Part shown: positions 1-64,000 of the stretch, one piece after another
Layout: each line of letters opens with the position of its first letter
Position numbering within the stretch: position 1 is the first letter of the stretch
Source: Botryosphaeria dothidea
Taxonomy: Eukaryota; Ascomycota; Dothideomycetes; Botryosphaeriales; Botryosphaeriaceae
Direction of reading: 5' to 3'
Assembly: GCA_011503125.2 (NCBI GenBank)
Contig: WWBZ02000001.1
Location: 3,410,001 to 3,474,000, forward strand
Length of the DNA: 64,000 nucleotides
The notes under the pieces: generated by a model
Database searches by the model: none
The model's input: the letters and a program-made list of their open reading frames with translations, nothing else
What the model was told of the DNA's origin: nothing
Position numbers and translations under genes: made by a program

Positions 1-511
1 AGGCACTGTTTGCTCCGCCAAGGTTAACAAAATTGTTAGAATAACCATCAGGGCATTTAGCAGCCTTGGCGGCATCTGAGATTGCTGTGCTCGCTCTGAA
101 GGCACTGGCACTGCTCAAATCGATGCTGTACTTGCTGGAAATGGTGGGTTGAGGATCACATGCGGCACGCCTCTGGACACCAGCCAAGTCACGCTTGGCA
201 GCCGTGGGAGTAGGCAATGCGGTGGCCTCACCTGCACCATCACCAGCAGCGTTGATTGCGACGTCGGTAACAGCCGGGAAAATACTGAGAGGGGTCTCGG
301 ACTGGGCAGCTGCCACTGCAGCGATGGCTGTGGCCGCAGCGTACGGCACATCTTTTGAGGACGTTGAGTAAGTCGGGATCTCTACATTGGCCAAGAAGTC
401 AAGAGGCAGAGCGTCCGGAGTCGGGTTGACATTTGTGGGCGTCTCAGTGGTCGATACTGGTATAGCGGCAGCCAAGCCCGCCAGAAGGGGAAGAATTGCG
501 GAAGAGTGCAT
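1..511 (-). CDS. secreted protein, 5' part (runs off left edge)
   Basis: Reading from the ATG at 511 toward position 1 gives 170 uninterrupted codons, so the C-terminus lies outside the window. The protein starts with a short signal peptide (MHSSAILPLLAGLAAAIP), followed by a Ser/Thr/Pro/Ala-rich propeptide-like stretch. Near residue 105 there are dibasic sites (AAKRD and VQRR) that look like Kex2-type processing sites. The following part (CDPQP... then CPDGYSNNFVNLGGANSA) resembles the start of the mature domain of fungal proteins often annotated as fruit-body-specific protein A-like, where a GYTxxFxNLxxxNNA motif is typical. Function is unknown; extracellular location is inferred from the signal peptide. 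No intron is needed within the visible part. Confidence 0.7.
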   Translation of the reverse strand, partial: MHSSAILPLLAGLAAAIPVSTTETPTNVNPTPDALPLDFLANVEIPTYSTSSKDVPYAAATAIAAVAAAQSETPLSIFPAVTDVAINAAGDGAGEATALPTPTAAKRDLAGVQRRAACDPQPTISSKYSIDLSSASAFRASTAISDAAKAAKCPDGYSNNFVNLGGANSA

Positions 512-3500
512 TTCGAAGGAGTGACGAGTCCTGACGGACAACCCAGGAGGGAGAGAAAAGACAAGCAGACAATGCCGATGGAGTCCGATGTAAGCTTTGC
601 AAACTATCTACCTACTTATAAAGAAGTAAATTGACGCAGCTGAGCTCTCAATCTCCACAGATGCGAACGCCCCCCAGCATCCACATGCTCGGTTACGGTG
701 ACTCCGGACGCTGAAGCCATGGTGGAATAGCTTGGCCAATTCATTCCCACCACATCCGCAGAGCCATTCGGAATAAGTAGGACTAACGGAACAGTTCCAT
801 CTTCTCAAACAGCCCATCAGCCAGCCTCGGGAGGAGGGCGCAGAAGGAGCAGTTTTAGCCATGGCGCGGGGCTGGGGGCGACATTATTATCCGGGCCTCT
901 AACTAATTACGGGCTGAAATGGGGTCCAAAGTGTATAGCTTTGACAAGCGCTTAGACGGAGAGACTTGGCTGTTATGGCAGTAGGCCCGAGTACTTTTCC
1001 AGTTGTGACATTTGGTCCCTGAAACCGGTGGAGGGAGTCAGCCATGTGGCTGAGGCTGAGCTTCAAACCACCAAATGCATACGGCAGCCAGGTTTTGACT
1101 CCGTTGATGCCCTTGTGACCGAGTCTCGCACATTCTTGGGGAAACAGACGATGACGTTGTAGAAACAAAGAGGCGCTGTTAGAAGAATTGATGCGATTCG
1201 CGTTTCTTTTGCTGTGCTGATGGTGGCATGAGCTTTCGCCTTCCCTGGTTCGGAAACGCCACGAATCCTACGCTTGCTTCAACGCTTGAATGTGGTTAGT
1301 GGGACAATCGGCTCATTCCGTGTTCAAGAACAAATCCTCGGTGCTTTCCAGCTGTGTTGACATGCCAGCAGCACCTTCAAATATCCAAAATTGTTTCGTC
1401 CCGGCCCCAAAGACTTCCTTCGCGCACCCATCCAGATATTTGGGCTCCTACAGAATGAAACCAATTCCCAGAGTATCCCTATGATATTACTCCTTTTTGA
1501 AAATAAAGCAGATGACTGCCATACAAGCAATTCACGTGCGCTGTAGAAGTGCAAAGGCCAAGAGAGACGTCTTCGGCTCTCTGTTATATCTCCCTACAGT
1601 CTGAGAACGAGAGCCCAGAAAGAGCAGCACCATGACATACACAGGTAGGCAAGCAAAGTTTGACGGCAGGTCCCTGTTTTCCTTTCCGCCCAGTGGCAAG
1701 CAATACCACGCGGCCGTGCCCCTCGCTCTGTCAAGATTTTTTCATTTTCCAATCAGGCTGTCTACCAACACTTCTGCTGGTCATGCTTATCAGTAAAATC
1801 TGACGCTGCGTATAATCGTGTTTCTTAAGTAAGCATATGCAGCTCGAGCGTAAATCGTAGAGCATCTCACTGCTTGGTAAACCTAAAAGCACATTGAGTT
1901 AAGCGGCCAGGAGGAATGGGAAAGTAAACGCTTTAAGTTCGGTTGTGTAGAGGGATACCTTTTCCATGATTCAGGTACAAGAAATCACATAGATAGTCCT
2001 CTAGATATATGTACCATTCAAATTCGATTAAGCTCTTAACGAATGCAAATGAACGGATATAACTGGATATAACCATGCCGACCATCGACGAATATTATAA
2101 AACAGTAAAGCCACACTGACAGCATATACCATGGAAAAGCTAATTCGAGCTTCTAGAGATGGGCAGCTTCAGAGCGCACTTTATCGGTGGAAGCATAGAA
2201 ATAGCATACGCTTCCTCGTCCACTATGAACCATCACACGATCAACATCATAGCACAATTTAACTTCACAACACTGAAGAGGCACACCCTCGTTGAACACC
2301 ATCATTCTCATACCAAAACGTACGACCGTCTCTCATCTTTGTCTATCCAATCATGTCCATGTAACAAAATAAAAAACCAAAAGAGTAAGCCTCCGTCAAC
2401 AATCTTTCTCGAGTGATTCGAACGTTTACAATCTTTAGGCGCACTCAAAAAGAAGTGATAAGTGATAAGCGTTCAGGCTCGGTGTTGAAGAGAGTATATA
2501 TGTGTGATGATGTTGATGTGTTCGGTAGAGAGGTGTAGTAATATAGAAAAATAAGAAGAGATAACAAGTCTTTCAAAAGGAGATCCGTATCATCCGTCCA
2601 TCCCAACCACCCATCCAGCCAAATCGTCCGTCATCACGTCTTTATTCTCCACCAACAACACGACATCTACCGTCCCACCCTACCCAACATTTTTCCATGT
2701 TCCTCCGTCCGTCCCATCCTTCCATCCATCCGAGCGCAAATCCCCCGGACGCCAACGCTTAAAACCCAACAACAAGGACGCACAACAACACACTGTATGG
2801 ATACACGGAGAAAGAAGAGAGAAGTGGGTAGAGATAAAAGAACAAGGTAGAAAAGCCTCTCTGCCACTCGTTTTCCCAAACCGCCCAGGCTCATTTCCAG
2901 AGTCTGCAGCGATGCGGAGAAACAGGAAGAGAGAGACCGTCGGGTAGGTAGGTTTTAGATGTTTGTGTGTTGCAGTGCGGAAAACAGTAAAACAAAAAAC
3001 ACAGAGTAGAGAGTTTAGTCTTTTCATGTTCGTTCCAAAAAAAAAAAAAAGTGCTCAAGAAAGGACAACGTAAAACATGTAGCGCGACAGGGGGATTTGT
3101 AAACGCAAACAGCACAGAAAACAAGAAAGCGTTCATGCAGATAAAAGGACAAAGGCCACCCCGTCATACAACGATCCCAAAGACACGCACCGAAATACGT
3201 AGACCAGCTTTTTTCTTCTTCAACTCGAATCTGCACTCTCACTTTACCTCCTTTCCCAATTTTCATTCAGCCTAACATTCCAGTCAGGAAGAAGCAAAAC
3301 CGCAAAACGAAAAAGGTATCCATACGAGGTTCGAACAAGACAAGAAGAACCAAAAGGAGGAAACTGCTCTTCCTGAAGCGGAAGAGCATAGGTAATAAAA
3401 AAAGATTAAAACGAGAGCACAATCTTGCGATGGTGTCCCCTGACTCATCCGATAATTATTCAGACACAAGGGTTCTCGGAGGCCTTTGTCTTCAGAGTCA

Positions 3501-3542
3501 TTCGGCAGAAGCCAAGTCTTTTTTTGTTTTTAAAAAAGATGC
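512..3542. other. intergenic region without a supported gene
   Basis: Short ORFs only, on both strands, with no recognisable domain. The part from 2.5 to 3.5 kb probably includes 3' untranslated sequence of the AHC1-like gene. It contains a tandem GATAAG pair (GTGATAAGTGATAAG at 2455-2469, matching the core bound by fungal GATA factors) and an A14 tract at 3037-3050. Confidence 0.5.
3037..3050 (+). repeat. A14 homopolymer
   Basis: Fourteen consecutive A residues, in the region downstream of the AHC1-like gene stop codon. Confidence 0.95.
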
Positions 3543-5510
3543 TCACTTCCTCGACGAGCCGGCTTTGGGCACAAATCCCTCGACGCTCTTCGCTCTCCTT
3601 GCGTCTCTCTCAACATCACTGCCATCCTCAACGACGACGTTGTCAACACCGAAATCCTCGTCCCGCATGGTCACGCTACCGCCATCCTCCTCATCATCAT
3701 CATCATCCTCATGGTCCGTAACAAGACCAGGAGCGGAATCCAATGTATGGGGGCTCAACTCCATAGTCGGAGACTCCAGATTGCCACCAGCAGTGCTGCT
3801 TGCAGAACTGTTGGTGTGCTGGAGTGTAGGAGGAGCGCCGGAAGCCGGGTGCAGACCAGTGGTGGCAAGGGAGGCCGGTGCCATTCCGCCACGAGCCGGT
3901 AGACGGCTAAGTGGCGGCCCGCGGGGCTTGGCGTCAGATGAACCCTTCTTGACGGAAGCGGTAGATTTCGGAGCGGTACCCGGAGATTGCTCGGCATCCT
4001 CGTCACTCTCCTCGGTGTCCATTTCAGCCAGGTCAACCTTGGTGCGAGCAAAGTCAACGAGTTGGTTCAGGTCGCCAGCGAAACCCTGCTTTTGCAGCAG
4101 AGCATTCATGTAAGGAGTTTGAGGCGAGGGCACAAATGAAGAGCTTGGCATCTTCGGCTTGGCATCCGGGGTCTGTACATTTCCAGAAGAAACAGGCGCA
4201 TCTTTCTTGGGCAATGCACGCGGGGGCAGCCGCTTTGACTTGGTAGGAGGATTCGACTTGATGAGCGGGTGGACGAAAGGTCCGTTGAGGTTGGGAGCAG
4301 CAGTGGCGGCAGGGGTTGAGGGAGTGGCTTCGCTGTTAGGCAGCACAACGCCCACTTCGTTGACGTCGACAGGAATACCGCACTCGACGGCAGCCTGGTC
4401 GTGGCTTTCGAACTTCTGGTTGTGCTTGATGCGACAATGGTTGAGGAAGCCTTGGGTGTTGGAAAAATTGCTGTGCCGGCAGTCGGGATGGTGGCAGAAC
4501 AAGCGCACCCACTTGCCGTCGGTCGAACGCTTGTGCAGCAAGGGATCGATTTTGGGAGCCGAAGGGTCGCCCAAAGCTTGGAGCTTCGATCCGGCGGAAG
4601 CACGTGACGATCGCGATTTTCCAGCCATCGGCAGCTCGGCTAGGCTTCCCCGAGTCGCGCGTCCCTCGGATAGGCCAGCGTGAGAGCGACCACTGGAGTG
4701 CAGGCTCGCAACCGGTACGGAGTCGAACTTGGGATCCGGGATGAGCCACTTCGCGTAGTGACGACTGTACGGACCATCCGTCACGCCCCAAGGCGCAGGG
4801 TGCTCGGGAGTCGTGAAGCCTTGCCGAGGCTGCAGCGCAGGACCCACGCCGCAACTGACGTCCGTAGACGCCGCATCCGTTCCAGGATACGGAATCAGCT
4901 GACAGCGACGAAGCTGCTCCAATGCGACCTGGCACTTCGCAAGCTCCTGCTCAATCAAACGAAGCTCGTTGTGCTTGAGCAGGATTTCCTGGTTGAAGTG
5001 CGTCTCAATCGCAGTTTGCAGCGGCGAGTACACGGTCGGATCCGCCTCGACGGCGTTCGTGGGTGCTGCGGACTGCTCCTCCTGAGTCGTGGAGCTTGGC
5101 TGCGAGCTCGGAGAGGGGATCGCTGTAGGCATTGAATCCGCACCTTCAAGCTTGATTTCGGACGGCTTCGCCTCGTTTCCAGGCGCGAGCGCGTCGCTGG
5201 GCTTCTCCGAGCTCTTCACACGTGGCAAGGCTGCCGGCGCAGGCGTCAGAGCATCCACGACGGGTCTTTCGGGCTTTCCTATCTCAACCACAGGGCGCAC
5301 CGCGTTGCCGTCGGCGTACTTCCACTTCTTAGAGACATGCTGCGGGCCGTAGGCGGGTGGGCAGGGCTCAGGGCTGTCTGTCCTCTTCCGCTTCAGCTTG
5401 CTCAGCAGAGGGATATCGACGACCGGACGCTGCTGCTTGACCTGGTGGAACTGGGCCTTGTCCATAGCCGGGTTCTCGGTGCTCCATGGTAGGCGGAAGA
5501 CCGAATGCAT
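3543..5510 (-). CDS. AHC1-like C2H2 zinc-finger protein (ADA/SAGA-type HAT complex component)
   Basis: Single-exon ORF of 655 codons. The N-terminal part is Pro/Ser-rich with a conserved-looking start (RPVVDIPLLSKLKRKR). Around residues 175-205 there is a predicted helical segment (HFNQEILLKHNELRLIEQEL), possibly coiled coil. At about residues 338-362 sits a C-x4-C-x13-H-x4-H zinc finger (CHHPDC ... GFLNHCRIKH), followed by a conserved SHDQAAVECGIPV segment. This arrangement is that of the fungal AHC1-like zinc-finger family, linked in yeast to the ADA histone acetyltransferase complex. The C-terminus is acidic, with a DHEDDDDDEEDGG run coded by a GAT/GAG repeat, and ends in a basic patch. 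Assignment rests on the zinc finger; a YEATS2-related zinc-finger protein is the main alternative. Confidence 0.65.
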   Translation of the reverse strand: MHSVFRLPWSTENPAMDKAQFHQVKQQRPVVDIPLLSKLKRKRTDSPEPCPPAYGPQHVSKKWKYADGNAVRPVVEIGKPERPVVDALTPAPAALPRVKSSEKPSDALAPGNEAKPSEIKLEGADSMPTAIPSPSSQPSSTTQEEQSAAPTNAVEADPTVYSPLQTAIETHFNQEILLKHNELRLIEQELAKCQVALEQLRRCQLIPYPGTDAASTDVSCGVGPALQPRQGFTTPEHPAPWGVTDGPYSRHYAKWLIPDPKFDSVPVASLHSSGRSHAGLSEGRATRGSLAELPMAGKSRSSRASAGSKLQALGDPSAPKIDPLLHKRSTDGKWVRLFCHHPDCRHSNFSNTQGFLNHCRIKHNQKFESHDQAAVECGIPVDVNEVGVVLPNSEATPSTPAATAAPNLNGPFVHPLIKSNPPTKSKRLPPRALPKKDAPVSSGNVQTPDAKPKMPSSSFVPSPQTPYMNALLQKQGFAGDLNQLVDFARTKVDLAEMDTEESDEDAEQSPGTAPKSTASVKKGSSDAKPRGPPLSRLPARGGMAPASLATTGLHPASGAPPTLQHTNSSASSTAGGNLESPTMELSPHTLDSAPGLVTDHEDDDDDEEDGGSVTMRDEDFGVDNVVVEDGSDVERDARRAKSVEGFVPKAGSSRK

Positions 5511-7300
5511 GGCGTGGTGAGGGGTTGCGACCGCGATGCAACGGTCATCTGAAGGCGTGAGCAGCGTTGGTTGGCGTGGGGGCTGGGGTGGTGATCGCGG
5601 ATGCGGTGGTTGCGCGACGCGACGTTGGGTGTCGCAAAGCGGTGACGATGTCTCGGCAGCGGGCGGGTTGCGAGGCAGCGCGCACGTCAGTTAGGGGGGG
5701 AAGAGGGAGCTCAGATATTAAAGTTGCTGGGCGCAGATCGCTAAAGAGTGGAGAGAAGAGAAGGGCCGGTTGGCGGTGCAGCGTGCAGTGTGGGTGGTGG
5801 CCAACACGGTGGGCAGGCAAGCTGCGGGCGGTGGGAGAGGTGCTGCAGCGGCCGGAGGACAGAGCTCCTCCTCAGCAGGGCGAGCTCTGGGAGAGCCTGG
5901 GGGGCGCAGATAGCGGGAGAAAACGGAAAAGCTCGGGGACTAGGCGCGCGATGCGCAAAAGCAGAATAAATAGAGCAGGCAGGCGTGCTGCAGAAGGAAA
6001 GCTGCGGACGGGCGCGCGCGCGAAGCTGGTGCTTGGAGCGCTGGGGGAGGGAACAGCTGTCGTTGCGTTTGGGCGATTGCTGCTGCTGCGGGAGGGTTTG
6101 GGAAGAGAGATGGGATGGCAGCTGGAGATTGAGCGACGAGCGAGCGCCCTCGGCGGCCGATGCCTGGGCGGCAGCAGGGGGGGCTAGCGGCGATACGGCA
6201 CGCCATTGGTTTGTCAGGGGCCAAGCTGAGCCGTGCGCCGCTGAGCTCGCCCTGTTAGCCTACGTGATGGCTATGATGCTTCGAGAACGCGGAATGACAG
6301 TCGCACGGAAACCGCGCCCTACCCTGCGAGCCCAGCCTGCCCTGCGCCGCACGCAGAGCTGCCCGGCGAGCAACCGGCCCAGCGCAGGCACGTCGCCCAG
6401 TGCTTGCTGCTCGCCGTCGTCGTCGTTGCTGCGCCCGCCGCCCGCATTCTTTGCGGGCAACCGCACACCCGCGGCGCCCGCGCGCCCAGTGCTTCGCAGC
6501 TCGGCAGCCATGTCATAAAAGTGGATACGCGATAGCTGTCATCGGCCTCAGGCCCTCAAAACGCGCGTTTGCGACACCATGAAACTCAATTCCGTGCGGG
6601 AAACGTGACCGGCGCCGTCTCGCTCCTGCGACGCTTCATGCCGCTGCCTCGCCGTCCGGCAGGCGTCCACAATCTCAACCTCAGACTGCTGCCGACTCAT
6701 CGTCTCAAGCTTTCCCGTTGCTTTGGCCCTAGCTGGAGAGCGCCCGCGCAACTGCCCGCGCTGATGCCAGCTTGACGCACTCCACTTTCCAGCGCAGGCT
6801 GGCTGCACCAACAACAACCCACCGCGTCCACCGCTCTTCGCTAGCTAGCCATTCCTTCCTCTCCCCAGCAGCGCGGCCGCATCCGCATCCGCACCACGTC
6901 CGCACGCATCGCCAGCACCCCAACTCCACACGGCCGGCCAAATTTGGCCATGGAAAATACGCCGACTTGCGGAAAGCTTGCGGATAGCGATCTCCCACCC
7001 TGATGGCCCCGGCCAATCACCTGCCAACACCCGCGCCAGCCTGCCGCGCTAGTCTCGATCGTCCCGTCGACGCCGGCGCCCGCTACTGTTGGTGCATGCG
7101 TGCTCCTGTCTTCCCCGTGCTGGGTATCCTGCTCACCATTCACCACCCACGTCGGCGGCGAGTTCTGCATCTGTGAAGAAAAAAGCCCCCAAAGCTTGCA
7201 GCAAGGCCGCCCACGACGCCGCTCAGCCAATGCACGTCGTAGAATAGTGTCTGGACCGTAACGCTGGCAGCGTGAAGAGTGACTGAGTCCTGACCAATAT
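5511..7300. other. GC-rich region upstream of the AHC1-like gene
   Basis: Many overlapping GC-driven ORFs on both strands, none with a domain I recognise. It should hold the promoter and 5' leader of the AHC1-like gene and the 3' end of MLH3. A CG/GC alternating run lies near 6010-6022. Confidence 0.5.
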
Positions 7301-10300
7301 TTATTGTTCTTGCGCCCTGTCTCCCTTACGCCAGCGTTTAAACGCCTCCACGAACCCGCTTTTCCTCTCCGGTTGCCCGCCTACCGCGCCAGACCCTCCA
7401 CCAAAGCCCCCCAAGCCCCCGGCCACATTAGACCCCGGGTCCTTAAAGCTCTCGTCTCTCCCTTGATCCACTGTGGTCCCCAAATCGACCAGCGGCACCA
7501 TGCTTGGTCTGCCGTGCGCGCACTGGAAGGGAAATGCGCATCTAGCCAGTCGCGCGACAAGTTCCTGACACTGCGCCACCGACAATGCGTCGTTGAACAT
7601 GATGGCGCTCCTGCAGGCCCGTGAGTTCAGTAGCTCCAACATGCCCTGCGGGCACGAGCCGATTTCAGCCAGCCAGGAATGCGGCTCTGCCTTAGTGTTT
7701 ATCGATCTGTGTTCCGGTGCTGTGGATTTGTTTGTGCGTCTGGCCGCCGCCGATTGCGTGCGATCTTCTGCTAGCTTCCAAGCCTCGGAACGAAGGAGGG
7801 ACAGCAGTAGCTTTGGGTCTGTCTGACATCGTTCTGACACTCCCGGCGGTAGCGTCCTGACGATGAGAATGTGTCGAGCGCCGGATTGGTTGAGGTCGTA
7901 GACGATTCCCCAATCAGCAAAATACCCCGCATACATGTCCAGCAAGCGCGCCTCTTGGGCAGAGACTTCAGAGTACACTGGGTCAGAAATGAGGCTGGTC
8001 TTGATGCGTGACATGTGACCGAGGTTGGAGTGGCATTCCACATCTTCGGGTGAACAAGGTAAACACAGCTCAGCAAACAGCTCTTCAACCCGGCAACGCT
8101 CATCGGCAGCATGCTGGTCAATAATGACCAGCAACCTCTTGTTCTGAATCATTGAGGGATCCGAAGTGGTTGTAGCTGGTGATTTGGTTGCTTCCATGAC
8201 TACCAAAATAAACTTTCTGTCAACTTGGGCTACCACTTCGGCCTTTCTCAGTGCTTGCTTCGAGAGTTTGTTCTGCCCGATCGCGGAGGCTTCAGCGAAC
8301 GCCTCCTTGATGCTGCTTTGGCAACCGTGTCCTTTGCGGCCGTGGAGCAGTGTATTTGCCTCGTCACTGAACCCGTAAAGATTGACTTGTGGTATGGCAG
8401 AGGTTTGCGGGCGGAAGACAGGGTTGTCCCACCCGCCCAAAAAATCTTCCAGCCACGTCTTTCCCCCGCTTTTACTGCGAATGCCTGCAGGATTACGCGA
8501 GAGACTCAAAGACTTGTTGAAGCTGCCAGATATGCTGGCTGCTGTTCTTGAAGATGACAACGGCGCCAATGCAGGATGCTCCACGTCTTTATCTATGACT
8601 GTTCCTGTGCGAGAGTTGACGGTGTGAATCTCATTTGTATACGGATCAGTCCAATTCGTTGACGCATCTTGATTAGATTCTTCACGGGGGTCGTGCATTG
8701 TTTCGTTGAACTCCGTGTCGTCGGGAACACCCACGTTCCGCACTGTACTTGCAGATCGATGAAGTGACCCAAGTTCCCCTGGCATGACAGGGTCTGTCTG
8801 GAAGAACGAGGAAGCAATTCCGTCTTGGCCAGGTGATGCGCGGGCCGAACCGGGCTTTGAAACGGTAGCTGATGCAGTCCAGGACTTAGGCTGATTTGCA
8901 GTTGATGCTGAAGACGGCTTTTTCGAACTCCAGACATTTTCGTAAAATGTCGAGTTTCCACTCTTGATTCTGCTCCAATCACTCGGCACTGGTGTACTCT
9001 CTGGATTGGTTGCAGAATTGGCGTTGTTCATACGTTCATCGGGCCTCTTGCGTTTTTTGCCTGTGGGAGACTTCGTTTCTGCTGTGGTGCCAGCAGACTC
9101 GTTGAGCCGAGGTTGCACTTGCAAATCCTCTCGTTCTTGTGATGCGGGAGTCGATGCACGACTTGAGACTGATTCTGGTCTGCTCCCCGCCTTTCTTGGT
9201 TGACGATTGCGGGGTCGAAAATGCTGAACTTGAAGCCATTGAGTGACCATCGCCCTCAGGACTTCCAAGATGGGATGTAGCTTGGACTCGGAGCCCAGTA
9301 CGTCGTCCTCATTGGCTCCAGAATCTGCAATGCGGATGTGCAGACAGAATTTTGGCCATCTATCAATTCCCTTACGGCCGCCTCTAAGCTGTTTGATCGT
9401 CGGTCCATCCGTTTTGTATCGCTTATCTTGTGCCCGGCGTTCCTTTTCTCTTTCGTCAAGTTCGGGTTCATCATCAACTACCCCAAAACTAGAGTTGTTG
9501 AATAGGCGATTAATCTCGTCAAATAGCTCGTTGTGGCCTTCATCGGAGAATATTGGCTTGATGCCAACTGATAAAAATTGGACAGACTTGCTTGGTGCAG
9601 GCTTCACGGAGATGGCGCCTTTGACTGATATTGAATTTGTCGAGGCAGAAGCAGGTACCCAGGAGGCCCACTCATCTGGAGTGATGTAGGAGGCTTGAGT
9701 TAACGTGGCGATGAGGGGCCGTAATGCAGCATGAATCTTCCTCGTATCCCCTGGAAGTTTCTCCGTCAATGAAACGGGCTGCTTGTGGTTCGCACTCAAC
9801 GTAAGGGTTCGGTTGCTCTCGAAGTCTCGGAGGTGGAGAGATACCGGATGTTTCCACGCAAGCAACGACCCGGAGATAACTTTTTTAAGGGACTCCCACT
9901 GACGCTCTTGCTCGCCTCGGTCATCTAGTAAAGTAGCACGCTGCTTTACGCGGACTGGCATGCTGCCAAAGAGATCTCTGATCGTAACGCGAGTGCCATG
10001 GCCACGAAAGCTCAGTTCCTGCTGCCGTGGAGCGGGGATCTGACGAGAGATGACCTGGGATCTATGCAGAATAACGGTGTTGTGTGACCGATACTGGAAG
10101 TGGTGCGACGTAATTGTCAGGAGGGACAAGGCAGCCAGAGATGCAAGAAAGGTTCCATGACGACCGTGGACTGGTTCATGGCTGTCATGCTTGGAAGTGC
10201 CTGGCTGATGTGAGCTCCAGCGTACCCCGCAGCGTGGGTGAGACTTACAGTACGGTCTCCCAAGGCCCCCCTCTTCTCTGAACTCTGAAGGGAGGATTCC

Positions 10301-10528
10301 AAAACCATCGTCCTCAATCGTGCATCCACCGCGCCGAACGTCCACCGAAACCTCGATCCTTGTTGCACCCGAATCAAGGGAGTTCTGGACAAGGCCTAGT
10401 ATCACGGTGGCGAGGCTCGTGATCGCGGTCGAAGATTTGATCTGGGCAACCACATCTGGAGGCAGAGGAGCAATTGGTCGCTGGGAGCGTTGGCGCGGAG
10501 TCACATTTTGCTGAGGTTCAAGATTCAT
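7301..10528 (-). CDS. MLH3: DNA mismatch repair protein MLH3 (MutL homologue)
   Basis: The open frame has 1075 codons, but 10201-10248 (48 nt) is best read as an intron: donor GTAAGT, acceptor CAG. Splicing gives PYCTSKHDSHEPVHGRHG, restoring the GFRGEAL-region counterpart expected in fungal MLH3 and a protein of about 1059 residues. The N-terminal GHKL ATPase domain shows LVQNSLDSGATRIEV and DDGFGI. The C-terminal endonuclease domain has the full DQHA-x2-E-x4-E metal motif (DQHAADERCRVE, about residue 787) plus ACRSAIMFNDALS and CAHGRPSMVPL. MLH3 pairs with MLH1 as MutL-gamma, acting in meiotic crossover resolution and minor mismatch repair in the nucleus. At the position of the usual general-base Glu (ELVxNS) this protein has Gly (GLVQNS). 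Confidence 0.93.
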   Translation of the reverse strand: MNLEPQQNVTPRQRSQRPIAPLPPDVVAQIKSSTAITSLATVILGLVQNSLDSGATRIEVSVDVRRGGCTIEDDGFGILPSEFREEGGLGRPYCKSHPRCGVRWSSHQPGTSKHDSHEPVHGRHGTFLASLAALSLLTITSHHFQYRSHNTVILHRSQVISRQIPAPRQQELSFRGHGTRVTIRDLFGSMPVRVKQRATLLDDRGEQERQWESLKKVISGSLLAWKHPVSLHLRDFESNRTLTLSANHKQPVSLTEKLPGDTRKIHAALRPLIATLTQASYITPDEWASWVPASASTNSISVKGAISVKPAPSKSVQFLSVGIKPIFSDEGHNELFDEINRLFNNSSFGVVDDEPELDEREKERRAQDKRYKTDGPTIKQLRGGRKGIDRWPKFCLHIRIADSGANEDDVLGSESKLHPILEVLRAMVTQWLQVQHFRPRNRQPRKAGSRPESVSSRASTPASQEREDLQVQPRLNESAGTTAETKSPTGKKRKRPDERMNNANSATNPESTPVPSDWSRIKSGNSTFYENVWSSKKPSSASTANQPKSWTASATVSKPGSARASPGQDGIASSFFQTDPVMPGELGSLHRSASTVRNVGVPDDTEFNETMHDPREESNQDASTNWTDPYTNEIHTVNSRTGTVIDKDVEHPALAPLSSSRTAASISGSFNKSLSLSRNPAGIRSKSGGKTWLEDFLGGWDNPVFRPQTSAIPQVNLYGFSDEANTLLHGRKGHGCQSSIKEAFAEASAIGQNKLSKQALRKAEVVAQVDRKFILVVMEATKSPATTTSDPSMIQNKRLLVIIDQHAADERCRVEELFAELCLPCSPEDVECHSNLGHMSRIKTSLISDPVYSEVSAQEARLLDMYAGYFADWGIVYDLNQSGARHILIVRTLPPGVSERCQTDPKLLLSLLRSEAWKLAEDRTQSAAARRTNKSTAPEHRSINTKAEPHSWLAEIGSCPQGMLELLNSRACRSAIMFNDALSVAQCQELVARLARCAFPFQCAHGRPSMVPLVDLGTTVDQGRDESFKDPGSNVAGGLGGFGGGSGAVGGQPERKSGFVEAFKRWRKGDRAQEQ

Positions 10529-11153
10529 AGAGACCAGCGCGCAGCAAAGCTTGTCAGCTTCGGCTCGAGGGTTCGCAGAATGCTACCGCTCGCGGCTGAT
10601 GCTGTGTCGGCGGGCGGAGCAGCGGAGAGCAGACGGGATGCAGAGGCGGAGCGAGTCGTGCCGACAAATGAGCGGCGCGAAGCTTGCGCAGGCCCGAGAG
10701 GAAAAAAGAGGGCCGATGAATGGAGTACGAATCGGTGGAGGGTTTTCGGGGTATGACGCAAGCGCAGACGCATTGGCGGCCGCTTTGGCTGACGGCTGCT
10801 GCTGCGCGTGCTGGCCAGAACAATGCTCCGCCACACGACGCAGCGCAACGCGTAGCGCTCCGAGAGGACCACCGGGCGCGCGGCTCTGCGGTTCGTTGTG
10901 GAGGTGGAGCGGGCAGAGCGTCGGGCGTGGAGGAGCGTGTCTCGGAGCGGCTTGGCGATCACATTGAGGCCTGGAGGCCGCTCGAGGCTGCATGCGGTCG
11001 ATCCGCACTGGGCGCCACAGTCACGGACTCGCTGTGCGCAGCTGGACACGCCTGTCTCCCCATTGCTACCTGAGGCGAGCAGCTGCCTCCAGACTCGCTC
11101 CACACCCGCAGTGAACCTCTCCAACGGCGACCGTCACTCACCGGGGTGCCAAG
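10529..11153. promoter_or_regulatory. divergent intergenic region between MLH3 and the next gene
   Basis: 625 bp separate the two start codons of divergently transcribed genes, so promoters of both should lie here. It is GC-rich. I see no clear TATA box or factor site. Confidence 0.45.
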
Positions 11154-12565
11154 ATGGCTACCGCCGAGCCAGCTGCCAGCCCGCAAGGTAAGCCTAAACC
11201 CGCCCACGCCCCGGCCAGCACGTCCATATCCGGCCCAAACACCTCATTATTACACCTGCGCCCGACCCTGCTCACCAAGCCATGAAAGACCGTCACTCTC
11301 GCCGCCGTCCCTTCGCCGCCTGGATCAAGCGTGTCGCCAACCTCAAGGGCTCTTCCAACAGCGCCCCGCAAGCCTCCGGCAAGAAGAACAAGTCGACCCA
11401 AAAGAACAACCCGTACCCCGAGTCTGGCCACCTGCACCGCCCTGCGCCCGCCGCAACCAGCACGAATGGCCGCCTCTCCTTCTCCGAGACTGTTTCGCGC
11501 CGCGAGAGCTACGACTCGGACGCCTCCGACGACGATATCGAGCAGGGCCAGCCCGTCAAGTCGGCCGCCCCGACCCTCGCGACGAACCCGGAGACAATAT
11601 ACTCGGACGCAGGACAGTCCAAGGCAGAAACGAGCAATACCAGGGGCGGCGCCTTGAGTTCGCACGATGGCGGGGGCAACAGCACGTTCTCTTCCCCGAA
11701 CCACTCTGAGCGCTCCCTGACGACCACTCTCACCACCATACAATCCACCGCTCCCTCGGCCTTACTGAACGGCGCATCCACAACCACCGCCCCTCAGAAT
11801 ACCCTACACCCCCAGAGCGTTCATTTCTCCCACCAATACCCCGTTTCGCCCGCTTCCGCCGTGCCCGCGCATCTGCAGCCCCACCCGCATACCTACCAGG
11901 CGGCTACCGCCGGAAACATACTATCCGACAACGCCTCGATAATGACCCTTGCCTCCTCGTCAAAACGCCGTCGCCGGAACTCCCTAGACACAAATGCCTC
12001 GGTCCGTGCCCTCGCGCCCTCCTCCGTTTGGGGCGGCAGTCGTGAGTCGCTGCCCCTCTCGGTTCTCAGCGGCAACGTCGACGCCGGCAGCGCTGCCGGC
12101 GGGATCTACCAGAACCAGAACCGGCCGGGCGTCGGCGGCGTCGCCAGCGCAGAGCGTGCGAGCGTGTATTCCTCGTCCGGCGCCGTCCCGGCCCTGAACT
12201 CGGAGCGCAACAGCTACTACGCGGCCAAGCAAGGGGTGGAGAACGGCAGCGTGAGGAGCGGTCTTCACGGACATGGTCGTGCAGAGAGCTTGTCGGGCAG
12301 CGTGAATACTGGCGTCGGCGGCCCGGCCGTCAGCCCGCTGGCGAGCCCGGTGTATCCCTCCGGGCCTGGTCGCATGGGCAGCCGGCGAAGTAGCAACAGG
12401 CGCGAGGACGATGATATCGAGGAGCATGAGGAGTTGACCAAGGAGAATAACGATTACGATCACGATGATGCTGACGCAGCCACCTCCATGAACGGCGACA
12501 GCGTCAAGGCGCCGATAAATGGTGTCTTGATGAAGGAACATGATGTCGCCACGGATAGCAACTAA
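11154..12565 (+). CDS. conserved fungal low-complexity protein, unknown function
   Basis: Two exons are predicted: 11154-11187 (MATAEPAASPQ...) and 11280-12565. The donor is GTAAGC and the acceptor follows CACCAAG; the phases join as GCC ATG AAA. The spliced product is 439 residues. The N-terminus MKDRHSRRRPFAAWIKRVANLK is strongly basic and is the part I recall as conserved among Pezizomycotina proteins, some of which carry the misleading label Ca2+-modulated nonselective cation channel polycystin. No membrane segment is visible. The rest is Ser/Thr/Asn/Gly-rich and probably disordered, with a basic patch (KRRRRNSLD, a possible phosphosite or nuclear signal) and an acidic C-terminus (REDDDIEEHEELTKENN). 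Cellular role unknown. Confidence 0.75.
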
Positions 12566-13477
12566 ATTGGGGCCAATCTTTCTTTTCACCGTGTCTACAA
12601 CCATTCGAGTCCGCTTATTTTGGGGAGGCCGACTAATTCTTGGAGGAGGGCGTTCATAATGCATGTTAGCTGCGCTTGGTCCGGCGTTCTGTTGTCTTTT
12701 ACATCTTGAGTATCAGCGGTTTGAAGATTGCACACACGCACAAGTGCTCACACGACTGGGATTCTTGCGTTTTATTCATCAAAGGGAGAATGGGCAGCGG
12801 GAGCTTTGATGATCGTTTTCTGATGGGATGGGATTGATTGCGATACCGGCCCGATGGGGCTTTGTCACTTCATAGTTGTTCTCTTTTTTGCGTTGTTGTC
12901 GTGTGTTCGTCTATGTGGTGTGCACTTGAGGTCGGGGGACGAAACCGGAATATACCCTTACTACTATACCAGCCGTCGTTCGAAGATATAGCTGCTTGCT
13001 TGTTATTTTGGGTTTGATAAGAATGTCCATACTGCTTTTCGCGCTTGGGTTGTTTGTGGCTCTCTTGTTATGTGTAGACTGGCTTGTTCCTGATCAGATC
13101 TCACATCTAGTGGTCTGAAACCCATTGAGAAAGCAGTATGTTGTATTTCTTATTAACATGATCAGCTCTTGCAGTCTCTTTTCACACCCATCTGCTGATT
13201 GGCGTTATTTCAGTCAAATACAAAGGCCAGCATGATTCAACAGCAAATGAGGCTGTAAGGATTTTCTTGCCACCTTGTCTACATCAAGTAAACCCGAGAA
13301 CCCGTCTCTCCCTTTTCAGCCGATCCGCGGATGTAGCAACACCATCGTTATCGAAGTGGATCAAGCCATTTGAGATCCCGAAGGATCCATAACCTTCCGC
13401 AATCTCTCAATGAAGCCATCCGCAACGTCTCTGACATCGATGGACAACCCTCCGACAGTTCGTCAGTGTCACGCCTT
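12566..13477. other. intergenic region, convergent 3' ends
   Basis: AT-richer spacer between the stop codons of two genes that point toward each other. No ORF with coding character was seen. Confidence 0.5.
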
Positions 13478-14250
13478 CTAGTTACCGACACGCTCATGAT
13501 AATCGGTGATGCTCAACTTGGCCCTTTGCATAAAGTTGTTGTCGATCTTCCGGAGTATAACGGCCATGAGGAATGTGTTCGGCAACTTCTTGCGCAAGAT
13601 GGTCTCCACTTTGGTGTCATCGCCATCCTTCGTAAAGTTGAGAGCGTAGGTATCCTCCAGCCACCGTAGAAGTGGCGAGGAAGAAGGCAGCTGCTCGTAG
13701 GCAGTTATGACGAGTACGTAGGAGAGGTATGGACCTCCGACACACCAGGCATCAAGGGCTTCGAGAGTCCCATTCCGGAGTTTGGGGATTTGGAACGTCG
13801 TTGCAAAGATGTAGAGGTCGACACCCTTGGCACAGATCTGGTTCTTGTAGTAGCGTTCCGGGTACGCCAGCTCCAGGTCGCCGCTCTTGGTACGCACAAG
13901 CGTGCTTGCACCATGGTCATACACGCTTCTGCCCATGTCTGGAATGATGCCGGTGTACATCCAGTGGAGGAAATTATGAAGGACTTCGGGTTTGTTGTCC
14001 AGTTTCAGCTCCCTTGCACCGCTTTCGAGCAGGGTGCGGAATACGGGCGACCAATAGATGAGTAGATCGGTGTAGGCGCTGAAGTCCTCGCCTGAGCGGA
14101 GTTTTATGGGAGTAATGGCATAGCTGAGCGTGCCTTTCCTGCTCCGACGTCAATAAAATGCCGGGTAATGTGGTCGAAGTATCTAACGCACTGAAAAGAC
14201 GGCGGTGACGTGGCAGCCCTCTGAGATTCGGCCGGATTGGTACCTGCCAT
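13478..14250 (-). CDS. BTB/POZ domain protein, paralogue 1
   Basis: Predicted exons 14192-14250 (59 nt, MAGTNPAESQ...) and 13478-14138, intron 53 bp, 239 residues. The frame stays open upstream of the internal ATG at 13960; using that ATG would lose half the BTB fold. The domain begins at KGTLSYAITPIKLRSG and continues with a helical core (YTDLLIYWSPVFRTLLE, LHNFLHWMYTG) and LYIFATTFQIPKLRN, the usual YxFAxxYxIxxLRN element of fungal BTB proteins. BTB domains dimerise and often bind cullin-3 ubiquitin ligases; the actual partner is unknown. It is divergent to paralogue 2 (327 bp between starts) and shares with it and paralogue 3 the exon-1 length and intron position. Confidence 0.8.
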
Positions 14251-14577
14251 GGTGTCGCTTTCGTACCTCGTAGAGTTTCGCTCGAACGCAGCGGGTTTGT
14301 GATTGTAGTCTGATGTGGACGTGTAAAGTTTTGGGGAGGATGGAGCCACGGACAGTGTTCAGTTGCTGCCGTCCGCTCCGGGCGAATTTCAGCGGTACCC
14401 TGCATCACATCACTTCCGTTTGGATGACTACTGAAGGCCCGCACCAAACCAAAGCGCTGTCGGCCCCTCTACACTGCTTCGACGTTCACTTGCTGTCATT
14501 CTGCAACTCCAACCTTGCGCGCTGTCCTCAAGGCCTCAACCATCACCTCACGAATACCATAGCTGTACGAATCCATC
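14251..14577. promoter_or_regulatory. divergent promoter region of BTB paralogues 1 and 2
   Basis: 327 bp between two opposing start codons. It probably carries both promoters. No specific motif was identified. Confidence 0.45.
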
Positions 14578-15434
14578 ATGTCCCGGTCCAGCGCAGCCGT
14601 AATTCCGCAACTACCTGGGGCTTCGCTGTCTATCAAGTATGCCCTGCTCACCGTTGTCTCTCACTGTCATGTTATTGCTCGAAATGTCGATTGCTGACAA
14701 CTTACAGAGATGGTACTCTCGGAACTTCTCTCACATGCGTCAAGATCACTTCAGGGAAATCCTTCACCGTTCACACAGACCTTCTCCGATACTGGTCTCC
14801 GAAGATGTGCCTCATTCTCAAGAACGAATCTACAGAACTGAATGTAGAAGCGAATGATGAAGTCTGCTCAGCTTTCATTGGTTGGCTCTACATGCAACAT
14901 TCGCCGCCGTTAAATAATTACCGACATGACGATGTTGAGTCTTGGGACAATGATATCGAAATTGAAGAGACCGAAGAGCTAGAAGACTATGAGCGCTTCT
15001 ATAGGACCTCTCATGGATCACACGCCTTAGATGTTTACATCTTTGCTACTCGTTACGATATCCGTCAGTTGAAGAACGACGCCATGGATGCTCTGGTTAA
15101 GAACAGAACGTGCATATTGTTCCCTTACAGTATCGTCATCAAAACTTTCGATATGCTCTCTCGTGGATCACCTTTTCTCGAATTCCTGGTTGCCGCGTTT
15201 GCCCGATACTACAAAATCGACACGGATAACGAGCGACTGGAACTCGTACTTAGGCAAAGGCTTCCCAATTCGTTCTTGGTCTCATCACTTCTGCTTAAGA
15301 AAATGGAGGGAGAATGCAAAGTGGGAGACCCGCTGAACATGTGTACTATCACGAGCATGTTGGTACAGAGAGAGAAAACTGCAAGCTCACATACGCTTCT
15401 TGCGACTTCAGTGGGCCGAACAAGACGAGGATAG
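14578..15434 (+). CDS. BTB/POZ domain protein, paralogue 2
   Basis: Predicted exons 14578-14636 (59 nt) and 14708-15434; donor GTATGC, acceptor TTACAG, with a TGCTGAC branch-like element just upstream. The product is 261 residues. After a short N-terminus (MSRSSAAVIPQLPGASLSIK) the BTB core runs from DGTLGTSLTCVKI through HTDLLRYWSPKMC, FIGWLYMQ and VYIFATRYDIRQLKND. Its upstream neighbour (paralogue 1) is head-to-head and paralogue 3 follows in tandem, so the three arose by local duplication. A longer open frame extends 5' of the chosen ATG, but the exon-1 length conserved among the paralogues supports 14578. Function beyond protein-protein interaction cannot be stated. Confidence 0.8.
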
Positions 15435-16055
15435 TGGCTCAGAGACAGTGAACTCGGGACGCCAACCGGTTCTATAGCAAGCAGCAGGCTTAGAAAGAAG
15501 ACCAAAAAGGATGATACCGAAGGCAGAGGGGAATGGCGGTGGTTCACTAAAAGATGGATGATTGGTTGGATGGAGATTCATAGGTCATATCAGCCAGCTT
15601 TGCGCCCGCCGTGGAGCTGATCCAACAATCGATGGCAGGCTATTGCGGAGCGGATATTAGCTCATCTAAAGATGAGGAAATGGCCGCGAGAAGGTCTGAC
15701 TTCATATTGCAAAGGCGTTCAAAAGGAAGAAATAATATGATGGGAGACTACAAAAGCTTCGATTGACCAGATTAAGGTTGACATAACATGCGAGCTGAGC
15801 TAGAAATCGCGTCCATTGGTTCATACGCTCAGAATCCGACAAGGCACAGAATTAGAACAATGTGCGGAAGTGACTCCCATCTTTGACGGGGTTTCAACTT
15901 GTAACATTGTTCCAAAATCTTGACCCCACTACGTTGGAGAGCGTGGCTTCCCGTTCGGTTCAACCGTGCACCGCGCCTGCCTTTAAGCCAAGCAGGTACC
16001 TGTCCAGCTTCTGCCTCGCATTTCATCTTCTGCTCACAGAAGATCATCAACAACA
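15435..16055. other. intergenic region between BTB paralogues 2 and 3
   Basis: 620 bp without coding character; expected to contain the paralogue 2 terminator and paralogue 3 promoter. Confidence 0.45.
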
Positions 16056-17116
16056 ATGGCCGACACCAAGACTGCTGAGGCACAGGTGGCCAAAGCCACG
16101 CCGCCGTCGTTCGTGTACGTACTTTGCATTCGCACATCCTGCCTTCCTCTGACTAGGACGACCTGCTGACGTCTCTCAGCGATGGAACACTGAGCAGTGC
16201 GATGACAACCGTCACAGTCGGAACGGAAAAAGAGCTCTTCATCACCTACTCCGACCTTCTCTCGTTCTACTTGCCCAGAATCCGTAAAGTCTTCGCTACC
16301 TTTGGCCGGCAGCAACTCAAATTGCGCGATGTTCACCCGTCAACCTTCAAGGTCTTCCTTGACTGGGCCCGCTCCGACGGAAACCACCTGCCCAAATGGG
16401 ACGTCCACAAACGATCCGACACAGACCTTGATGAGCCCCGCGAAGTCGACAAGACCGAGTCCGTCGAAGACCTTGATGCATACTACCGCTCGCAGCCCGA
16501 AGCCGAGGCTGTCGATTGCTATATCTTCGCCTACAACTACGAGATCCGGCAGTTTATGAATGACCTCTTCGACAGCATTCTCGAGATCAATCCTGAGAGC
16601 GACCTTGTCCCCAGCTACAGCGTTGTGCTCAAGGTGTGGCAAGAGCTCCCCGCCACCTCACACCTGCGCAGATACCTGATCGAGCTCTTCGCCCGAGTCT
16701 GGACTCACAAGACCGACGTCGGCTACCGCGAGGAGCTCATTCTACGCAAGCAAGTTCCGTCTGAGTTCTGGATTGCCATGCTGGTGCAGAGATCTGAGAA
16801 TGACGAGTTGGACGATTATCCGCCTTGGGAGAACGACCTCTGCCAGTACCATGACCACGAGAAGGGAGAGAAGAAGCACTGCTATTGGCAGCACATCAAT
16901 GACGGAGAAGGTTATTGCACTGATTATTCTGAAGAGAGTGGCTCGGACATGGACGAGTACGAGTCCGACTTCATCGACGACGCTGAGCCGGGATCGGACA
17001 ACGAGGAGAGCATGACCAAGGAGCCGATTGATCGAATGGATGAGGACCTGCCGCCGTGGACCGAGGACGATTCTTCACCCGACAGCCCCGACTCGTCCGT
17101 TACTGTCTCCTCCTGA
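16056..17116 (+). CDS. BTB/POZ domain protein, paralogue 3, with acidic tail
   Basis: Predicted exons 16056-16114 (59 nt, MADTKTAEAQVAKATPPSF) and 16180-17116. The donor is GTACGT, the acceptor TCTCAG, and the product 331 residues. The BTB core starts at VDGTLSSAMTTVTV and includes YSDLLSFYLPRIRKVF and CYIFAYNYEIRQFMND. Compared with paralogues 1 and 2 it carries an extra acidic, probably disordered C-terminus of about 80 residues (DMDEYESDFIDDAEPGSDNE and onward). The PPSF element at the exon-1 end is shared with paralogue 1, which argues that 1 and 3 are closer in this part. No enzymatic motif. Confidence 0.82.
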
Positions 17117-17597
17117 GGCGATTACTGCAAGATAAGGTGTAATCAGAAGGAGGGGCGAAAAGGTTGCGAACAAAGCAGGAATAATTGATTGCATAGCTTG
17201 ATTGTCTTTCCAGGCTCCAAGAGATCAGATAGCAGCATCCAGACATGTTCGAGATAGTACCTGCTTATGGATGACAAACCTTAATTCGCTGTTCTTTTCT
17301 CCCGTGCTGTGAAGATCTTCTGTATTTCTAGGGAAATTCACTTTGAGTTCCTCTGTTGCCATCTCAGCATGCTTTCATGTCCCTCCTGTCTCCTGCCGGA
17401 GGAAGCCAACAAGCCATACCGCCTCGCTCAGTTTGCATTACGGCTTTCTTCACACAGACAAATACCATGAGTTGCCCCTCGAAATTAATTATACCTTGCA
17501 TATCCGGCACCCTGAATCAGCCGCCGCCCCAGAACGCCGTCGCTTCCAAACCGAGAAACATGTACGAATCCGCGAATGCTCAGCGGTCGGCGCGCAT
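17117..17597. other. convergent spacer between BTB paralogue 3 and KSH1
   Basis: 481 bp between two stop codons; nothing else recognised. Confidence 0.45.
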
Positions 17598-18056
17598 TTA
17601 CTCGCCGACGAAGAGAGAAGCCTGCACCGTGTCATCAGTGAACCGTCCCCTCTCCCCCCACCAGATCTTGGGGTATTGTGAGGATTCACTCACGGCCATC
17701 AGGATGCAGCATAAGCTGACATACGGGCTCAGACGCTCTCCCACCCGCGCAAATTTCCAGAATATACCAAAGACGCTGCGATTGTCTGCGTTAGCGGAGG
17801 CGGTTCGGTCCTGCGGTCGCGGATGGATTCGTGTTCACCCGTCCTTGTTGCGGTCCATGATGCCAGGCGCGACGGCGTGCACGTAGGTGCTCGTGCAGAT
17901 GAGCAGCAGGATGACGAGCAGGAGGGATTGGAAGTTGAAGAGGGCGGTCTGGCGGAGGAGCGAGTGCGCGCGGCGGTTGATTAGCTTGCTTGGAGCCTGG
18001 AGGGGATTGTGGGGGTGCAGCGCCCGGCGGGGAGGCTTGCGGCGGCGACGAACCAT
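17598..18056 (-). CDS. KSH1: Kish family secretory-pathway protein (KSH1/TMEM167 type)
   Basis: Four exons are predicted on the minus strand: 18054-18056 (the ATG alone), 17839-17948, 17694-17775 and 17598-17621, totalling 219 nt or 72 residues, the usual length of Kish proteins. Diagnostic pieces are [44 protein letters not shown] and CCILMA. Two hydrophobic segments (about residues 8-22 and 55-67) fit the small Golgi/ER membrane protein family required for early secretory transport in yeast. The last two junctions use GTGAAC and GTGAGT donors; the first intron begins right after ATG with a GTTCGT donor and has a CTAATC branch-like site. The first exon is the least certain part. A single-frame reading of this region gives a wrong 157-residue basic protein. 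Confidence 0.85.
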
Positions 18057-21000
18057 TTTTTGGATTTGGCGGCAGGTGCAAGGCGGTCGGGCGAAGCGGT
18101 TGGGGAAGCGTGGTCGCGCGGGACTGTGGTTGTGGGGTGGGACGTGTTCGTTCGCGGTGACGTTGGCGGGTTTTGGAGGAGGATTTCTCGGGGAGACGGC
18201 AGAGACCAGTGGCGAAGAGTCGGGAAGTCGTGGCCGCTTCGACGCCTGGGTTGGATCGAGAACGTGACTAAAAATGCCTTGCAACCATGACAGAAGCTTT
18301 ATCCTCAAGCATCATGGCGCAGCTATTGGAAAGGAAGTTCGCTATCTCTTCTTACGTCCAAGCTTTGCGAGAATTAGGGCAATGCAATGCCTGGCAGTCA
18401 TTGCTGCCAAAGACCTCTGCGTGATCTTATTCGATAACAGCATGAAGCTTCTTGGGGCTTTTGACTCTAGCAGCTGTGAATTGTACTTCTTAAGAGCTTT
18501 ATTGTCTGGTTAATTCTCGGCGAGTAATTGACCCATCTATATAATGCTCAAGAATGTGAACCGTGAAAGTTTTACTCCATTGCATCAACTGCCGCATCGA
18601 ACTTCCTACGAACCACTGCCTCGAAATCTTCATTAATTGCTTCATGAAGGCGAAAGTGTGAGTATGAATTTCCTTTGTCCAAAGGAAGAAACTGACTGAA
18701 CGCAGGGGTGGACCTATCCGATTCCCAAGCGCAATCAGACCGCCTTATCGCACGCGCCTAGCCACCTTCCAGCTATCCTTGTCGACAGGGAAATCTTTCA
18801 CTCGAGAAGGTACTACTTCAATGTTCCGGTGATTTTGATGAGTCATATCCAGGCGGGTAGGCTCTCTGCAAAAGAAAAAATTTGCGAACCCCACAGCGCA
18901 GGACAGCCATCAACCTCGGTAATACTTGGCAGGCCGGACGGGAGATCACTGAAAGAAGGCTCAACAATGTACGGATTGACCTGCGTGGCAGCAGTTCCTC
19001 TGATTCCATATCCAATAGCCACCGCGGTGGGCAGAAGACTTTCCATTGTCTCTCATTTTCTCAAGGCGAATGTACCTGAAACCTTATGGACCCAGGTCCA
19101 TCATGCTTTGGCGGCTATGCAAGAGTTCCGGCTCAATAGAAAACAGGATCCCACAAAATCTCAATGGACGCCGCAATGGTCAATCGAATGTGGTTTCAGG
19201 GCCGTATGAGACTTGGTCATGGCGCATTGAGAGTGTTGAGCTATTACAATGCACGAATGCCGTTCAACTGCAGATGCGGAATTCATTCGCGGTGTATCAA
19301 CTTACATCGCGCTTCCTCTACATGCCCTCCACCATTATCCTTGGCTTCGGACCCATGTGCGAGGAACGCTTGGGAATTGTGCATTGACCTATTATCCGAA
19401 TGTTGGTAGATATGGTTCAAAGCATAGCCTTCCAGAATGATGAGCCATGCGGATGCCTTACGAGATTCATGATAGCCAACTGAGTACTGTATACATGGTG
19501 TATTCTCTTCCTCTCGTTCAGCTGGCCAAGTACCAACTAAAAAGGAGAGCAATGTATGAACGGCACAGTCGTTTCAGTGCCGTGTAGATGCATGAGGACC
19601 CACGAAATATACCTTAGCTTGACATCCATGAAGCTGGGAAAGTATCCCGTAGTTTGGATCCAGATGCACACTGAGCCGGCAAGGTGTCGACCCCACAAGT
19701 GAGTATTGTTCATCATAATGCATGTTTTTCAAGTCCATTCAACTTGAATGGTGGGCCCGTTGCCATACGTCATGTTTAAGGGATGTGTTAAGCTGCACCT
19801 TTGAGATCTGCCATCAGCGGTTGCTGTTTTTCTGCATAATACTTTGTTCTGGTCGTTGATAAGAAACCCCACTTTGGTATTTCCAACGTCCTCTGATTTT
19901 TTTTTAATTTGACAGCAATGTATGTAATTTCTGGGACTATGTTCAAGATCTCGTGGAAAACGATGATTTTTTTGTTTAATTTCTTTCACAATAGTAGTAA
20001 TGAAAACATCGGTGGGAAAAAAAGAGAAATATGTTTTAACTCACTTTTGACTGATACCACAGGCGCATATTCTATTCTGCCAATTTTCTCTATTGTTTCT
20101 AAAGCCATGCGCTTTTGGCTCTTTCTTCTTCAACAGCCATGCTTTCACTATCATTTTTCTGGTCAGCAGTACATTTCCTATTTTCGGGGCATCCGTACTT
20201 TAGCCCATCACTGGATTCTCAATGATTTGTCCAAAATCACTCAACTCTTTCATTTCATTTCTCATCTGTCGGACCTCTCGTTTGCTCTCGTTAGCCCTTC
20301 AACGTCTTTTCGTTTCCTGTTCAACAAGATCCTCGAAGTCATCAATACACGTTTCTCTTTCCCGTTCCTCCAGGCCTCTGTCTCTCCCTGGCTCTGATAT
20401 ACAGTAAGATAACTCTCTTCAGAGTAAGATTAACCAAATGCAGAGGGCCCCCATCCAGGACAAGGTCGGCACTCAAGGATGCGAGATACTTCTCAGAGCA
20501 GAAGAACTCTCATAGTCCTCGACGGGAGTGATACTAGTACCGAAGCGTATCAAGCAGTGACCGAGACTGGGTGCGGGAATCCGTATGCTACCACACGGGA
20601 CTTCCGGACTTGGAGACTTGATGATGTATGAGAGCTGATACTATGAGGTGCTTAAGTGCTTGCCACTACACTAGTAAAATATGTCTGTTTACACAACTGA
20701 AAGCTTGTGAACCGGACACAGATTCAGGAGATTGTGTTTTTAATCTTGAAACAGCGAAAGGCTGAATTGATGCTCAGTACTTGCGGACGGCAGTACTAGA
20801 GGACTTTGATGGCACATCCGGTACCTTCATTGTTGGACGGCCGATTGACCCTTTTGTAACCCTTGCGCGGACCACAGAAAGCTGAAGAGCTCCAATGCTT
20901 TTGGACTCTTGGAAATCCCTCAAAAAGGATTCACTTTCAGGAATATAGCGTGGCAAACGATCGGGGCGCTTTTTGTGAGTTCAAAGCTGTCCTTCCAGGA

Positions 21001-23806
21001 GTTTGAGGCTCGGAAGGCCAGACTTTCCTGAGTTGAAGGCATTCGCCCCTGAGGTCAGTCACAAAACAGTCAATCCTTGCATATCAACATAAGATCTGAG
21101 TACAATAGTAGATCACATGTGGGCGATACTTCGGAAGCAATCTTGCGTCCAGTAAGTCCAGCGATGGCCGGACATAGGGGAGGGCAAATTTCTCCCTACG
21201 GTGTCTAGGATATGCATGCGCTTTGTCGGAGCTGAGAAATACGCGACGCACATGCGCCGCTCTGCTGACAACTCCCTAAGTCATGAACCCAAGTATCTTC
21301 CTCCGCTTCAGCATTTGGAGTGGAGTGATGGGTCTTGTGTCCCTTCTTTTCCCATTATTCAGGCTGGCAGAAGCGGCCGGGAGCGTTCCGAAGCTCCAAA
21401 GCCCCCCATCAAAGCGGGAAATTCTTGCAAGCATCTGCCTGGTTTAAGCTGTTACATTCGTGTACGCCTGATGACCTCGAGTCAGGAGCAGAATGTCTGC
21501 GGCGAGGCCGGGAATTCGCCCATCGTTGTTTGACGGCCGGAGGTTCGACCAACAGGCATTCTGTTGGGAGGAACAGGGTCTGATTGAACCAAGGGTCAAT
21601 ACCGAGAATTTGTTATATAGCTACTATATAAGAGGGACCGGGTCACCTACCCTCTTCCTCCTCATGCCAATCTACGATGAACTTCACTCCCTATACAAAC
21701 AACCCACTTGTTCAATACATTCTCAAACTTTCAAACTTTCAGGGTTATAATGAGCCGCCTTGGCTGGTTTGATGAAATGGATGTGGCGAGGAGGTAATTC
21801 TGGGAAGCCTCCGCATCAAACGATCTTGATTCTCTCTTCGGCTCGAAGGTATTGCATATGCCGGGATGGTAGGGCTGCGCCGCGGTGTCAGTGCAAACTG
21901 CGATGAGGCAATATGATTCTGTTGCTATCAAGCGGAAGGGCCGTCTCGATGGAGAGCCTCGAGAATATGAGCGCCCATATCCATGGGGTTATTGTAAGGT
22001 ATTTACTGCAGAGGCCAGCCATCGACACCATTTGGTAAGCCTGCCAATGCGGCATAAGATAGAAACCGAGCCTGCGTTATGTATGGACACAATGTTGTCA
22101 GCGTGGCGCAGGTTGCGGTGGAGGTTGTAGGAGGAGCTAAGTCTGTGGAGGACAAGGCGTTGAGAGCACGGATCCGCAATCGCATATGGCGACTTTTGCG
22201 GTCGTATGTGTTTGTCGGCCGGGGGAAGGGGCGTCTGAAGTTCGCGTAAGGCAAGTAACGCGTTTCGGCACTCGTCAAAGTCACCCAGCGCTGCAGAGCC
22301 AAACGGATGAGCAGGATTCCCCCCCCCCCCCCCCCCTCCGGGGCTGACCGACCGCCGAATATGCTAATGATCCGCCCCCACACTCAATGCTTTGTCGTGC
22401 CTTAGAGTAGCCCCAATGCGGCGGCAACCCAAACACTTGTCGGAAGGCCATCTGGTCTGGGAACCTTGTGGACTTGCTCCGTAGGCAGAGGAAGAAATTG
22501 CTTGGCTGGCCGGCGAATATCAGGCTCAAGGGCGAGTGCAATGAACCGCACGTCTCTCAGGTCGTGGGATGTCGAGTCACCCTCCATCAAATCATGGAGC
22601 TGGTAATGTGTGAGAGTATTATGGGCTCAGACAAGACAACAGAAGAGGTATTGCGCGGCAAAGAAGTCCGTTGCTTTGGAGCTGCCTCATTCCCGAAGAG
22701 GTCAAAATAGATAGAAAAGGCTGTTGTTTGCCCGGAATGAGCGGCCGGTCAAAAGCGACCGGGCATGGAGTTCATAAATAGTTCACGATGAATCACTTCA
22801 AGGCATAAGTTCATGACCGGTTCGTCGCGACTCGCAAGCAACGGGCGGTATCGATACTGCTAGTGTACTTGATTAATAATCTTGATCAGATTTCCTCACG
22901 CTCTTTCGACTCTGTAAGTATGCACCCTATCAATAATCCATCTTATACTAGATGCCTTTAATTAATGCATGGGCCCTCGAAGTACTGGCATGTAGGGGAA
23001 GAGCACGGTTAATATGTCCTATTTGCAAGCCATAAAGCTACATGGATGTCTTCTCCGCTCGGACGAAGGTCATCGACTTCTTTCTAAACTAAATTCTCAC
23101 GTATAGTCAAGCTACGTTGGGTAGTTTGAAGTAGTGTACTTGAGCGTCGCGGTCGTTGCTCAGCCATGATTGAGAGATGATGTACAATATTCCACTGAAT
23201 GACACAGAGCTCCTGCCTTGAAGGTATCCCGTTAGAGCCTGGAAGTCTCAGTGCTACGTATCGCTGAGAGCAAGGGAAGGCGGCAATCTGTAGGCCAAGA
23301 ATTTGCAGATCCAAGCTCTCAGCTCATTGTGAGAATTCATTCCTATACGTGCCAAGCGGAGAGATATGCCAACATTTTGAAACGGGAGACCATGACCTAC
23401 AAAGGACGTATATTATGTCTTTGTTGGCTCTCCAAAGTCCTGAGTGGCGTCAGCATTGTGTTGAATCATATGCACGCATTGCTCATGCTGATGACAAAGC
23501 AAGAATAAACGGCGTCAGAGAGCATACAAGCTTGACATTATCATATCAATTGAGGAAACTGTGCTGTGCTGATATGGATTACTTGTTGTTCATGATGTGA
23601 CCAAACCATCAAACACCACAGATATCCGGGGTATAACCAAAAACTCGTTCTCGGAAGACCCCAAAAGCTGGAACAACACCACCAATATCAAAGTTCATGA
23701 GAATAGTCTCCAACATGAAAAGGGAAGACTGTAATCTCACTCTCCCGCCATTTTTCCAAGAACGCGGACGATGTAACAACCACTAGAATCCACCAGAATC
23801 CTCCGC
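18057..23806. other. 5.7-kb stretch with no supported gene
   Basis: Only short ORFs with no domain, several of them overlapping on opposite strands. The 19.8-20.4 kb part is T-rich on the plus strand. A C18 run lies at 22319-22336. No terminal inverted repeats, transposase motifs or tRNA folds were seen by eye. Unannotated small secreted proteins or decayed elements cannot be excluded. Confidence 0.5.
22319..22336 (+). repeat. C18 homopolymer
   Basis: Eighteen consecutive C residues inside the gene-free stretch. Such runs are prone to length error in assemblies. Confidence 0.95.
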
Positions 23807-24939
23807 TCAGATACCCGAAGAACCCTTCAAGGGGGCGTACACATTTGTGGTCCCCCAAATCCTGATGCCTTCCTTCTCCTTCTCATCGACCCAAGGCGTC
23901 TCAACGGTCTCTAGATGCGCAAGGTGCCTCTTCAGCGCCTCCAAGCTCTGTTCAGTAACGAAGAACTCCGTATCGCCTTCGTATCTGAACTTCTCCAACT
24001 CCGCCAGGTCCAGCCAGTGCGTCCTCTTGCAGTCGACATAGCAACCCTTGGGCAGCTTCTTGTCGCCCTCAGTAAACATGACCGGTAAGCCGTCGTGGTT
24101 CTCGGTGATGCCGTTGTAGAAGAGCAGGAACCACTCGCGGTACTTGGTCGGATTGCGCGCGTGAGCCCACTTCTCTTCGCACGTCTTGTCGCCCCAGGTC
24201 GTGAGCGTGGTGACGAGCGCCTTGTGGCCGTTGACATTGATGACTACGCCGGGGTGTCCGCGCCAAGACTTCTCGCCGTCGGGATTCTTGACGAAGAGCA
24301 CGCGGCGGAGGGTGAGTTCGTGTGCGTGGAGCTTCTTGCTGACAAGCTGCATGTAGCGCTTGCGAGCAGACAGATGCGCGGGGATCGGAAGCTGCGGCGA
24401 AAGAGTTGGTGGGAGTGCGACGGGAATGGTGGTGCTGGACGGTGCGGTGGGAGTGGGTGTGGTTATCAGAGTTGTGGAATCTTGGGCGGGCGGCCCAGGA
24501 GCTTCCTCCTTAGGCGCATTGTTATTGAGCTCGGCCAGGGCGGCAAAGCTATTCGTCATTTCCGCGATCAGGGACGACGTATTGGAGTTTGTGTGGGAGT
24601 ACGAGCGGGACGAGGAACCCGGACCCGTCTGGCCGCTGTTCTGAGGGACGGAGGAATGCTCCCGGCGCCAACTCGAGGCCGTCCTCCATGGCTGGGAATT
24701 TGCGGGAGAGCTTCTATTCGCCAGAGGACGTTGATTGCGGGCGCCGCTTCCGGAGCGCGTCCAGGTCTCGGTGCCTGGGCCACCGTTGGAGGAAGAAGAG
24801 GAAGGATAATTGCCTGCCAAATGGTTTAGGACGTTTTAGCTGAAGAAGCTGCTAGTCAAGCTTGGAGAAGGCTCTTCCGTGGCATACCTTGAGTATCGCT
24901 GTTGCGGCGCCAGAGCGGGACGTTGGCACTGGAAGACAT
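23807..24939 (-). CDS. array gene A1: disordered N-terminus plus HPxVI domain
   Basis: Predicted exons 24888-24939 (52 nt, MSSSANVPLWRRNSDTQ) and 23807-24813; donor GTATGC, acceptor GGCAG; 352 residues. Residues 1-150 are Ser/Asn/Gly/Pro-rich. The conserved domain begins near residue 185 (LTLRRVLFVKNPDGEKSW), then RGHPGVVINVNGHKALVTTL, TTWGDKTCEEKWAHARNP, and a C-terminal CYVDCKRTHWLDLAELEKF helix region. It ends about 20 residues after a WVDEKEKEGIRIW element. I do not recognise an established family; the strand order resembles PemK/MazF-like barrels. First gene (right-to-left transcription) of the minus-strand array, intact. Confidence 0.82.
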
Positions 24940-26168
24940 CTCTGGGAGCCGGAAAGATGGGGGAGGAGGGAAAGAGATGGTGGAGTTGAGAAAGGAATGT
25001 ATGAGGGAATCGATGGCGTAGCGGAGTGGTGCGCCGAAGCCGCGAGGTAAGGATAGCTCGCCGAACCCCAGTCCAAGTCACGGGAGCGCGTCGGGATCGC
25101 GTGGAGGATCTGGAACCGTCCAGGACACAAGCTCTTTGAGCCTGCCGAAGACATCCCGGGAGTGAACCCTTTACCGCCTGCACATTTATCATCCCATCTC
25201 AGTGAATGGGCTCCAAGGTGCCGATCGGTAAGTCACTCCGCGGTGGCACTGTGCTGACAGCTCAAACAGGTCAAATCACTCTGCGACATCAGGAAACCTC
25301 GCAATGTTGTCACACCAATCTTCGATGTGCCATTAAACCTGCGCTGCGGTTGATAGGGAATTGAACAAGCAGGCTATCGATCTGTTCGATTCCCAATGCT
25401 CTCTCCCCCATTCGGCAGCGCCTCAATCCCGTTCGCTACGACATATGTACAACTGAGTGCGTGAATTATACTACCTGAACAAGATGGGTTTACTCCAATT
25501 CGCGAAAGTATATAATCATCAAGAGTTTGAGGCATTGTTTGCGAGATAATTGCGGGCTCGGGTTCAGACGTGTTGCGACCGGAAGCTCAGGTACACACAA
25601 AGCCGAAGACTAAATTCAGATATAAGCATTCTGAACCACAACTACGCTGCCCTTGTAGTAGTTCGGCTTTATGTGTTTTTTGAGTTTTGAGCTTGCAAAC
25701 GATGCAGTCGCGCTGTCACGGTGCGAATTGGCGTTCGCGCCATGCCAAATGTGGAAGTGCGCTAATAATTGGCACTAACCGAAACTGGCAAATATACTTC
25801 CCTCAGATTCGACCACGGATCTCTCACGACTAGAGTTTTGCGAAGACATCAATACCTATACTACGCATGATAAAGAATCGAACCCTATCATTACATACCT
25901 TATACGCTCCGCAAACTTACTTTACCCATACAGCAATTTGCAGATGCATCGTAGAAGAATAAAATACCAAACTGAACACCAGTCGAAATCGATGCCTTTT
26001 CATTTGTAAATCCCTGGAACTTCTTTGGCCTGATTAATGAAAACAAAATGAAGAATTTCTGATACTGCTGGCCTGGGACAAGGTGTGCAAATGCCCCAAA
26101 GCCACCGCCCCAATCGCTGCTGCCATGACCATTCCCCCTGTCGAGTGAAAGGATCTCTACAATGTGTC
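24940..26168. other. spacer between A1 and A2
   Basis: About 1.2 kb. No gene recognised; presumably the A1 promoter and the A2 3' region. Confidence 0.45.
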
Positions 26169-26402
26169 TCAGAAGAAGTCAGCACGGAATCTAGATAGTT
26201 TCTCAGAGCCAGGGAATGTGTTGGTGCCTTTGCTAGCACCCCCCTGGAAGGGCCATTCCTCATTGGGGAGAACGCCGGTTCGCTTGGCCTCCACGTACCG
26301 GATGATCGTGGCGAGATCAACCCCGTTCCACGGGTACTCCCCAGAATCCAAAATCTCGCTGATGGTGCGGCCTCTAATCATCTTCTCGAAGAACTCCTCT
26401 GG
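26169..26402 (-). other. in-frame continuation of A2 beyond the TGA
   Basis: The same reading frame goes on past the TGA for 77 codons. It includes PEEFFEKMIRGRTISEIL, GEYPWNGVDLATIIRYVEAK and RTGVLPNE. The A3 protein ends with the homologous GDYPWNPRDLATIFRYLEAK and KTGLLPDEG, so this segment is ancestral coding sequence. It would be expressed only by readthrough, or it is a relic if A2 is a pseudogene. Confidence 0.75.
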
Positions 26403-27730
26403 TCATTCGAGGTCCTCCTCGTTCAAGAAGGCCTCCTTGTCCGTGGCCTCCTCCTCCACGTAGCGCTCGATCTCGCTCACGTGGACGAACCTGACGGCAC
26501 GGCAGTCGAGGAAGGTGCGGTACGAGAAGATCCTACCAGGACCATATCGCACCATGCCCACGTCATCGTGGTCCAGCTTTCCACGGTGCGCAACGAGCGG
26601 GAAGAAGCTGCGCTGGAGCTGCGGGTCTTTGGCGTGAGCGAGCTTCTTGTCGCGCCCCTGCTTGCCCCAGGTCGTTGTCATGATGAGACCGACCACGCTG
26701 CCCCATGCCCCCATGATGACGCCTGGATGGTTGCGCCAGCCCTCAGCTGCATCAGCCTTGCTGTCACGCTCGGCTCTTTTGATTTGGATAAACCGGCGGG
26801 TTGTATACTCGTTTGCCCGCAACGTTTTGCTGAAAGGTCGGCACCCAGATACTGGCTGGTTATTTCGGGATATTGAAGACGATGGATTGGCAGACAGCAC
26901 GTTGAATATGATCGGCGTTGTACTAAGCAGGTGTCGAGCGGATTGTTGCTGGGAGCTACTCCTGGTGTGCAACTCGCCCTCAGAGCTGGAGCTGGACTTC
27001 TGAGGAGTTTGAACTCCAGTCTCTGAATGCCCCGCGTCAGTGTTGCTCCTGATTCCTGCAGAAGAGCCGGAAGGAAACGAGTTGTTGTCCATCAGGGTGT
27101 CAATGTTGATGGTGAGGGCTCCTACAGGCACCACGTTGTTGCGTTGCTTGTTGCTAGCCAGTTTTCGATCTTTTCTGGTGCACTTTGACGACTTGACTGA
27201 TGCGCCGTACATCTGCTGCAAGTCCAGTGGCGTGGACTTCTTCAGCTGGACCTCGCCCTTCCCTTCCTGGCTCAAAGACTCTAGTGAACTACACGAGGAT
27301 TGTCCATTACCCTTATTGTCGCCGCCGTGATCCTGGATTTGCTCGTCACTGTCCGGAGTATTGACAGGGCAAGCCTTCGTAGGTGCACACGAGATTCCCG
27401 CCGAGGCGGAACCACCAGTTGTAAGAGTGCTTGAACCCCTTAGCGTGGTGCCGCTCAAGCGGTGTTCCGAAAATGTAGTAGATTTGAGCTTCTCATTGGC
27501 ATTACCCTTGTTCCTGAAAGTCCAGTAGAAAGCTGAGGCCTTATCGTCGGAAGTGAAGGAATCGGCTCTTCGCTCTCGAGAGGCTTGTGTTGCTTGACTT
27601 TTTCTGGAGATTGCGGAATCGCGGCCTTTGGATTGCTGCACCTGTCCAGTTGGAGAAGGCCATTATTCTTCTTCCTTCTTCTCGTGGTGTTGGTGGGCCT
27701 CTCGACGTAGGTGAACTTTCCCTTGACCAT
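26403..27730 (-). CDS. array gene A2: HPxVI-domain protein interrupted by an in-frame TGA
   Basis: The start at 27730 (MVKGKFTYVERP...RRRKKNNG) is chosen because A3 begins with a matching MGRVKFPYKSVP...KKKRRRNG. The reading frame changes near 27600-27640; a GTGCAG donor with a CTCCAG acceptor would fix it but the intron would be only 38 nt, so this junction is unresolved. The main frame carries TRRFIQIKRAER, EGWRNHPGVIMGAWG, TTTWGKQGRDKKLAHAKDP, RSFFPL and FLDCRAVRFVHVSEIERYVEE. The frame stops at TGA 26405-26403 in the middle of the conserved C-terminal helix region, and coding character continues downstream. Closest relative is A3. Confidence 0.7.
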
Positions 27731-28523
27731 CTTCGCGGGTGGTCGTCGGTGTGAGCGGCGGTCAAGCGAGAAGAGACGAGTCCCTGTCAAAGCTGCATCA
27801 TTAGCATCAGTGCATGCACTCAAAGAAGGAGAGCTGCTATCTCACAGGTCGGTAAGGATACAAGTCCTCTGTGTAGGGGTAAGGAGTCAAAACACCGGTA
27901 GCTGCTCTAAGGTTGTGATGCAGAAGCGGAAGAAGTGCGCAGGATTGCAGTGGTTCTGGCAATGCGGGTCGATGTAGTATGTAGGTCGATGCTGTGGAGA
28001 GGGAGTGGGTAGCCGCCGCGGCGCGTTCAGTTGTTTGGGGCCTCAATGGAGGGCGGCGGTCTCGAGGGCGCGCGCGCTTCGGCATTGCACACAAACGCGC
28101 CGCTGACACGCACCACGGCCGTGACGGCGTAACACGCTCGACCAACTGCGCTCATTCGTACTTGGTCAAGATGGTTGCGCAAAGCAAAAGGCGTGTAGTA
28201 GTGCACAATGAGACAATCGTAGGCCAGTTTAACACTTGGCCCTGCGGTTTACTTTTCTCGTTACAGAACGTCCTGACGCGCCTGACTGCAAAACAAAAGT
28301 ACTCTCTTCATCGAAAATAAAGCCGTAAGCGTCATAGAAGCACTCTGGGAGCAAAAATATACACGTTTTGTCGGATAATGAAGTAGAAGTTTGTGCGCAT
28401 TCTGTTATTTGCAATAGTCCCGGTAAAAATCAAATGAGTATCCATCCCATAGCTAGGCTCATTCACCCCAGTAAAACAATATTCTGCAAGTTTTCTATAT
28501 CGCAGAGAGCGGCTTTAGATAGC
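27731..28523. other. spacer between A2 and A3
   Basis: About 0.8 kb, with a GC-rich part at 28.0-28.1 kb upstream of A2. No gene. Confidence 0.45.
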
Positions 28524-29701
28524 TCAGCCTTCGTCAGGAAGTAACCCAGTCTTCTTTGCCTCCAGATAGCGGAAGATGGTGGCCAAGTCACGCGGGTTCC
28601 ATGGATAGTCTCCTGAAGCTTTGATATCTGCGAAGGTGCGGTCCCTAGTCAGATTACCCCGAAAATCCTCGACTTTATTCAGCGAGGCCTCAGTGAGGAA
28701 AGCTTCCTTGTCCGTTGTGTCCTTTTCCACATAACTCTCCAGCTGCGACTTGCGGACAAAGCGGCATGCACGAATATCGAGCCAAGACTTTGCCTGGAAT
28801 ATGTTCTTCGAGCCCTCGAAATTCAGCATGCCGTACTTGTCGTAGTCGAGCTTGTTGACGTATTTTAGGAGGGGAAAAAAAAGCTCAACCTCAGCTCCCG
28901 CTCTTGGATGCCGTCGACCTGTCCAAACTTGTCGTTCCGGCCTCCGCAGCTGTTCCAGGTCGAGGAAGCACAGACAGCAACCAGATCGCCCCACGTCCCG
29001 AGTATAACGCCCGGGTGTCCGCGCCAGCCTTCGTGTGTCTTGGTTGGCGACTGTTGAGATCTGGACGATGCGACGCCGGGTATACTCGTCGTCTCGGAGT
29101 CTCTTGTTGGACTTGAACGCGTCGAGCTTTGGTCGGCTCTGCCTGCGCCACTCGGGTATATTTGACTGTACCTTCACCGCGGTACTGTGCTGCGAGCCGA
29201 TAGGCAGCGAGCCATTGATGTCCTCCAGTTGGCCTTCTGCACCCGTATGGTTATGAAGAAGAGAACCAGCGGGATGAGAAAGTGCCGAAGACAGCTGTGG
29301 CATTGCGGAAGGGCCGAGACTTCTGGTGGATAAAGCGGGCTCTGAATTGCTACTGACATTCGAGAGATCAGTTGGTAAATTTTCAAGGGCTCCAGCCGGA
29401 GAAGAAAAGGCGGAACTCTGATCGTCATTCTTGATCAGGATCTCGAGGTGCTTTTTGGCAGCGAGATTGGGTTGAGTGCTGAATAGCGACGGAAATGAAG
29501 GCGGTGGATGCGAGCGTCCGGCCTCAGATGCTTGGAAGCGTTTGGTGGACTTGGCCGCACACGAGCCTCAGGGTTCTGTGGATCGTCCGAATGGTCGGAG
29601 GTACTAGTCTCAGCGGGATCTGCTTTTCCATTTCTGCGTCTCTTCTTCTTAGAAGATGTGCTTTCTGGCACCGACTTGTAGGGAAACTTGACTCTCCCCA
29701 T
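28524..29701 (-). pseudogene. array gene A3: HPxVI-domain gene with frameshifts
   Basis: Starts MGRVKFPYKSVPES...KKKRRRNG like A2. The HPxVI element is not in the main frame: EGWRGHPGVILGTWGDLVAV is encoded in another frame between an (AC)3 run at 29033-29038 and an A8/T8 run at 28875-28882. Two indels at these simple repeats (about +1, then a compensating change) explain it. The long ORF therefore stays open but reads about 50 wrong residues. Downstream the frame is normal: KSWLDIRACRFVRKSQLESYVEKDTTDKEAFLTE and the YPWNPRDLATIFRYLEAK end. A further frame change lies between exon 1 and the main frame near 29.5 kb. Either a decaying gene or sequence errors at the repeats. Confidence 0.7.
28875..28882 (-). 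repeat. T8 run (minus strand) at a frameshift in A3
   Basis: Homopolymer in the coding strand of A3 where the reading frame returns to that of the conserved C-terminal half. A tract of 6 or 9 T would restore continuity with the HPxVI segment. Confidence 0.8.
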
Positions 29702-31702
29702 TCCGATCCTTCCTACGTATGGTATAACATAAGACGCTGTGAGCTGGAAAATGGTCAGATCTATGGGATAAGAATGGTCAAAGCCACTTGAGAGCTCGTG
29801 GGTAGTGGCGTGGCCGACTTACAAATGGAAAGAGAGAAGTCGCAAATAATATGGCGCCAGAGAAGAATGAGACAGACACCGAACCAAGAGGAAATCCAGA
29901 AACAGAGCCCCTACAGTAGTGTGAGAGTAGTCTGTCTGAGAATCCAAGTTGACGTAGAGGGTGGTGCTGTAGAGGAAGTGGGCGATATGTCGTGTTGTTG
30001 ATGTGGGATTATATAGCTTGCAAAGGGAGCGAGAGCGCGCACACCTTGACGTCGAGCGCGCCCGTAGCAGGTACCCAGGACGACCGCACGGAAATCATGC
30101 GCCCGGAAAAGTAGGGAACTCATTGGTTCACAGGCTGGGAGATATGACCGCGCGGCGCGTAGATGCGCCGTAAAACAACAAGGACACGTAATTCATGAAC
30201 AATGCATGTTAAGACACTCAACCATCGACGCCCATGGGGAGGCCAACTGTGAGCAATGGGAAATAATTCTTGCTAGAGAAAAGCGTTGGTGGTTTTATAG
30301 GCCGTTGCATTGCTTCTGCTCCACTGATGGCACATAGCCCGCGGTACAGCGACGCTGCAAGCACTTCGCATTTGAGCAGAGGTCCTGCGCCAACCGCAAC
30401 GCCTCGAAAACAGACGACGTAGCTGGAGACAGGAATTTTTTTCTTGAGCCGAACTGCAGATGAGCGGCTAGGCGTGCTTATATATGCTTGAGGTCCTGGA
30501 GACTTTGCTTCTGGCATTTGGTTCATCTGTTCCACCACGGTCACGCACCTGAGTCTGGCAACACTTGTGCCGCTAGAAGTGCAGTGGGAAATAGCCGCAC
30601 TGATAAGTGCACGACCACGTGCAGGGAGGGATGGAACACATGACCGAAACTCACAGCCACTATGGCAATCCACAACCTGGCTACTATCAGCAAGTCACGG
30701 GAAGGCGCCGCAAATGCGGGGAGCTCATTGGTTCATCAAGGAGCAGCTACACAGCCAACCACTACTATTTTCTAAAGCTATCAATGCCAATGCGCTCCCA
30801 GACGATAATTATTGCATGATTACATCTATCTGCGCAAGGTGTTCTGCGCTGCCGAATCACCCTCGCAGAAGACCTAGAGGCGACCGCAGCATGGCAGGGT
30901 CCAAAATTGCTCCCGCCTAGAGTATCCAGCATCGCTGATGTACAAACCCCTTCATCTTGCCACAGAAGTTTGTAGCGGAGGGATTATTCAACAGGAGAAG
31001 ACAACGTACAGCAGCCGTGTCTATTGCGGGACGATGAAAGAACAGCGCGCAAGCGGGGAAACTGGGAGTTCGTTGTTTGAATTCATAGAAAGAAACACAA
31101 TGGAACAAAGAATCACTGACGAACTTGGTATCGGGAATGACCCTCTTGCGACATGCCATTCCGTGCTGTGATGGAAAGTTAAAATTCCACAAATTCCATT
31201 TGATTGCTACACTGACACCAACGTTTAAAAGCTTTCATGTGCGGTAGCAATGGTTTTACTTGAATGATCATAAAACCACTGGAGCTTACAGCTCTGTGGG
31301 AAACAGTGTCACAAGGTATGAGATACAGGGTACAACAACGCCGTTTGGGTATTGGTCTTCAAGCAGATAGTACATACAGGCATCGCGTGTATACTTCAGC
31401 AGGATGGCATTTTGTTTAATGTTTGTTCATTGCACACAACGATCTTTCCAACCATCGCTTATCATTCCAGTAAAGAGCATTCGGGGTATCATGATCTAAA
31501 GTAGGATAAACCAGAACACACCACCGCATGATACCCAAAATTTCTAAGGACGCTGATGAAATCCCAATATAGACCCAAAATGCAAATGATCCCTCCACTG
31601 AGCTCAACCGTGCGTAGTCCTCTTAGGCCACTTGCGCCCCCAAACCAGTGCCGCCCGGTCCTGAAAGCGACGGTTTGGCAACCTTCAGAGAACTTGCCAG
31701 CC
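29702..31702. other. spacer between A3 and A4
   Basis: Two kilobases with no supported gene. A TATA-like CTATATAAT (minus strand, 30009-30017) lies about 310 bp upstream of the A3 start. Confidence 0.45.
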
Positions 31703-32689
31703 TCAAGGCTGCTCCTTCTCTGCCACGAGCCGGGCGAACTCCTGAAGACACCTCTGGTCCTCCGGATTCCAAGGCGAATCCTCGACGTAGGCCAGCTCGC
31801 ACGCCTTCTTCCTGACGAACGCAAGGTCCTCGGGGCTCAGGCGAGCCTGCTCCTGCGTGCCGTTGCGGAAGTACCTGCGCAGGTGCCTCTTGCGGACCCG
31901 GCGCGCGCCGCGCAGGTCGAGGAACGTCTCCTTCTCGAAGATGCACGCGCCCTCGAGGTGCACGACGGGCGAGCGGTCCCCGTTGTCCCGCAGCCCTTGC
32001 GCGTCGGTCGACTCGCCGATCAGGCAGAACGAGCGGTGGTACAGCGGCTGGTCGTGCGCCTGGTCGAACTTGCGGCCGCGCCCCAGGTCGCCCCAGCCAG
32101 TCGCCGTGAAGACGAAGACGGCGTCGCGGTTGATATCGAGCGCGACGACGGCCGGGTGGTTGCGCCAGCCCTCGTTCTGGCACGCGGGCACGGCGGGGTC
32201 GGCGTTGACGTAGACGAAGAGGCCCGCGACGCAGTCCTCGCGGCGGAGCAGCTTGAGCTGCGGGTCGAACTTGGACGGCGAGCGGCTGAGGCGCAGAGAG
32301 CGCAGGAGGTCGGACAGCGGCCGCGAGCTGATGGTTGGCATGGCTTGGAACTGGCCCATTGGCTGCTGTGACATTGGTAGAACGGGCCGGTTCTCCTTGT
32401 CTGCGGTGCATGACGCTGTGCGCCCGCGAGATGGTGCACGCCGGCGCCATTCTGGTGTTCTGGTGGCTGGAGCAGACTGAGAGCGGTCCGTCTGATGCAA
32501 AGCTTCGGACCGAGGATGTTCTCTCCCAGCTTCACCGTCGTTATCCGAGGGACCATCGCTAGGCGCTGTATTGCTGTTATCGAGCGCCGAAGCAGTTGTC
32601 TTGCTCCGCGGCCGATCGACAGTTAGAACCGAGTTCTTGTCTCCATTCTGGGGCGAAGAAGGTCCAGGGCCTCTCTGTTCTTGCATCAT
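31703..32689 (-). CDS. array gene A4: HPxVV-domain protein
   Basis: Single open frame of 328 residues starting MMQEQRGPGPSSPQ. The first 150 residues are Ser/Asn/Arg/Gln-rich. The domain starts at about residue 150: LRREDCVAGLFVYVNADP, EGWRNHPAVVALDINRDAVF, TATGWGDLGRGRKFDQAHD, YHRSFCLIG, then HLEGACIFEKETFLDLRGAR and RVRKRHLRRYF. It ends with a WNPEDQRCLQEFARLV helix. This is one of the best preserved group-A members. The GLFVYV strand before HPAVV corresponds to the G-hydrophobic-V strand of PemK-like barrels. A TATAAA lies at 33117-33122 about 430 bp upstream. Confidence 0.85.
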   Translation of the reverse strand: MMQEQRGPGPSSPQNGDKNSVLTVDRPRSKTTASALDNSNTAPSDGPSDNDGEAGREHPRSEALHQTDRSQSAPATRTPEWRRRAPSRGRTASCTADKENRPVLPMSQQPMGQFQAMPTISSRPLSDLLRSLRLSRSPSKFDPQLKLLRREDCVAGLFVYVNADPAVPACQNEGWRNHPAVVALDINRDAVFVFTATGWGDLGRGRKFDQAHDQPLYHRSFCLIGESTDAQGLRDNGDRSPVVHLEGACIFEKETFLDLRGARRVRKRHLRRYFRNGTQEQARLSPEDLAFVRKKACELAYVEDSPWNPEDQRCLQEFARLVAEKEQP

Positions 32690-33598
32690 GTGCTACTTGT
32701 AGGATGTATGCAAGAAGGAAGCTAGGTATCATATGTCAGCGGTCTGTGTCTGGATTTGTGTCTGATCGGAAGAGTATCCAGGCAGAGACCTACCAGGGAT
32801 GCGATATTGACAGGAGGCAAGGACGCAACCGACTGGTCGAGAAAGGACTCGATGGGAGGATTTTGGGCGCGGCTGTTGGCAACATCAGTGAATTCCACGC
32901 ATAAGGACGGCTGAGGGTGTCATGGGCGTGGCTTACAGTGTACGATGAGGGCAGCTATCGTTGTGTAGATACAAGATTGGTAGCCACAGCCGACGAAAGA
33001 CGTGCCGATGATGGTACAGTAGCGTCAAGAAAGGAGAATTGGGGGCGAGTGCGTGAAGTAGAGTGGCGGTGGGTGGGAATGTTTAGAGTGTCGTTGTCGC
33101 TGCTTGAATGGAAGGCTTTATACGCGCAAGCTCGGAGAGGCTGGGAAATTAGTGAAATGCGCGTCCGGGGTCTCAATAGACCGCGCTGGTGAGCAGATTG
33201 AGCCGCGCGTACGAATTCACATCCACCATGAAGAGGAATGAACCTCGAAGCCCATGGAATGGTCCGGTGCGGAACCAGCAACGGACAGCGGCGAACCCAG
33301 GAGGCTCTTGAGACTGATAACTTTTATATGATATGATGTAGTTGTTTATATGAATATCCAAAGAGCAAATAAACTATCTTCTTATCAATTGGCACACAAG
33401 AGATCGGCTTGGAAAGTTCGTGCAACCAGGGGATTCTTTCCAGACAATGCTGTTATCATTTAATTCATGCAGTACGGTTGAGGTGCTCTTGTATCTTAAA
33501 TGCCAACCTCTATCCTACAGTCCTCTCAAGTGTAATTGATAATGAAGAATAAGATTAAACAAACGGAATTGATCAATGACCCGAATCCCTCAAAAGAA
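32690..33598. other. spacer between A4 and A5
   Basis: 0.9 kb, no gene; contains the likely A4 promoter (TATAAA, minus strand, 33117-33122). Confidence 0.45.
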
Positions 33599-34741
33599 TC
33601 AACAATTTTTAACCCATTCCCGAATCGTCTCTTGGTCGTGAGAATCCCACTGCAGATCATCGCAACCAGCGAGCATCCGAAGATGGTTCTTAACCATCTC
33701 GAAGGCCTCCTCGGTCAGAAACGCCTCCCTGGTCGTGCCATATTGGAAGTATTTCTCCACTTCCCACAAGTCCACCTCGCGGACGCCACGGCAGTCCAAA
33801 AAGGTCTCCTTCTCGAAGAGGTCGGCGCCTTCCATTTCGAGGATGGGAACGTGGCTTGGGATGCTCATCCTCCTCTCCGCGGACGCAGTCCTCCCGAGCA
33901 AGCAGAACGACTTCTGGTACGAGACCAGGTGTTTTGCATCCCTGAACTTCTCGTCGAACCCGAGCGTGCCCCATCCGGTAATCGTGAGAAGCAGTACTTT
34001 GTACCCACGACGCCCAATTATGAGAGCCGGATGGGCATGCCAGCCCTGCGCCGACTTGTCCTCTTTGTCTATCTCGGGGATCGGCCGCACGAAGATGAAG
34101 CGCCTGTCGGTGCATTCATCCTCGACAAGGACCTTGGCCGAGCGCTGGACACAGGTAAGCTTCGTAGGAGATATCCTGCCATCCTCAGCCGGTTTTGTGC
34201 CGTTAAGCCTGTTTTGGAGACTGCCTGGAGGTTGCTTTACGCGGATAGGCTGGTCTTTGGCGCTGACTGGAGTGCTGTTGCCCCTCCACCACGAGCTGGC
34301 CATCAGATCTGGCCGAGACCTGCTCGCTGGTGGAAGCTTTGGTCTGGAGGGCTGCTGGCGGGAGGTATCATTGCGGTCTCCCAGCGGGCCAGGACGGAGG
34401 AAGGGGGTTGCAGGCGACGGAGTCTTTAGGTTCCTACACTGCTGCTGGCCGCCCGCTGGTGTGATGGACAGTTTATCAAGCGCTGCCAGCTTCTCGGAAA
34501 GCGTGGATGACGTGCCTGAGGCGCGGGTTGGTGCCGTATTTGAGTTTGTGCTCGCCGTGTCTTCCGTGGATGCCGACCCGTCGGAACCGGCCGTGCCCGG
34601 GCGTCTGAGCAAGCCTCCGCAACGAGGCACCAGCAGATTTCCGGGCTGGTGGAGAGGTTTGTTCTGGTCGGGCATTATATCTTTGGGAGAACCCTGAATC
34701 TGATTCAAGATCTTTAAGCCTGCGACTGAAGAGTCAATCAT
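33599..34741 (-). CDS. array gene A5: HPxLI-domain protein
   Basis: Single open frame of 380 residues. The start at 34741 (MIDSSVAGLKIL) is the first ATG; the internal MPDQNKPLHQ at about residue 23 is an alternative, and a short upstream exon as in A1 is possible. The N-terminal 215 residues are Ser/Pro/Arg-rich. The domain has LVEDECTDRRFIFVRPIPEI, GWHAHPALIIGRRGYKVLLL, TITGWGTLGFDEKFRDAKH, YQKSFCLLGR, LEMEGADLFEKETFLDCRG and VREVDLWEVEKYFQYGTTRE. The last helix ends DSHDQETIREWVKNC. It is intact and closest to A4 in the FEKETFLD[CL]RG segment. Confidence 0.85.
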   Translation of the reverse strand: MIDSSVAGLKILNQIQGSPKDIMPDQNKPLHQPGNLLVPRCGGLLRRPGTAGSDGSASTEDTASTNSNTAPTRASGTSSTLSEKLAALDKLSITPAGGQQQCRNLKTPSPATPFLRPGPLGDRNDTSRQQPSRPKLPPASRSRPDLMASSWWRGNSTPVSAKDQPIRVKQPPGSLQNRLNGTKPAEDGRISPTKLTCVQRSAKVLVEDECTDRRFIFVRPIPEIDKEDKSAQGWHAHPALIIGRRGYKVLLLTITGWGTLGFDEKFRDAKHLVSYQKSFCLLGRTASAERRMSIPSHVPILEMEGADLFEKETFLDCRGVREVDLWEVEKYFQYGTTREAFLTEEAFEMVKNHLRMLAGCDDLQWDSHDQETIREWVKNC

Positions 34742-35798
34742 GAAGAAAAGATGGATGGATGCAAAGCTGATAACCTACTAGGAATAGAATTCGATAGACG
34801 ATTCCGAAAGCAGGAGGGAAGCGCAACATAACTTTATGTGTTGTTTACTACCTCAGAAGTGTTCGGGGGCTGATATACGGTTCGAGCTGCCCGATATGTC
34901 AGTGAACATATTAAATGCGAAAAGTGAAGTGGCTCCGCCGGCATTGTTTACATACAGGTCCTGATTGATGGAATGTCCGGAGCGAAGAGGCGTGCAATGT
35001 CACTGTATACAATGTTGAAACCCTTGAGAATGCCGCAGGAGACGGATGTCCGGTGTTTTTGGTTGATGGCGACTGTCGTCTCGAAAGGCTGGTCGGTGGA
35101 GGGGGAGGAAGGTCTTGGAGTTGACCGCGGCCGCTGCCTTTTCTGGGCGCGTTCGGGTGGCTGGATTGTCGACAAAAGTAATTCTAGAATAGTGAATCGA
35201 AGACCCACTTCTAAGTGATTGTTGGTGTTAAGTGTCCACTGGCTCAAATGGTGCAGGCGTCCACGGAATGACCGGGAGTATACCAAGGGAGGGAAAACAG
35301 AGTCCAGCAGCACTATATTATGGAAGAAATAGATGGAAAGATGTGAAAGAGAAACATGAATGATTTCATTCAGCAAAATCTACTTAGATTGGCCTCTCCA
35401 ACGGATGAAAGAACCAAAGATCCAAAGCGCCTTTCGATTGCGCGGCATTCCAACTTTCCAATTTGCATGGCAGCTACCGCCAGTTCCAGAAACGAAGAGC
35501 GGAAGAAATCATTTCCTGTGCTCCGAATACCCATATCCGAAGACCTTCAAAGCCGGCATTGAGAGACAAGACAAGATAGAACAAACAACGAAGGTCTCAG
35601 CTGAGCCATCATCCAACTGGTCCAAAATGGCGTTGGCGACCAAATCCCTCAAACATCCCAAAAGTCTTGTGTATCGTGCATATGGAGACCTGCAATGCTC
35701 TACAACATCTCCAATGCCATCTAAGCGCGAAGCTGAGCGCCGGATGACGTCCGTGAACTCCCTCAGAGTGCTTCGTCCACCCCATGCGCGACGTTCTC
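34742..35798. other. spacer between A5 and A6
   Basis: About 1.1 kb; overlapping short ORFs without domains. No gene supported. Confidence 0.45.
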
Positions 35799-37073
35799 TC
35801 ACTTCTCCCTCCTCATCGGTCCCTGGAACTGGCTCAACACGCCGTCAAACTTCTCGGGGCTGACACGACCACTCGTACTGCTTTGTCGAGACATCCCTGC
35901 CGTAGGAGCGGGCAGAGGCGGCACCATCATCGGCGTGCTGGAACGGTCGTTATCCTCCTCCTCGTCGCAGTCGTCCGGACGGTAGCCCTGCTGCACCATG
36001 CGCTCCCTCCACTCCCTCAACAACGCAAAGTCGGCCGCCTTCCACGGCGACTCGGGCAAGCCGCCCAGCCGAAACAGCTGCGCCGTCAGCTTCCTGCTCT
36101 CCGCCTCGCCGATCCACACCTGCTCCCTCGGCCGGCCGGGCAGCCGCTTGCGGAAGTACTTGGAGCACTCGGCGGCGAACCGGTCGACGGGGATGCGCCG
36201 CACGCTGCGGCAGTCCAGCCGCGTCTGGTCGAAGAACGCCATCGCGCCGCGCAGCCGCACGACGCGGTTCTCGCCCTCGCCCGGCGCGAGCGCGTCGTGC
36301 TCGCCGACGAGGCGGAAGAACCAGCGGTGGTAGAGCGCCGGGTCGTGCGCGGTCTGGAACTTGGTCGCGATGCCGTCGCCGCCCCACGACGTCGTGCCGA
36401 GCAGGTGCACGTTGCCGTCCCAGCGCCCGAGGATGAGGCCGGGGTGCCCGCGCCAGCCTTCGTTGGGGTCGTCGTCGCTGGTGGTGGTGGTGGTGGTGGT
36501 GGTGAGGGCGCGCTGCTGCTCGGGCAGCGGCTCGATCCAGACGAACTTGCTGGCTTCGATGTCGGTGGCGCGCGGGATCTTCCAGCGTGGGCGTTCGCGC
36601 TGGGCGGGAGACGGAGGGGGTGGTGGGGTGGAGGCGGCGGCGGGTCGGGCGGGGAGGAGGTGAGAGGGAGGGGCGAGGTATGGTGAGGTCGAAGATGCCG
36701 CCGGCGAGGGCGCAGGAAGCCAGGCCGGACGCACTGGGAGGAGCGGCGGCGGCGCGTCGGCGTGCGACGTGCTGGACGATGCGGTGGCCTCTTCCTGGCT
36801 GCTGGAGCCGCTCTGCTGCTGCGCGAAGCCCGTAAGGTCGTTAGGAGTATCATGAACGGTGGAGGTGCGCTGGAACTTGCTCTTCTTCGGCTCCTTCTGG
36901 CGGCCGCCGGCCACTGCCGCCCACGAGCGCTTCGGCCGCGCCTCCTCCAGAGGCGCAGAGCCGGGCGCCGTGGGTGCAGAGACAGCGGCCGGAAGGGCGG
37001 GGAAGGCCGAGTCGTCGGCCGCGTTGAAGTCGGATGGGCGCAGGCCCTTCTTGGGGTTGTGAGGAGGCGCCAT
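35799..37073 (-). CDS. array gene A6: HPxLI-domain protein with FPALP motif
   Basis: Single exon, 424 residues (MAPPHNPKKGLRPSDFNAADD). Near the N-terminus is DDSAFPALP, one of three FPxL motifs in the array. The linker is Pro/Ser/Ala-rich and GC-rich, with a run of eight Thr just before the domain. The domain reads EASKFVWIEPLPEQ, NEGWRGHPGLILGRWDGNVH, TTSWGGDGIATKFQTAHDP, YHRWFFRLVG, FFDQTRLDCRSVRRIPVDRF and SPWKAADFALLREWRERMV. Unlike other A members it carries a 55-residue acidic/Ser-rich tail after the domain. It is intact and the last A-type gene. Confidence 0.85.
   Translation of the reverse strand: MAPPHNPKKGLRPSDFNAADDSAFPALPAAVSAPTAPGSAPLEEARPKRSWAAVAGGRQKEPKKSKFQRTSTVHDTPNDLTGFAQQQSGSSSQEEATASSSTSHADAPPPLLPVRPAWLPAPSPAASSTSPYLAPPSHLLPARPAAASTPPPPPSPAQRERPRWKIPRATDIEASKFVWIEPLPEQQRALTTTTTTTTSDDDPNEGWRGHPGLILGRWDGNVHLLGTTSWGGDGIATKFQTAHDPALYHRWFFRLVGEHDALAPGEGENRVVRLRGAMAFFDQTRLDCRSVRRIPVDRFAAECSKYFRKRLPGRPREQVWIGEAESRKLTAQLFRLGGLPESPWKAADFALLREWRERMVQQGYRPDDCDEEEDNDRSSTPMMVPPLPAPTAGMSRQSSTSGRVSPEKFDGVLSQFQGPMRREK
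36481..36503 (+). repeat. GGT/ACC trinucleotide repeat in A6
   Basis: About eight GGT units on the plus strand encode the Thr8 run of A6 (minus-strand ACC), directly N-terminal to its conserved domain. Confidence 0.85.
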
Positions 37074-39301
37074 GGTTGTGTGTCTGGCGGGAGAGGGAAG
37101 ACAAGCGGAGCTCGAATAGAGAGAGATGAGGCAGAGAATGGAGTTGACTGGACATGGGTGTGCTAGCTATCTTGGTGCCGGGCGATTGGGGAAGTGCGAA
37201 ATTCACCTCTCGCGGGTGAATGGTTGTGGTGTTCACTCTCCCCAAGCACCGGCTGCTCGCATCGCCCAAATTCACTTTGCGATTGGAGCTCACCGTGGGT
37301 TTCAAATGAATGATAGAACACCGTAGACACCCTGGAGTTCTCCCATGACCTTTGTGACAATTCAGAGTAGGAATATCTAAATGATTCATGATTCTGGGGC
37401 AAGACATGCGCTGCTGCTCGGCGATGCGATGCGATGCGACCTCCAGGAACTCCGCGACACAACAAAGAACGATTATTCCAGAATGGAGGAAAAAGAGCAA
37501 GCGCATTGTGTTAATGGTACAAGCGCCTCGCGCACCATTTCAGCGCGCAGAGTTCCGGTGTTACTGCCTTTCTCGCCCTAAGCGTCAGTTCTCAATGGGA
37601 CCTCTTGTAGGCCTAAGGTGTCGTTTTTGCCTTATTATCCGTATCCCGCAATGCGCCATATCTGCTGCCTGTGCTCTGATGTTTTGCATATCACCGCTTT
37701 TGAATACGGCGGCGCTGCGGCATCGCGGAAAGCCGTAGGAGCCAACGGTGATGCTTTTCGCGCTCCACACAACCGCCACGTCGGCCTCGACTTCATCTGA
37801 TGACGTCACGGAGAAGCAACCACCGCACGCAACTTGTACGTCCAATCAGTACGCCAGGTGGCATGACGCTCCCGGAGGTAGGAATAAGTGTACAGAGGGC
37901 TTTGCTGCCTGACTCGTCATTACTGCGGGCGACACCGGTTAAGTGATGTGGTTACACTAGGGATCAATCTTGTAAGCAGTAAATTCGATAAATCTGGTAT
38001 TAGTGCCTTCTCAACGTCAATCTCTTGTCAAGATACATTCAGGTGTTGGAAATGTGTTGAGACTGAGTCTGGCGTACAATTGGAATTGCAGACGAAGAAA
38101 GTAGACTGATCATTTGCATGTCCGTTGGACTGAGATCTTGAATCTACACGTAGCTGTGCTGGTCTGCTTTTATACATGTCAAAGTACGTCTCAGAACATG
38201 TGCAAGGAGCACATGGACCCATTGTCACACTCCGCGGTCTGTCAAGCCATTTGCGGGATTGTATCAAGCTTATTGCTACACCAAACGCCATCCAGCTGAC
38301 CATTGTCCATTACTTACAAGCAGCTCGTCTTAGTTTCGCCTATCAACGCCCCTGGAGCCCCCCTCCCTCCGCCCTCCAACAGCATAGCCTGCCGCTCTCT
38401 GCGCCGCTCCGACACATCCGTGAACGGATAGGAGAACGGGAAGATATTCGCATCCACCAGTCAGACCATACACCGCAGCAGATTCTCGAGGTTGAAGCAA
38501 ATAAGGCGGAGCGGTGCGGGGGTAGGCTGGGTCGTGCGCCACGGTGGGAATGGTGCGCCATGGCGGAAAGCGGTTGTGGCGCTGCGGCGGAAGATCTGGT
38601 GGCAAATCACTGGCTTCTGAATCTGCTGCAGGGGGTCTTCTTACTGCGATCTTGAAGCGAAGACATTGCGTACAGCTTGCTGGTTGTGGATGAAGTGGTG
38701 TTGGGAAGCTGTTGTCGTCGTTGCTGGAGAGAAAAAGAGCAAAGGATTGGAAGAGGTATCGCCGCATCGAATATCGCTACCAGATACTTCAGTCCAGCTA
38801 GCACTGGTTCAGAACTAGGTATCATCGTTTGAGCAGGATTCGATATCATTTCCACGAAAGAGGAAGAGGCCGCTGGCCTCACTCTTAAATGTTTATCAAA
38901 CAAGCCCGCATTGGTCACAGCGTGATGTTGTTTCGAGTCATAAGATATTTTGGAATGAGCATCATAGATGACAGGATTACATGCATCCTCAGATACCACA
39001 TCAATATGCATAAATGTCTAATTGCCTAACGGATTCAATGGCTGCAGCGTGTTGGCTGCTCGAAGCCTCATCACTGCCCCTCCATGTCCAACCTCGGCAC
39101 CCAACCGTTCCCTCGTATATCATGGAACTAGTATCTATCTCATCCCTCTTTATGTCCGGCACCCTCAATCCTTCCTTGCTGTTTCCGTTGGTGTAATCGT
39201 TTGACCGTTCAAGTTGATGTTGTTCAGTGTTCATCCCCTCCGCATTTTGTGAACTACGGCTTATCCACGCTACAGCCAGCGTGATCCATTCACCGCATCT
39301 C
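37074..39301. other. spacer between A6 and B1, with a possible gene relic
   Basis: 2.2 kb separating the two subfamily blocks. On the minus strand near 38655 there is MSSLQDR followed by a GTAAGA donor, which resembles the short first exons of array genes, but no HPxV domain follows. No supported gene. Confidence 0.4.
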
Positions 39302-40588
39302 TTATTCCTCCTTCAAGAGCGGCCATGTTTTTCCCGGAAAGTGTTTCTCCATGTATCGACCGAGCCGCTCCATGCTCTCCCTCGCAACGACCGGGCTGCC
39401 GTACGCCCACTGTAGATCGCTGACATGAAGCTTCCCTGTAGTGTGCAGATCCACATAACTGCCTGGTCGGACCCAACCTACCTCCATCTGCAGAGGAGCC
39501 TCTGAGAGGTGGTTCTTAGTCTGCCCGTCGTCATCAACGAGCACGTAGCCGCCGGCGTCGTAGATGCGCCACCGAGGCGAAGTCGTGAGCTTGACCAAGT
39601 AAACGTAGTTGTCCGCATCCCACTTCCAGACCATGGTGGGGTGGTTCGAACAGTCGATCCTGTCGTGCTTCGGGATGAAGCATACGAGACCGCGCTTGAG
39701 TCTGCCAAACGCCAGCTTCCGCTGGAAGTTGCCGTTCCAGGATGGTACGCCAACCTTGTGCGTCTTCCGTATCTTCCTTCCACCATTATGCTTGTATCCG
39801 TGAGCGAGGGGGGCTGGCGGACTGGATGAGGTGTTGGTCTCAGATAGCTGCTGCTTGGAAATACTTGGGGTGTCCAAAGAGTTGTGTGCCTGCAGCGGAG
39901 GAGGCTGATGTTCTTCTGGGTGGAACCAGGAGACGTAGCTGCGGCTCACTTTGACCGAAGCTATAGGGGACAGGGGCTTGGTAGGCTCCTGGATAGGCGT
40001 CAAGTTATATTCTGTTGGCTCTGTTTCTTCGGTCAGATAAGGCGAGTCCACTGAAAGTGTTGGACTGGCGCCAGAGCGGTCGGAATCAGAGGACTGGTGT
40101 ATGTCAATACTCCTCAGGCTTGTTGATTGTTCGGCTGGCGCCAGTCCATCGTTGTGGTCATTCTCTGCTTTAGGAGATATATTGGTGTTATTTTCCAAAG
40201 CTGCAGGTTGTCCATCGGTAGCTGGACCGTGGGTCGGTTCGTCCAGATCTCCAGGGCGGAGGATACATCGGTATGAATGGATGTCTGACGGCGCTTGAAT
40301 ACAGTCCATCGCTTCGGAGGAGGTTCTGATTCGGGAGGACCATTGAAGACAACGGACAAGTACGTAGGGTGCCTGCCTTCTCCATGGCTGATTTGTCTCC
40401 TGCGCGATACAGTGCTTGAGACGTTACCCACAAGTGGAGGGAAGTTTTCTGTAGCGGACTGTGTAGTCGATGTGGGCTTTGAATCTACTTGGAGTTGGCA
40501 TGCAGCGCTGCGACTGGGTTGTGTTCTTACCTTTCGCAGGAGAGATGGTCTTGCTCTCAGGCGCAATTGATATCCAGGCGTTCGACAT
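39302..40588 (-). CDS. array gene B1: HPTMV-domain protein with FPPLV motif
   Basis: Exon 1 is 40531-40588 (58 nt, MSNAWISIAPESKTISPAK; donor GTAAGA), then a 46-nt intron, then an exon beginning DSKPTSTTQSATENFPPLVG with a GTAACG donor. The final exon, in another frame, starts at one of at least two possible acceptors between 40200 and 40330 and ends at 39302. So the outline is sound and the middle junction is open. The domain: KLAFGRLKRGLVCFIPKHDR, CSNHPTMVWKWDADNYVYLV, KLTTSPRWRIYDAGGYVLVD, DDGQTKNHLSEAPLQMEVGW and GSYVDLHTTGKLHVSDLQW. It is the first B-type member; P-x-V is retained as PTMV. FPPLV matches motifs in A6 and B3. Confidence 0.72.
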
Positions 40589-41154
40589 GTTTTCCGGGGT
40601 CGCAGATGGGAATTCGAGTGTCAGGAGAGGCTTCTTGTGCTAGAGACGCTTGTCAGAGTTTGAGCGGGAAGAAGATGGACGGCAGACACCGTGATACTCC
40701 AGCAGGGCGCGCTGGAATGGCACCGCGGCGATCACTCATGTAGTGCGCTAACCGAAAAAGGTAACTCTAGCGATATCATGCAGTCTCTTGGAGCTGTTCT
40801 GAGCGACGGGACGACGTCATGCAACTGCATACTAACTTGGGGACAAACGGTTGAATGGACCATTTATAGAAATGAGCTGCACACACGCACCTATACAATG
40901 CACAACACAAGCATATCAGCCCACATCCCATTGTTCAACTACACTGTACTACAGCAATGCTCTGTGAGCGAGAGCACCAGATGTGGACGGTGACTCTTCG
41001 TGCATACCCCACGCCGTTGCTGTGTCCATGACTTGAACAGGAAGTATCCATTTGCAGAAGCCGAGAAAAATAGTCAATTACAAAAGGGAAGGAAGAAAGA
41101 AGAGAAGCAGCCTGCTTTGTAAGAGCATTTGAACGGACCGTACCCCCCGCGCCA
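40589..41154. other. spacer between B1 and B2
   Basis: 566 bp. A TATAAA (minus strand, 40863-40868) lies about 275 bp upstream of the B1 start. Confidence 0.45.
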
Positions 41155-41904
41155 TCATCCGCGCTCCTCCGCATCCAACATCCTCTCCAGCGCCTCCACA
41201 TCCTGCACCCCGACCCTCGGCATCACATACGCCCCACCGCACCTCATCTTCCGCACCTCCGTGTAGTGCACGTACGCAAGCGCCCCCGGCCCCGCATCCA
41301 CACACGTCGTCGTCCTCGCCAACGCCCCGCCGCCGCCGACCGAGACGCACCACCGCCGCACAAACGCGGCGGAGACGTCGCGCAGGCAGACCGCGCCGGT
41401 GGAGAAGTCGACGCGGACGACGAGCGCCGTCGCCGCCGGGCGCCGCGACCGGCCGGGCACGTGCACGACCAGGCCGGGCCGCAGCTCGTGCAGGTAGAGG
41501 ATCCCCGAGGGCGAGTCGATGGGCGCGCTGGGGAGCGGGCGGTGCTGCTGCTGCTGCTGCTGCTGTGGCAGGTGGCGCGCGGCCGGGCGCGGTGGGGGCA
41601 AGATGCCGAGGGCTGCGCGCAGGCGTTTGAGCGGAGATTCGTCTGGGTTGCTGGCGGTGGAGGAGGGTCGAGGGTCGGCCGCGTGCAATATGGTCCTTCG
41701 GGCACGAGGTGCGTCTTGCGGATGGTGATGGTGAGGCATATGCGTGGGGCCACGGCTCAGGCTGCTGTAGTACTGTTGTTCGAATAGTTCCTGGTTGAAT
41801 TCATGGTATCGGAAAGCGTGTGTATGCTGAGGGGCATGTCCCTGTGTGGGTCTCGTGGTATCGGCGGCGGCAGACGTGGAAGTGCTATTCGGCCACCAGG
41901 ACAT
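41155..41904 (-). CDS. array gene B2: short, divergent domain member
   Basis: Single open frame of 249 residues starting MSWWPNSTSTSAAADTTRP, the shortest array member. The N-terminal half is His/Pro/Ser-rich with a Q7 run. The domain is recognisable from LYLHELRPGLVVHVPGRSRR, where B8 has LEPGLIVHA. The HPAVV core is altered to RRPAATALVVRVDFSTGAVC and the DDG...GLPxLxL segment is missing or very reduced. The end ALAYVHYTEVRKMRCGGAYV and VQDVEALERML corresponds to the SYVxF strand and final helix. Coding sequence is extremely GC-rich compared with its neighbours. It may be a functional short form or a diverged copy. A TATAAAG lies upstream (minus strand, 42021-42027). Confidence 0.65.
   Translation of the reverse strand: MSWWPNSTSTSAAADTTRPTQGHAPQHTHAFRYHEFNQELFEQQYYSSLSRGPTHMPHHHHPQDAPRARRTILHAADPRPSSTASNPDESPLKRLRAALGILPPPRPAARHLPQQQQQQQHRPLPSAPIDSPSGILYLHELRPGLVVHVPGRSRRPAATALVVRVDFSTGAVCLRDVSAAFVRRWCVSVGGGGALARTTTCVDAGPGALAYVHYTEVRKMRCGGAYVMPRVGVQDVEALERMLDAEERG
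41549..41572 (+). repeat. CTG/CAG trinucleotide repeat in B2
   Basis: About seven CTG units on the plus strand, encoding the polyglutamine run of B2. Confidence 0.85.
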
Positions 41905-42428
41905 TGTTGAAAGGGATTGGGAGGGTTCCGAGTCTTCGCTGTGACGCTTGTTGATGCCGTCTTGGTTTGGGCGATTCGGGAGTTGTGTCGTTCCTGGAGA
42001 ACTGTCGAGCTACCACGGAACTTTATATGAGTGGATAGTCAAGGAGGTTCAGTGTTTAGAAAGAAGACTATCTGATTGAAAAGTCTTTGCTCCGTCGTTC
42101 GGGCGCTGTGCATGAAGGCGCCTTCACGTGATGTTAATGCCGCGCTCATCAACGAGCAGGCCAGGCTGATACCCAGGCAAAAGCCGTGATCTGCAAGCTT
42201 TGGTTGCCATGAACGAGGCATCAAATCAGTAGAATGAGGTGTAAATAAGAAGCCAAGTTTATTAGCAGAAAGGCCTATTGCCTTCTTGAAACGCATTGTA
42301 GTATTAAAAACAATCCAACTCCATGTCGTAATAGAAACCGTCGTTCATCAATCTCCAAGAAACCAATCGCCTCATTCCCTCCATTCCCCCTGACCCGATT
42401 CCATGCCACCTTCAGCTGGATGCCACCT
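41905..42428. other. spacer between B2 and B3
   Basis: 524 bp; contains the TATAAAG element upstream of B2 (42021-42027) and nothing else recognised. Confidence 0.45.
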
Positions 42429-44118
42429 CTACCAGCTGAATTCCGGGCAGAAGTCGTCCTCATCCTCATCGTCATCCGCAGCTCCGTCGGTCTGAAACAT
42501 CTCCCTCTTCCGCTCCATCTCCCTCCGATGCTTCTCGTCCTCCTTCAGGTACCACTCCGAGTACCTCTCCAGAAGATCCATCTGGTCGGCCGGGAAGAAG
42601 ATCTCCGGGAACTTCATCGCACGTGAATACTTCGAGAAGTAGTCGATGTGCAACTCAGTGTTCCCGTGGATGTCGAGATAGGACCCCATCTCGGACATCC
42701 GCTCGCCGTCCGCCAAGCGAAGCATCGGAGTGTCATCGTGCGGTTTCGTGATGCCGTCGTCAACAAGCAGCCACTGCTTCTCGTGCCAGCGCTTCTGGTT
42801 CTTGTTGACGTACATGCCGTACTTGTTGTAGAAGCCGCCGATCTTCTTGAAGGACGACTGCTTGAAGAAGGTGATCTTCCTCCGGGCCTTGTCGACAGAG
42901 CGCACCACGGCCGGGTGGTCGCTGTAGTCGATCCCCTCGAGCTTGTCGATGAAGATGACCTTGCCGCGGTAGCAGTCGTCGATGTCCAGGCAGAAGGCCT
43001 GGTTGCGGCGGCGGCGCGGAGACGGCAGCGCGCGCTCTTCCGGCGAGTCGGGCGCGGGCAGGCTGACGCTGTAGTCCGTGAAGCGCACGAACTTGCGGCG
43101 TCCACCGCGCGCGGAGGGCTGGTCGTCCAGGCTCGCCGCGCCGAACTGCTGGGACAGCTGGGAGGCGGCGTCCTGGCGACGGCGAGACGGAAGCTCGCTG
43201 CTGCGCTGGCCGGACGGCTGGCTGCCCAGGGAGGGGAAGTCGTCCTCCCTGAACGGGGCTAGAGCGGACGGACCGGACGGGCCGCGAGGAGCACCCTGGG
43301 CAGCCACAGCAGGGGAAGGGCGCGTCGGGGGTTGGCGAGTGCCCTGCTGCTGGGAGTGGCGCGGAGGAGGATGCTGACGTCCAGGCTGTCCACGAGCGGG
43401 TGTGTGCGCCCTGCGCTGTCCAGCTGAGTAGCCAGACGAGCTTCCGGAGGGCTGCATGGGCTGAGCTTGGTACCCGTGGCTATATGGCTGGTCGTAGGGT
43501 GAGGACTGGCGCGGAGGAGGTGCAAGGCCGCCGAGCTGAGGAGCCTGACCGTAAGGAGCCATCTGGGGGGCACTAGTGTTCTGGTAGCCGTAGCCACCAG
43601 GGTAGGTGCCCGCACCAGCTTGGTCGCCACCGTGGCTGGGGTACATCTGGGGCTGGCCGACAGTGGGGTAGGCCTGTCCCATACCAAACTGGTTGCCGCC
43701 ATACCCTTGTTGCTGCTGAGGGTACTGGCCGTAGCCCGTGGTGTTGTACCCCAAACCTTGGCCAGCGCCGTAGGGAACTCCAGGCTGATTCATCCCGGCC
43801 TGCTGGAATGGGCTCGGAGTGCGCTGGTCGAAGGCAAGTTGAGTGTTGCCCTGGATTCCAACGTAGGCCGGGTTGAAGAGGCCGGGAGTGTTGCCCGGAG
43901 CATGGTATGAACCGGAAGGGGCCATGTTGGAAGGGTGGTTCTGTTGACCACCTTGCTGGTTGCGCCTCTTTTTATTTAAAGGATCAGCTCTGTGCTGTAC
44001 TATAGTTGGGATTGGGATGTGAGATCAAGATGTGAGGCACTTACGGGTTATTTAAATGCTCTGCGGACCTGCGGTTGTTGCGGCTGTTGCGGTTGTTGCG
44101 GCCACGCGAGTTGGGCAT
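42429..44118 (-). CDS. array gene B3: prion-like N-terminus plus HPAVV domain
   Basis: Exons 44045-44118 (74 nt, MPNSRGRNNRNSRNNRRSAE) and 42429-43965; donor GTAAGT; 536 residues. Residues 25-260 are Gln/Gly/Tyr/Pro/Asn-rich with little charge, typical of prion-like phase-separating regions. The first exon is Arg/Asn-rich. A FREDDFPSLGSQ motif lies near residue 265. The domain begins at CLDIDDCYRGKVIFIDKLEG, then DYSDHPAVVRSVDKARRKIT, FFKQSSFKKIGGFYNKYG, KQWLLVDDGITKPHDDTPML and GSYLDIHGNTELHIDYFSKY. It ends in a charged helix (KEDEKHRREMERKREMF) and an acidic tail. Intact and a strong member. Confidence 0.87.
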
Positions 44119-45205
44119 GTTTGCTGAGTGTCAAGCGAGCTTGCTTGAGATTGTGGGCGGGAGATTGTGGACTGACTGTTTCTTAGTGAGCAAAGACAAC
44201 TAACTGCGCAAATGGTAGAACTTACAAGAAGGCAGTCAAACGGCGACGATGAGCAGCGTGTAGAGCAGGTCGTTAGTGCAGACTGTAGAGTTTGGTTGCA
44301 AATTCTGGGTCTGTGTGCCAGTTTGCTGTCGAGTGTCGTGGTTTGGTTTGGAAGACGCTGAGGAGAAGTAAAATACGCAGCGGCGGAAAGGCGTCAAAAC
44401 TGTCAGCCCCGTGCACCACCAGCCCGTGCCCGCCCGTGAACGCCTGGCGCGTGGAAATGCATGCTGCCGCCGGGCAATTGTCACGGGCACCAAGCATTGT
44501 CTTGGATTCTACTCTGCGCTTGCTTCGTCACAGCACAAGCCCGTGCGCGGATAGGACAAATCTTTCACTTCGCGGCCTTGCTGCGACCACCCTTCCTAGA
44601 CCGTTTTGAACAGGCACTTCACATTGAACAGTCGCTAAATGGTAATTTCGATGATAAATTTGCCTGCAAGGTCTTCAAATTTGTGTCTGGACAGGAATGG
44701 TCGATAGCCTCAGCCTCTGACCTGATCCAAGACGGGGCTCACGACCATTTCCCTACCCATGTACGATCCATTTCTGAGGTTATGAGCGAGAGCATCATGT
44801 GTCCTTGAGTTTTTCGTGATGCCAATGCCCCCCTGAAGGTTTGCATGTGCGTGCTCTTTCCCCACACGAGACTTAGAGATCCACATCACCAGCACCTACG
44901 CAAAGGTAGAGATGGTTCAAATATCAAACTTAAATGGCACATGTTAGCTCATCACGTCATTATTTCGGTCTGCTGCTTTTGATCCAAAGTTTTGCTACTT
45001 GTGTCTGCCGTGTGCTTCCCGTGCAGTGCTGAGATTCTTTGCCGCGTCTGCCGATATCATTCCCAACCCAGAAGCCTGGCGGCTAGGTTCAAACATCTTA
45101 ACCGGCCGGTGGTGTCGATACTCGTTCACTGCATCCTAAACTCCTCCTCCCAACCAGAAGCCAGCTGTTCATGAGCAGCAGAAACCCCCTCCCCCATTAG
45201 TCGTG
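44119..45205. other. spacer between B3 and B4
   Basis: About 1.1 kb, no gene recognised. Confidence 0.45.
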
Positions 45206-46601
45206 TCAGATCCCGTCGACCATGTACTCAAAGAAGCCCACCCACTCCCCGCTGTAACTGTCCAGCCGGCCGCCCTCGACCGACGGAACGAGGCTGTTGC
45301 CCTGGCGCTCGACATGCTTCCTCAGCTTCAGCATCTGGCCGACGGGCAGCCACATCTCCTGCAGCGAACGGCCGACAGACTCCCGGCAAACATGCTCGAA
45401 CGGCAGCTCCCTGACCTCCGAGGTGTCCACGTACGACGTCTTGGCCAGCTGCGCGCCCTGCAGGCGGACGACCGGCGTGCCCAGGTGGGCCGCGGTCCTG
45501 CCGTCGTCGATCAGTACGCAGTTGCGCATGTAGCGCTCGCGCAGCGGGTGCTGGGCGTAGTAGTCGTTGCTGTACTTGGCCTCCAGCCCGCCCGCTTCCG
45601 AGTACGAGAAAATGCACCAGATTCGGACCTAAGGGTTGTTCGTTGCGCGTCAGTTGCTTTGTGCTGTGATTAGGGAGAGTGGGTCTACTCACGCGCCGGG
45701 CGGCCATGTTGACGCCGACGACTACGGCTGGCCGGTCGCTCCAGAACAGCTCGTCGACCTTGTCGGTGTGGACCTGCAGGTGTTTGATCACATGTTAGCT
45801 GCTTTGCATCTTTTGATATTTGGGATTTTGGTTTACTGACGACTTTGCCGAAGGTCACCTGGCTGAAGTCAAGGTTGAATAAGGGGCGGTGCGTGCAGCC
45901 CGGCGGGAGCGGTGACTTATTCTCCTGGGGGTGGCCGTGTGGATGAGAGCGGCGAGGCGAGGAAGGGGCGGAAGAAGAGCAAGAGAAGCGCGGGATGTGG
46001 AGGCGGCGCAACGCTCGTCCACGGGGGCCAACAATCTGCCAGTCGGGGCCGAAGTCCTCTTCATCATTGTGACAGTCTTGATCTTGGAGGCCCTCTTGAT
46101 CCTTCTCGAGCTGTTCGTCTTCATCAAGCTGCTTGTTGGTATCTCGGGAGCCTGACAGCCGGCGACCCAGTCGTGTAGGAGCCCTGCCCGGAGCTCGCCC
46201 GAAGTCCAGAGGCTTTGTCCACGATCCCATCAGCTTCGGCTTTGGATGAGGCAATGGCATCTCGTCCTGTGCCTGTTCATCATCAGACTGGAAAAGGTAA
46301 GGTGCAATGGCAGAGACAGTATTGAGTCCCGCCTGGCCGGACGGAGGTGTCTGAACGGGGCCGAGCTGATTGCGCGTCTCAAGCGGTGGGAGACCGTGGT
46401 TGCGCGGATGCGATGGACTAGAGGTATTATCTGCACCATCCAGCGGCATCGGGGCGTTATTGGAGTTGAGCGGCTCGCCGTAGGGATCCGGATCTACGTG
46501 TGCAATAAGGTCGCATGGATTCAGTAAGGCATGACCGACTTACTTGGCCGCGAGGAACGACGAGCTCCTGCTGTGCGATTGGCTTTCGCCTTTCCAGACA
46601 T
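45206..46601 (-). CDS. array gene B4: RPAVV-domain protein, four exons
   Basis: Predicted exons 46544-46601, 45841-46493, 45693-45773 and 45206-45628, all junction phases consistent, 404 residues. Donors are GTAAGT, GTCAGT and GTGAGT. Exon 1 encodes MSGKAKANRTAGARRSSRPN; exon 2 encodes a mixed-charge linker with a DEDEQLEKDQEGLQDQD stretch. The domain straddles exons 2-4: DFSQVTFGKVVHTDKVDELF, WSDRPAVVVGVNMAARRVRI, WCIFSYSEAGGLEAKYSNDY, RNCVLIDDGRTAAHLGTPVV, RLQGAQLAKTSYVDTSEVRE. It ends EWVGFFEYMVDGI. This is the only member with RPAVV, and the only one with introns inside the domain. Intact. Confidence 0.87.
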
Positions 46602-47306
46602 GATGTGAATAGTGCGAAAGATTAGAGGTCTTGCTTTGAATGCCGTACGACGCTCAGCGTGAAGACAGTCGGGAATGCAGATGCAGTGGGAGGGGTGTTG
46701 TCGGCAGCTTGATGTGCATCCACGTCACATAGCGTGGCGCTACAAGCCAAAGTCTGCCGCGACCTGGAAATTCTCGAGTCGGTGATTGAATTTAGCGTCG
46801 TTATCAAAAGCTAAAGAGCGCGCGGGCAGAAGTCTGTGCCTGCTCCCACCTGCAGCACTGTGACCCCTCAGAGCCTCAGTCACTCGAGGAGGATTCATTA
46901 CATGGACTACAAATATAGGAGCCAAATTTACGAGTTTTGAGACATCTACAATTTCGGTTTGAGCAAGGAAATTTGGTATTGGAATAGTCTCGATGTTGTT
47001 GACGGCTTGAGCAAACTGCCATCTCTAGTTATGTTCGCTCGTTTTTTAAAAAGGAGTCTTTCCTTTAGAGTGAGAAATCCGAGCTCTCCGATCAATACTC
47101 ATGTCTCAAAGTACTCGCACCGCTTTGTCCTTCGGCTGTCAAGTTGTCGTTCAAGCAAGTACCGTCAGACGAATATCGAAAATGTTAATGTTGTGATCGT
47201 GTGCACACAATGTAACATTGTCGAACTACTTTCCTTAGGCGCTGACTTTATATTCCAAAGCACGTATCTCAAGCGTCTTGTTTTCTGATCATACGCATCT
47301 ACCATC
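46602..47306. other. divergent spacer between B4 and the RING-like gene
   Basis: 705 bp between opposing starts; both promoters should be here. No specific element recognised. Confidence 0.45.
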
Positions 47307-47735
47307 ATGGCGGACCGTACGACGTTTCTCACCTTTCCCAAGGTGATTCTTGGGCCGGCCAACGTCTGCGATTTCTGCAAAAACACCCTTGCCTGCTACA
47401 AAAATCCTTCTGATCCTACATTCAGACTTCCCTGCGGATGCATTATCGACCTCTCATGCATTACCTCTGCGTTCAAGATGCAGCACTCCATTGCGGTCTT
47501 CTTCACTTGCCCGTCGTGCTTGGTTGACCTCGAAGGCCCTCGCACTCAGACCCTGTATCCTCCAGACGGTGACCTGTTCCGCGTAGAGTCCATTGGCGAG
47601 AACATGCAGGTTTCCACCTTCCACGATGAAGACACTGAGAGGATTACTGGACACCTCGTGTACAGGCAGCATTATGATTCCAATGCCAGTACGCTTACTG
47701 TTATGATCAATCTGGTGCCGGAGAACGACATTTGA
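47307..47735 (+). CDS. small RING-like zinc-binding protein
   Basis: Single exon of 142 residues, the only plus-strand gene inside the array. The ATG is in a good context (ACCATCATGG). Residues 21-71 show CDFCKNTL, LPCGCIIDLSCI and CPSCL, a cysteine pattern C-x2-C-x18-C-x-C-x5-C-x16-C-x2-C. It matches the outline of a RING finger, but the usual His after the CG is Cys and the usual His/Cys before the last pair is Asp (IIDLSC). The remaining 70 residues (DGDLFRVESIGENMQVSTFH, YDSNASTLTVMINLVPENDI) look like beta strands without known family. RING proteins are typically ubiquitin ligases; whether this variant is active is unknown. It is unrelated in sequence to the array genes. Confidence 0.75.
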   Translation: MADRTTFLTFPKVILGPANVCDFCKNTLACYKNPSDPTFRLPCGCIIDLSCITSAFKMQHSIAVFFTCPSCLVDLEGPRTQTLYPPDGDLFRVESIGENMQVSTFHDEDTERITGHLVYRQHYDSNASTLTVMINLVPENDI

Positions 47736-48181
47736 GTTGTCTGCGCTGATGGATTAAGGGTTCTCATGGAAGAGATTATATTTTAGTTGAGCATTTTCTA
47801 TCTGGATTCATTCTTGATAAAACTTATTTTCACTTCATGACATGCTTGAAAAATCCCGTCACTGTGGCTCGCAATCGGGCTCACATTCATCTGCGGGGTT
47901 ATGTGCAATTTTTGATGTGATTTCATTGTGAATATAGACCCGATTGCAGCTAACTTTAATGAATTGTCTTCACATTTCGTGAAGCCCAAAACGCTACAAA
48001 TCTTCAAGTCCTTTCTATCAATAGAAACAACACTTCCCAGACCTCTTCCTCTAACCTGGCCTTCCTTCTCTTTCCTTTTTTTAGTTTAATTTTCAGTTTT
48101 TATATCCCCGGAAACCAAAGACCCGTTGCTTTGCTCCGCCTCTACTTGGCCCTGATGGTTACTCTGTGCCTGCTCCGCAGC
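47736..48181. other. convergent spacer between RING-like gene and B5
   Basis: 446 bp between stop codons; nothing recognised. Confidence 0.45.
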
Positions 48182-50046
48182 CTACTTTGCTTTCTGAGCG
48201 TCAGACAAAGCCCGAACCTTTGCCTTGAAGCTTTCCCGACATGCTTTGCAGCGATCAGGGTCAGCAGCTTTCTCCTTCTCCAGTCGACTCTGCTCTTCCT
48301 CCCTCTTCTCCTTCTTGATCTCGATCTCGGCTTCCAGCTCCCGGGCGAACATCCGATACGACTCGAAAAAGGCCATGTCTTCGATGACATACCTGTTCTT
48401 GAGGCCCGTCTTGTCGTTGTACCTGAGTAGGTCATCAATCGAACACTGGAACTCAAGGTAAAAGTTGACGTAGGAAGACTTGTTCTCCGGTAGCTTGCCC
48501 CCTTTGAACTTGAGCACGGGAGTGTCCAGGTGCGGGCCGACCGCGCTCTCGCTGTCTGCGAGCAGGTACAGGCGCATGCGGTCCTCCCTCTCCTAGTCCT
48601 CCTAGGCGGTGTTGCTCTTCTTCTCCATGCTGCGTCCCTGGAAGGTGGTTGCGGACGTGCACCAGATGGTGCGCGTGTTGATCCATCCCCGGACGATCGC
48701 TGGGTGGTCGCCCCACCACTCGCCGTTCGGAGGGACGTAGACCAGCAGGCCAACTTCCAGGTCCTTGCGCGTCAGGTGGTATTCCTGCCGGAAGGAGGCG
48801 CTGCTTCGCGGCCACTTTGGCGCTGGTCTGGACCTGGATGGAGATGTCTGGCCGGGGGAACCGGGCGGAGGCAAAGACTTGGCTGTCGTCGGAGAGCCGC
48901 CGGCCAGAGAGAGGCTGCCCGCTTTCTGCCGGGCAGTCGAAGTTGCGGTCACTGTGGAAGGGCTCCCATTGCTCATGGAGAGGCGGGCAGTCGTGGCTTG
49001 GCGACTTGGTGTCGGCGGCGGCGAATCGGTTTCGGCGGCGCGCTGTTCCCTCGATGGAGTCTGGCTGTCGGAGCCAGTTGTTGTCTCAGGCCTGCAAGTC
49101 TGCAGCGGCATGGTTGGCAGTGTATACGTGGCGGAAGTGGGTGCTGGGCTCCTTTTGGGAGTGCTGGGCATAGCGCTTCTGCCCGGTGACTTCTGACCAG
49201 CGGAACCCGGCTGCGGACCAGGCTCGTGGCAGCGCAAAGCGAGCAGCGGCCTTCGGCGAAGCGGTCTTTTCCGGTTTCTGGTTGGCACTGCGCATTGCTG
49301 CAGGCTCGGTTGGTGTGCCGGCGGGAGGAGATCGACCGGGAGAGGGTTCAAGGCTCGGAGGCGCGCGGATTGGGAGGGCCCGGTTCGTACGAGGTGTTGT
49401 GGGCTTCTCGAAGACACCGTATGAGCAGGGTTGACAGCCACTCGGATTGCAAGCATAGTAGCCGTATTGTGTGAAGTACTCCTGCATTGTTGGCACCCCT
49501 GGACCCTGGAATGTCCGGTTGGTGTAGTATGGGACAGGAGCTACGCTATCAACGCCGAGATGGTACGTATGGAAACCAGGACCGAGACCGATGGATGGAT
49601 ACAGAGGATTGTTCACATCCAGTATGTCAGAGGTATCATACTCGTGCTGAAGCTGGCCACCGATAGAATGCCGCGGTCCCGAGTGCATGTTCGGTGTCGG
49701 CAGCATTGCGGCGGAAGCGCCTTGTTCATCGTGGTGGTAGGTCGACTTGCGGCGCGGTCCCTTGGGAGGGTTGAAACTCTTCGGCTCCATGATGCTCTCG
49801 TGGTGACCTTCTTGACAATCCCGTAAGCAATGCCCGAAGAAGGGAGACTCTGCAATCTTGCCGATTTCGAGGAAGTAGCAGAAGACAGAAGGCGATGGAT
49901 GAGCAGAGCATCCAAATGAGTTAAGCTCAGTAGGCACTTGCAAGCAGTGGTGGGTCGGGATCGGAAGCAGCGATGTCGACGGTGGAGTCGGGCTTGTGTT
50001 TGGAGGAGTCGACAGGGCGAGCGTCGGCGGCGAGTGAAGCAGCCAT
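48182..50046 (-). pseudogene. array gene B5: HPAIV-domain gene with a frameshift and two in-frame TAGs
   Basis: N-terminal coding sequence runs from a possible first exon at 50046 (MAASLAADARPVDSSKH) or the internal MEPKSFNPPKGPRRKSTYHH near 49789. The frame changes near 49210-49240 without a plausible intron. The domain then reads LTRKDLEVGLLVYVPPNGEW, WGDHPAIVRGWINTRTIWCT and ATTFQGRSMEKKSNTA. It meets TAG at 48604-48602 and again at 48595-48593 (two codons between), then continues in the same frame as EREDRMRLYLLADSESAVGP, HLDTPVLKFKGGKLPENKSS and YVNFYLEFQCSIDDLLRYND. The tail is a charged helix (IKKEKREEEQSRLEKEK). The two stops fall in a variable loop before the YLL strand. Three lesions favour a pseudogene; sequence error or recoding is not excluded. 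Confidence 0.72.
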
Positions 50047-50971
50047 ATTTATAAACACACACACTTGCCATTCTGAGGAGTGAATGAGGATGCACGCAGC
50101 AGTTGCCTGCGTCTCGACATAGTGGTGAACATCAGGAACGATAGGGACAGGAGCACAGCAAGCACAGCACATCGTTCTCGACGTAACATTCCTAGACAAA
50201 GATATAACAAAACCCCTTTTACAGCCGCTACTTGAGAGACAAGTAATTGAACCAGAATCCACCAATGACGAAGAAGTCTTGAAGTGACCAAGACTTGGTC
50301 TACAGCATCGACAACTATAAGAAGTTCAATCAGCGGGAATGCCTGGTAAAAATTCGAAAATAAAAAAGGTATAGTTTAGTATAGAATGTGGGATATTGCT
50401 ACTACAATTCGTTATAGAGCATCGAAACTTTATGGCAGCAACTTTTGGGGTCTGTTTTTCTGTGCCATGTTGTTCCCGTGTCCGTAGCGCACTCTCATCC
50501 TCCGCTTTTCTGCTTGGTTCGTAACCGGAGGCGCGGCAGCATAGTCTATGCATCAGCCTGAGCCTGCGATCAACCAATCAATCCTATCTTTGGCCAGAGA
50601 ATGTATCCGTGGAACTTGCGCTGAGCTCCATCTGCAGACTGGAGACGAAGGATAGTGTTGTCGCTGTTCGTTTTGGCGGGTAATTGCATCGTCTACAAAC
50701 AATGTCAGTGCCAATGAGTAAGACTGCCCTAAAGGGGTCTTACTGCCGAAGGCTACGGTCTTTAGAAAGCATGGATAAGATTTCCCTTCAGCAGCTTCTT
50801 GTGCAGACATCGCAGGATGCCGCCAAATTATAATGCAATGGTAGTACATACAAGCGCACGAGGAGATCAATCAAAAGGTGCGAGCGGCGCATGTTTGTAA
50901 AGATTTTCGATCAAGTTTTATTAAAGAGCTATTCATAGGCGCATATCTGGAAGTGTCTCCCAGGTGCTTGC
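50047..50971. other. spacer between B5 and B6, with a weak small-gene candidate
   Basis: Minus strand near 50811-50560: ATG (MSAQEAAEGKSYPCFLKTV), then a well-formed 51-nt intron (GTAAGA ... CTGACA ... TTTGTAG) at about 50693-50743. The downstream exon has two candidate frames, one of which (RLQSADGAQRKFHGYILWPK) looks more protein-like but does not match the exon-1 phase. Not resolved, so not annotated as a gene. Confidence 0.3.
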
Positions 50972-51265
50972 CTAGTCCTCCTGATGTATGCGACCCCCAA
51001 AACCCTCCGTGCAGCTTTGTGCTTCACGCGCACTTCTTAGCTCGAGGGTCTCCGCTGCGTCCACACTGGTGTCCGCATTGTCCCTTCCAGCCGTGGCCGC
51101 CTGCTGCGCGCACAGCCTGTAATGAGCCTTGGTCTGGACGACTTCCGCAATCTCCGCCATCTTCGCCTCCGTAGCCTGCGTCTTCGAGAATGGTACGTCG
51201 TCCAATGCCATCTCGTATTTTCTCTTCGCAAGGTTCATGTACATGCGAGGAAGATACTGCTCGAT
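50972..51265 (-). other. in-frame continuation of B6 beyond the TAA
   Basis: After the TAA the same frame is open for 97 codons: IEQYLPRMYMNLAKRKYEMA, then a Lys/Glu/Ala-rich, helix-like stretch with KTQATEAKMAEIAEVVQTKA. The YxxY helix plus charged tail is what B3, B5, B7 and B8 have at this place, so this is very probably ancestral coding sequence. A GTATGC...CAG intron spanning the stop is possible but would delete residues conserved with B5. Confidence 0.7.
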
Positions 51266-52760
51266 TTAGGCATGGACGATGCTCTTGCTGCGATCATCCA
51301 GGACGAACTTTCGGTTGAGGTCCACACCATCAGCATACTTGCGGAGTTGAGAAGCCTTCAATTTCCGTCGGTACTGGAACCACACGTATGTAGGCTTCTT
51401 CATCCGATGACCGTCCTTGAAATGGAGCAGCGGCAGGCCCAGATGCGGCGTGGGACCATCCTCCCGATCCTCGATCAGCAGGTAGTCACGCAGATGTATG
51501 TCCAGCTGGCGGTCCAACCGGATGTTCGCGAACTTGACGTAGATATCGTGGCTGCTGGAGAATCCAGTGCAGGGGAGCAGGTAGATGTCGTCCTCGCTTT
51601 CCCAGTCGAATATCAGACCGGGATGGCTGCCTGTCCATTCGCCTGTCGGGATCATGTGTGCGATCTGGCCGTCCTCGATCTCGTCGAGGTTGAACTTGAA
51701 TTTATCCCAGGACTTCTTTCGCTTAGTGTCGATCCAGGGTTGTGGCGGACTTTGCATCGACTGAGTCTTGGATGTTTTCGAGCGATGGGGAGCTTGAGGA
51801 CGAGATGGCTTCTGCTTCGGACGCCGTATGTCGTGTGCGTGTCTCCTAGATGCGGCAGGAGATTGCGGCTGCGGCTGCGGCTTGGCAGACGCCGATTGTT
51901 GTCTCGACTCTGAAAATCCCGAAGTGCCTTGGCAAGACCCATACTTGTTGTGTCCAGCTGAGTACTTGACGTCTGCCGATGGGTAGCTGTGAGACATCCT
52001 TCTCTGCGCGCTGAAAGAGGCCGTGGATGACACCTTCGGGACAACAGCGCATCCGTCATATGGACCTCGCGACGACTGATGGATACCCTGTTGGAAAGGC
52101 GTCTGATTCCTTATCGTCTGGGGCGCTATATACGCATTATCAGAGGAGAGGCTGTGCTGAACCGATGGCTGTATGTGCTGAACAGGTGCAAACCCGTGAC
52201 TTGGGATTCTCCTTTGAAAGTTGTACTGGTTCAGCATGTTTCCCGCCGGGTGTGTCTGGTATGGGTGCTGTATTGGAATACAGTACCTAGGAATCATCGC
52301 GGAGGGATATGGAGTGGTGGATTGCCACGACGGTGTTGAAGCCGATGTAATAATCCGCGTAAAAATTCCGCCGCTGCATGGCCCCCTCGATAGGGGGTTG
52401 TTCTTGTGAAGGCCGCAGGGCATCCATCCAGCTGCAGCAGAGAATGCATGAGGCACAGGAGCTGGCTGCATTTGCGGCGGCATCACTGGTCCATTTCCAC
52501 GCCAGCCATTGACACCGCTGGTTTGACCGTTGCAGAACGTGTTCTGCACGTGGTGCGCTTGTGCGTGAGGTGGCGGGTTGAATGGCACAGCGGCGTTGAG
52601 CGGGGGGATTGTGCGCTGCTCGTGGAACCCCGGCTGGCTAAGCGCAGGATTGCTTGGACCCGTCGTGTAGAAGCTACCGTGCGTCTGCCCCATGTTGTCT
52701 GAAAACATTGTCAGTGTCATGAATGCCCAGATCTTGAGTCTCCTTACGGTTGCGGGCCAT
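51266..52760 (-). CDS. array gene B6: HPGLI-domain protein ending early at TAA
   Basis: Exons 52748-52760 (13 nt, MARN) and 51266-52698; donor GTAAGG, acceptor TTTCAG with ACTGAC branch-like site; 481 residues to the TAA. The N-terminal 330 residues are Gln/Pro/Ser/His-rich. The domain has LDEIEDGQIAHMIPTGEWTG, SHPGLIFDWESEDDIYLLPC, GFSSSHDIYVKFANIRLDRQ, DYLLIEDREDGPTPHLGLPL, FKDGHRMKKPTYVWFQYRRK and LRKYADGVDLNRKFVLDDRS. The frame stops at TAA 51268-51266 before the final helix, and a coding-like extension follows in the same frame. Confidence 0.8.
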
Positions 52761-53547
52761 CTGAGATGAGTAAGAGCTGGAGAATTGCGGCGTCATCTTC
52801 GTTCAGAGCTGAACAAAGTCGGGAAAGGCTCAAGGTGATACGATTGGAATACGAATGGTGGAGTGGAGCAGTTGGAGGGCGCGAGCGGCGATGGAAGTCA
52901 GTGGAGTGGTCTCGCTTTCGCGGCGACGGAGCGGCTGTAGAGCCCCTGTCTCCATGCCGACGAGTGAAAGCTAGTTGATCCGGCCACCGAATTGCCGCCT
53001 CAAATTCATGGTGAGTATAGTTTTGACTGCCCTTGGTCCGCTGGCGGAGCGGTCTGTCCTCCAGGCGCCGGGATTTCGAGTGGGTTGCACTGCACACGCG
53101 CAGCGCGGCGGGAAGTCCCCCACTTCCAATGCATTGCTTCTATTCCATTCCCCAAACTAGCCTCTTCTCAAGCACTGCGCAAAGCCATGCGAGACACCCG
53201 CATTTGAAGCGCTGTGGTCGTGTGGTCGGCCGAGAGCAGGCACCTCGTGGCTCCAGTGTCTTATCAGATACCGGAGGGATCTAAAAATGAATATCATCGA
53301 TCGGAATCATATAGTAAATGAACGAACAATATTTTACAAGGCATTTTGCAGCATGAGAAACTTTCGTGTGGAAGTTTAATGAGAAGGGAAGACTAAATTC
53401 TGATTCAAGATAACCAATGTGATGTATTCAATCAGGACGCTGTGATGTGAGCCCAAGGTAAAGGCCGCTCAGAGTCTCACTGGCTTTCACAGACCAAGTG
53501 CCCGCATTAATGTGGTCGGTATACCATGCCGAAGGCTTCTGCGAACC
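52761..53547. other. spacer between B6 and B7
   Basis: 787 bp, no gene recognised. Confidence 0.45.
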
Positions 53548-54480
53548 TCACGCCCCGTAGTAGCGATGGGCAGACGACGACAGGTTCGTCTGCGGATGCT
53601 GTGCACCCTGCTCCGACAGCATCGCCTGCTGCCGTGCCTCTTCCGCCCTCCTCTTCTTCTCCGCCTGCATCGTGGTGTACCAACGGAAGTACGCCTCTGC
53701 GGCATCCATGCTCGCAGCAGTAATGTGGTAGTTTCCGGACTTCTTCCCGTGCGACCAGCGCGCCAAACCCTCCTTCTTCACCGTAGCGCTCCCCGCGACC
53801 ATACTGACGTAGGTCGTCTTTGACAACTTCTCTCCATTCTCCAGCTGCAGAACTGGCAATCCGTAGTGAGGCTCAGTCTCGCCGTCGTCAATCAAAAGGT
53901 AGTCATGGCAGTGTTCGCGGTGCTTTGCCGGCTTGCGAATGCCTTCGAACTTGCGTCAGATGGTGCCGCCACTCTCCGAGAAACTGGTGCCGGTGAAGAC
54001 GGAGATGTTGCCCTCACCGTCGATGTCGCGGATGATTGCGGGGTGGCCGCCGTGCCACGTGCCGTTTCGTTTGAGGTACGTGAGGAGGCCGCGGCGCAGG
54101 TCGGCGGAGCGGAGCTGCCACATCTCCCAGGAACGGGGCTTTCCTGGCTTCACCCAGGCTGAGGGAGGCGGTCGGCTGGTGGAAGCGATGTTTATTGTTC
54201 TTTGCACACCTTGCTGAGACAATGGAAGAGAAGCTTTATGTTCGCCCGCGGCGCCATTGTTCTCCGAGCTACTGACCGGGTCAGACAAAGGTTGGAATTG
54301 TAACGCGGAAACAATCGGCCGGCCTGGTACGAACTCGGGCGCGTCTGCCCGCAGGCTGCTGGAGTGCCGCACAGGCATCGGATGGTGAGCAGAAGGTCGG
54401 TGAGAACTTTCAGGCATGGTATCCAGACGGGGAGGCGGCTGAGGACTTGCGGGAGGGAAAGCTGCCTCAACTTGGCCAGA
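53548..54480 (-). pseudogene. array gene B7: PAM2-like motif plus HPAII domain, in-frame TGA
   Basis: Coding frame from about 54480 (SGQVEAAFPPASPQPPPR) through MPESSHRPSAHHPMP at 54417. A possible short first exon is MTRRKTFTP at 54707-54733 followed by a GTAAGC donor, but the joining phase does not fit simply. Near the N-terminus is SSLRADAPEFVPGRP, very like the PAM2 consensus (L-N-x-x-A-x-E-F-x-P) that binds the MLLE domain of poly(A)-binding protein. Domain: SADLRRGLLTYLKRNGTWHG, GHPAIIRDIDGEGNISVFTG, TSFSESGGTI, then TGA at 53958-53956, then in frame RKFEGIRKPAKHREHCHDYL, LIDDGETEPHYGLPVLQLEN, SKTTYVSMVAG and the helix SMDAAEAYFRWYTTMQAEKK. Everything except the TGA looks intact. Confidence 0.75.
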
Positions 54481-55122
54481 TTGAGATTATAGATAGTAGC
54501 TCGTTCGCTGTCGGTGAGGATGCGCCTGCTGGTGACACTCCTGTAGAGGTATCGATGATTCTGTACGAAAGCGACCATTCACGTGTAAAGGTTCTCCAGA
54601 GCCTGTCTCACTAGAAAGGTCTTGAAAAGAATTTGAAAGTGAAGGGTCTGTTTTGGGAGACTTTGAACCATGTATGAAATCAAAAGGACCGGCGGATTAC
54701 GCTTACAGGCGTAAACGTCTTCCTACGAGTCATGATGTTTGGCTCCATCCTGCTCTTGAGCGTTGAACAAGCACTGTCATGTGTAGCAGACAGATAGTTG
54801 ATATTAATGGTTTTGAGGAACCGTTTGTAGTAGACTGAGTTCGTCAATGAGGAGTACGAAACTTGAGACTTTAAGTAAGAATGCTCAATCCCAACTAGTG
54901 TTTGCTCAAACAGAGCCACTATCAATGATCATATCACGGGAGACCGCAACAACCGTGGATACACTTGTCCAAAGTCTTTTGGGAGTAAATAAATCTTCAA
55001 ACTATCAATCACAAGAAGTTTTCCATTTCCATCCATACAACGCAGGTATTGCCTATTGTTATGCGCCGTTGAAGCATTCATCTTTGTTTGTTCCCCTTTG
55101 TACCCCCTCAAACAATCCAGAA
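54481..55122. other. spacer between B7 and B8
   Basis: 642 bp; includes the possible B7 first exon at 54707-54733 (minus strand, followed by GTAAGC). Nothing else. Confidence 0.4.
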
Positions 55123-56730
55123 TCACATGTGGTTTCCTCCCCGCACCTGCCGCTGCAGTGCCTCCGCTCGGTCACGCCGTCTCTGCTCCTCCGCTTGCTT
55201 AATGACCGTCGGCCAGATGTAGCTGCGGTAGCTCCTCAGCGTATCCATGCTCCCCGGCGTCAGGCACCGATACTGGAACTTCCTGCCGCCCGTGAACTCC
55301 ATGAGCTCATCAAGCCTGACTGTCTGGATGGCGCCAAAATTGACCCACGAAGCCTTCAGCATCTGCATCCCGTCCTTGAGCTGCAGCTTCGGCAGTCCGT
55401 AGTGGTTGGCCACGCCCTCGTGCTGGATGAGCAGGTACACGCTGGCGAGGTACTTGCGGTGGCTCAGGTTGCGGATGTTCCCGAACCGCTTCGCCAGCGT
55501 GCCCCTCTGCCCGAAACTCGTGGTCAGCGCGATGTCGACTTCCGCGAGGCTGCGAGCGTCCACGATCACGGCCGGGTGGTTGCGCTGCGGGTCGCGCCTG
55601 GTCGGCTTGGCGTGGACGATCAGGCCAGGCTCGAGGTCCTCGAACTTGAGGCGCCAGGGGTTGGCCTCGTACCAGCTTGCGCGAGCGGCGGTGTCCGGGC
55701 CGGTGTCGGGCGGGCCACCTTCAACATTGGTCTCGCTGGGCTCGGCATGAACGACGGTGGTGGACGTAGTGGCAGTGGAAGCGCGAGCCGTAGCTGCCGC
55801 TTGCTGCGGGAGGTTCACGGCTTGCTGACTCTCCTGATCACCATGCATTATACTATGTTGATTGCCAGCCGTCATCACCTGGTTCCCGTAAACAAGATGG
55901 TAGGATTGCTGGTTGAATTCCGTACCACTGAAAACGGCTGGGTGATGTTGGGAAGGCAAGGATTGGTTCATGCCGAAAGTGCCAGGTCCTTGCATGGCAC
56001 CATGTTGATTCTGATGACTAGCATCCAGAGGACCGCCGTTGTTGTCACCGTTCTGACCGAAGTAGCTGGAGTTGTGCTGATAGGAACCATTACTACTGTA
56101 AGGGTAGTATGCGTTCTGTTGGAAGGAGGTGCTGTGCCAGTGGCTGTAGTCCGGAGCGCTGCCAGTCCAAGAGGAGTAATCGTACGGCGCTGCAGGTGCG
56201 AATTGCTGGCCATCAACCCCCATTGCGTAGGACGTGGAACTCATCATATGGCTTTGATGGTACATCGCAGTGGTGCTCTCGCCGCCTCTGTTCGTGGCAG
56301 GAGGAGCAAATTTATATGGCGATGGCACCGTCGGTGCTCCTTGGTACGCAGTGGGCCAGGCTTGGCCGAAATGGCTCAGATCTGGGTGGAGATCGGGATT
56401 ATTGCTGAACTGCTGCGCCGAGCCAGCGGGAAGATCGAACTGATGGCTACCTCCATAGCCTCGGGCAAAGTAGTCAGCGCCGTGCGGCGTGGATGGGTAC
56501 TGTTGCCCCGACGCGGCCGTTGGAATCCACAGTCCATTTGGCGCGAAGCTTCCGGTCATCCCATGAGCCTCATTCAGACTTTCGCTTCCGCGGCCGTTCT
56601 CATGTTCCGCGTGGTTGGTTTCGTTGCTCGAATCTGCCGCTGTTGGGTCAGCAAGTCCTAATCCCATCCAAGAAGTAGTAGACTTACACGTCATGTTTGG
56701 GTGCATACGTCTCCTGTTATGCGAGGACAT
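55123..56730 (-). CDS. array gene B8: HPAVI-domain protein
   Basis: Exons 56688-56730 (43 nt, MSSHNRRRMHPNMT) and 55123-56639; the 48-nt intron has GTAAGT, a GCTGACC branch-like site and CAACAG, and being a multiple of three leaves the frame open when unspliced. Spliced length 519 residues. The N-terminal 330 residues are Gln/Ser/Tyr/Asn/Gly-rich, prion-like in parts. The domain is the clearest of group B: KFEDLEPGLIVHAKPTRRDP, RNHPAVIVDARSLAEVDIAL, TTSFGQRGTLAKRFGNIRNL, SVYLLIQHEGVANHYGLPKL, LKDGMQMLKASWVNFGAIQT, VRLDELMEF, and a helix SMDTLRSYRSYIW with a basic/acidic tail. A TATAAA at 56788-56793 is 58 bp upstream of the ATG. Intact; the founding (rightmost) gene in position. Confidence 0.87.
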   Translation of the reverse strand: MSSHNRRRMHPNMTCKSTTSWMGLGLADPTAADSSNETNHAEHENGRGSESLNEAHGMTGSFAPNGLWIPTAASGQQYPSTPHGADYFARGYGGSHQFDLPAGSAQQFSNNPDLHPDLSHFGQAWPTAYQGAPTVPSPYKFAPPATNRGGESTTAMYHQSHMMSSTSYAMGVDGQQFAPAAPYDYSSWTGSAPDYSHWHSTSFQQNAYYPYSSNGSYQHNSSYFGQNGDNNGGPLDASHQNQHGAMQGPGTFGMNQSLPSQHHPAVFSGTEFNQQSYHLVYGNQVMTAGNQHSIMHGDQESQQAVNLPQQAAATARASTATTSTTVVHAEPSETNVEGGPPDTGPDTAARASWYEANPWRLKFEDLEPGLIVHAKPTRRDPQRNHPAVIVDARSLAEVDIALTTSFGQRGTLAKRFGNIRNLSHRKYLASVYLLIQHEGVANHYGLPKLQLKDGMQMLKASWVNFGAIQTVRLDELMEFTGGRKFQYRCLTPGSMDTLRSYRSYIWPTVIKQAEEQRRRDRAEALQRQVRGGNHM

Positions 56731-59700
56731 AGCGAGCTCAGAGCAGTGCGATGTATTAGGTAGTCAACGTTCGGTGTGGGTCCGCAGTTTATAGAACTGG
56801 TCGACAGTGTCGGAGGATGGGTGGCAGTGGAGAGGTTGAGGGCGAGAGTGGCGAGTAGAGGTCCTTATGGCGGCCGAGTGGCCTTTTTGCAGACGGTGAC
56901 CGGCGGTGTTACACTCTTGACTGGCTAGGCGGAGTTAACACTCACAAATGAGTGTGCTGAGCGGAGTCCAGGCTCGCCTCCCTCACGAAGCGAAACCAGA
57001 TTTGTTCTGTGGCAGAGAAGAGTAGGAGGGTAGTATTGGCGGCTCTGCGGGCTCTGGATCAGACATTCCAGGGGCTTTTTAGAAGCATCCGGCTGCCATT
57101 ACTCCCACTGTTGATTCCCATCCTCGCGGTCCCTTCATATATAGATCAACAAGATCCCTCAAGCGTAGCGATGCAGCTGTAGCTCAAGGTATGTGCCTGT
57201 GTCCGACGCAGCAAAACGTGCTATATAGTCGTAGAACACGGAAACGGCTCGAAAATCGGCATTGTATCTCTGCTTGGTCAAGAGGTGCGCTCATTCTCAT
57301 TAATCGGAGGTCCTCACGGTTTCGCACGCTTGAGATTACCAGCGAAGCGCGCCTCCATGACGAGGGCAACGAGACTGTTTCTGCGGCCGTCCTGGCCACA
57401 ACATTGCCCATACTTCTCTCAATATATACACGCATGGAAGAGAAGCTTATGAGCTCACAAGAACAAACAGGGCAAGGCAATCAGGTGCACGTCGGCGTGG
57501 TGATGATTTCTCTGGGCGATTGCGGCGTGCGGAGATTCTGATTGGTCGCTTGAAATTTTCCTTTTCAGGAAACTGGCAATCTTTCGCAAACGGAGTGCGC
57601 GCGAAGCAAAGTACTTCAGCCCAGAATATTCCAAATTCAGAAAGACATATAGGGAACGTGATAATATGAACACCATTGTTTAAGGCTGTGCTGATCGCTC
57701 GCCAGACCCAGTACAATGTTTCTGTGTCGCCGCCGCTTTACTACAATGTACACATTTGGTTGATCCGACTCCCTTTCGATACTTGCTCTTAGCCATTCAA
57801 ACACATCAATATCCTATGCCTAGGTCCATGTCCATCAAAATCATCTCTCTGATATTTCGCGGACAAATGGGCGCTAAGAAGGACGTGCCGAGGAAGCTCA
57901 GCTTCTGCCGCGCGTTGACCATAGCTATCGGTCAGCCAGGACGATTGACCCACACAGCGCAAGCCAAAGGCAAGTTTTAATAATCGCTACAGGTACCTTT
58001 CGGGTAGCCGGTTGGATCTGCGAGCATCTCGATATGCCCAGGCACCCGGAATGGCTTTCCGGGATTCGCCTGTCTACGAGCGCCCAGATTTGCAATGCTT
58101 TTTCGCCAGGCGCTCCTTGTTTTGGACAATGAAGCTGAACGCTTAGTTGCCCAACTCAATATTTCATACGAGTATGCCTATTTTGAAGCTTGTAAGGGGC
58201 ACCTCACAATAGCGGAGGTACGGCGGCATGCTGAATCCTCGGTACATACGTACAAATGGATCTCGGATCCTGTTTCTGAGATTCCGGCCGAACGGAAGTC
58301 AGACAGCCGTATCGCAGAAGACTCTGATACGCCATAAAGTGCTGGAGATTGCCTCATGTTGGTATCAGCTTCATGGGCTGATGCAACGCATCAACGCGGT
58401 ACTTGACGTAAGACCATCAATGCTGCTATCACCGAATGGTGTAAGCGCATCTGGAATACAAAGCCAGTGTCACGGACGCGTATTGCTGTTGGCTAGAACC
58501 AGATGGCTTGAGCTATCAGCCCGGCTACGCAGAATCTGGCCTGGGCTCTTTCCCACAAGATTGCGAAGTTCGCTGAAAACTTATCGCAAACGGCCCGGTG
58601 GCTTCGGACACTGCCGCGCAAGAAGCCACAATTTCTCCTTTGCACGTGTCGTCCACAGCGGGTTCTAGAGCGCCGTCTTGAGGACGGTGAAGCCTTGAAA
58701 TCCACCCCTCTCCCCATGCGATTGTGTGCTAGATCTCGACTGGTAAATGCGGCAGCCTGGCCAGCCCAACGAACGCAGATCCACATCAAAGGGGTGAGGC
58801 GAGACCGGCGTGATGCCCTACTCAGGAACAGTCTGCGTGACAAGCTTTGCATAAGCTCTTTGACAGACAATCTTCTGTGCCGGTGGGTGTGGTGTGGGTG
58901 CGCGTTTGAGAGTTGAGAAGAAAGTTGAAGTGAAGACTAACCAAGTGATCTATGTATGTAGGAAAACAATGTTTGCAGCTCGTGAATTTGACTCCTGTAC
59001 AAAGTTCGACAGCAAAGCGGGGAAGAAGGCGCACAAATGCCGAACGATAATCTCCCAGGACGGTTCCTGGAGGGTGCAGAAGGTTAAGGTTTTCCGGGAA
59101 GCAGGGAAAGTGGAGCGATCGTTGCAGATACCCATGTAAAGCTTTGAGCGCAAGCTTCTGTTCATTGAAGTCGCTCGACGATGCCGCGGGATGTTGGAGC
59201 AGCAGGTTTTGTGCGCTTGGTGTTTCGATCAGGTCGTCTGTGGGCTGCAGCCTCGTTTCTATCTCGACGGAGATTCCTCCGACGCAATCGGCTAATCGGC
59301 GCCACAACGTGTGGGCTGGAGCGTAGACGGGAAAATCTCCGATCCGGATTGCAATTCGTCCGCCATTAATAGGCTCTTGACGGATGATCCTGGGGATCAG
59401 GCCAGGGGGAAAGTGACAATGATAGTCGTGAAGCGTAGATCTCCATGATCTCTATGGGCGGGTCGCTCGGAGCGCGTTGCTTTGTGTTGACTTCTCTCTC
59501 CTTGCGCTATCAACAAGCGCTAATGGAATATCAAGCCTGGTCCACCCGTGTCACTCAACCTTCTTCTCCTTCTGCTTGTCGGCTAGTGATAGATCAGCAT
59601 TTCCCCGCATTACCTGATCGCTGACCTCCGAGAATCCGACACGCTGATACCAGCACGACTCAGCATCCTCGCACGCGGCCTTTTTTTTTCACAGCTTCCA

Positions 59701-60306
59701 ATTCGACCTCTTTGCGTCAGGAGCACGATCGGCCCTCCAAACTGATACACAAATGACTCGGTGTTGTGGCTTGCAAGCGAGCGACTAGCAGGTCTGGGCG
59801 GGACGGTGCAAGGAACACGTCAGTTGTGCCGCCAGGATTGCACTGCCGGGGAGTTACGCTTTGGCGGCCGGAGGCGCAAAGTCTAAATCGTCCAAGGACA
59901 AACCAGGCCCGACTCCTAGGCTGGCAGGATTCAGGCCGTTGCGCCTCGCTCGACGCCGGCGGTTTGCAGCTGCGCCTGCAATCCCACTGCAAGGCACGCG
60001 ACCCCTTCTGGAAGCGGTGCCGTATGCGAACCTCCCCAAGCCGTATGCGCGTCAGCGCTGTCGCCCAAGCCAGCCCTGAACGCCTCACGGCACCTCCGAA
60101 ACTGCCCCCCCCCCTGGTGCGTAGCAAGCACAACCTGGCAACCCAATTCAGGGCGCGCTTGGGCACGCCTACTTTTCGAAATTGAATATGAATGCCCCAA
60201 GCCCCCTGGCCCTTTTGAGATAAAGACTTCTCGTGCCTGGTTCGCGACGAGCCCCACGATTCAGCCGGTCCCCACTGCGATTTTCAAGAGTCCCGCCATC
60301 ATCGCC
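56731..60306. other. 3.6-kb stretch with no supported gene
   Basis: Numerous short ORFs on both strands; the longest (161 codons, minus, near 58.8-59.3 kb) shows no domain. The 59.8-60.2 kb part is GC-rich. It must contain the B8 promoter at its left end and the promoter of the rhodopsin-like gene at its right end. Confidence 0.45.
56788..56793 (-). promoter_or_regulatory. TATA-box-like element upstream of B8
   Basis: TATAAA on the minus strand, 58 bp before the B8 start codon. Comparable elements lie upstream of A4 (33117-33122), B1 (40863-40868) and B2 (42021-42027) at larger distances. Confidence 0.45.
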
Positions 60307-61882
60307 ATGGCGCTTCCGGCCATTCTCTTGGAGCAGTGGATAGAATACCCCATCGGTGTGTGCGTGAGCCTTCTCCGCCTGTTCGCCCGCGTGCACGTCG
60401 TCGGCTGGCGCAATCTCTACTATGACGACCTCTTCGCCTTTTTAGCAATGGTAAGTCGACGCATCTCTGACCGTTCAAGGAGCCGGCTTGACTGACAGGT
60501 GTTGTGTAGTGTTTCTGGAGCTCCGAGGCGGCGACGATACATATGCTCAGTGCGTTTCCCAGTCGTTCCGCATCACTTGTTCTTACTGACTCCTTCAATC
60601 CAGACGCATATGGCACCCAGATTGGACTCACCGCCGAAAAGGCAGATGCCCTCACAGACAAAGAAGTGAAATCTCTTCGAACTGGATCCAAGGCATTGTT
60701 TGGAGCATGGCTAAGCTACATCTGTCTGATTTGGTCTTTGAAAACCTCTGTGCTGTTCTTCTACAACCGCCTAACGTAAGTGTGCAGCTGCCCTTTGTGC
60801 ATCGGGCTCCAACACCTCCTTCGCCATTACCTTGAACGGTGCACGGACTAACAGTGGATGCTCTCTAAAGGAAAGGACTGAAAGAGCAAAGGCTGGTCAG
60901 GATGCTCGGTTGGTGTGTCGGTGTCAGTTGGCTCGCGATGATCCTACAAGTCTTCCTCCAGTGCCGGCCCGTCCAGGATAACTGGAAGATCAAGCCCTAC
61001 GTCGGCGGTAAGTTCGCAAGCTCACGTCCAGCAGGACGACTCAGTGTACTGACACACGCCCAACAGACGGCTGCACCTTGATCTACGCCCGCTACTACCT
61101 CCTCCTCGTCCTCAACGTCTCGTAAGTCCTTCCCACCCAAAAGAAAGCCGCACACAAAGCCTAACGAACCCCCCAGCACCGACGTCGGCCTCATGGCCTT
61201 CATCCCGGCGCCCATCCTCTGGAAAGCGCAGATCCCGATCAAACGCAAGCTGCTCGTCGCGCTGCTGCTCTTCTCCGGCATCTTCATCGTCGTGGCCGCC
61301 ATCATCCGCTGCGTCATGTCCGTCAACGACATCCGCCACATCGGCACGTCGGGTGTGTGGGCCATCCGCGAGACCTTCGTCTCCATCTTCGCCGTCAACG
61401 CGCCCGCCATCAAGCCGCTGTTCTCGCGCCGCCGCCGCGGCGTGCTCGGCAGCGGCGGCAAGAGCGGCAGCAGCGGCAACAAGTACGGCAGCAGCAGCGC
61501 GCGCGGCGCGAGCCAGAAGCTGTCGCGCCACACGCCGCACGAGGCCGACGAGGTCGAGCTGCGCTCGGGCGCCCAGTGGAGCGGCAAGGACCAATACAGC
61601 ATCCAGGACATCGAGCGGGGGAGCTCCGGCGTCAGCGACGACGACCTGCCGGCCGCCGGGACGACGCCGCCGAAGACGGACGGCCTGCGCATCGAGGTCA
61701 CCAAGGCGTTCGCGACGTCGTCGGAGGAGGGCCTGCCGCTGCAGGGGACCGAGGGCCCGCGGTCGTGGAGCGGGGCGGCGGGCAACGTCATGCACGACAA
61801 CATGAAGGCGAGGGACGGGTGGACGAAGCTTGGGGAGAGGGGTCGCGGTATGACGAACGCGACCGTGACGGCGGAGAGGTAG
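60307..61882 (+). CDS. fungal rhodopsin-domain integral membrane protein (PTH11-like, no CFEM)
   Basis: Six exons: 60307-60450, 60510-60549, 60604-60775, 60871-61007, 61067-61121 and 61177-61882; all donors are GT and phases agree, giving 417 residues. About seven hydrophobic segments span residues 1-275. Family hallmarks: YYDDLFAFLAM after the first segment, NAYGTQIGL, a QCRPVQDNW loop, DGCTLIYARYY, NVSTDVGLMAFIPAPILWKA, and AIRETFVSIFAVNAPAIKPLF. The cytoplasmic C-terminus of about 140 residues is Ser/Gly/Lys-rich with GGKSGSSGNKYGSSSARGAS. Proteins of this family are plasma-membrane receptors or receptor-like proteins; the ligand is unknown. No CFEM cysteine domain is present at the N-terminus. 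Confidence 0.88.
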
Positions 61883-64000
61883 AAGGGTTCTTTTCCAGGC
61901 GTTGGGAGGCGGCGTCTTTAACAAAAAGCAACAACATGATATCCCGAGGTATTTACAAGGGTAATGGGCCAGCGAGTATCCGGAGTGGAGAGGCTTCCTT
62001 TCTTCTTTTTCTTTTGTTAACCACCATTCTGGCGGCAATGAAGTTTGACGAGTCTCCTTGATTACTGGGTAAAATCAGGATCGGAAACCGCGTACGGGAA
62101 CAAATAAATTTTTGTATACTTTGGCTCAATATGAAGCGTCTGTTCATCCACTGATCTTCTGCAACCGAATCCACCAGATGCGATCAACGTCTAAAATGAG
62201 AACACATCGAGGAAAAGCCAGAGAACAGAAAGTGGAATTTTTGAACTATTTGCGCTATAGGTGAACGAATCTCAAGTTCTGCTCATACAGTACATGGATG
62301 CATGAGCAAGACATGAAAAGAACAGTTGAGGCTCAGAGGGGCACTTGGTTCCCGCTACCATAGCTTTTGCAGTTGAGATGAATAGGGCAGTAAAGGATCA
62401 GAATGATCCATCTCGCCTTCGACGATTTCGTAGAGGGTACCCGCAGGGAGATCCCCTCCGCAGACGATCGCGTAACAGCCTGGTGGAGCAGGCGCGGGAG
62501 ATGGCGCATTTTTGGAGAGTATGGTGTGTGTGCGTTCGCTTCGACTCAACAGCGGTCAAGAACGGTACGCCAAATGGGCCTAACGAGGAGATGATAGGGG
62601 ACGTGGAGGTCCCTTGAAACGAGCGGTCCGTGTTGCGAGCTGACTCGAGCGGGGCAAAAACCTGGGGATTGATTTTCGTCTTCCCCATAACGTAAAAGCC
62701 GGCTCTATTATTTGCCGCTTGGCCTTACAGTCGGCTTTCCGACTACTTTGCACATAAAGACCGTCGTCGCTGATCTTTTCCACTCCCACGACGAAACCGG
62801 AAGCCGGCTCCCCCTCGCCAATTATGTGTCTGAGAAACGCATCCCGGCCGAGTCGTGAGCTTCCGATTCGCCCATGCATCGACCGCGCCGGCCATGCTCG
62901 TACATACAAGAGCACTGGTACCCTCTTGACTCAAGCAGTGCAGCTCGGAGAGACGTAAATACGCCGCTGTGCCCAGCCGAGCCGAGAGTGTACGCGGCAC
63001 TGCCTCCCATTCGCCTCCCCTCGGCACCACGTCTCCGAGCGTTCGTAATTCAGCGTTGCGCCTGATTAGCAACACCGCCCGCGAACACGGCAAATCCACC
63101 GCCTTTATAGTGCACATCACTTCCCAACCAGCCCGTCCCGTGTCGGCAACTGTTACATCCTTCGTCTTGCATTGCGGCGCTTTCAGCTCGTCCGTTAAGG
63201 CCGCGAAAACCGGGGGCCCTTCTTCGGGCGGCCCGACAGTCTCCGCATTTCGCCTACGTACTCTCCCTTGCGAGTACGGAGGCTGGGTACCAGCAACCTG
63301 GTCCCTCCTTGCCACATGGGGCCTAGTGGCCAGTGATCACGATTTGGGAGCGCTCGGTGGACCTCGAGCGTATTGCGACGGGCCGTGCAAATGTATGGGA
63401 AGAATTGGCCCAGATGACAGGGCTCCAATTTTTCCGGATGAATGCGCCGACGACTCATGATAAGAGCATGTTGCGCTGTTTTTTGAGACCGATCTCGTAA
63501 GAAGACGGATGAACCTTTAGCGTTGTGTATCATGACCATGTATTGCGCTTCAGGCAGGAACAGGAACCCAAGCCGCGCGTGAATCCACCAGAAACCTAAC
63601 CACTGTCATAGAGAACTTCGCCTGACGAACTTCACAAACGGAGGATCGCTGTTCAATATTTTCATGTCATTATGGATCGAAGAAAAGGAGTGTCTGCAGC
63701 GCTTCAGGGGTATGAAATGTGTTCGTAGAGAAAGAACAGCATTGTGGCGCATGGTGCAGACCTCAAGGATGTCTGACCCGACAGTGCCTACGCGACTATC
63801 AACCGGAGCGCTGCTGCGTGCTGAAAACAGACTATAACCAGCTCACAGTCTCTTTGTCATCAAACTTGTGCCTCCTGCGCGTCGGCGCCTTAGGCAGCTT
63901 TCTAAACGGCTACACAGCCTCGGGGATGGGCATGGCGATGAGGCGGTGCGAGTGGGTGTCTACAGTGGTGGGTGGAAAAGGACCAAGGACCAAGTTTTTT
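61883..64000. other. right end of window, no supported gene
   Basis: 2.1 kb. A 190-codon minus-strand ORF at 62743-63315 and several shorter ones lack recognisable domains. I see no RNA gene or mobile element. Confidence 0.45.

What the first reader, a model, noticed from the sequence alone, without database searches (positions are those of the whole stretch)
23807..56730. Fourteen-member, single-strand tandem array of an undescribed domain family
Fourteen genes over 33 kb, all on the minus strand, end in one homologous domain of about 130-160 residues: a G-hydrophobic-V strand, [H/R]P-x-[VIL]-[VIL], a T-x-[WSF] strand, a variable loop, a [YF][VL][DN] strand and one or two final helices. N-terminal regions are long, low-complexity and unalignable between members. 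Such a dense array suggests recent local amplification under diversifying selection, as seen for fungal allorecognition or effector families, but no family name fits.
Basis: partly seen in the sequence, partly recalled or inferred. Interest (0 to 1): 0.9.

Follow-up and report, generated by a model that had tools for sequence, protein, structure and literature searches.

The report
Fungal cluster of MazF-fold RNase-like genes
A fungus carries a tight cluster of about fifteen related genes whose shared domain is predicted to have the shape, and nearly the active site, of MazF, a bacterial toxin that cuts messenger RNA, each attached to a long floppy tail; we found no earlier description of this in fungi.

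Summary
The array is real. Leave-one-out profiles recognise 13 of the 14 genes above all 200 shuffles of each; g8 fails. The cluster runs past the window: two more copies lie within 6 kb, one on the plus strand, so it is neither fourteen-strong nor single-stranded. Three copies are broken. Members are 10-36% identical, and in the two members testable the domain is 96-98% identical to its nearest relative, like MLH3 13 kb away: old duplicates under constraint, not recent amplification under diversifying selection. No sequence library named the domain. Two AlphaFold2 models (pLDDT 87) both find the bacterial MazF/Kid/CcdB fold at the top. MazF's catalytic Arg and Thr fall on two of the most conserved columns: His in 14 of 15 copies (Arg in one), Thr or Ser in 14 of 15. 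Best reading: intracellular RNA-binding, probably RNA-cutting, domains restrained by disordered tails. The fold is well supported; catalysis and restraint are inferred. The host looks like Botryosphaeriaceae; g5 and g14 find no relative in Macrophomina or Diplodia proteins, where MLH3 does.

The parts
23807..24835 (-). g1, stop-to-stop frame; domain 23810-24343
   Evidence: 98.1 bits leave-one-out, 0 of 200 shuffles; frame
26403..27662 (-). g2; domain 26406-26834; frame ends at a TGA earlier than its relatives
   Evidence: 92.3 bits; matches run a few residues past the stop
28524..29567 (-). g3, broken: the domain lies in two frames, with two frame changes
   Evidence: pieces 38.9 and 30.0 bits; sequence
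31703..32692 (-). g4; domain 31706-32266
   Evidence: 98.7 bits
33599..34774 (-). g5; domain 33602-34144; second structure model
   Evidence: 118.0 bits; model
35799..37166 (-). g6; domain from 36587 downwards, with a C-terminal extension
   Evidence: 67.2 bits
39302..40423 (-). g7; domain 39305-39724
   Evidence: 39.0 bits
41155..42009 (-). g8, possible member only
   Evidence: 3.8 bits, 2 of 200 shuffles as good; did not align
42429..44024 (-). g9; domain 42432-43004
   Evidence: 89.3 bits
45206..46539 (-). g10; domain interrupted by two inferred introns, 45774-45840 and 45629-45692; Arg-Pro in place of His-Pro
   Evidence: 69.6 bits after splicing; single exons also match
48182..49540 (-). 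g11, broken: two in-frame TAG in the loop after the third strand; upstream start unclear
   Evidence: pieces 29.8 and 23.8 bits
51266..52792 (-). g12; domain 51269-51703
   Evidence: 49.2 bits
53548..54486 (-). g13, broken: one in-frame TGA in the same loop
   Evidence: pieces 26.9 and 52.3 bits
55123..56763 (-). g14; domain 55126-55662; first structure model
   Evidence: 79.9 bits; model

Best explanation
An old tandem gene cluster in a Botryosphaeriaceae-like fungus. Each protein is intracellular: a long disordered tail followed by a domain with the MazF/PemK/Kid/CcdB fold. The domain most likely binds RNA in the groove that MazF uses and, in the intact copies, cuts it with a His-Thr pair where MazF has Arg-Thr. 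No MazE-type gene lies near, so the tail (or an unknown partner) probably restrains the domain, as the disordered end of MazE restrains MazF. Copies would differ in RNA target and serve growth control or a response to infection or nonself. Shown by calculation: the family, its extent, the predicted fold, conservation at the two catalytic positions. Inferred: RNA binding and cutting, restraint by the tail, biological role. My odds: fold 0.93, acts on RNA 0.6, cuts RNA 0.45; the figure below is for the domain acting on RNA as described.
Against: The catalytic Arg is replaced by His in 14 of 15 copies, and no activity is shown. PF02452 has no match in this genome, while it rings in 3 of 14 control genomes. 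Sequence evidence for MazF is weak: hhalign probabilities 4.4% and 2.7%, E 0.0092 and 0.017; for the first alignment 0 of 100 column-shuffled decoys score higher but the best has 21.2 against 21.7. Foldseek E-values are moderate: none at or below 0.001 for g14, two for g5. The two models come from overlapping alignments. CcdB shares the fold and is not an RNase. Three copies are broken. g10, the copy with Arg, has Phe at the Thr position.
Confidence: 0.55

Rival explanations
1. The MazF-fold barrel has lost catalysis and is now an RNA- or protein-binding module; with its low-complexity tail each protein is a regulator of the condensate type.
For: His for Arg in 14 of 15 copies; tails rich in S/T/P/Q/N/G; CcdB shows the fold can serve protein binding (listed; its gyrase target is recalled).
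Against: Both catalytic positions stay among the most conserved columns although the rest has drifted to 10-36% identity.
Confidence: 0.3
2. A selfish or nonself-recognition cluster (toxin-antidote, spore-killer or incompatibility type) built on a MazF-fold toxin domain.
For: Tandem cluster with old diverged members and three broken copies; g5 and g14 have no hit in sister genera that MLH3 finds; a retroelement lies next to it.
Against: Domain of g5 and g14 as slowly changing as MLH3; no NLR domain in nine proteins scanned; no antidote identified.
Confidence: 0.12
3. Secreted effectors of a plant-associated fungus.
For: The closest named MLH3 relatives are plant-associated fungi (lifestyle recalled).
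Against: No hydrophobic start in ten proteins: highest 12-residue mean hydropathy near the first Met is 1.46 (a crude test with uncertain start codons); tails of 72-356 residues.
Confidence: 0.04

Closest known systems
MazF/PemK/Kid mRNA interferases (Pfam PF02452)
   Same: Predicted fold; Pro and Thr of the active site kept; His at the catalytic Arg position, Arg in g10
   Different: No PF02452 match; His instead of Arg in 14 of 15; long disordered tails; no MazE gene near; tandem cluster in a fungus
CptN/ToxN type III toxins
   Different: No repeat-RNA antitoxin seen: five short tandem repeats in the window, no Rfam match
CcdB gyrase poison
   Different: Not an RNase; its gyrase-contact residues were not compared

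Membership tests
MazF/PemK/Kid (PF02452) | MazF-type barrel with C-terminal helix | tested here: met
   Predicted models and fold comparison; no solved structure
MazF/PemK/Kid (PF02452) | Match to the family profile | tested here: not met
   No match in ten domains, nine proteins or the genome at E up to 10
MazF/PemK/Kid (PF02452) | Catalytic Arg before Pro | tested here: not met
   His in 14 of 15 aligned copies, Arg in g10; register
MazF/PemK/Kid (PF02452) | Catalytic Thr | tested here: met
   Thr in 12, Ser in 2, Phe in 1 of 15
MazF/PemK/Kid (PF02452) | Adjacent antitoxin gene | tested here: not met
   PF04014 only: two matches in the genome, on C39 and far off on C1, none near the cluster; other antitoxin families not tested
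MazF/PemK/Kid (PF02452) | Small single-domain protein, about 110 aa | tested here: not met
   Frames of 284-546 aa with long tails
MazF/PemK/Kid (PF02452) | Sequence-specific RNA cleavage | not testable with these tools
   Needs a bench assay
MazF/PemK/Kid (PF02452) | Dimer with active site at the interface | not tested
   Only single chains were modelled
CptN/ToxN type III | Repeat-RNA antitoxin upstream | tested here: inconclusive
   Five short tandem repeats only; no Rfam match; diverged repeats could be missed
CcdB | Gyrase-contacting C-terminal residues | not tested
   -
Fungal NLR/HET allorecognition proteins | NACHT/NB-ARC or HET domain | tested here: not met
   No credible Pfam match in nine array proteins
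Secreted fungal effectors | Signal peptide | tested here: inconclusive
   Hydropathy of the start only, none in ten proteins; true start codons unknown

The most novel reading that the evidence does not exclude
A eukaryotic MazF-type system without a separate antitoxin: each RNase carries its own disordered inhibitor, uses a His-Thr active site, and the cluster spreads RNA targets for controlled growth arrest or antiviral and nonself response. The in-frame stops in g11 and g13, in the same loop of otherwise open domains, would then be switches (readthrough or RNA editing) rather than decay.
Probability: 0.12. Interest if true: 0.88.

Novelty: new variant of a known kind. Interest (0 to 1): 0.63.

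Why it matters
A survey of prokaryotic toxin-antitoxin systems says that most toxin families and superfamilies, Kid/CcdB/PemK/MazF among them, seem to have no role in the cell other than toxin function (PMC2701414, passage). A fungal cluster with that fold, conserved at the catalytic positions, would be a testable case of this toxin fold at work in a eukaryote, and asks how a cell holds a dozen such domains in check without MazE.

Tried and rejected
Recent amplification: rejected. Repeat-induced point mutation: TA/AT 0.51-0.74 and (CA+TG)/(AC+GT) 1.17-1.40 in sixteen 4-kb bins, no sign by the usual thresholds, which are recalled. Copies elsewhere: C1:6.06 Mb (E 0.378) lies in a low-complexity frame and is read as chance; C29 (E 0.445, from g8) is at chance level. 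tRNA-Thr at 39950-40038 has no Rfam support. Bacterial and viral relatives: patterns from four subfamily-A members matched 49 and 54 stretches, none confirmed; subfamily B was too diverse to scan; plasmids: none for g5, two rows at E 7 and 9 for g14. A scan for phage MazF relatives, for a deeper yardstick, confirmed none of 80. Weak point of the absence claim: only g5 and g14 were searched in the protein collection, which needs shared 5-residue words, and sister-genus genomes could not be searched as DNA.

Papers: listings 35, 58, 59, 60, 66, 88, 89, 93, 113 and 118 (open-access library only) showed no title on a fungal MazF-fold cluster; in the largest listings only the top rows were seen. 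PMC3482391, PMC9815663 and PMC13403568: term counts only, all zero. PMC12699882: one passage, in its references. PMC4234475: passages, PemK and MazF as reagents. PMC8634880, PMC7354611, PMC2701414: passages.

Full report
WHAT IS THERE. The window is C1:3410001-3474000 of a 51.7-Mb assembly in 78 contigs; C1 is 6.15 Mb long, so the array is far from its ends. Minus-strand frames from 23807 to 56763 end in a common domain. Profiles built from the other intact members, tested against 200 shuffles of each sequence, recognise 13 of 14 genes; g8 fails with 3.8 bits. For g3, g11 and g13 six pieces were scored apart and all passed. A profile of ten members (g8 and the broken copies left out) scanned over six frames of the window found only these genes. 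It also found two copies outside, not used in training: C1:3476107-3476646 (-) at E 5e-15 and C1:3478733-3479698 (+) at E 2e-22 (the second first seen). The rest of the 30 kb to the right and 10 kb to the left held nothing significant. So 15 supported copies and one possible one span about 46 kb on both strands. Ten single-protein searches of the genome, covering nine genes (g9 twice; g3, g6, g11 and g13 not used), found no credible copy elsewhere, but each query missed some array members, so a lone diverged copy could be missed.

SURROUNDINGS. Left: an MLH3-type mismatch-repair gene (7301-10582) and a BTB-domain frame (13478-14149). Right, beyond the window: a retroelement polyprotein with retroviral SH3-like and Pol beta-barrel domains (Copia-like, recalled) and an AFG1-type ATPase. 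Inside: a RING-like frame on the plus strand at 47289-47735, below Pfam cut-offs.

WHOSE GENOME. MLH3 finds 757 proteins at E up to 1e-5 (120 listed): nearest an unnamed one at 98%, then Macrophomina phaseolina 73%, Diplodia seriata 66%, D. corticola 64%, Aplosporella prunicola 54%, Phyllosticta capitalensis 47%. This places the host in or near Botryosphaeriaceae (inference). The same database returns one relative each for g5 and g14 at E up to 1, from unnamed assemblies. Against these, the g5 domain is 177/181 identical and its tail 187/205; the g14 domain 172/179 and tail 316/348; MLH3 490/500 and 562/575 against its own. Since the domain changes about as slowly as MLH3, copies of g5 and g14 in Macrophomina or Diplodia should have been detectable; they are absent, or not in the proteins held.

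HISTORY. Identity between ten intact members is 10-36%. A tree separates g1, g2, g4, g5, g6 from g7, g9, g10, g12, g14 with bootstrap 99 (other branches 34-91), matching the two halves of the array; distance along the DNA and in the tree correlate (r 0.37; 250 of 10,000 permutations as high). This is an old tandem expansion.

THE ACTIVE SITE. Profile comparison with E. coli K-12 MazF plus ChpB is weak (E 0.0092 and 0.017, probabilities 4.4% and 2.7%). For the first, 0 of 100 column-shuffled decoys score higher, but the best has 21.2 against 21.7. Its register is nevertheless the one a MazF fold would give: His-Pro on Arg29-Pro30 and the conserved Thr on Thr52. In 15 aligned copies (pieces for g3, g11, g13 and the minus-strand outside copy; g8, also given, did not align) the first position is His in 14 and Arg in g10; the second is Thr in 12, Ser in 2 and Phe in g10. 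Over the ten intact copies these columns rank third and joint fifth of 132. Bacillus MazF needs both residues, and Lys for Arg or Ser for Thr occur in natural MazF proteins (PMC7354611, passages); that Arg29/Thr52 of E. coli correspond to Arg25/Thr48 of Bacillus is recalled. His as an acid-base group is reasonable chemistry but inference.

HOW IT MAY WORK. The genome has no PF02452 match and no MazE-type gene near the cluster. Each of ten proteins examined has instead a tail of 72-356 residues, poor in order-promoting residues, which could occupy the RNA groove as the disordered end of MazE does (recalled). Nothing suggests secretion, on a crude test. Hence: intracellular RNA-acting domains under tail control, with copies differing in target. 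The broken copies argue that single members are dispensable. The frame of the outside copy at C1:3476107 also follows an in-frame TGA (sequence, read by eye); whether that gene starts later or is broken is open.

VERDICT. The fold gives the family a likeness, not membership in PF02452, since the profile, the catalytic Arg and the MazE neighbour were tested and not met.

Noticed in passing
48593-48604 and 53956-53958: In-frame stops (two TAG in g11, one TGA in g13) fall in the same loop of two different copies, with the frame open on both sides. Decay is likeliest; readthrough or RNA editing is not excluded.
   Followed up: partly
L037:2107-2646, C1:3476107-3476646: The outside minus-strand copy has its domain frame preceded by an in-frame TGA (read by eye).
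   Followed up: no
45629-45840: g10 is the one copy with introns inferred inside the domain, and the only one with Arg-Pro, together with Phe at the Thr position.
   Followed up: partly
C1:3481570-3485652 (L037/L038): A long retroelement polyprotein frame lies beside the cluster's right end.
   Followed up: partly
47289-47735: Small plus-strand RING-like frame inside the array, below Pfam cut-offs.
   Followed up: partly
13478-17116: Three neighbouring frames that look like diverged BTB proteins; one passes the Pfam cut-off.
   Followed up: partly
G000:C39, locus L023: The assembly's only MazE-type match over cut-off is on a small contig that looks bacterial to me, so the assembly may hold contaminant contigs.
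   Followed up: partly
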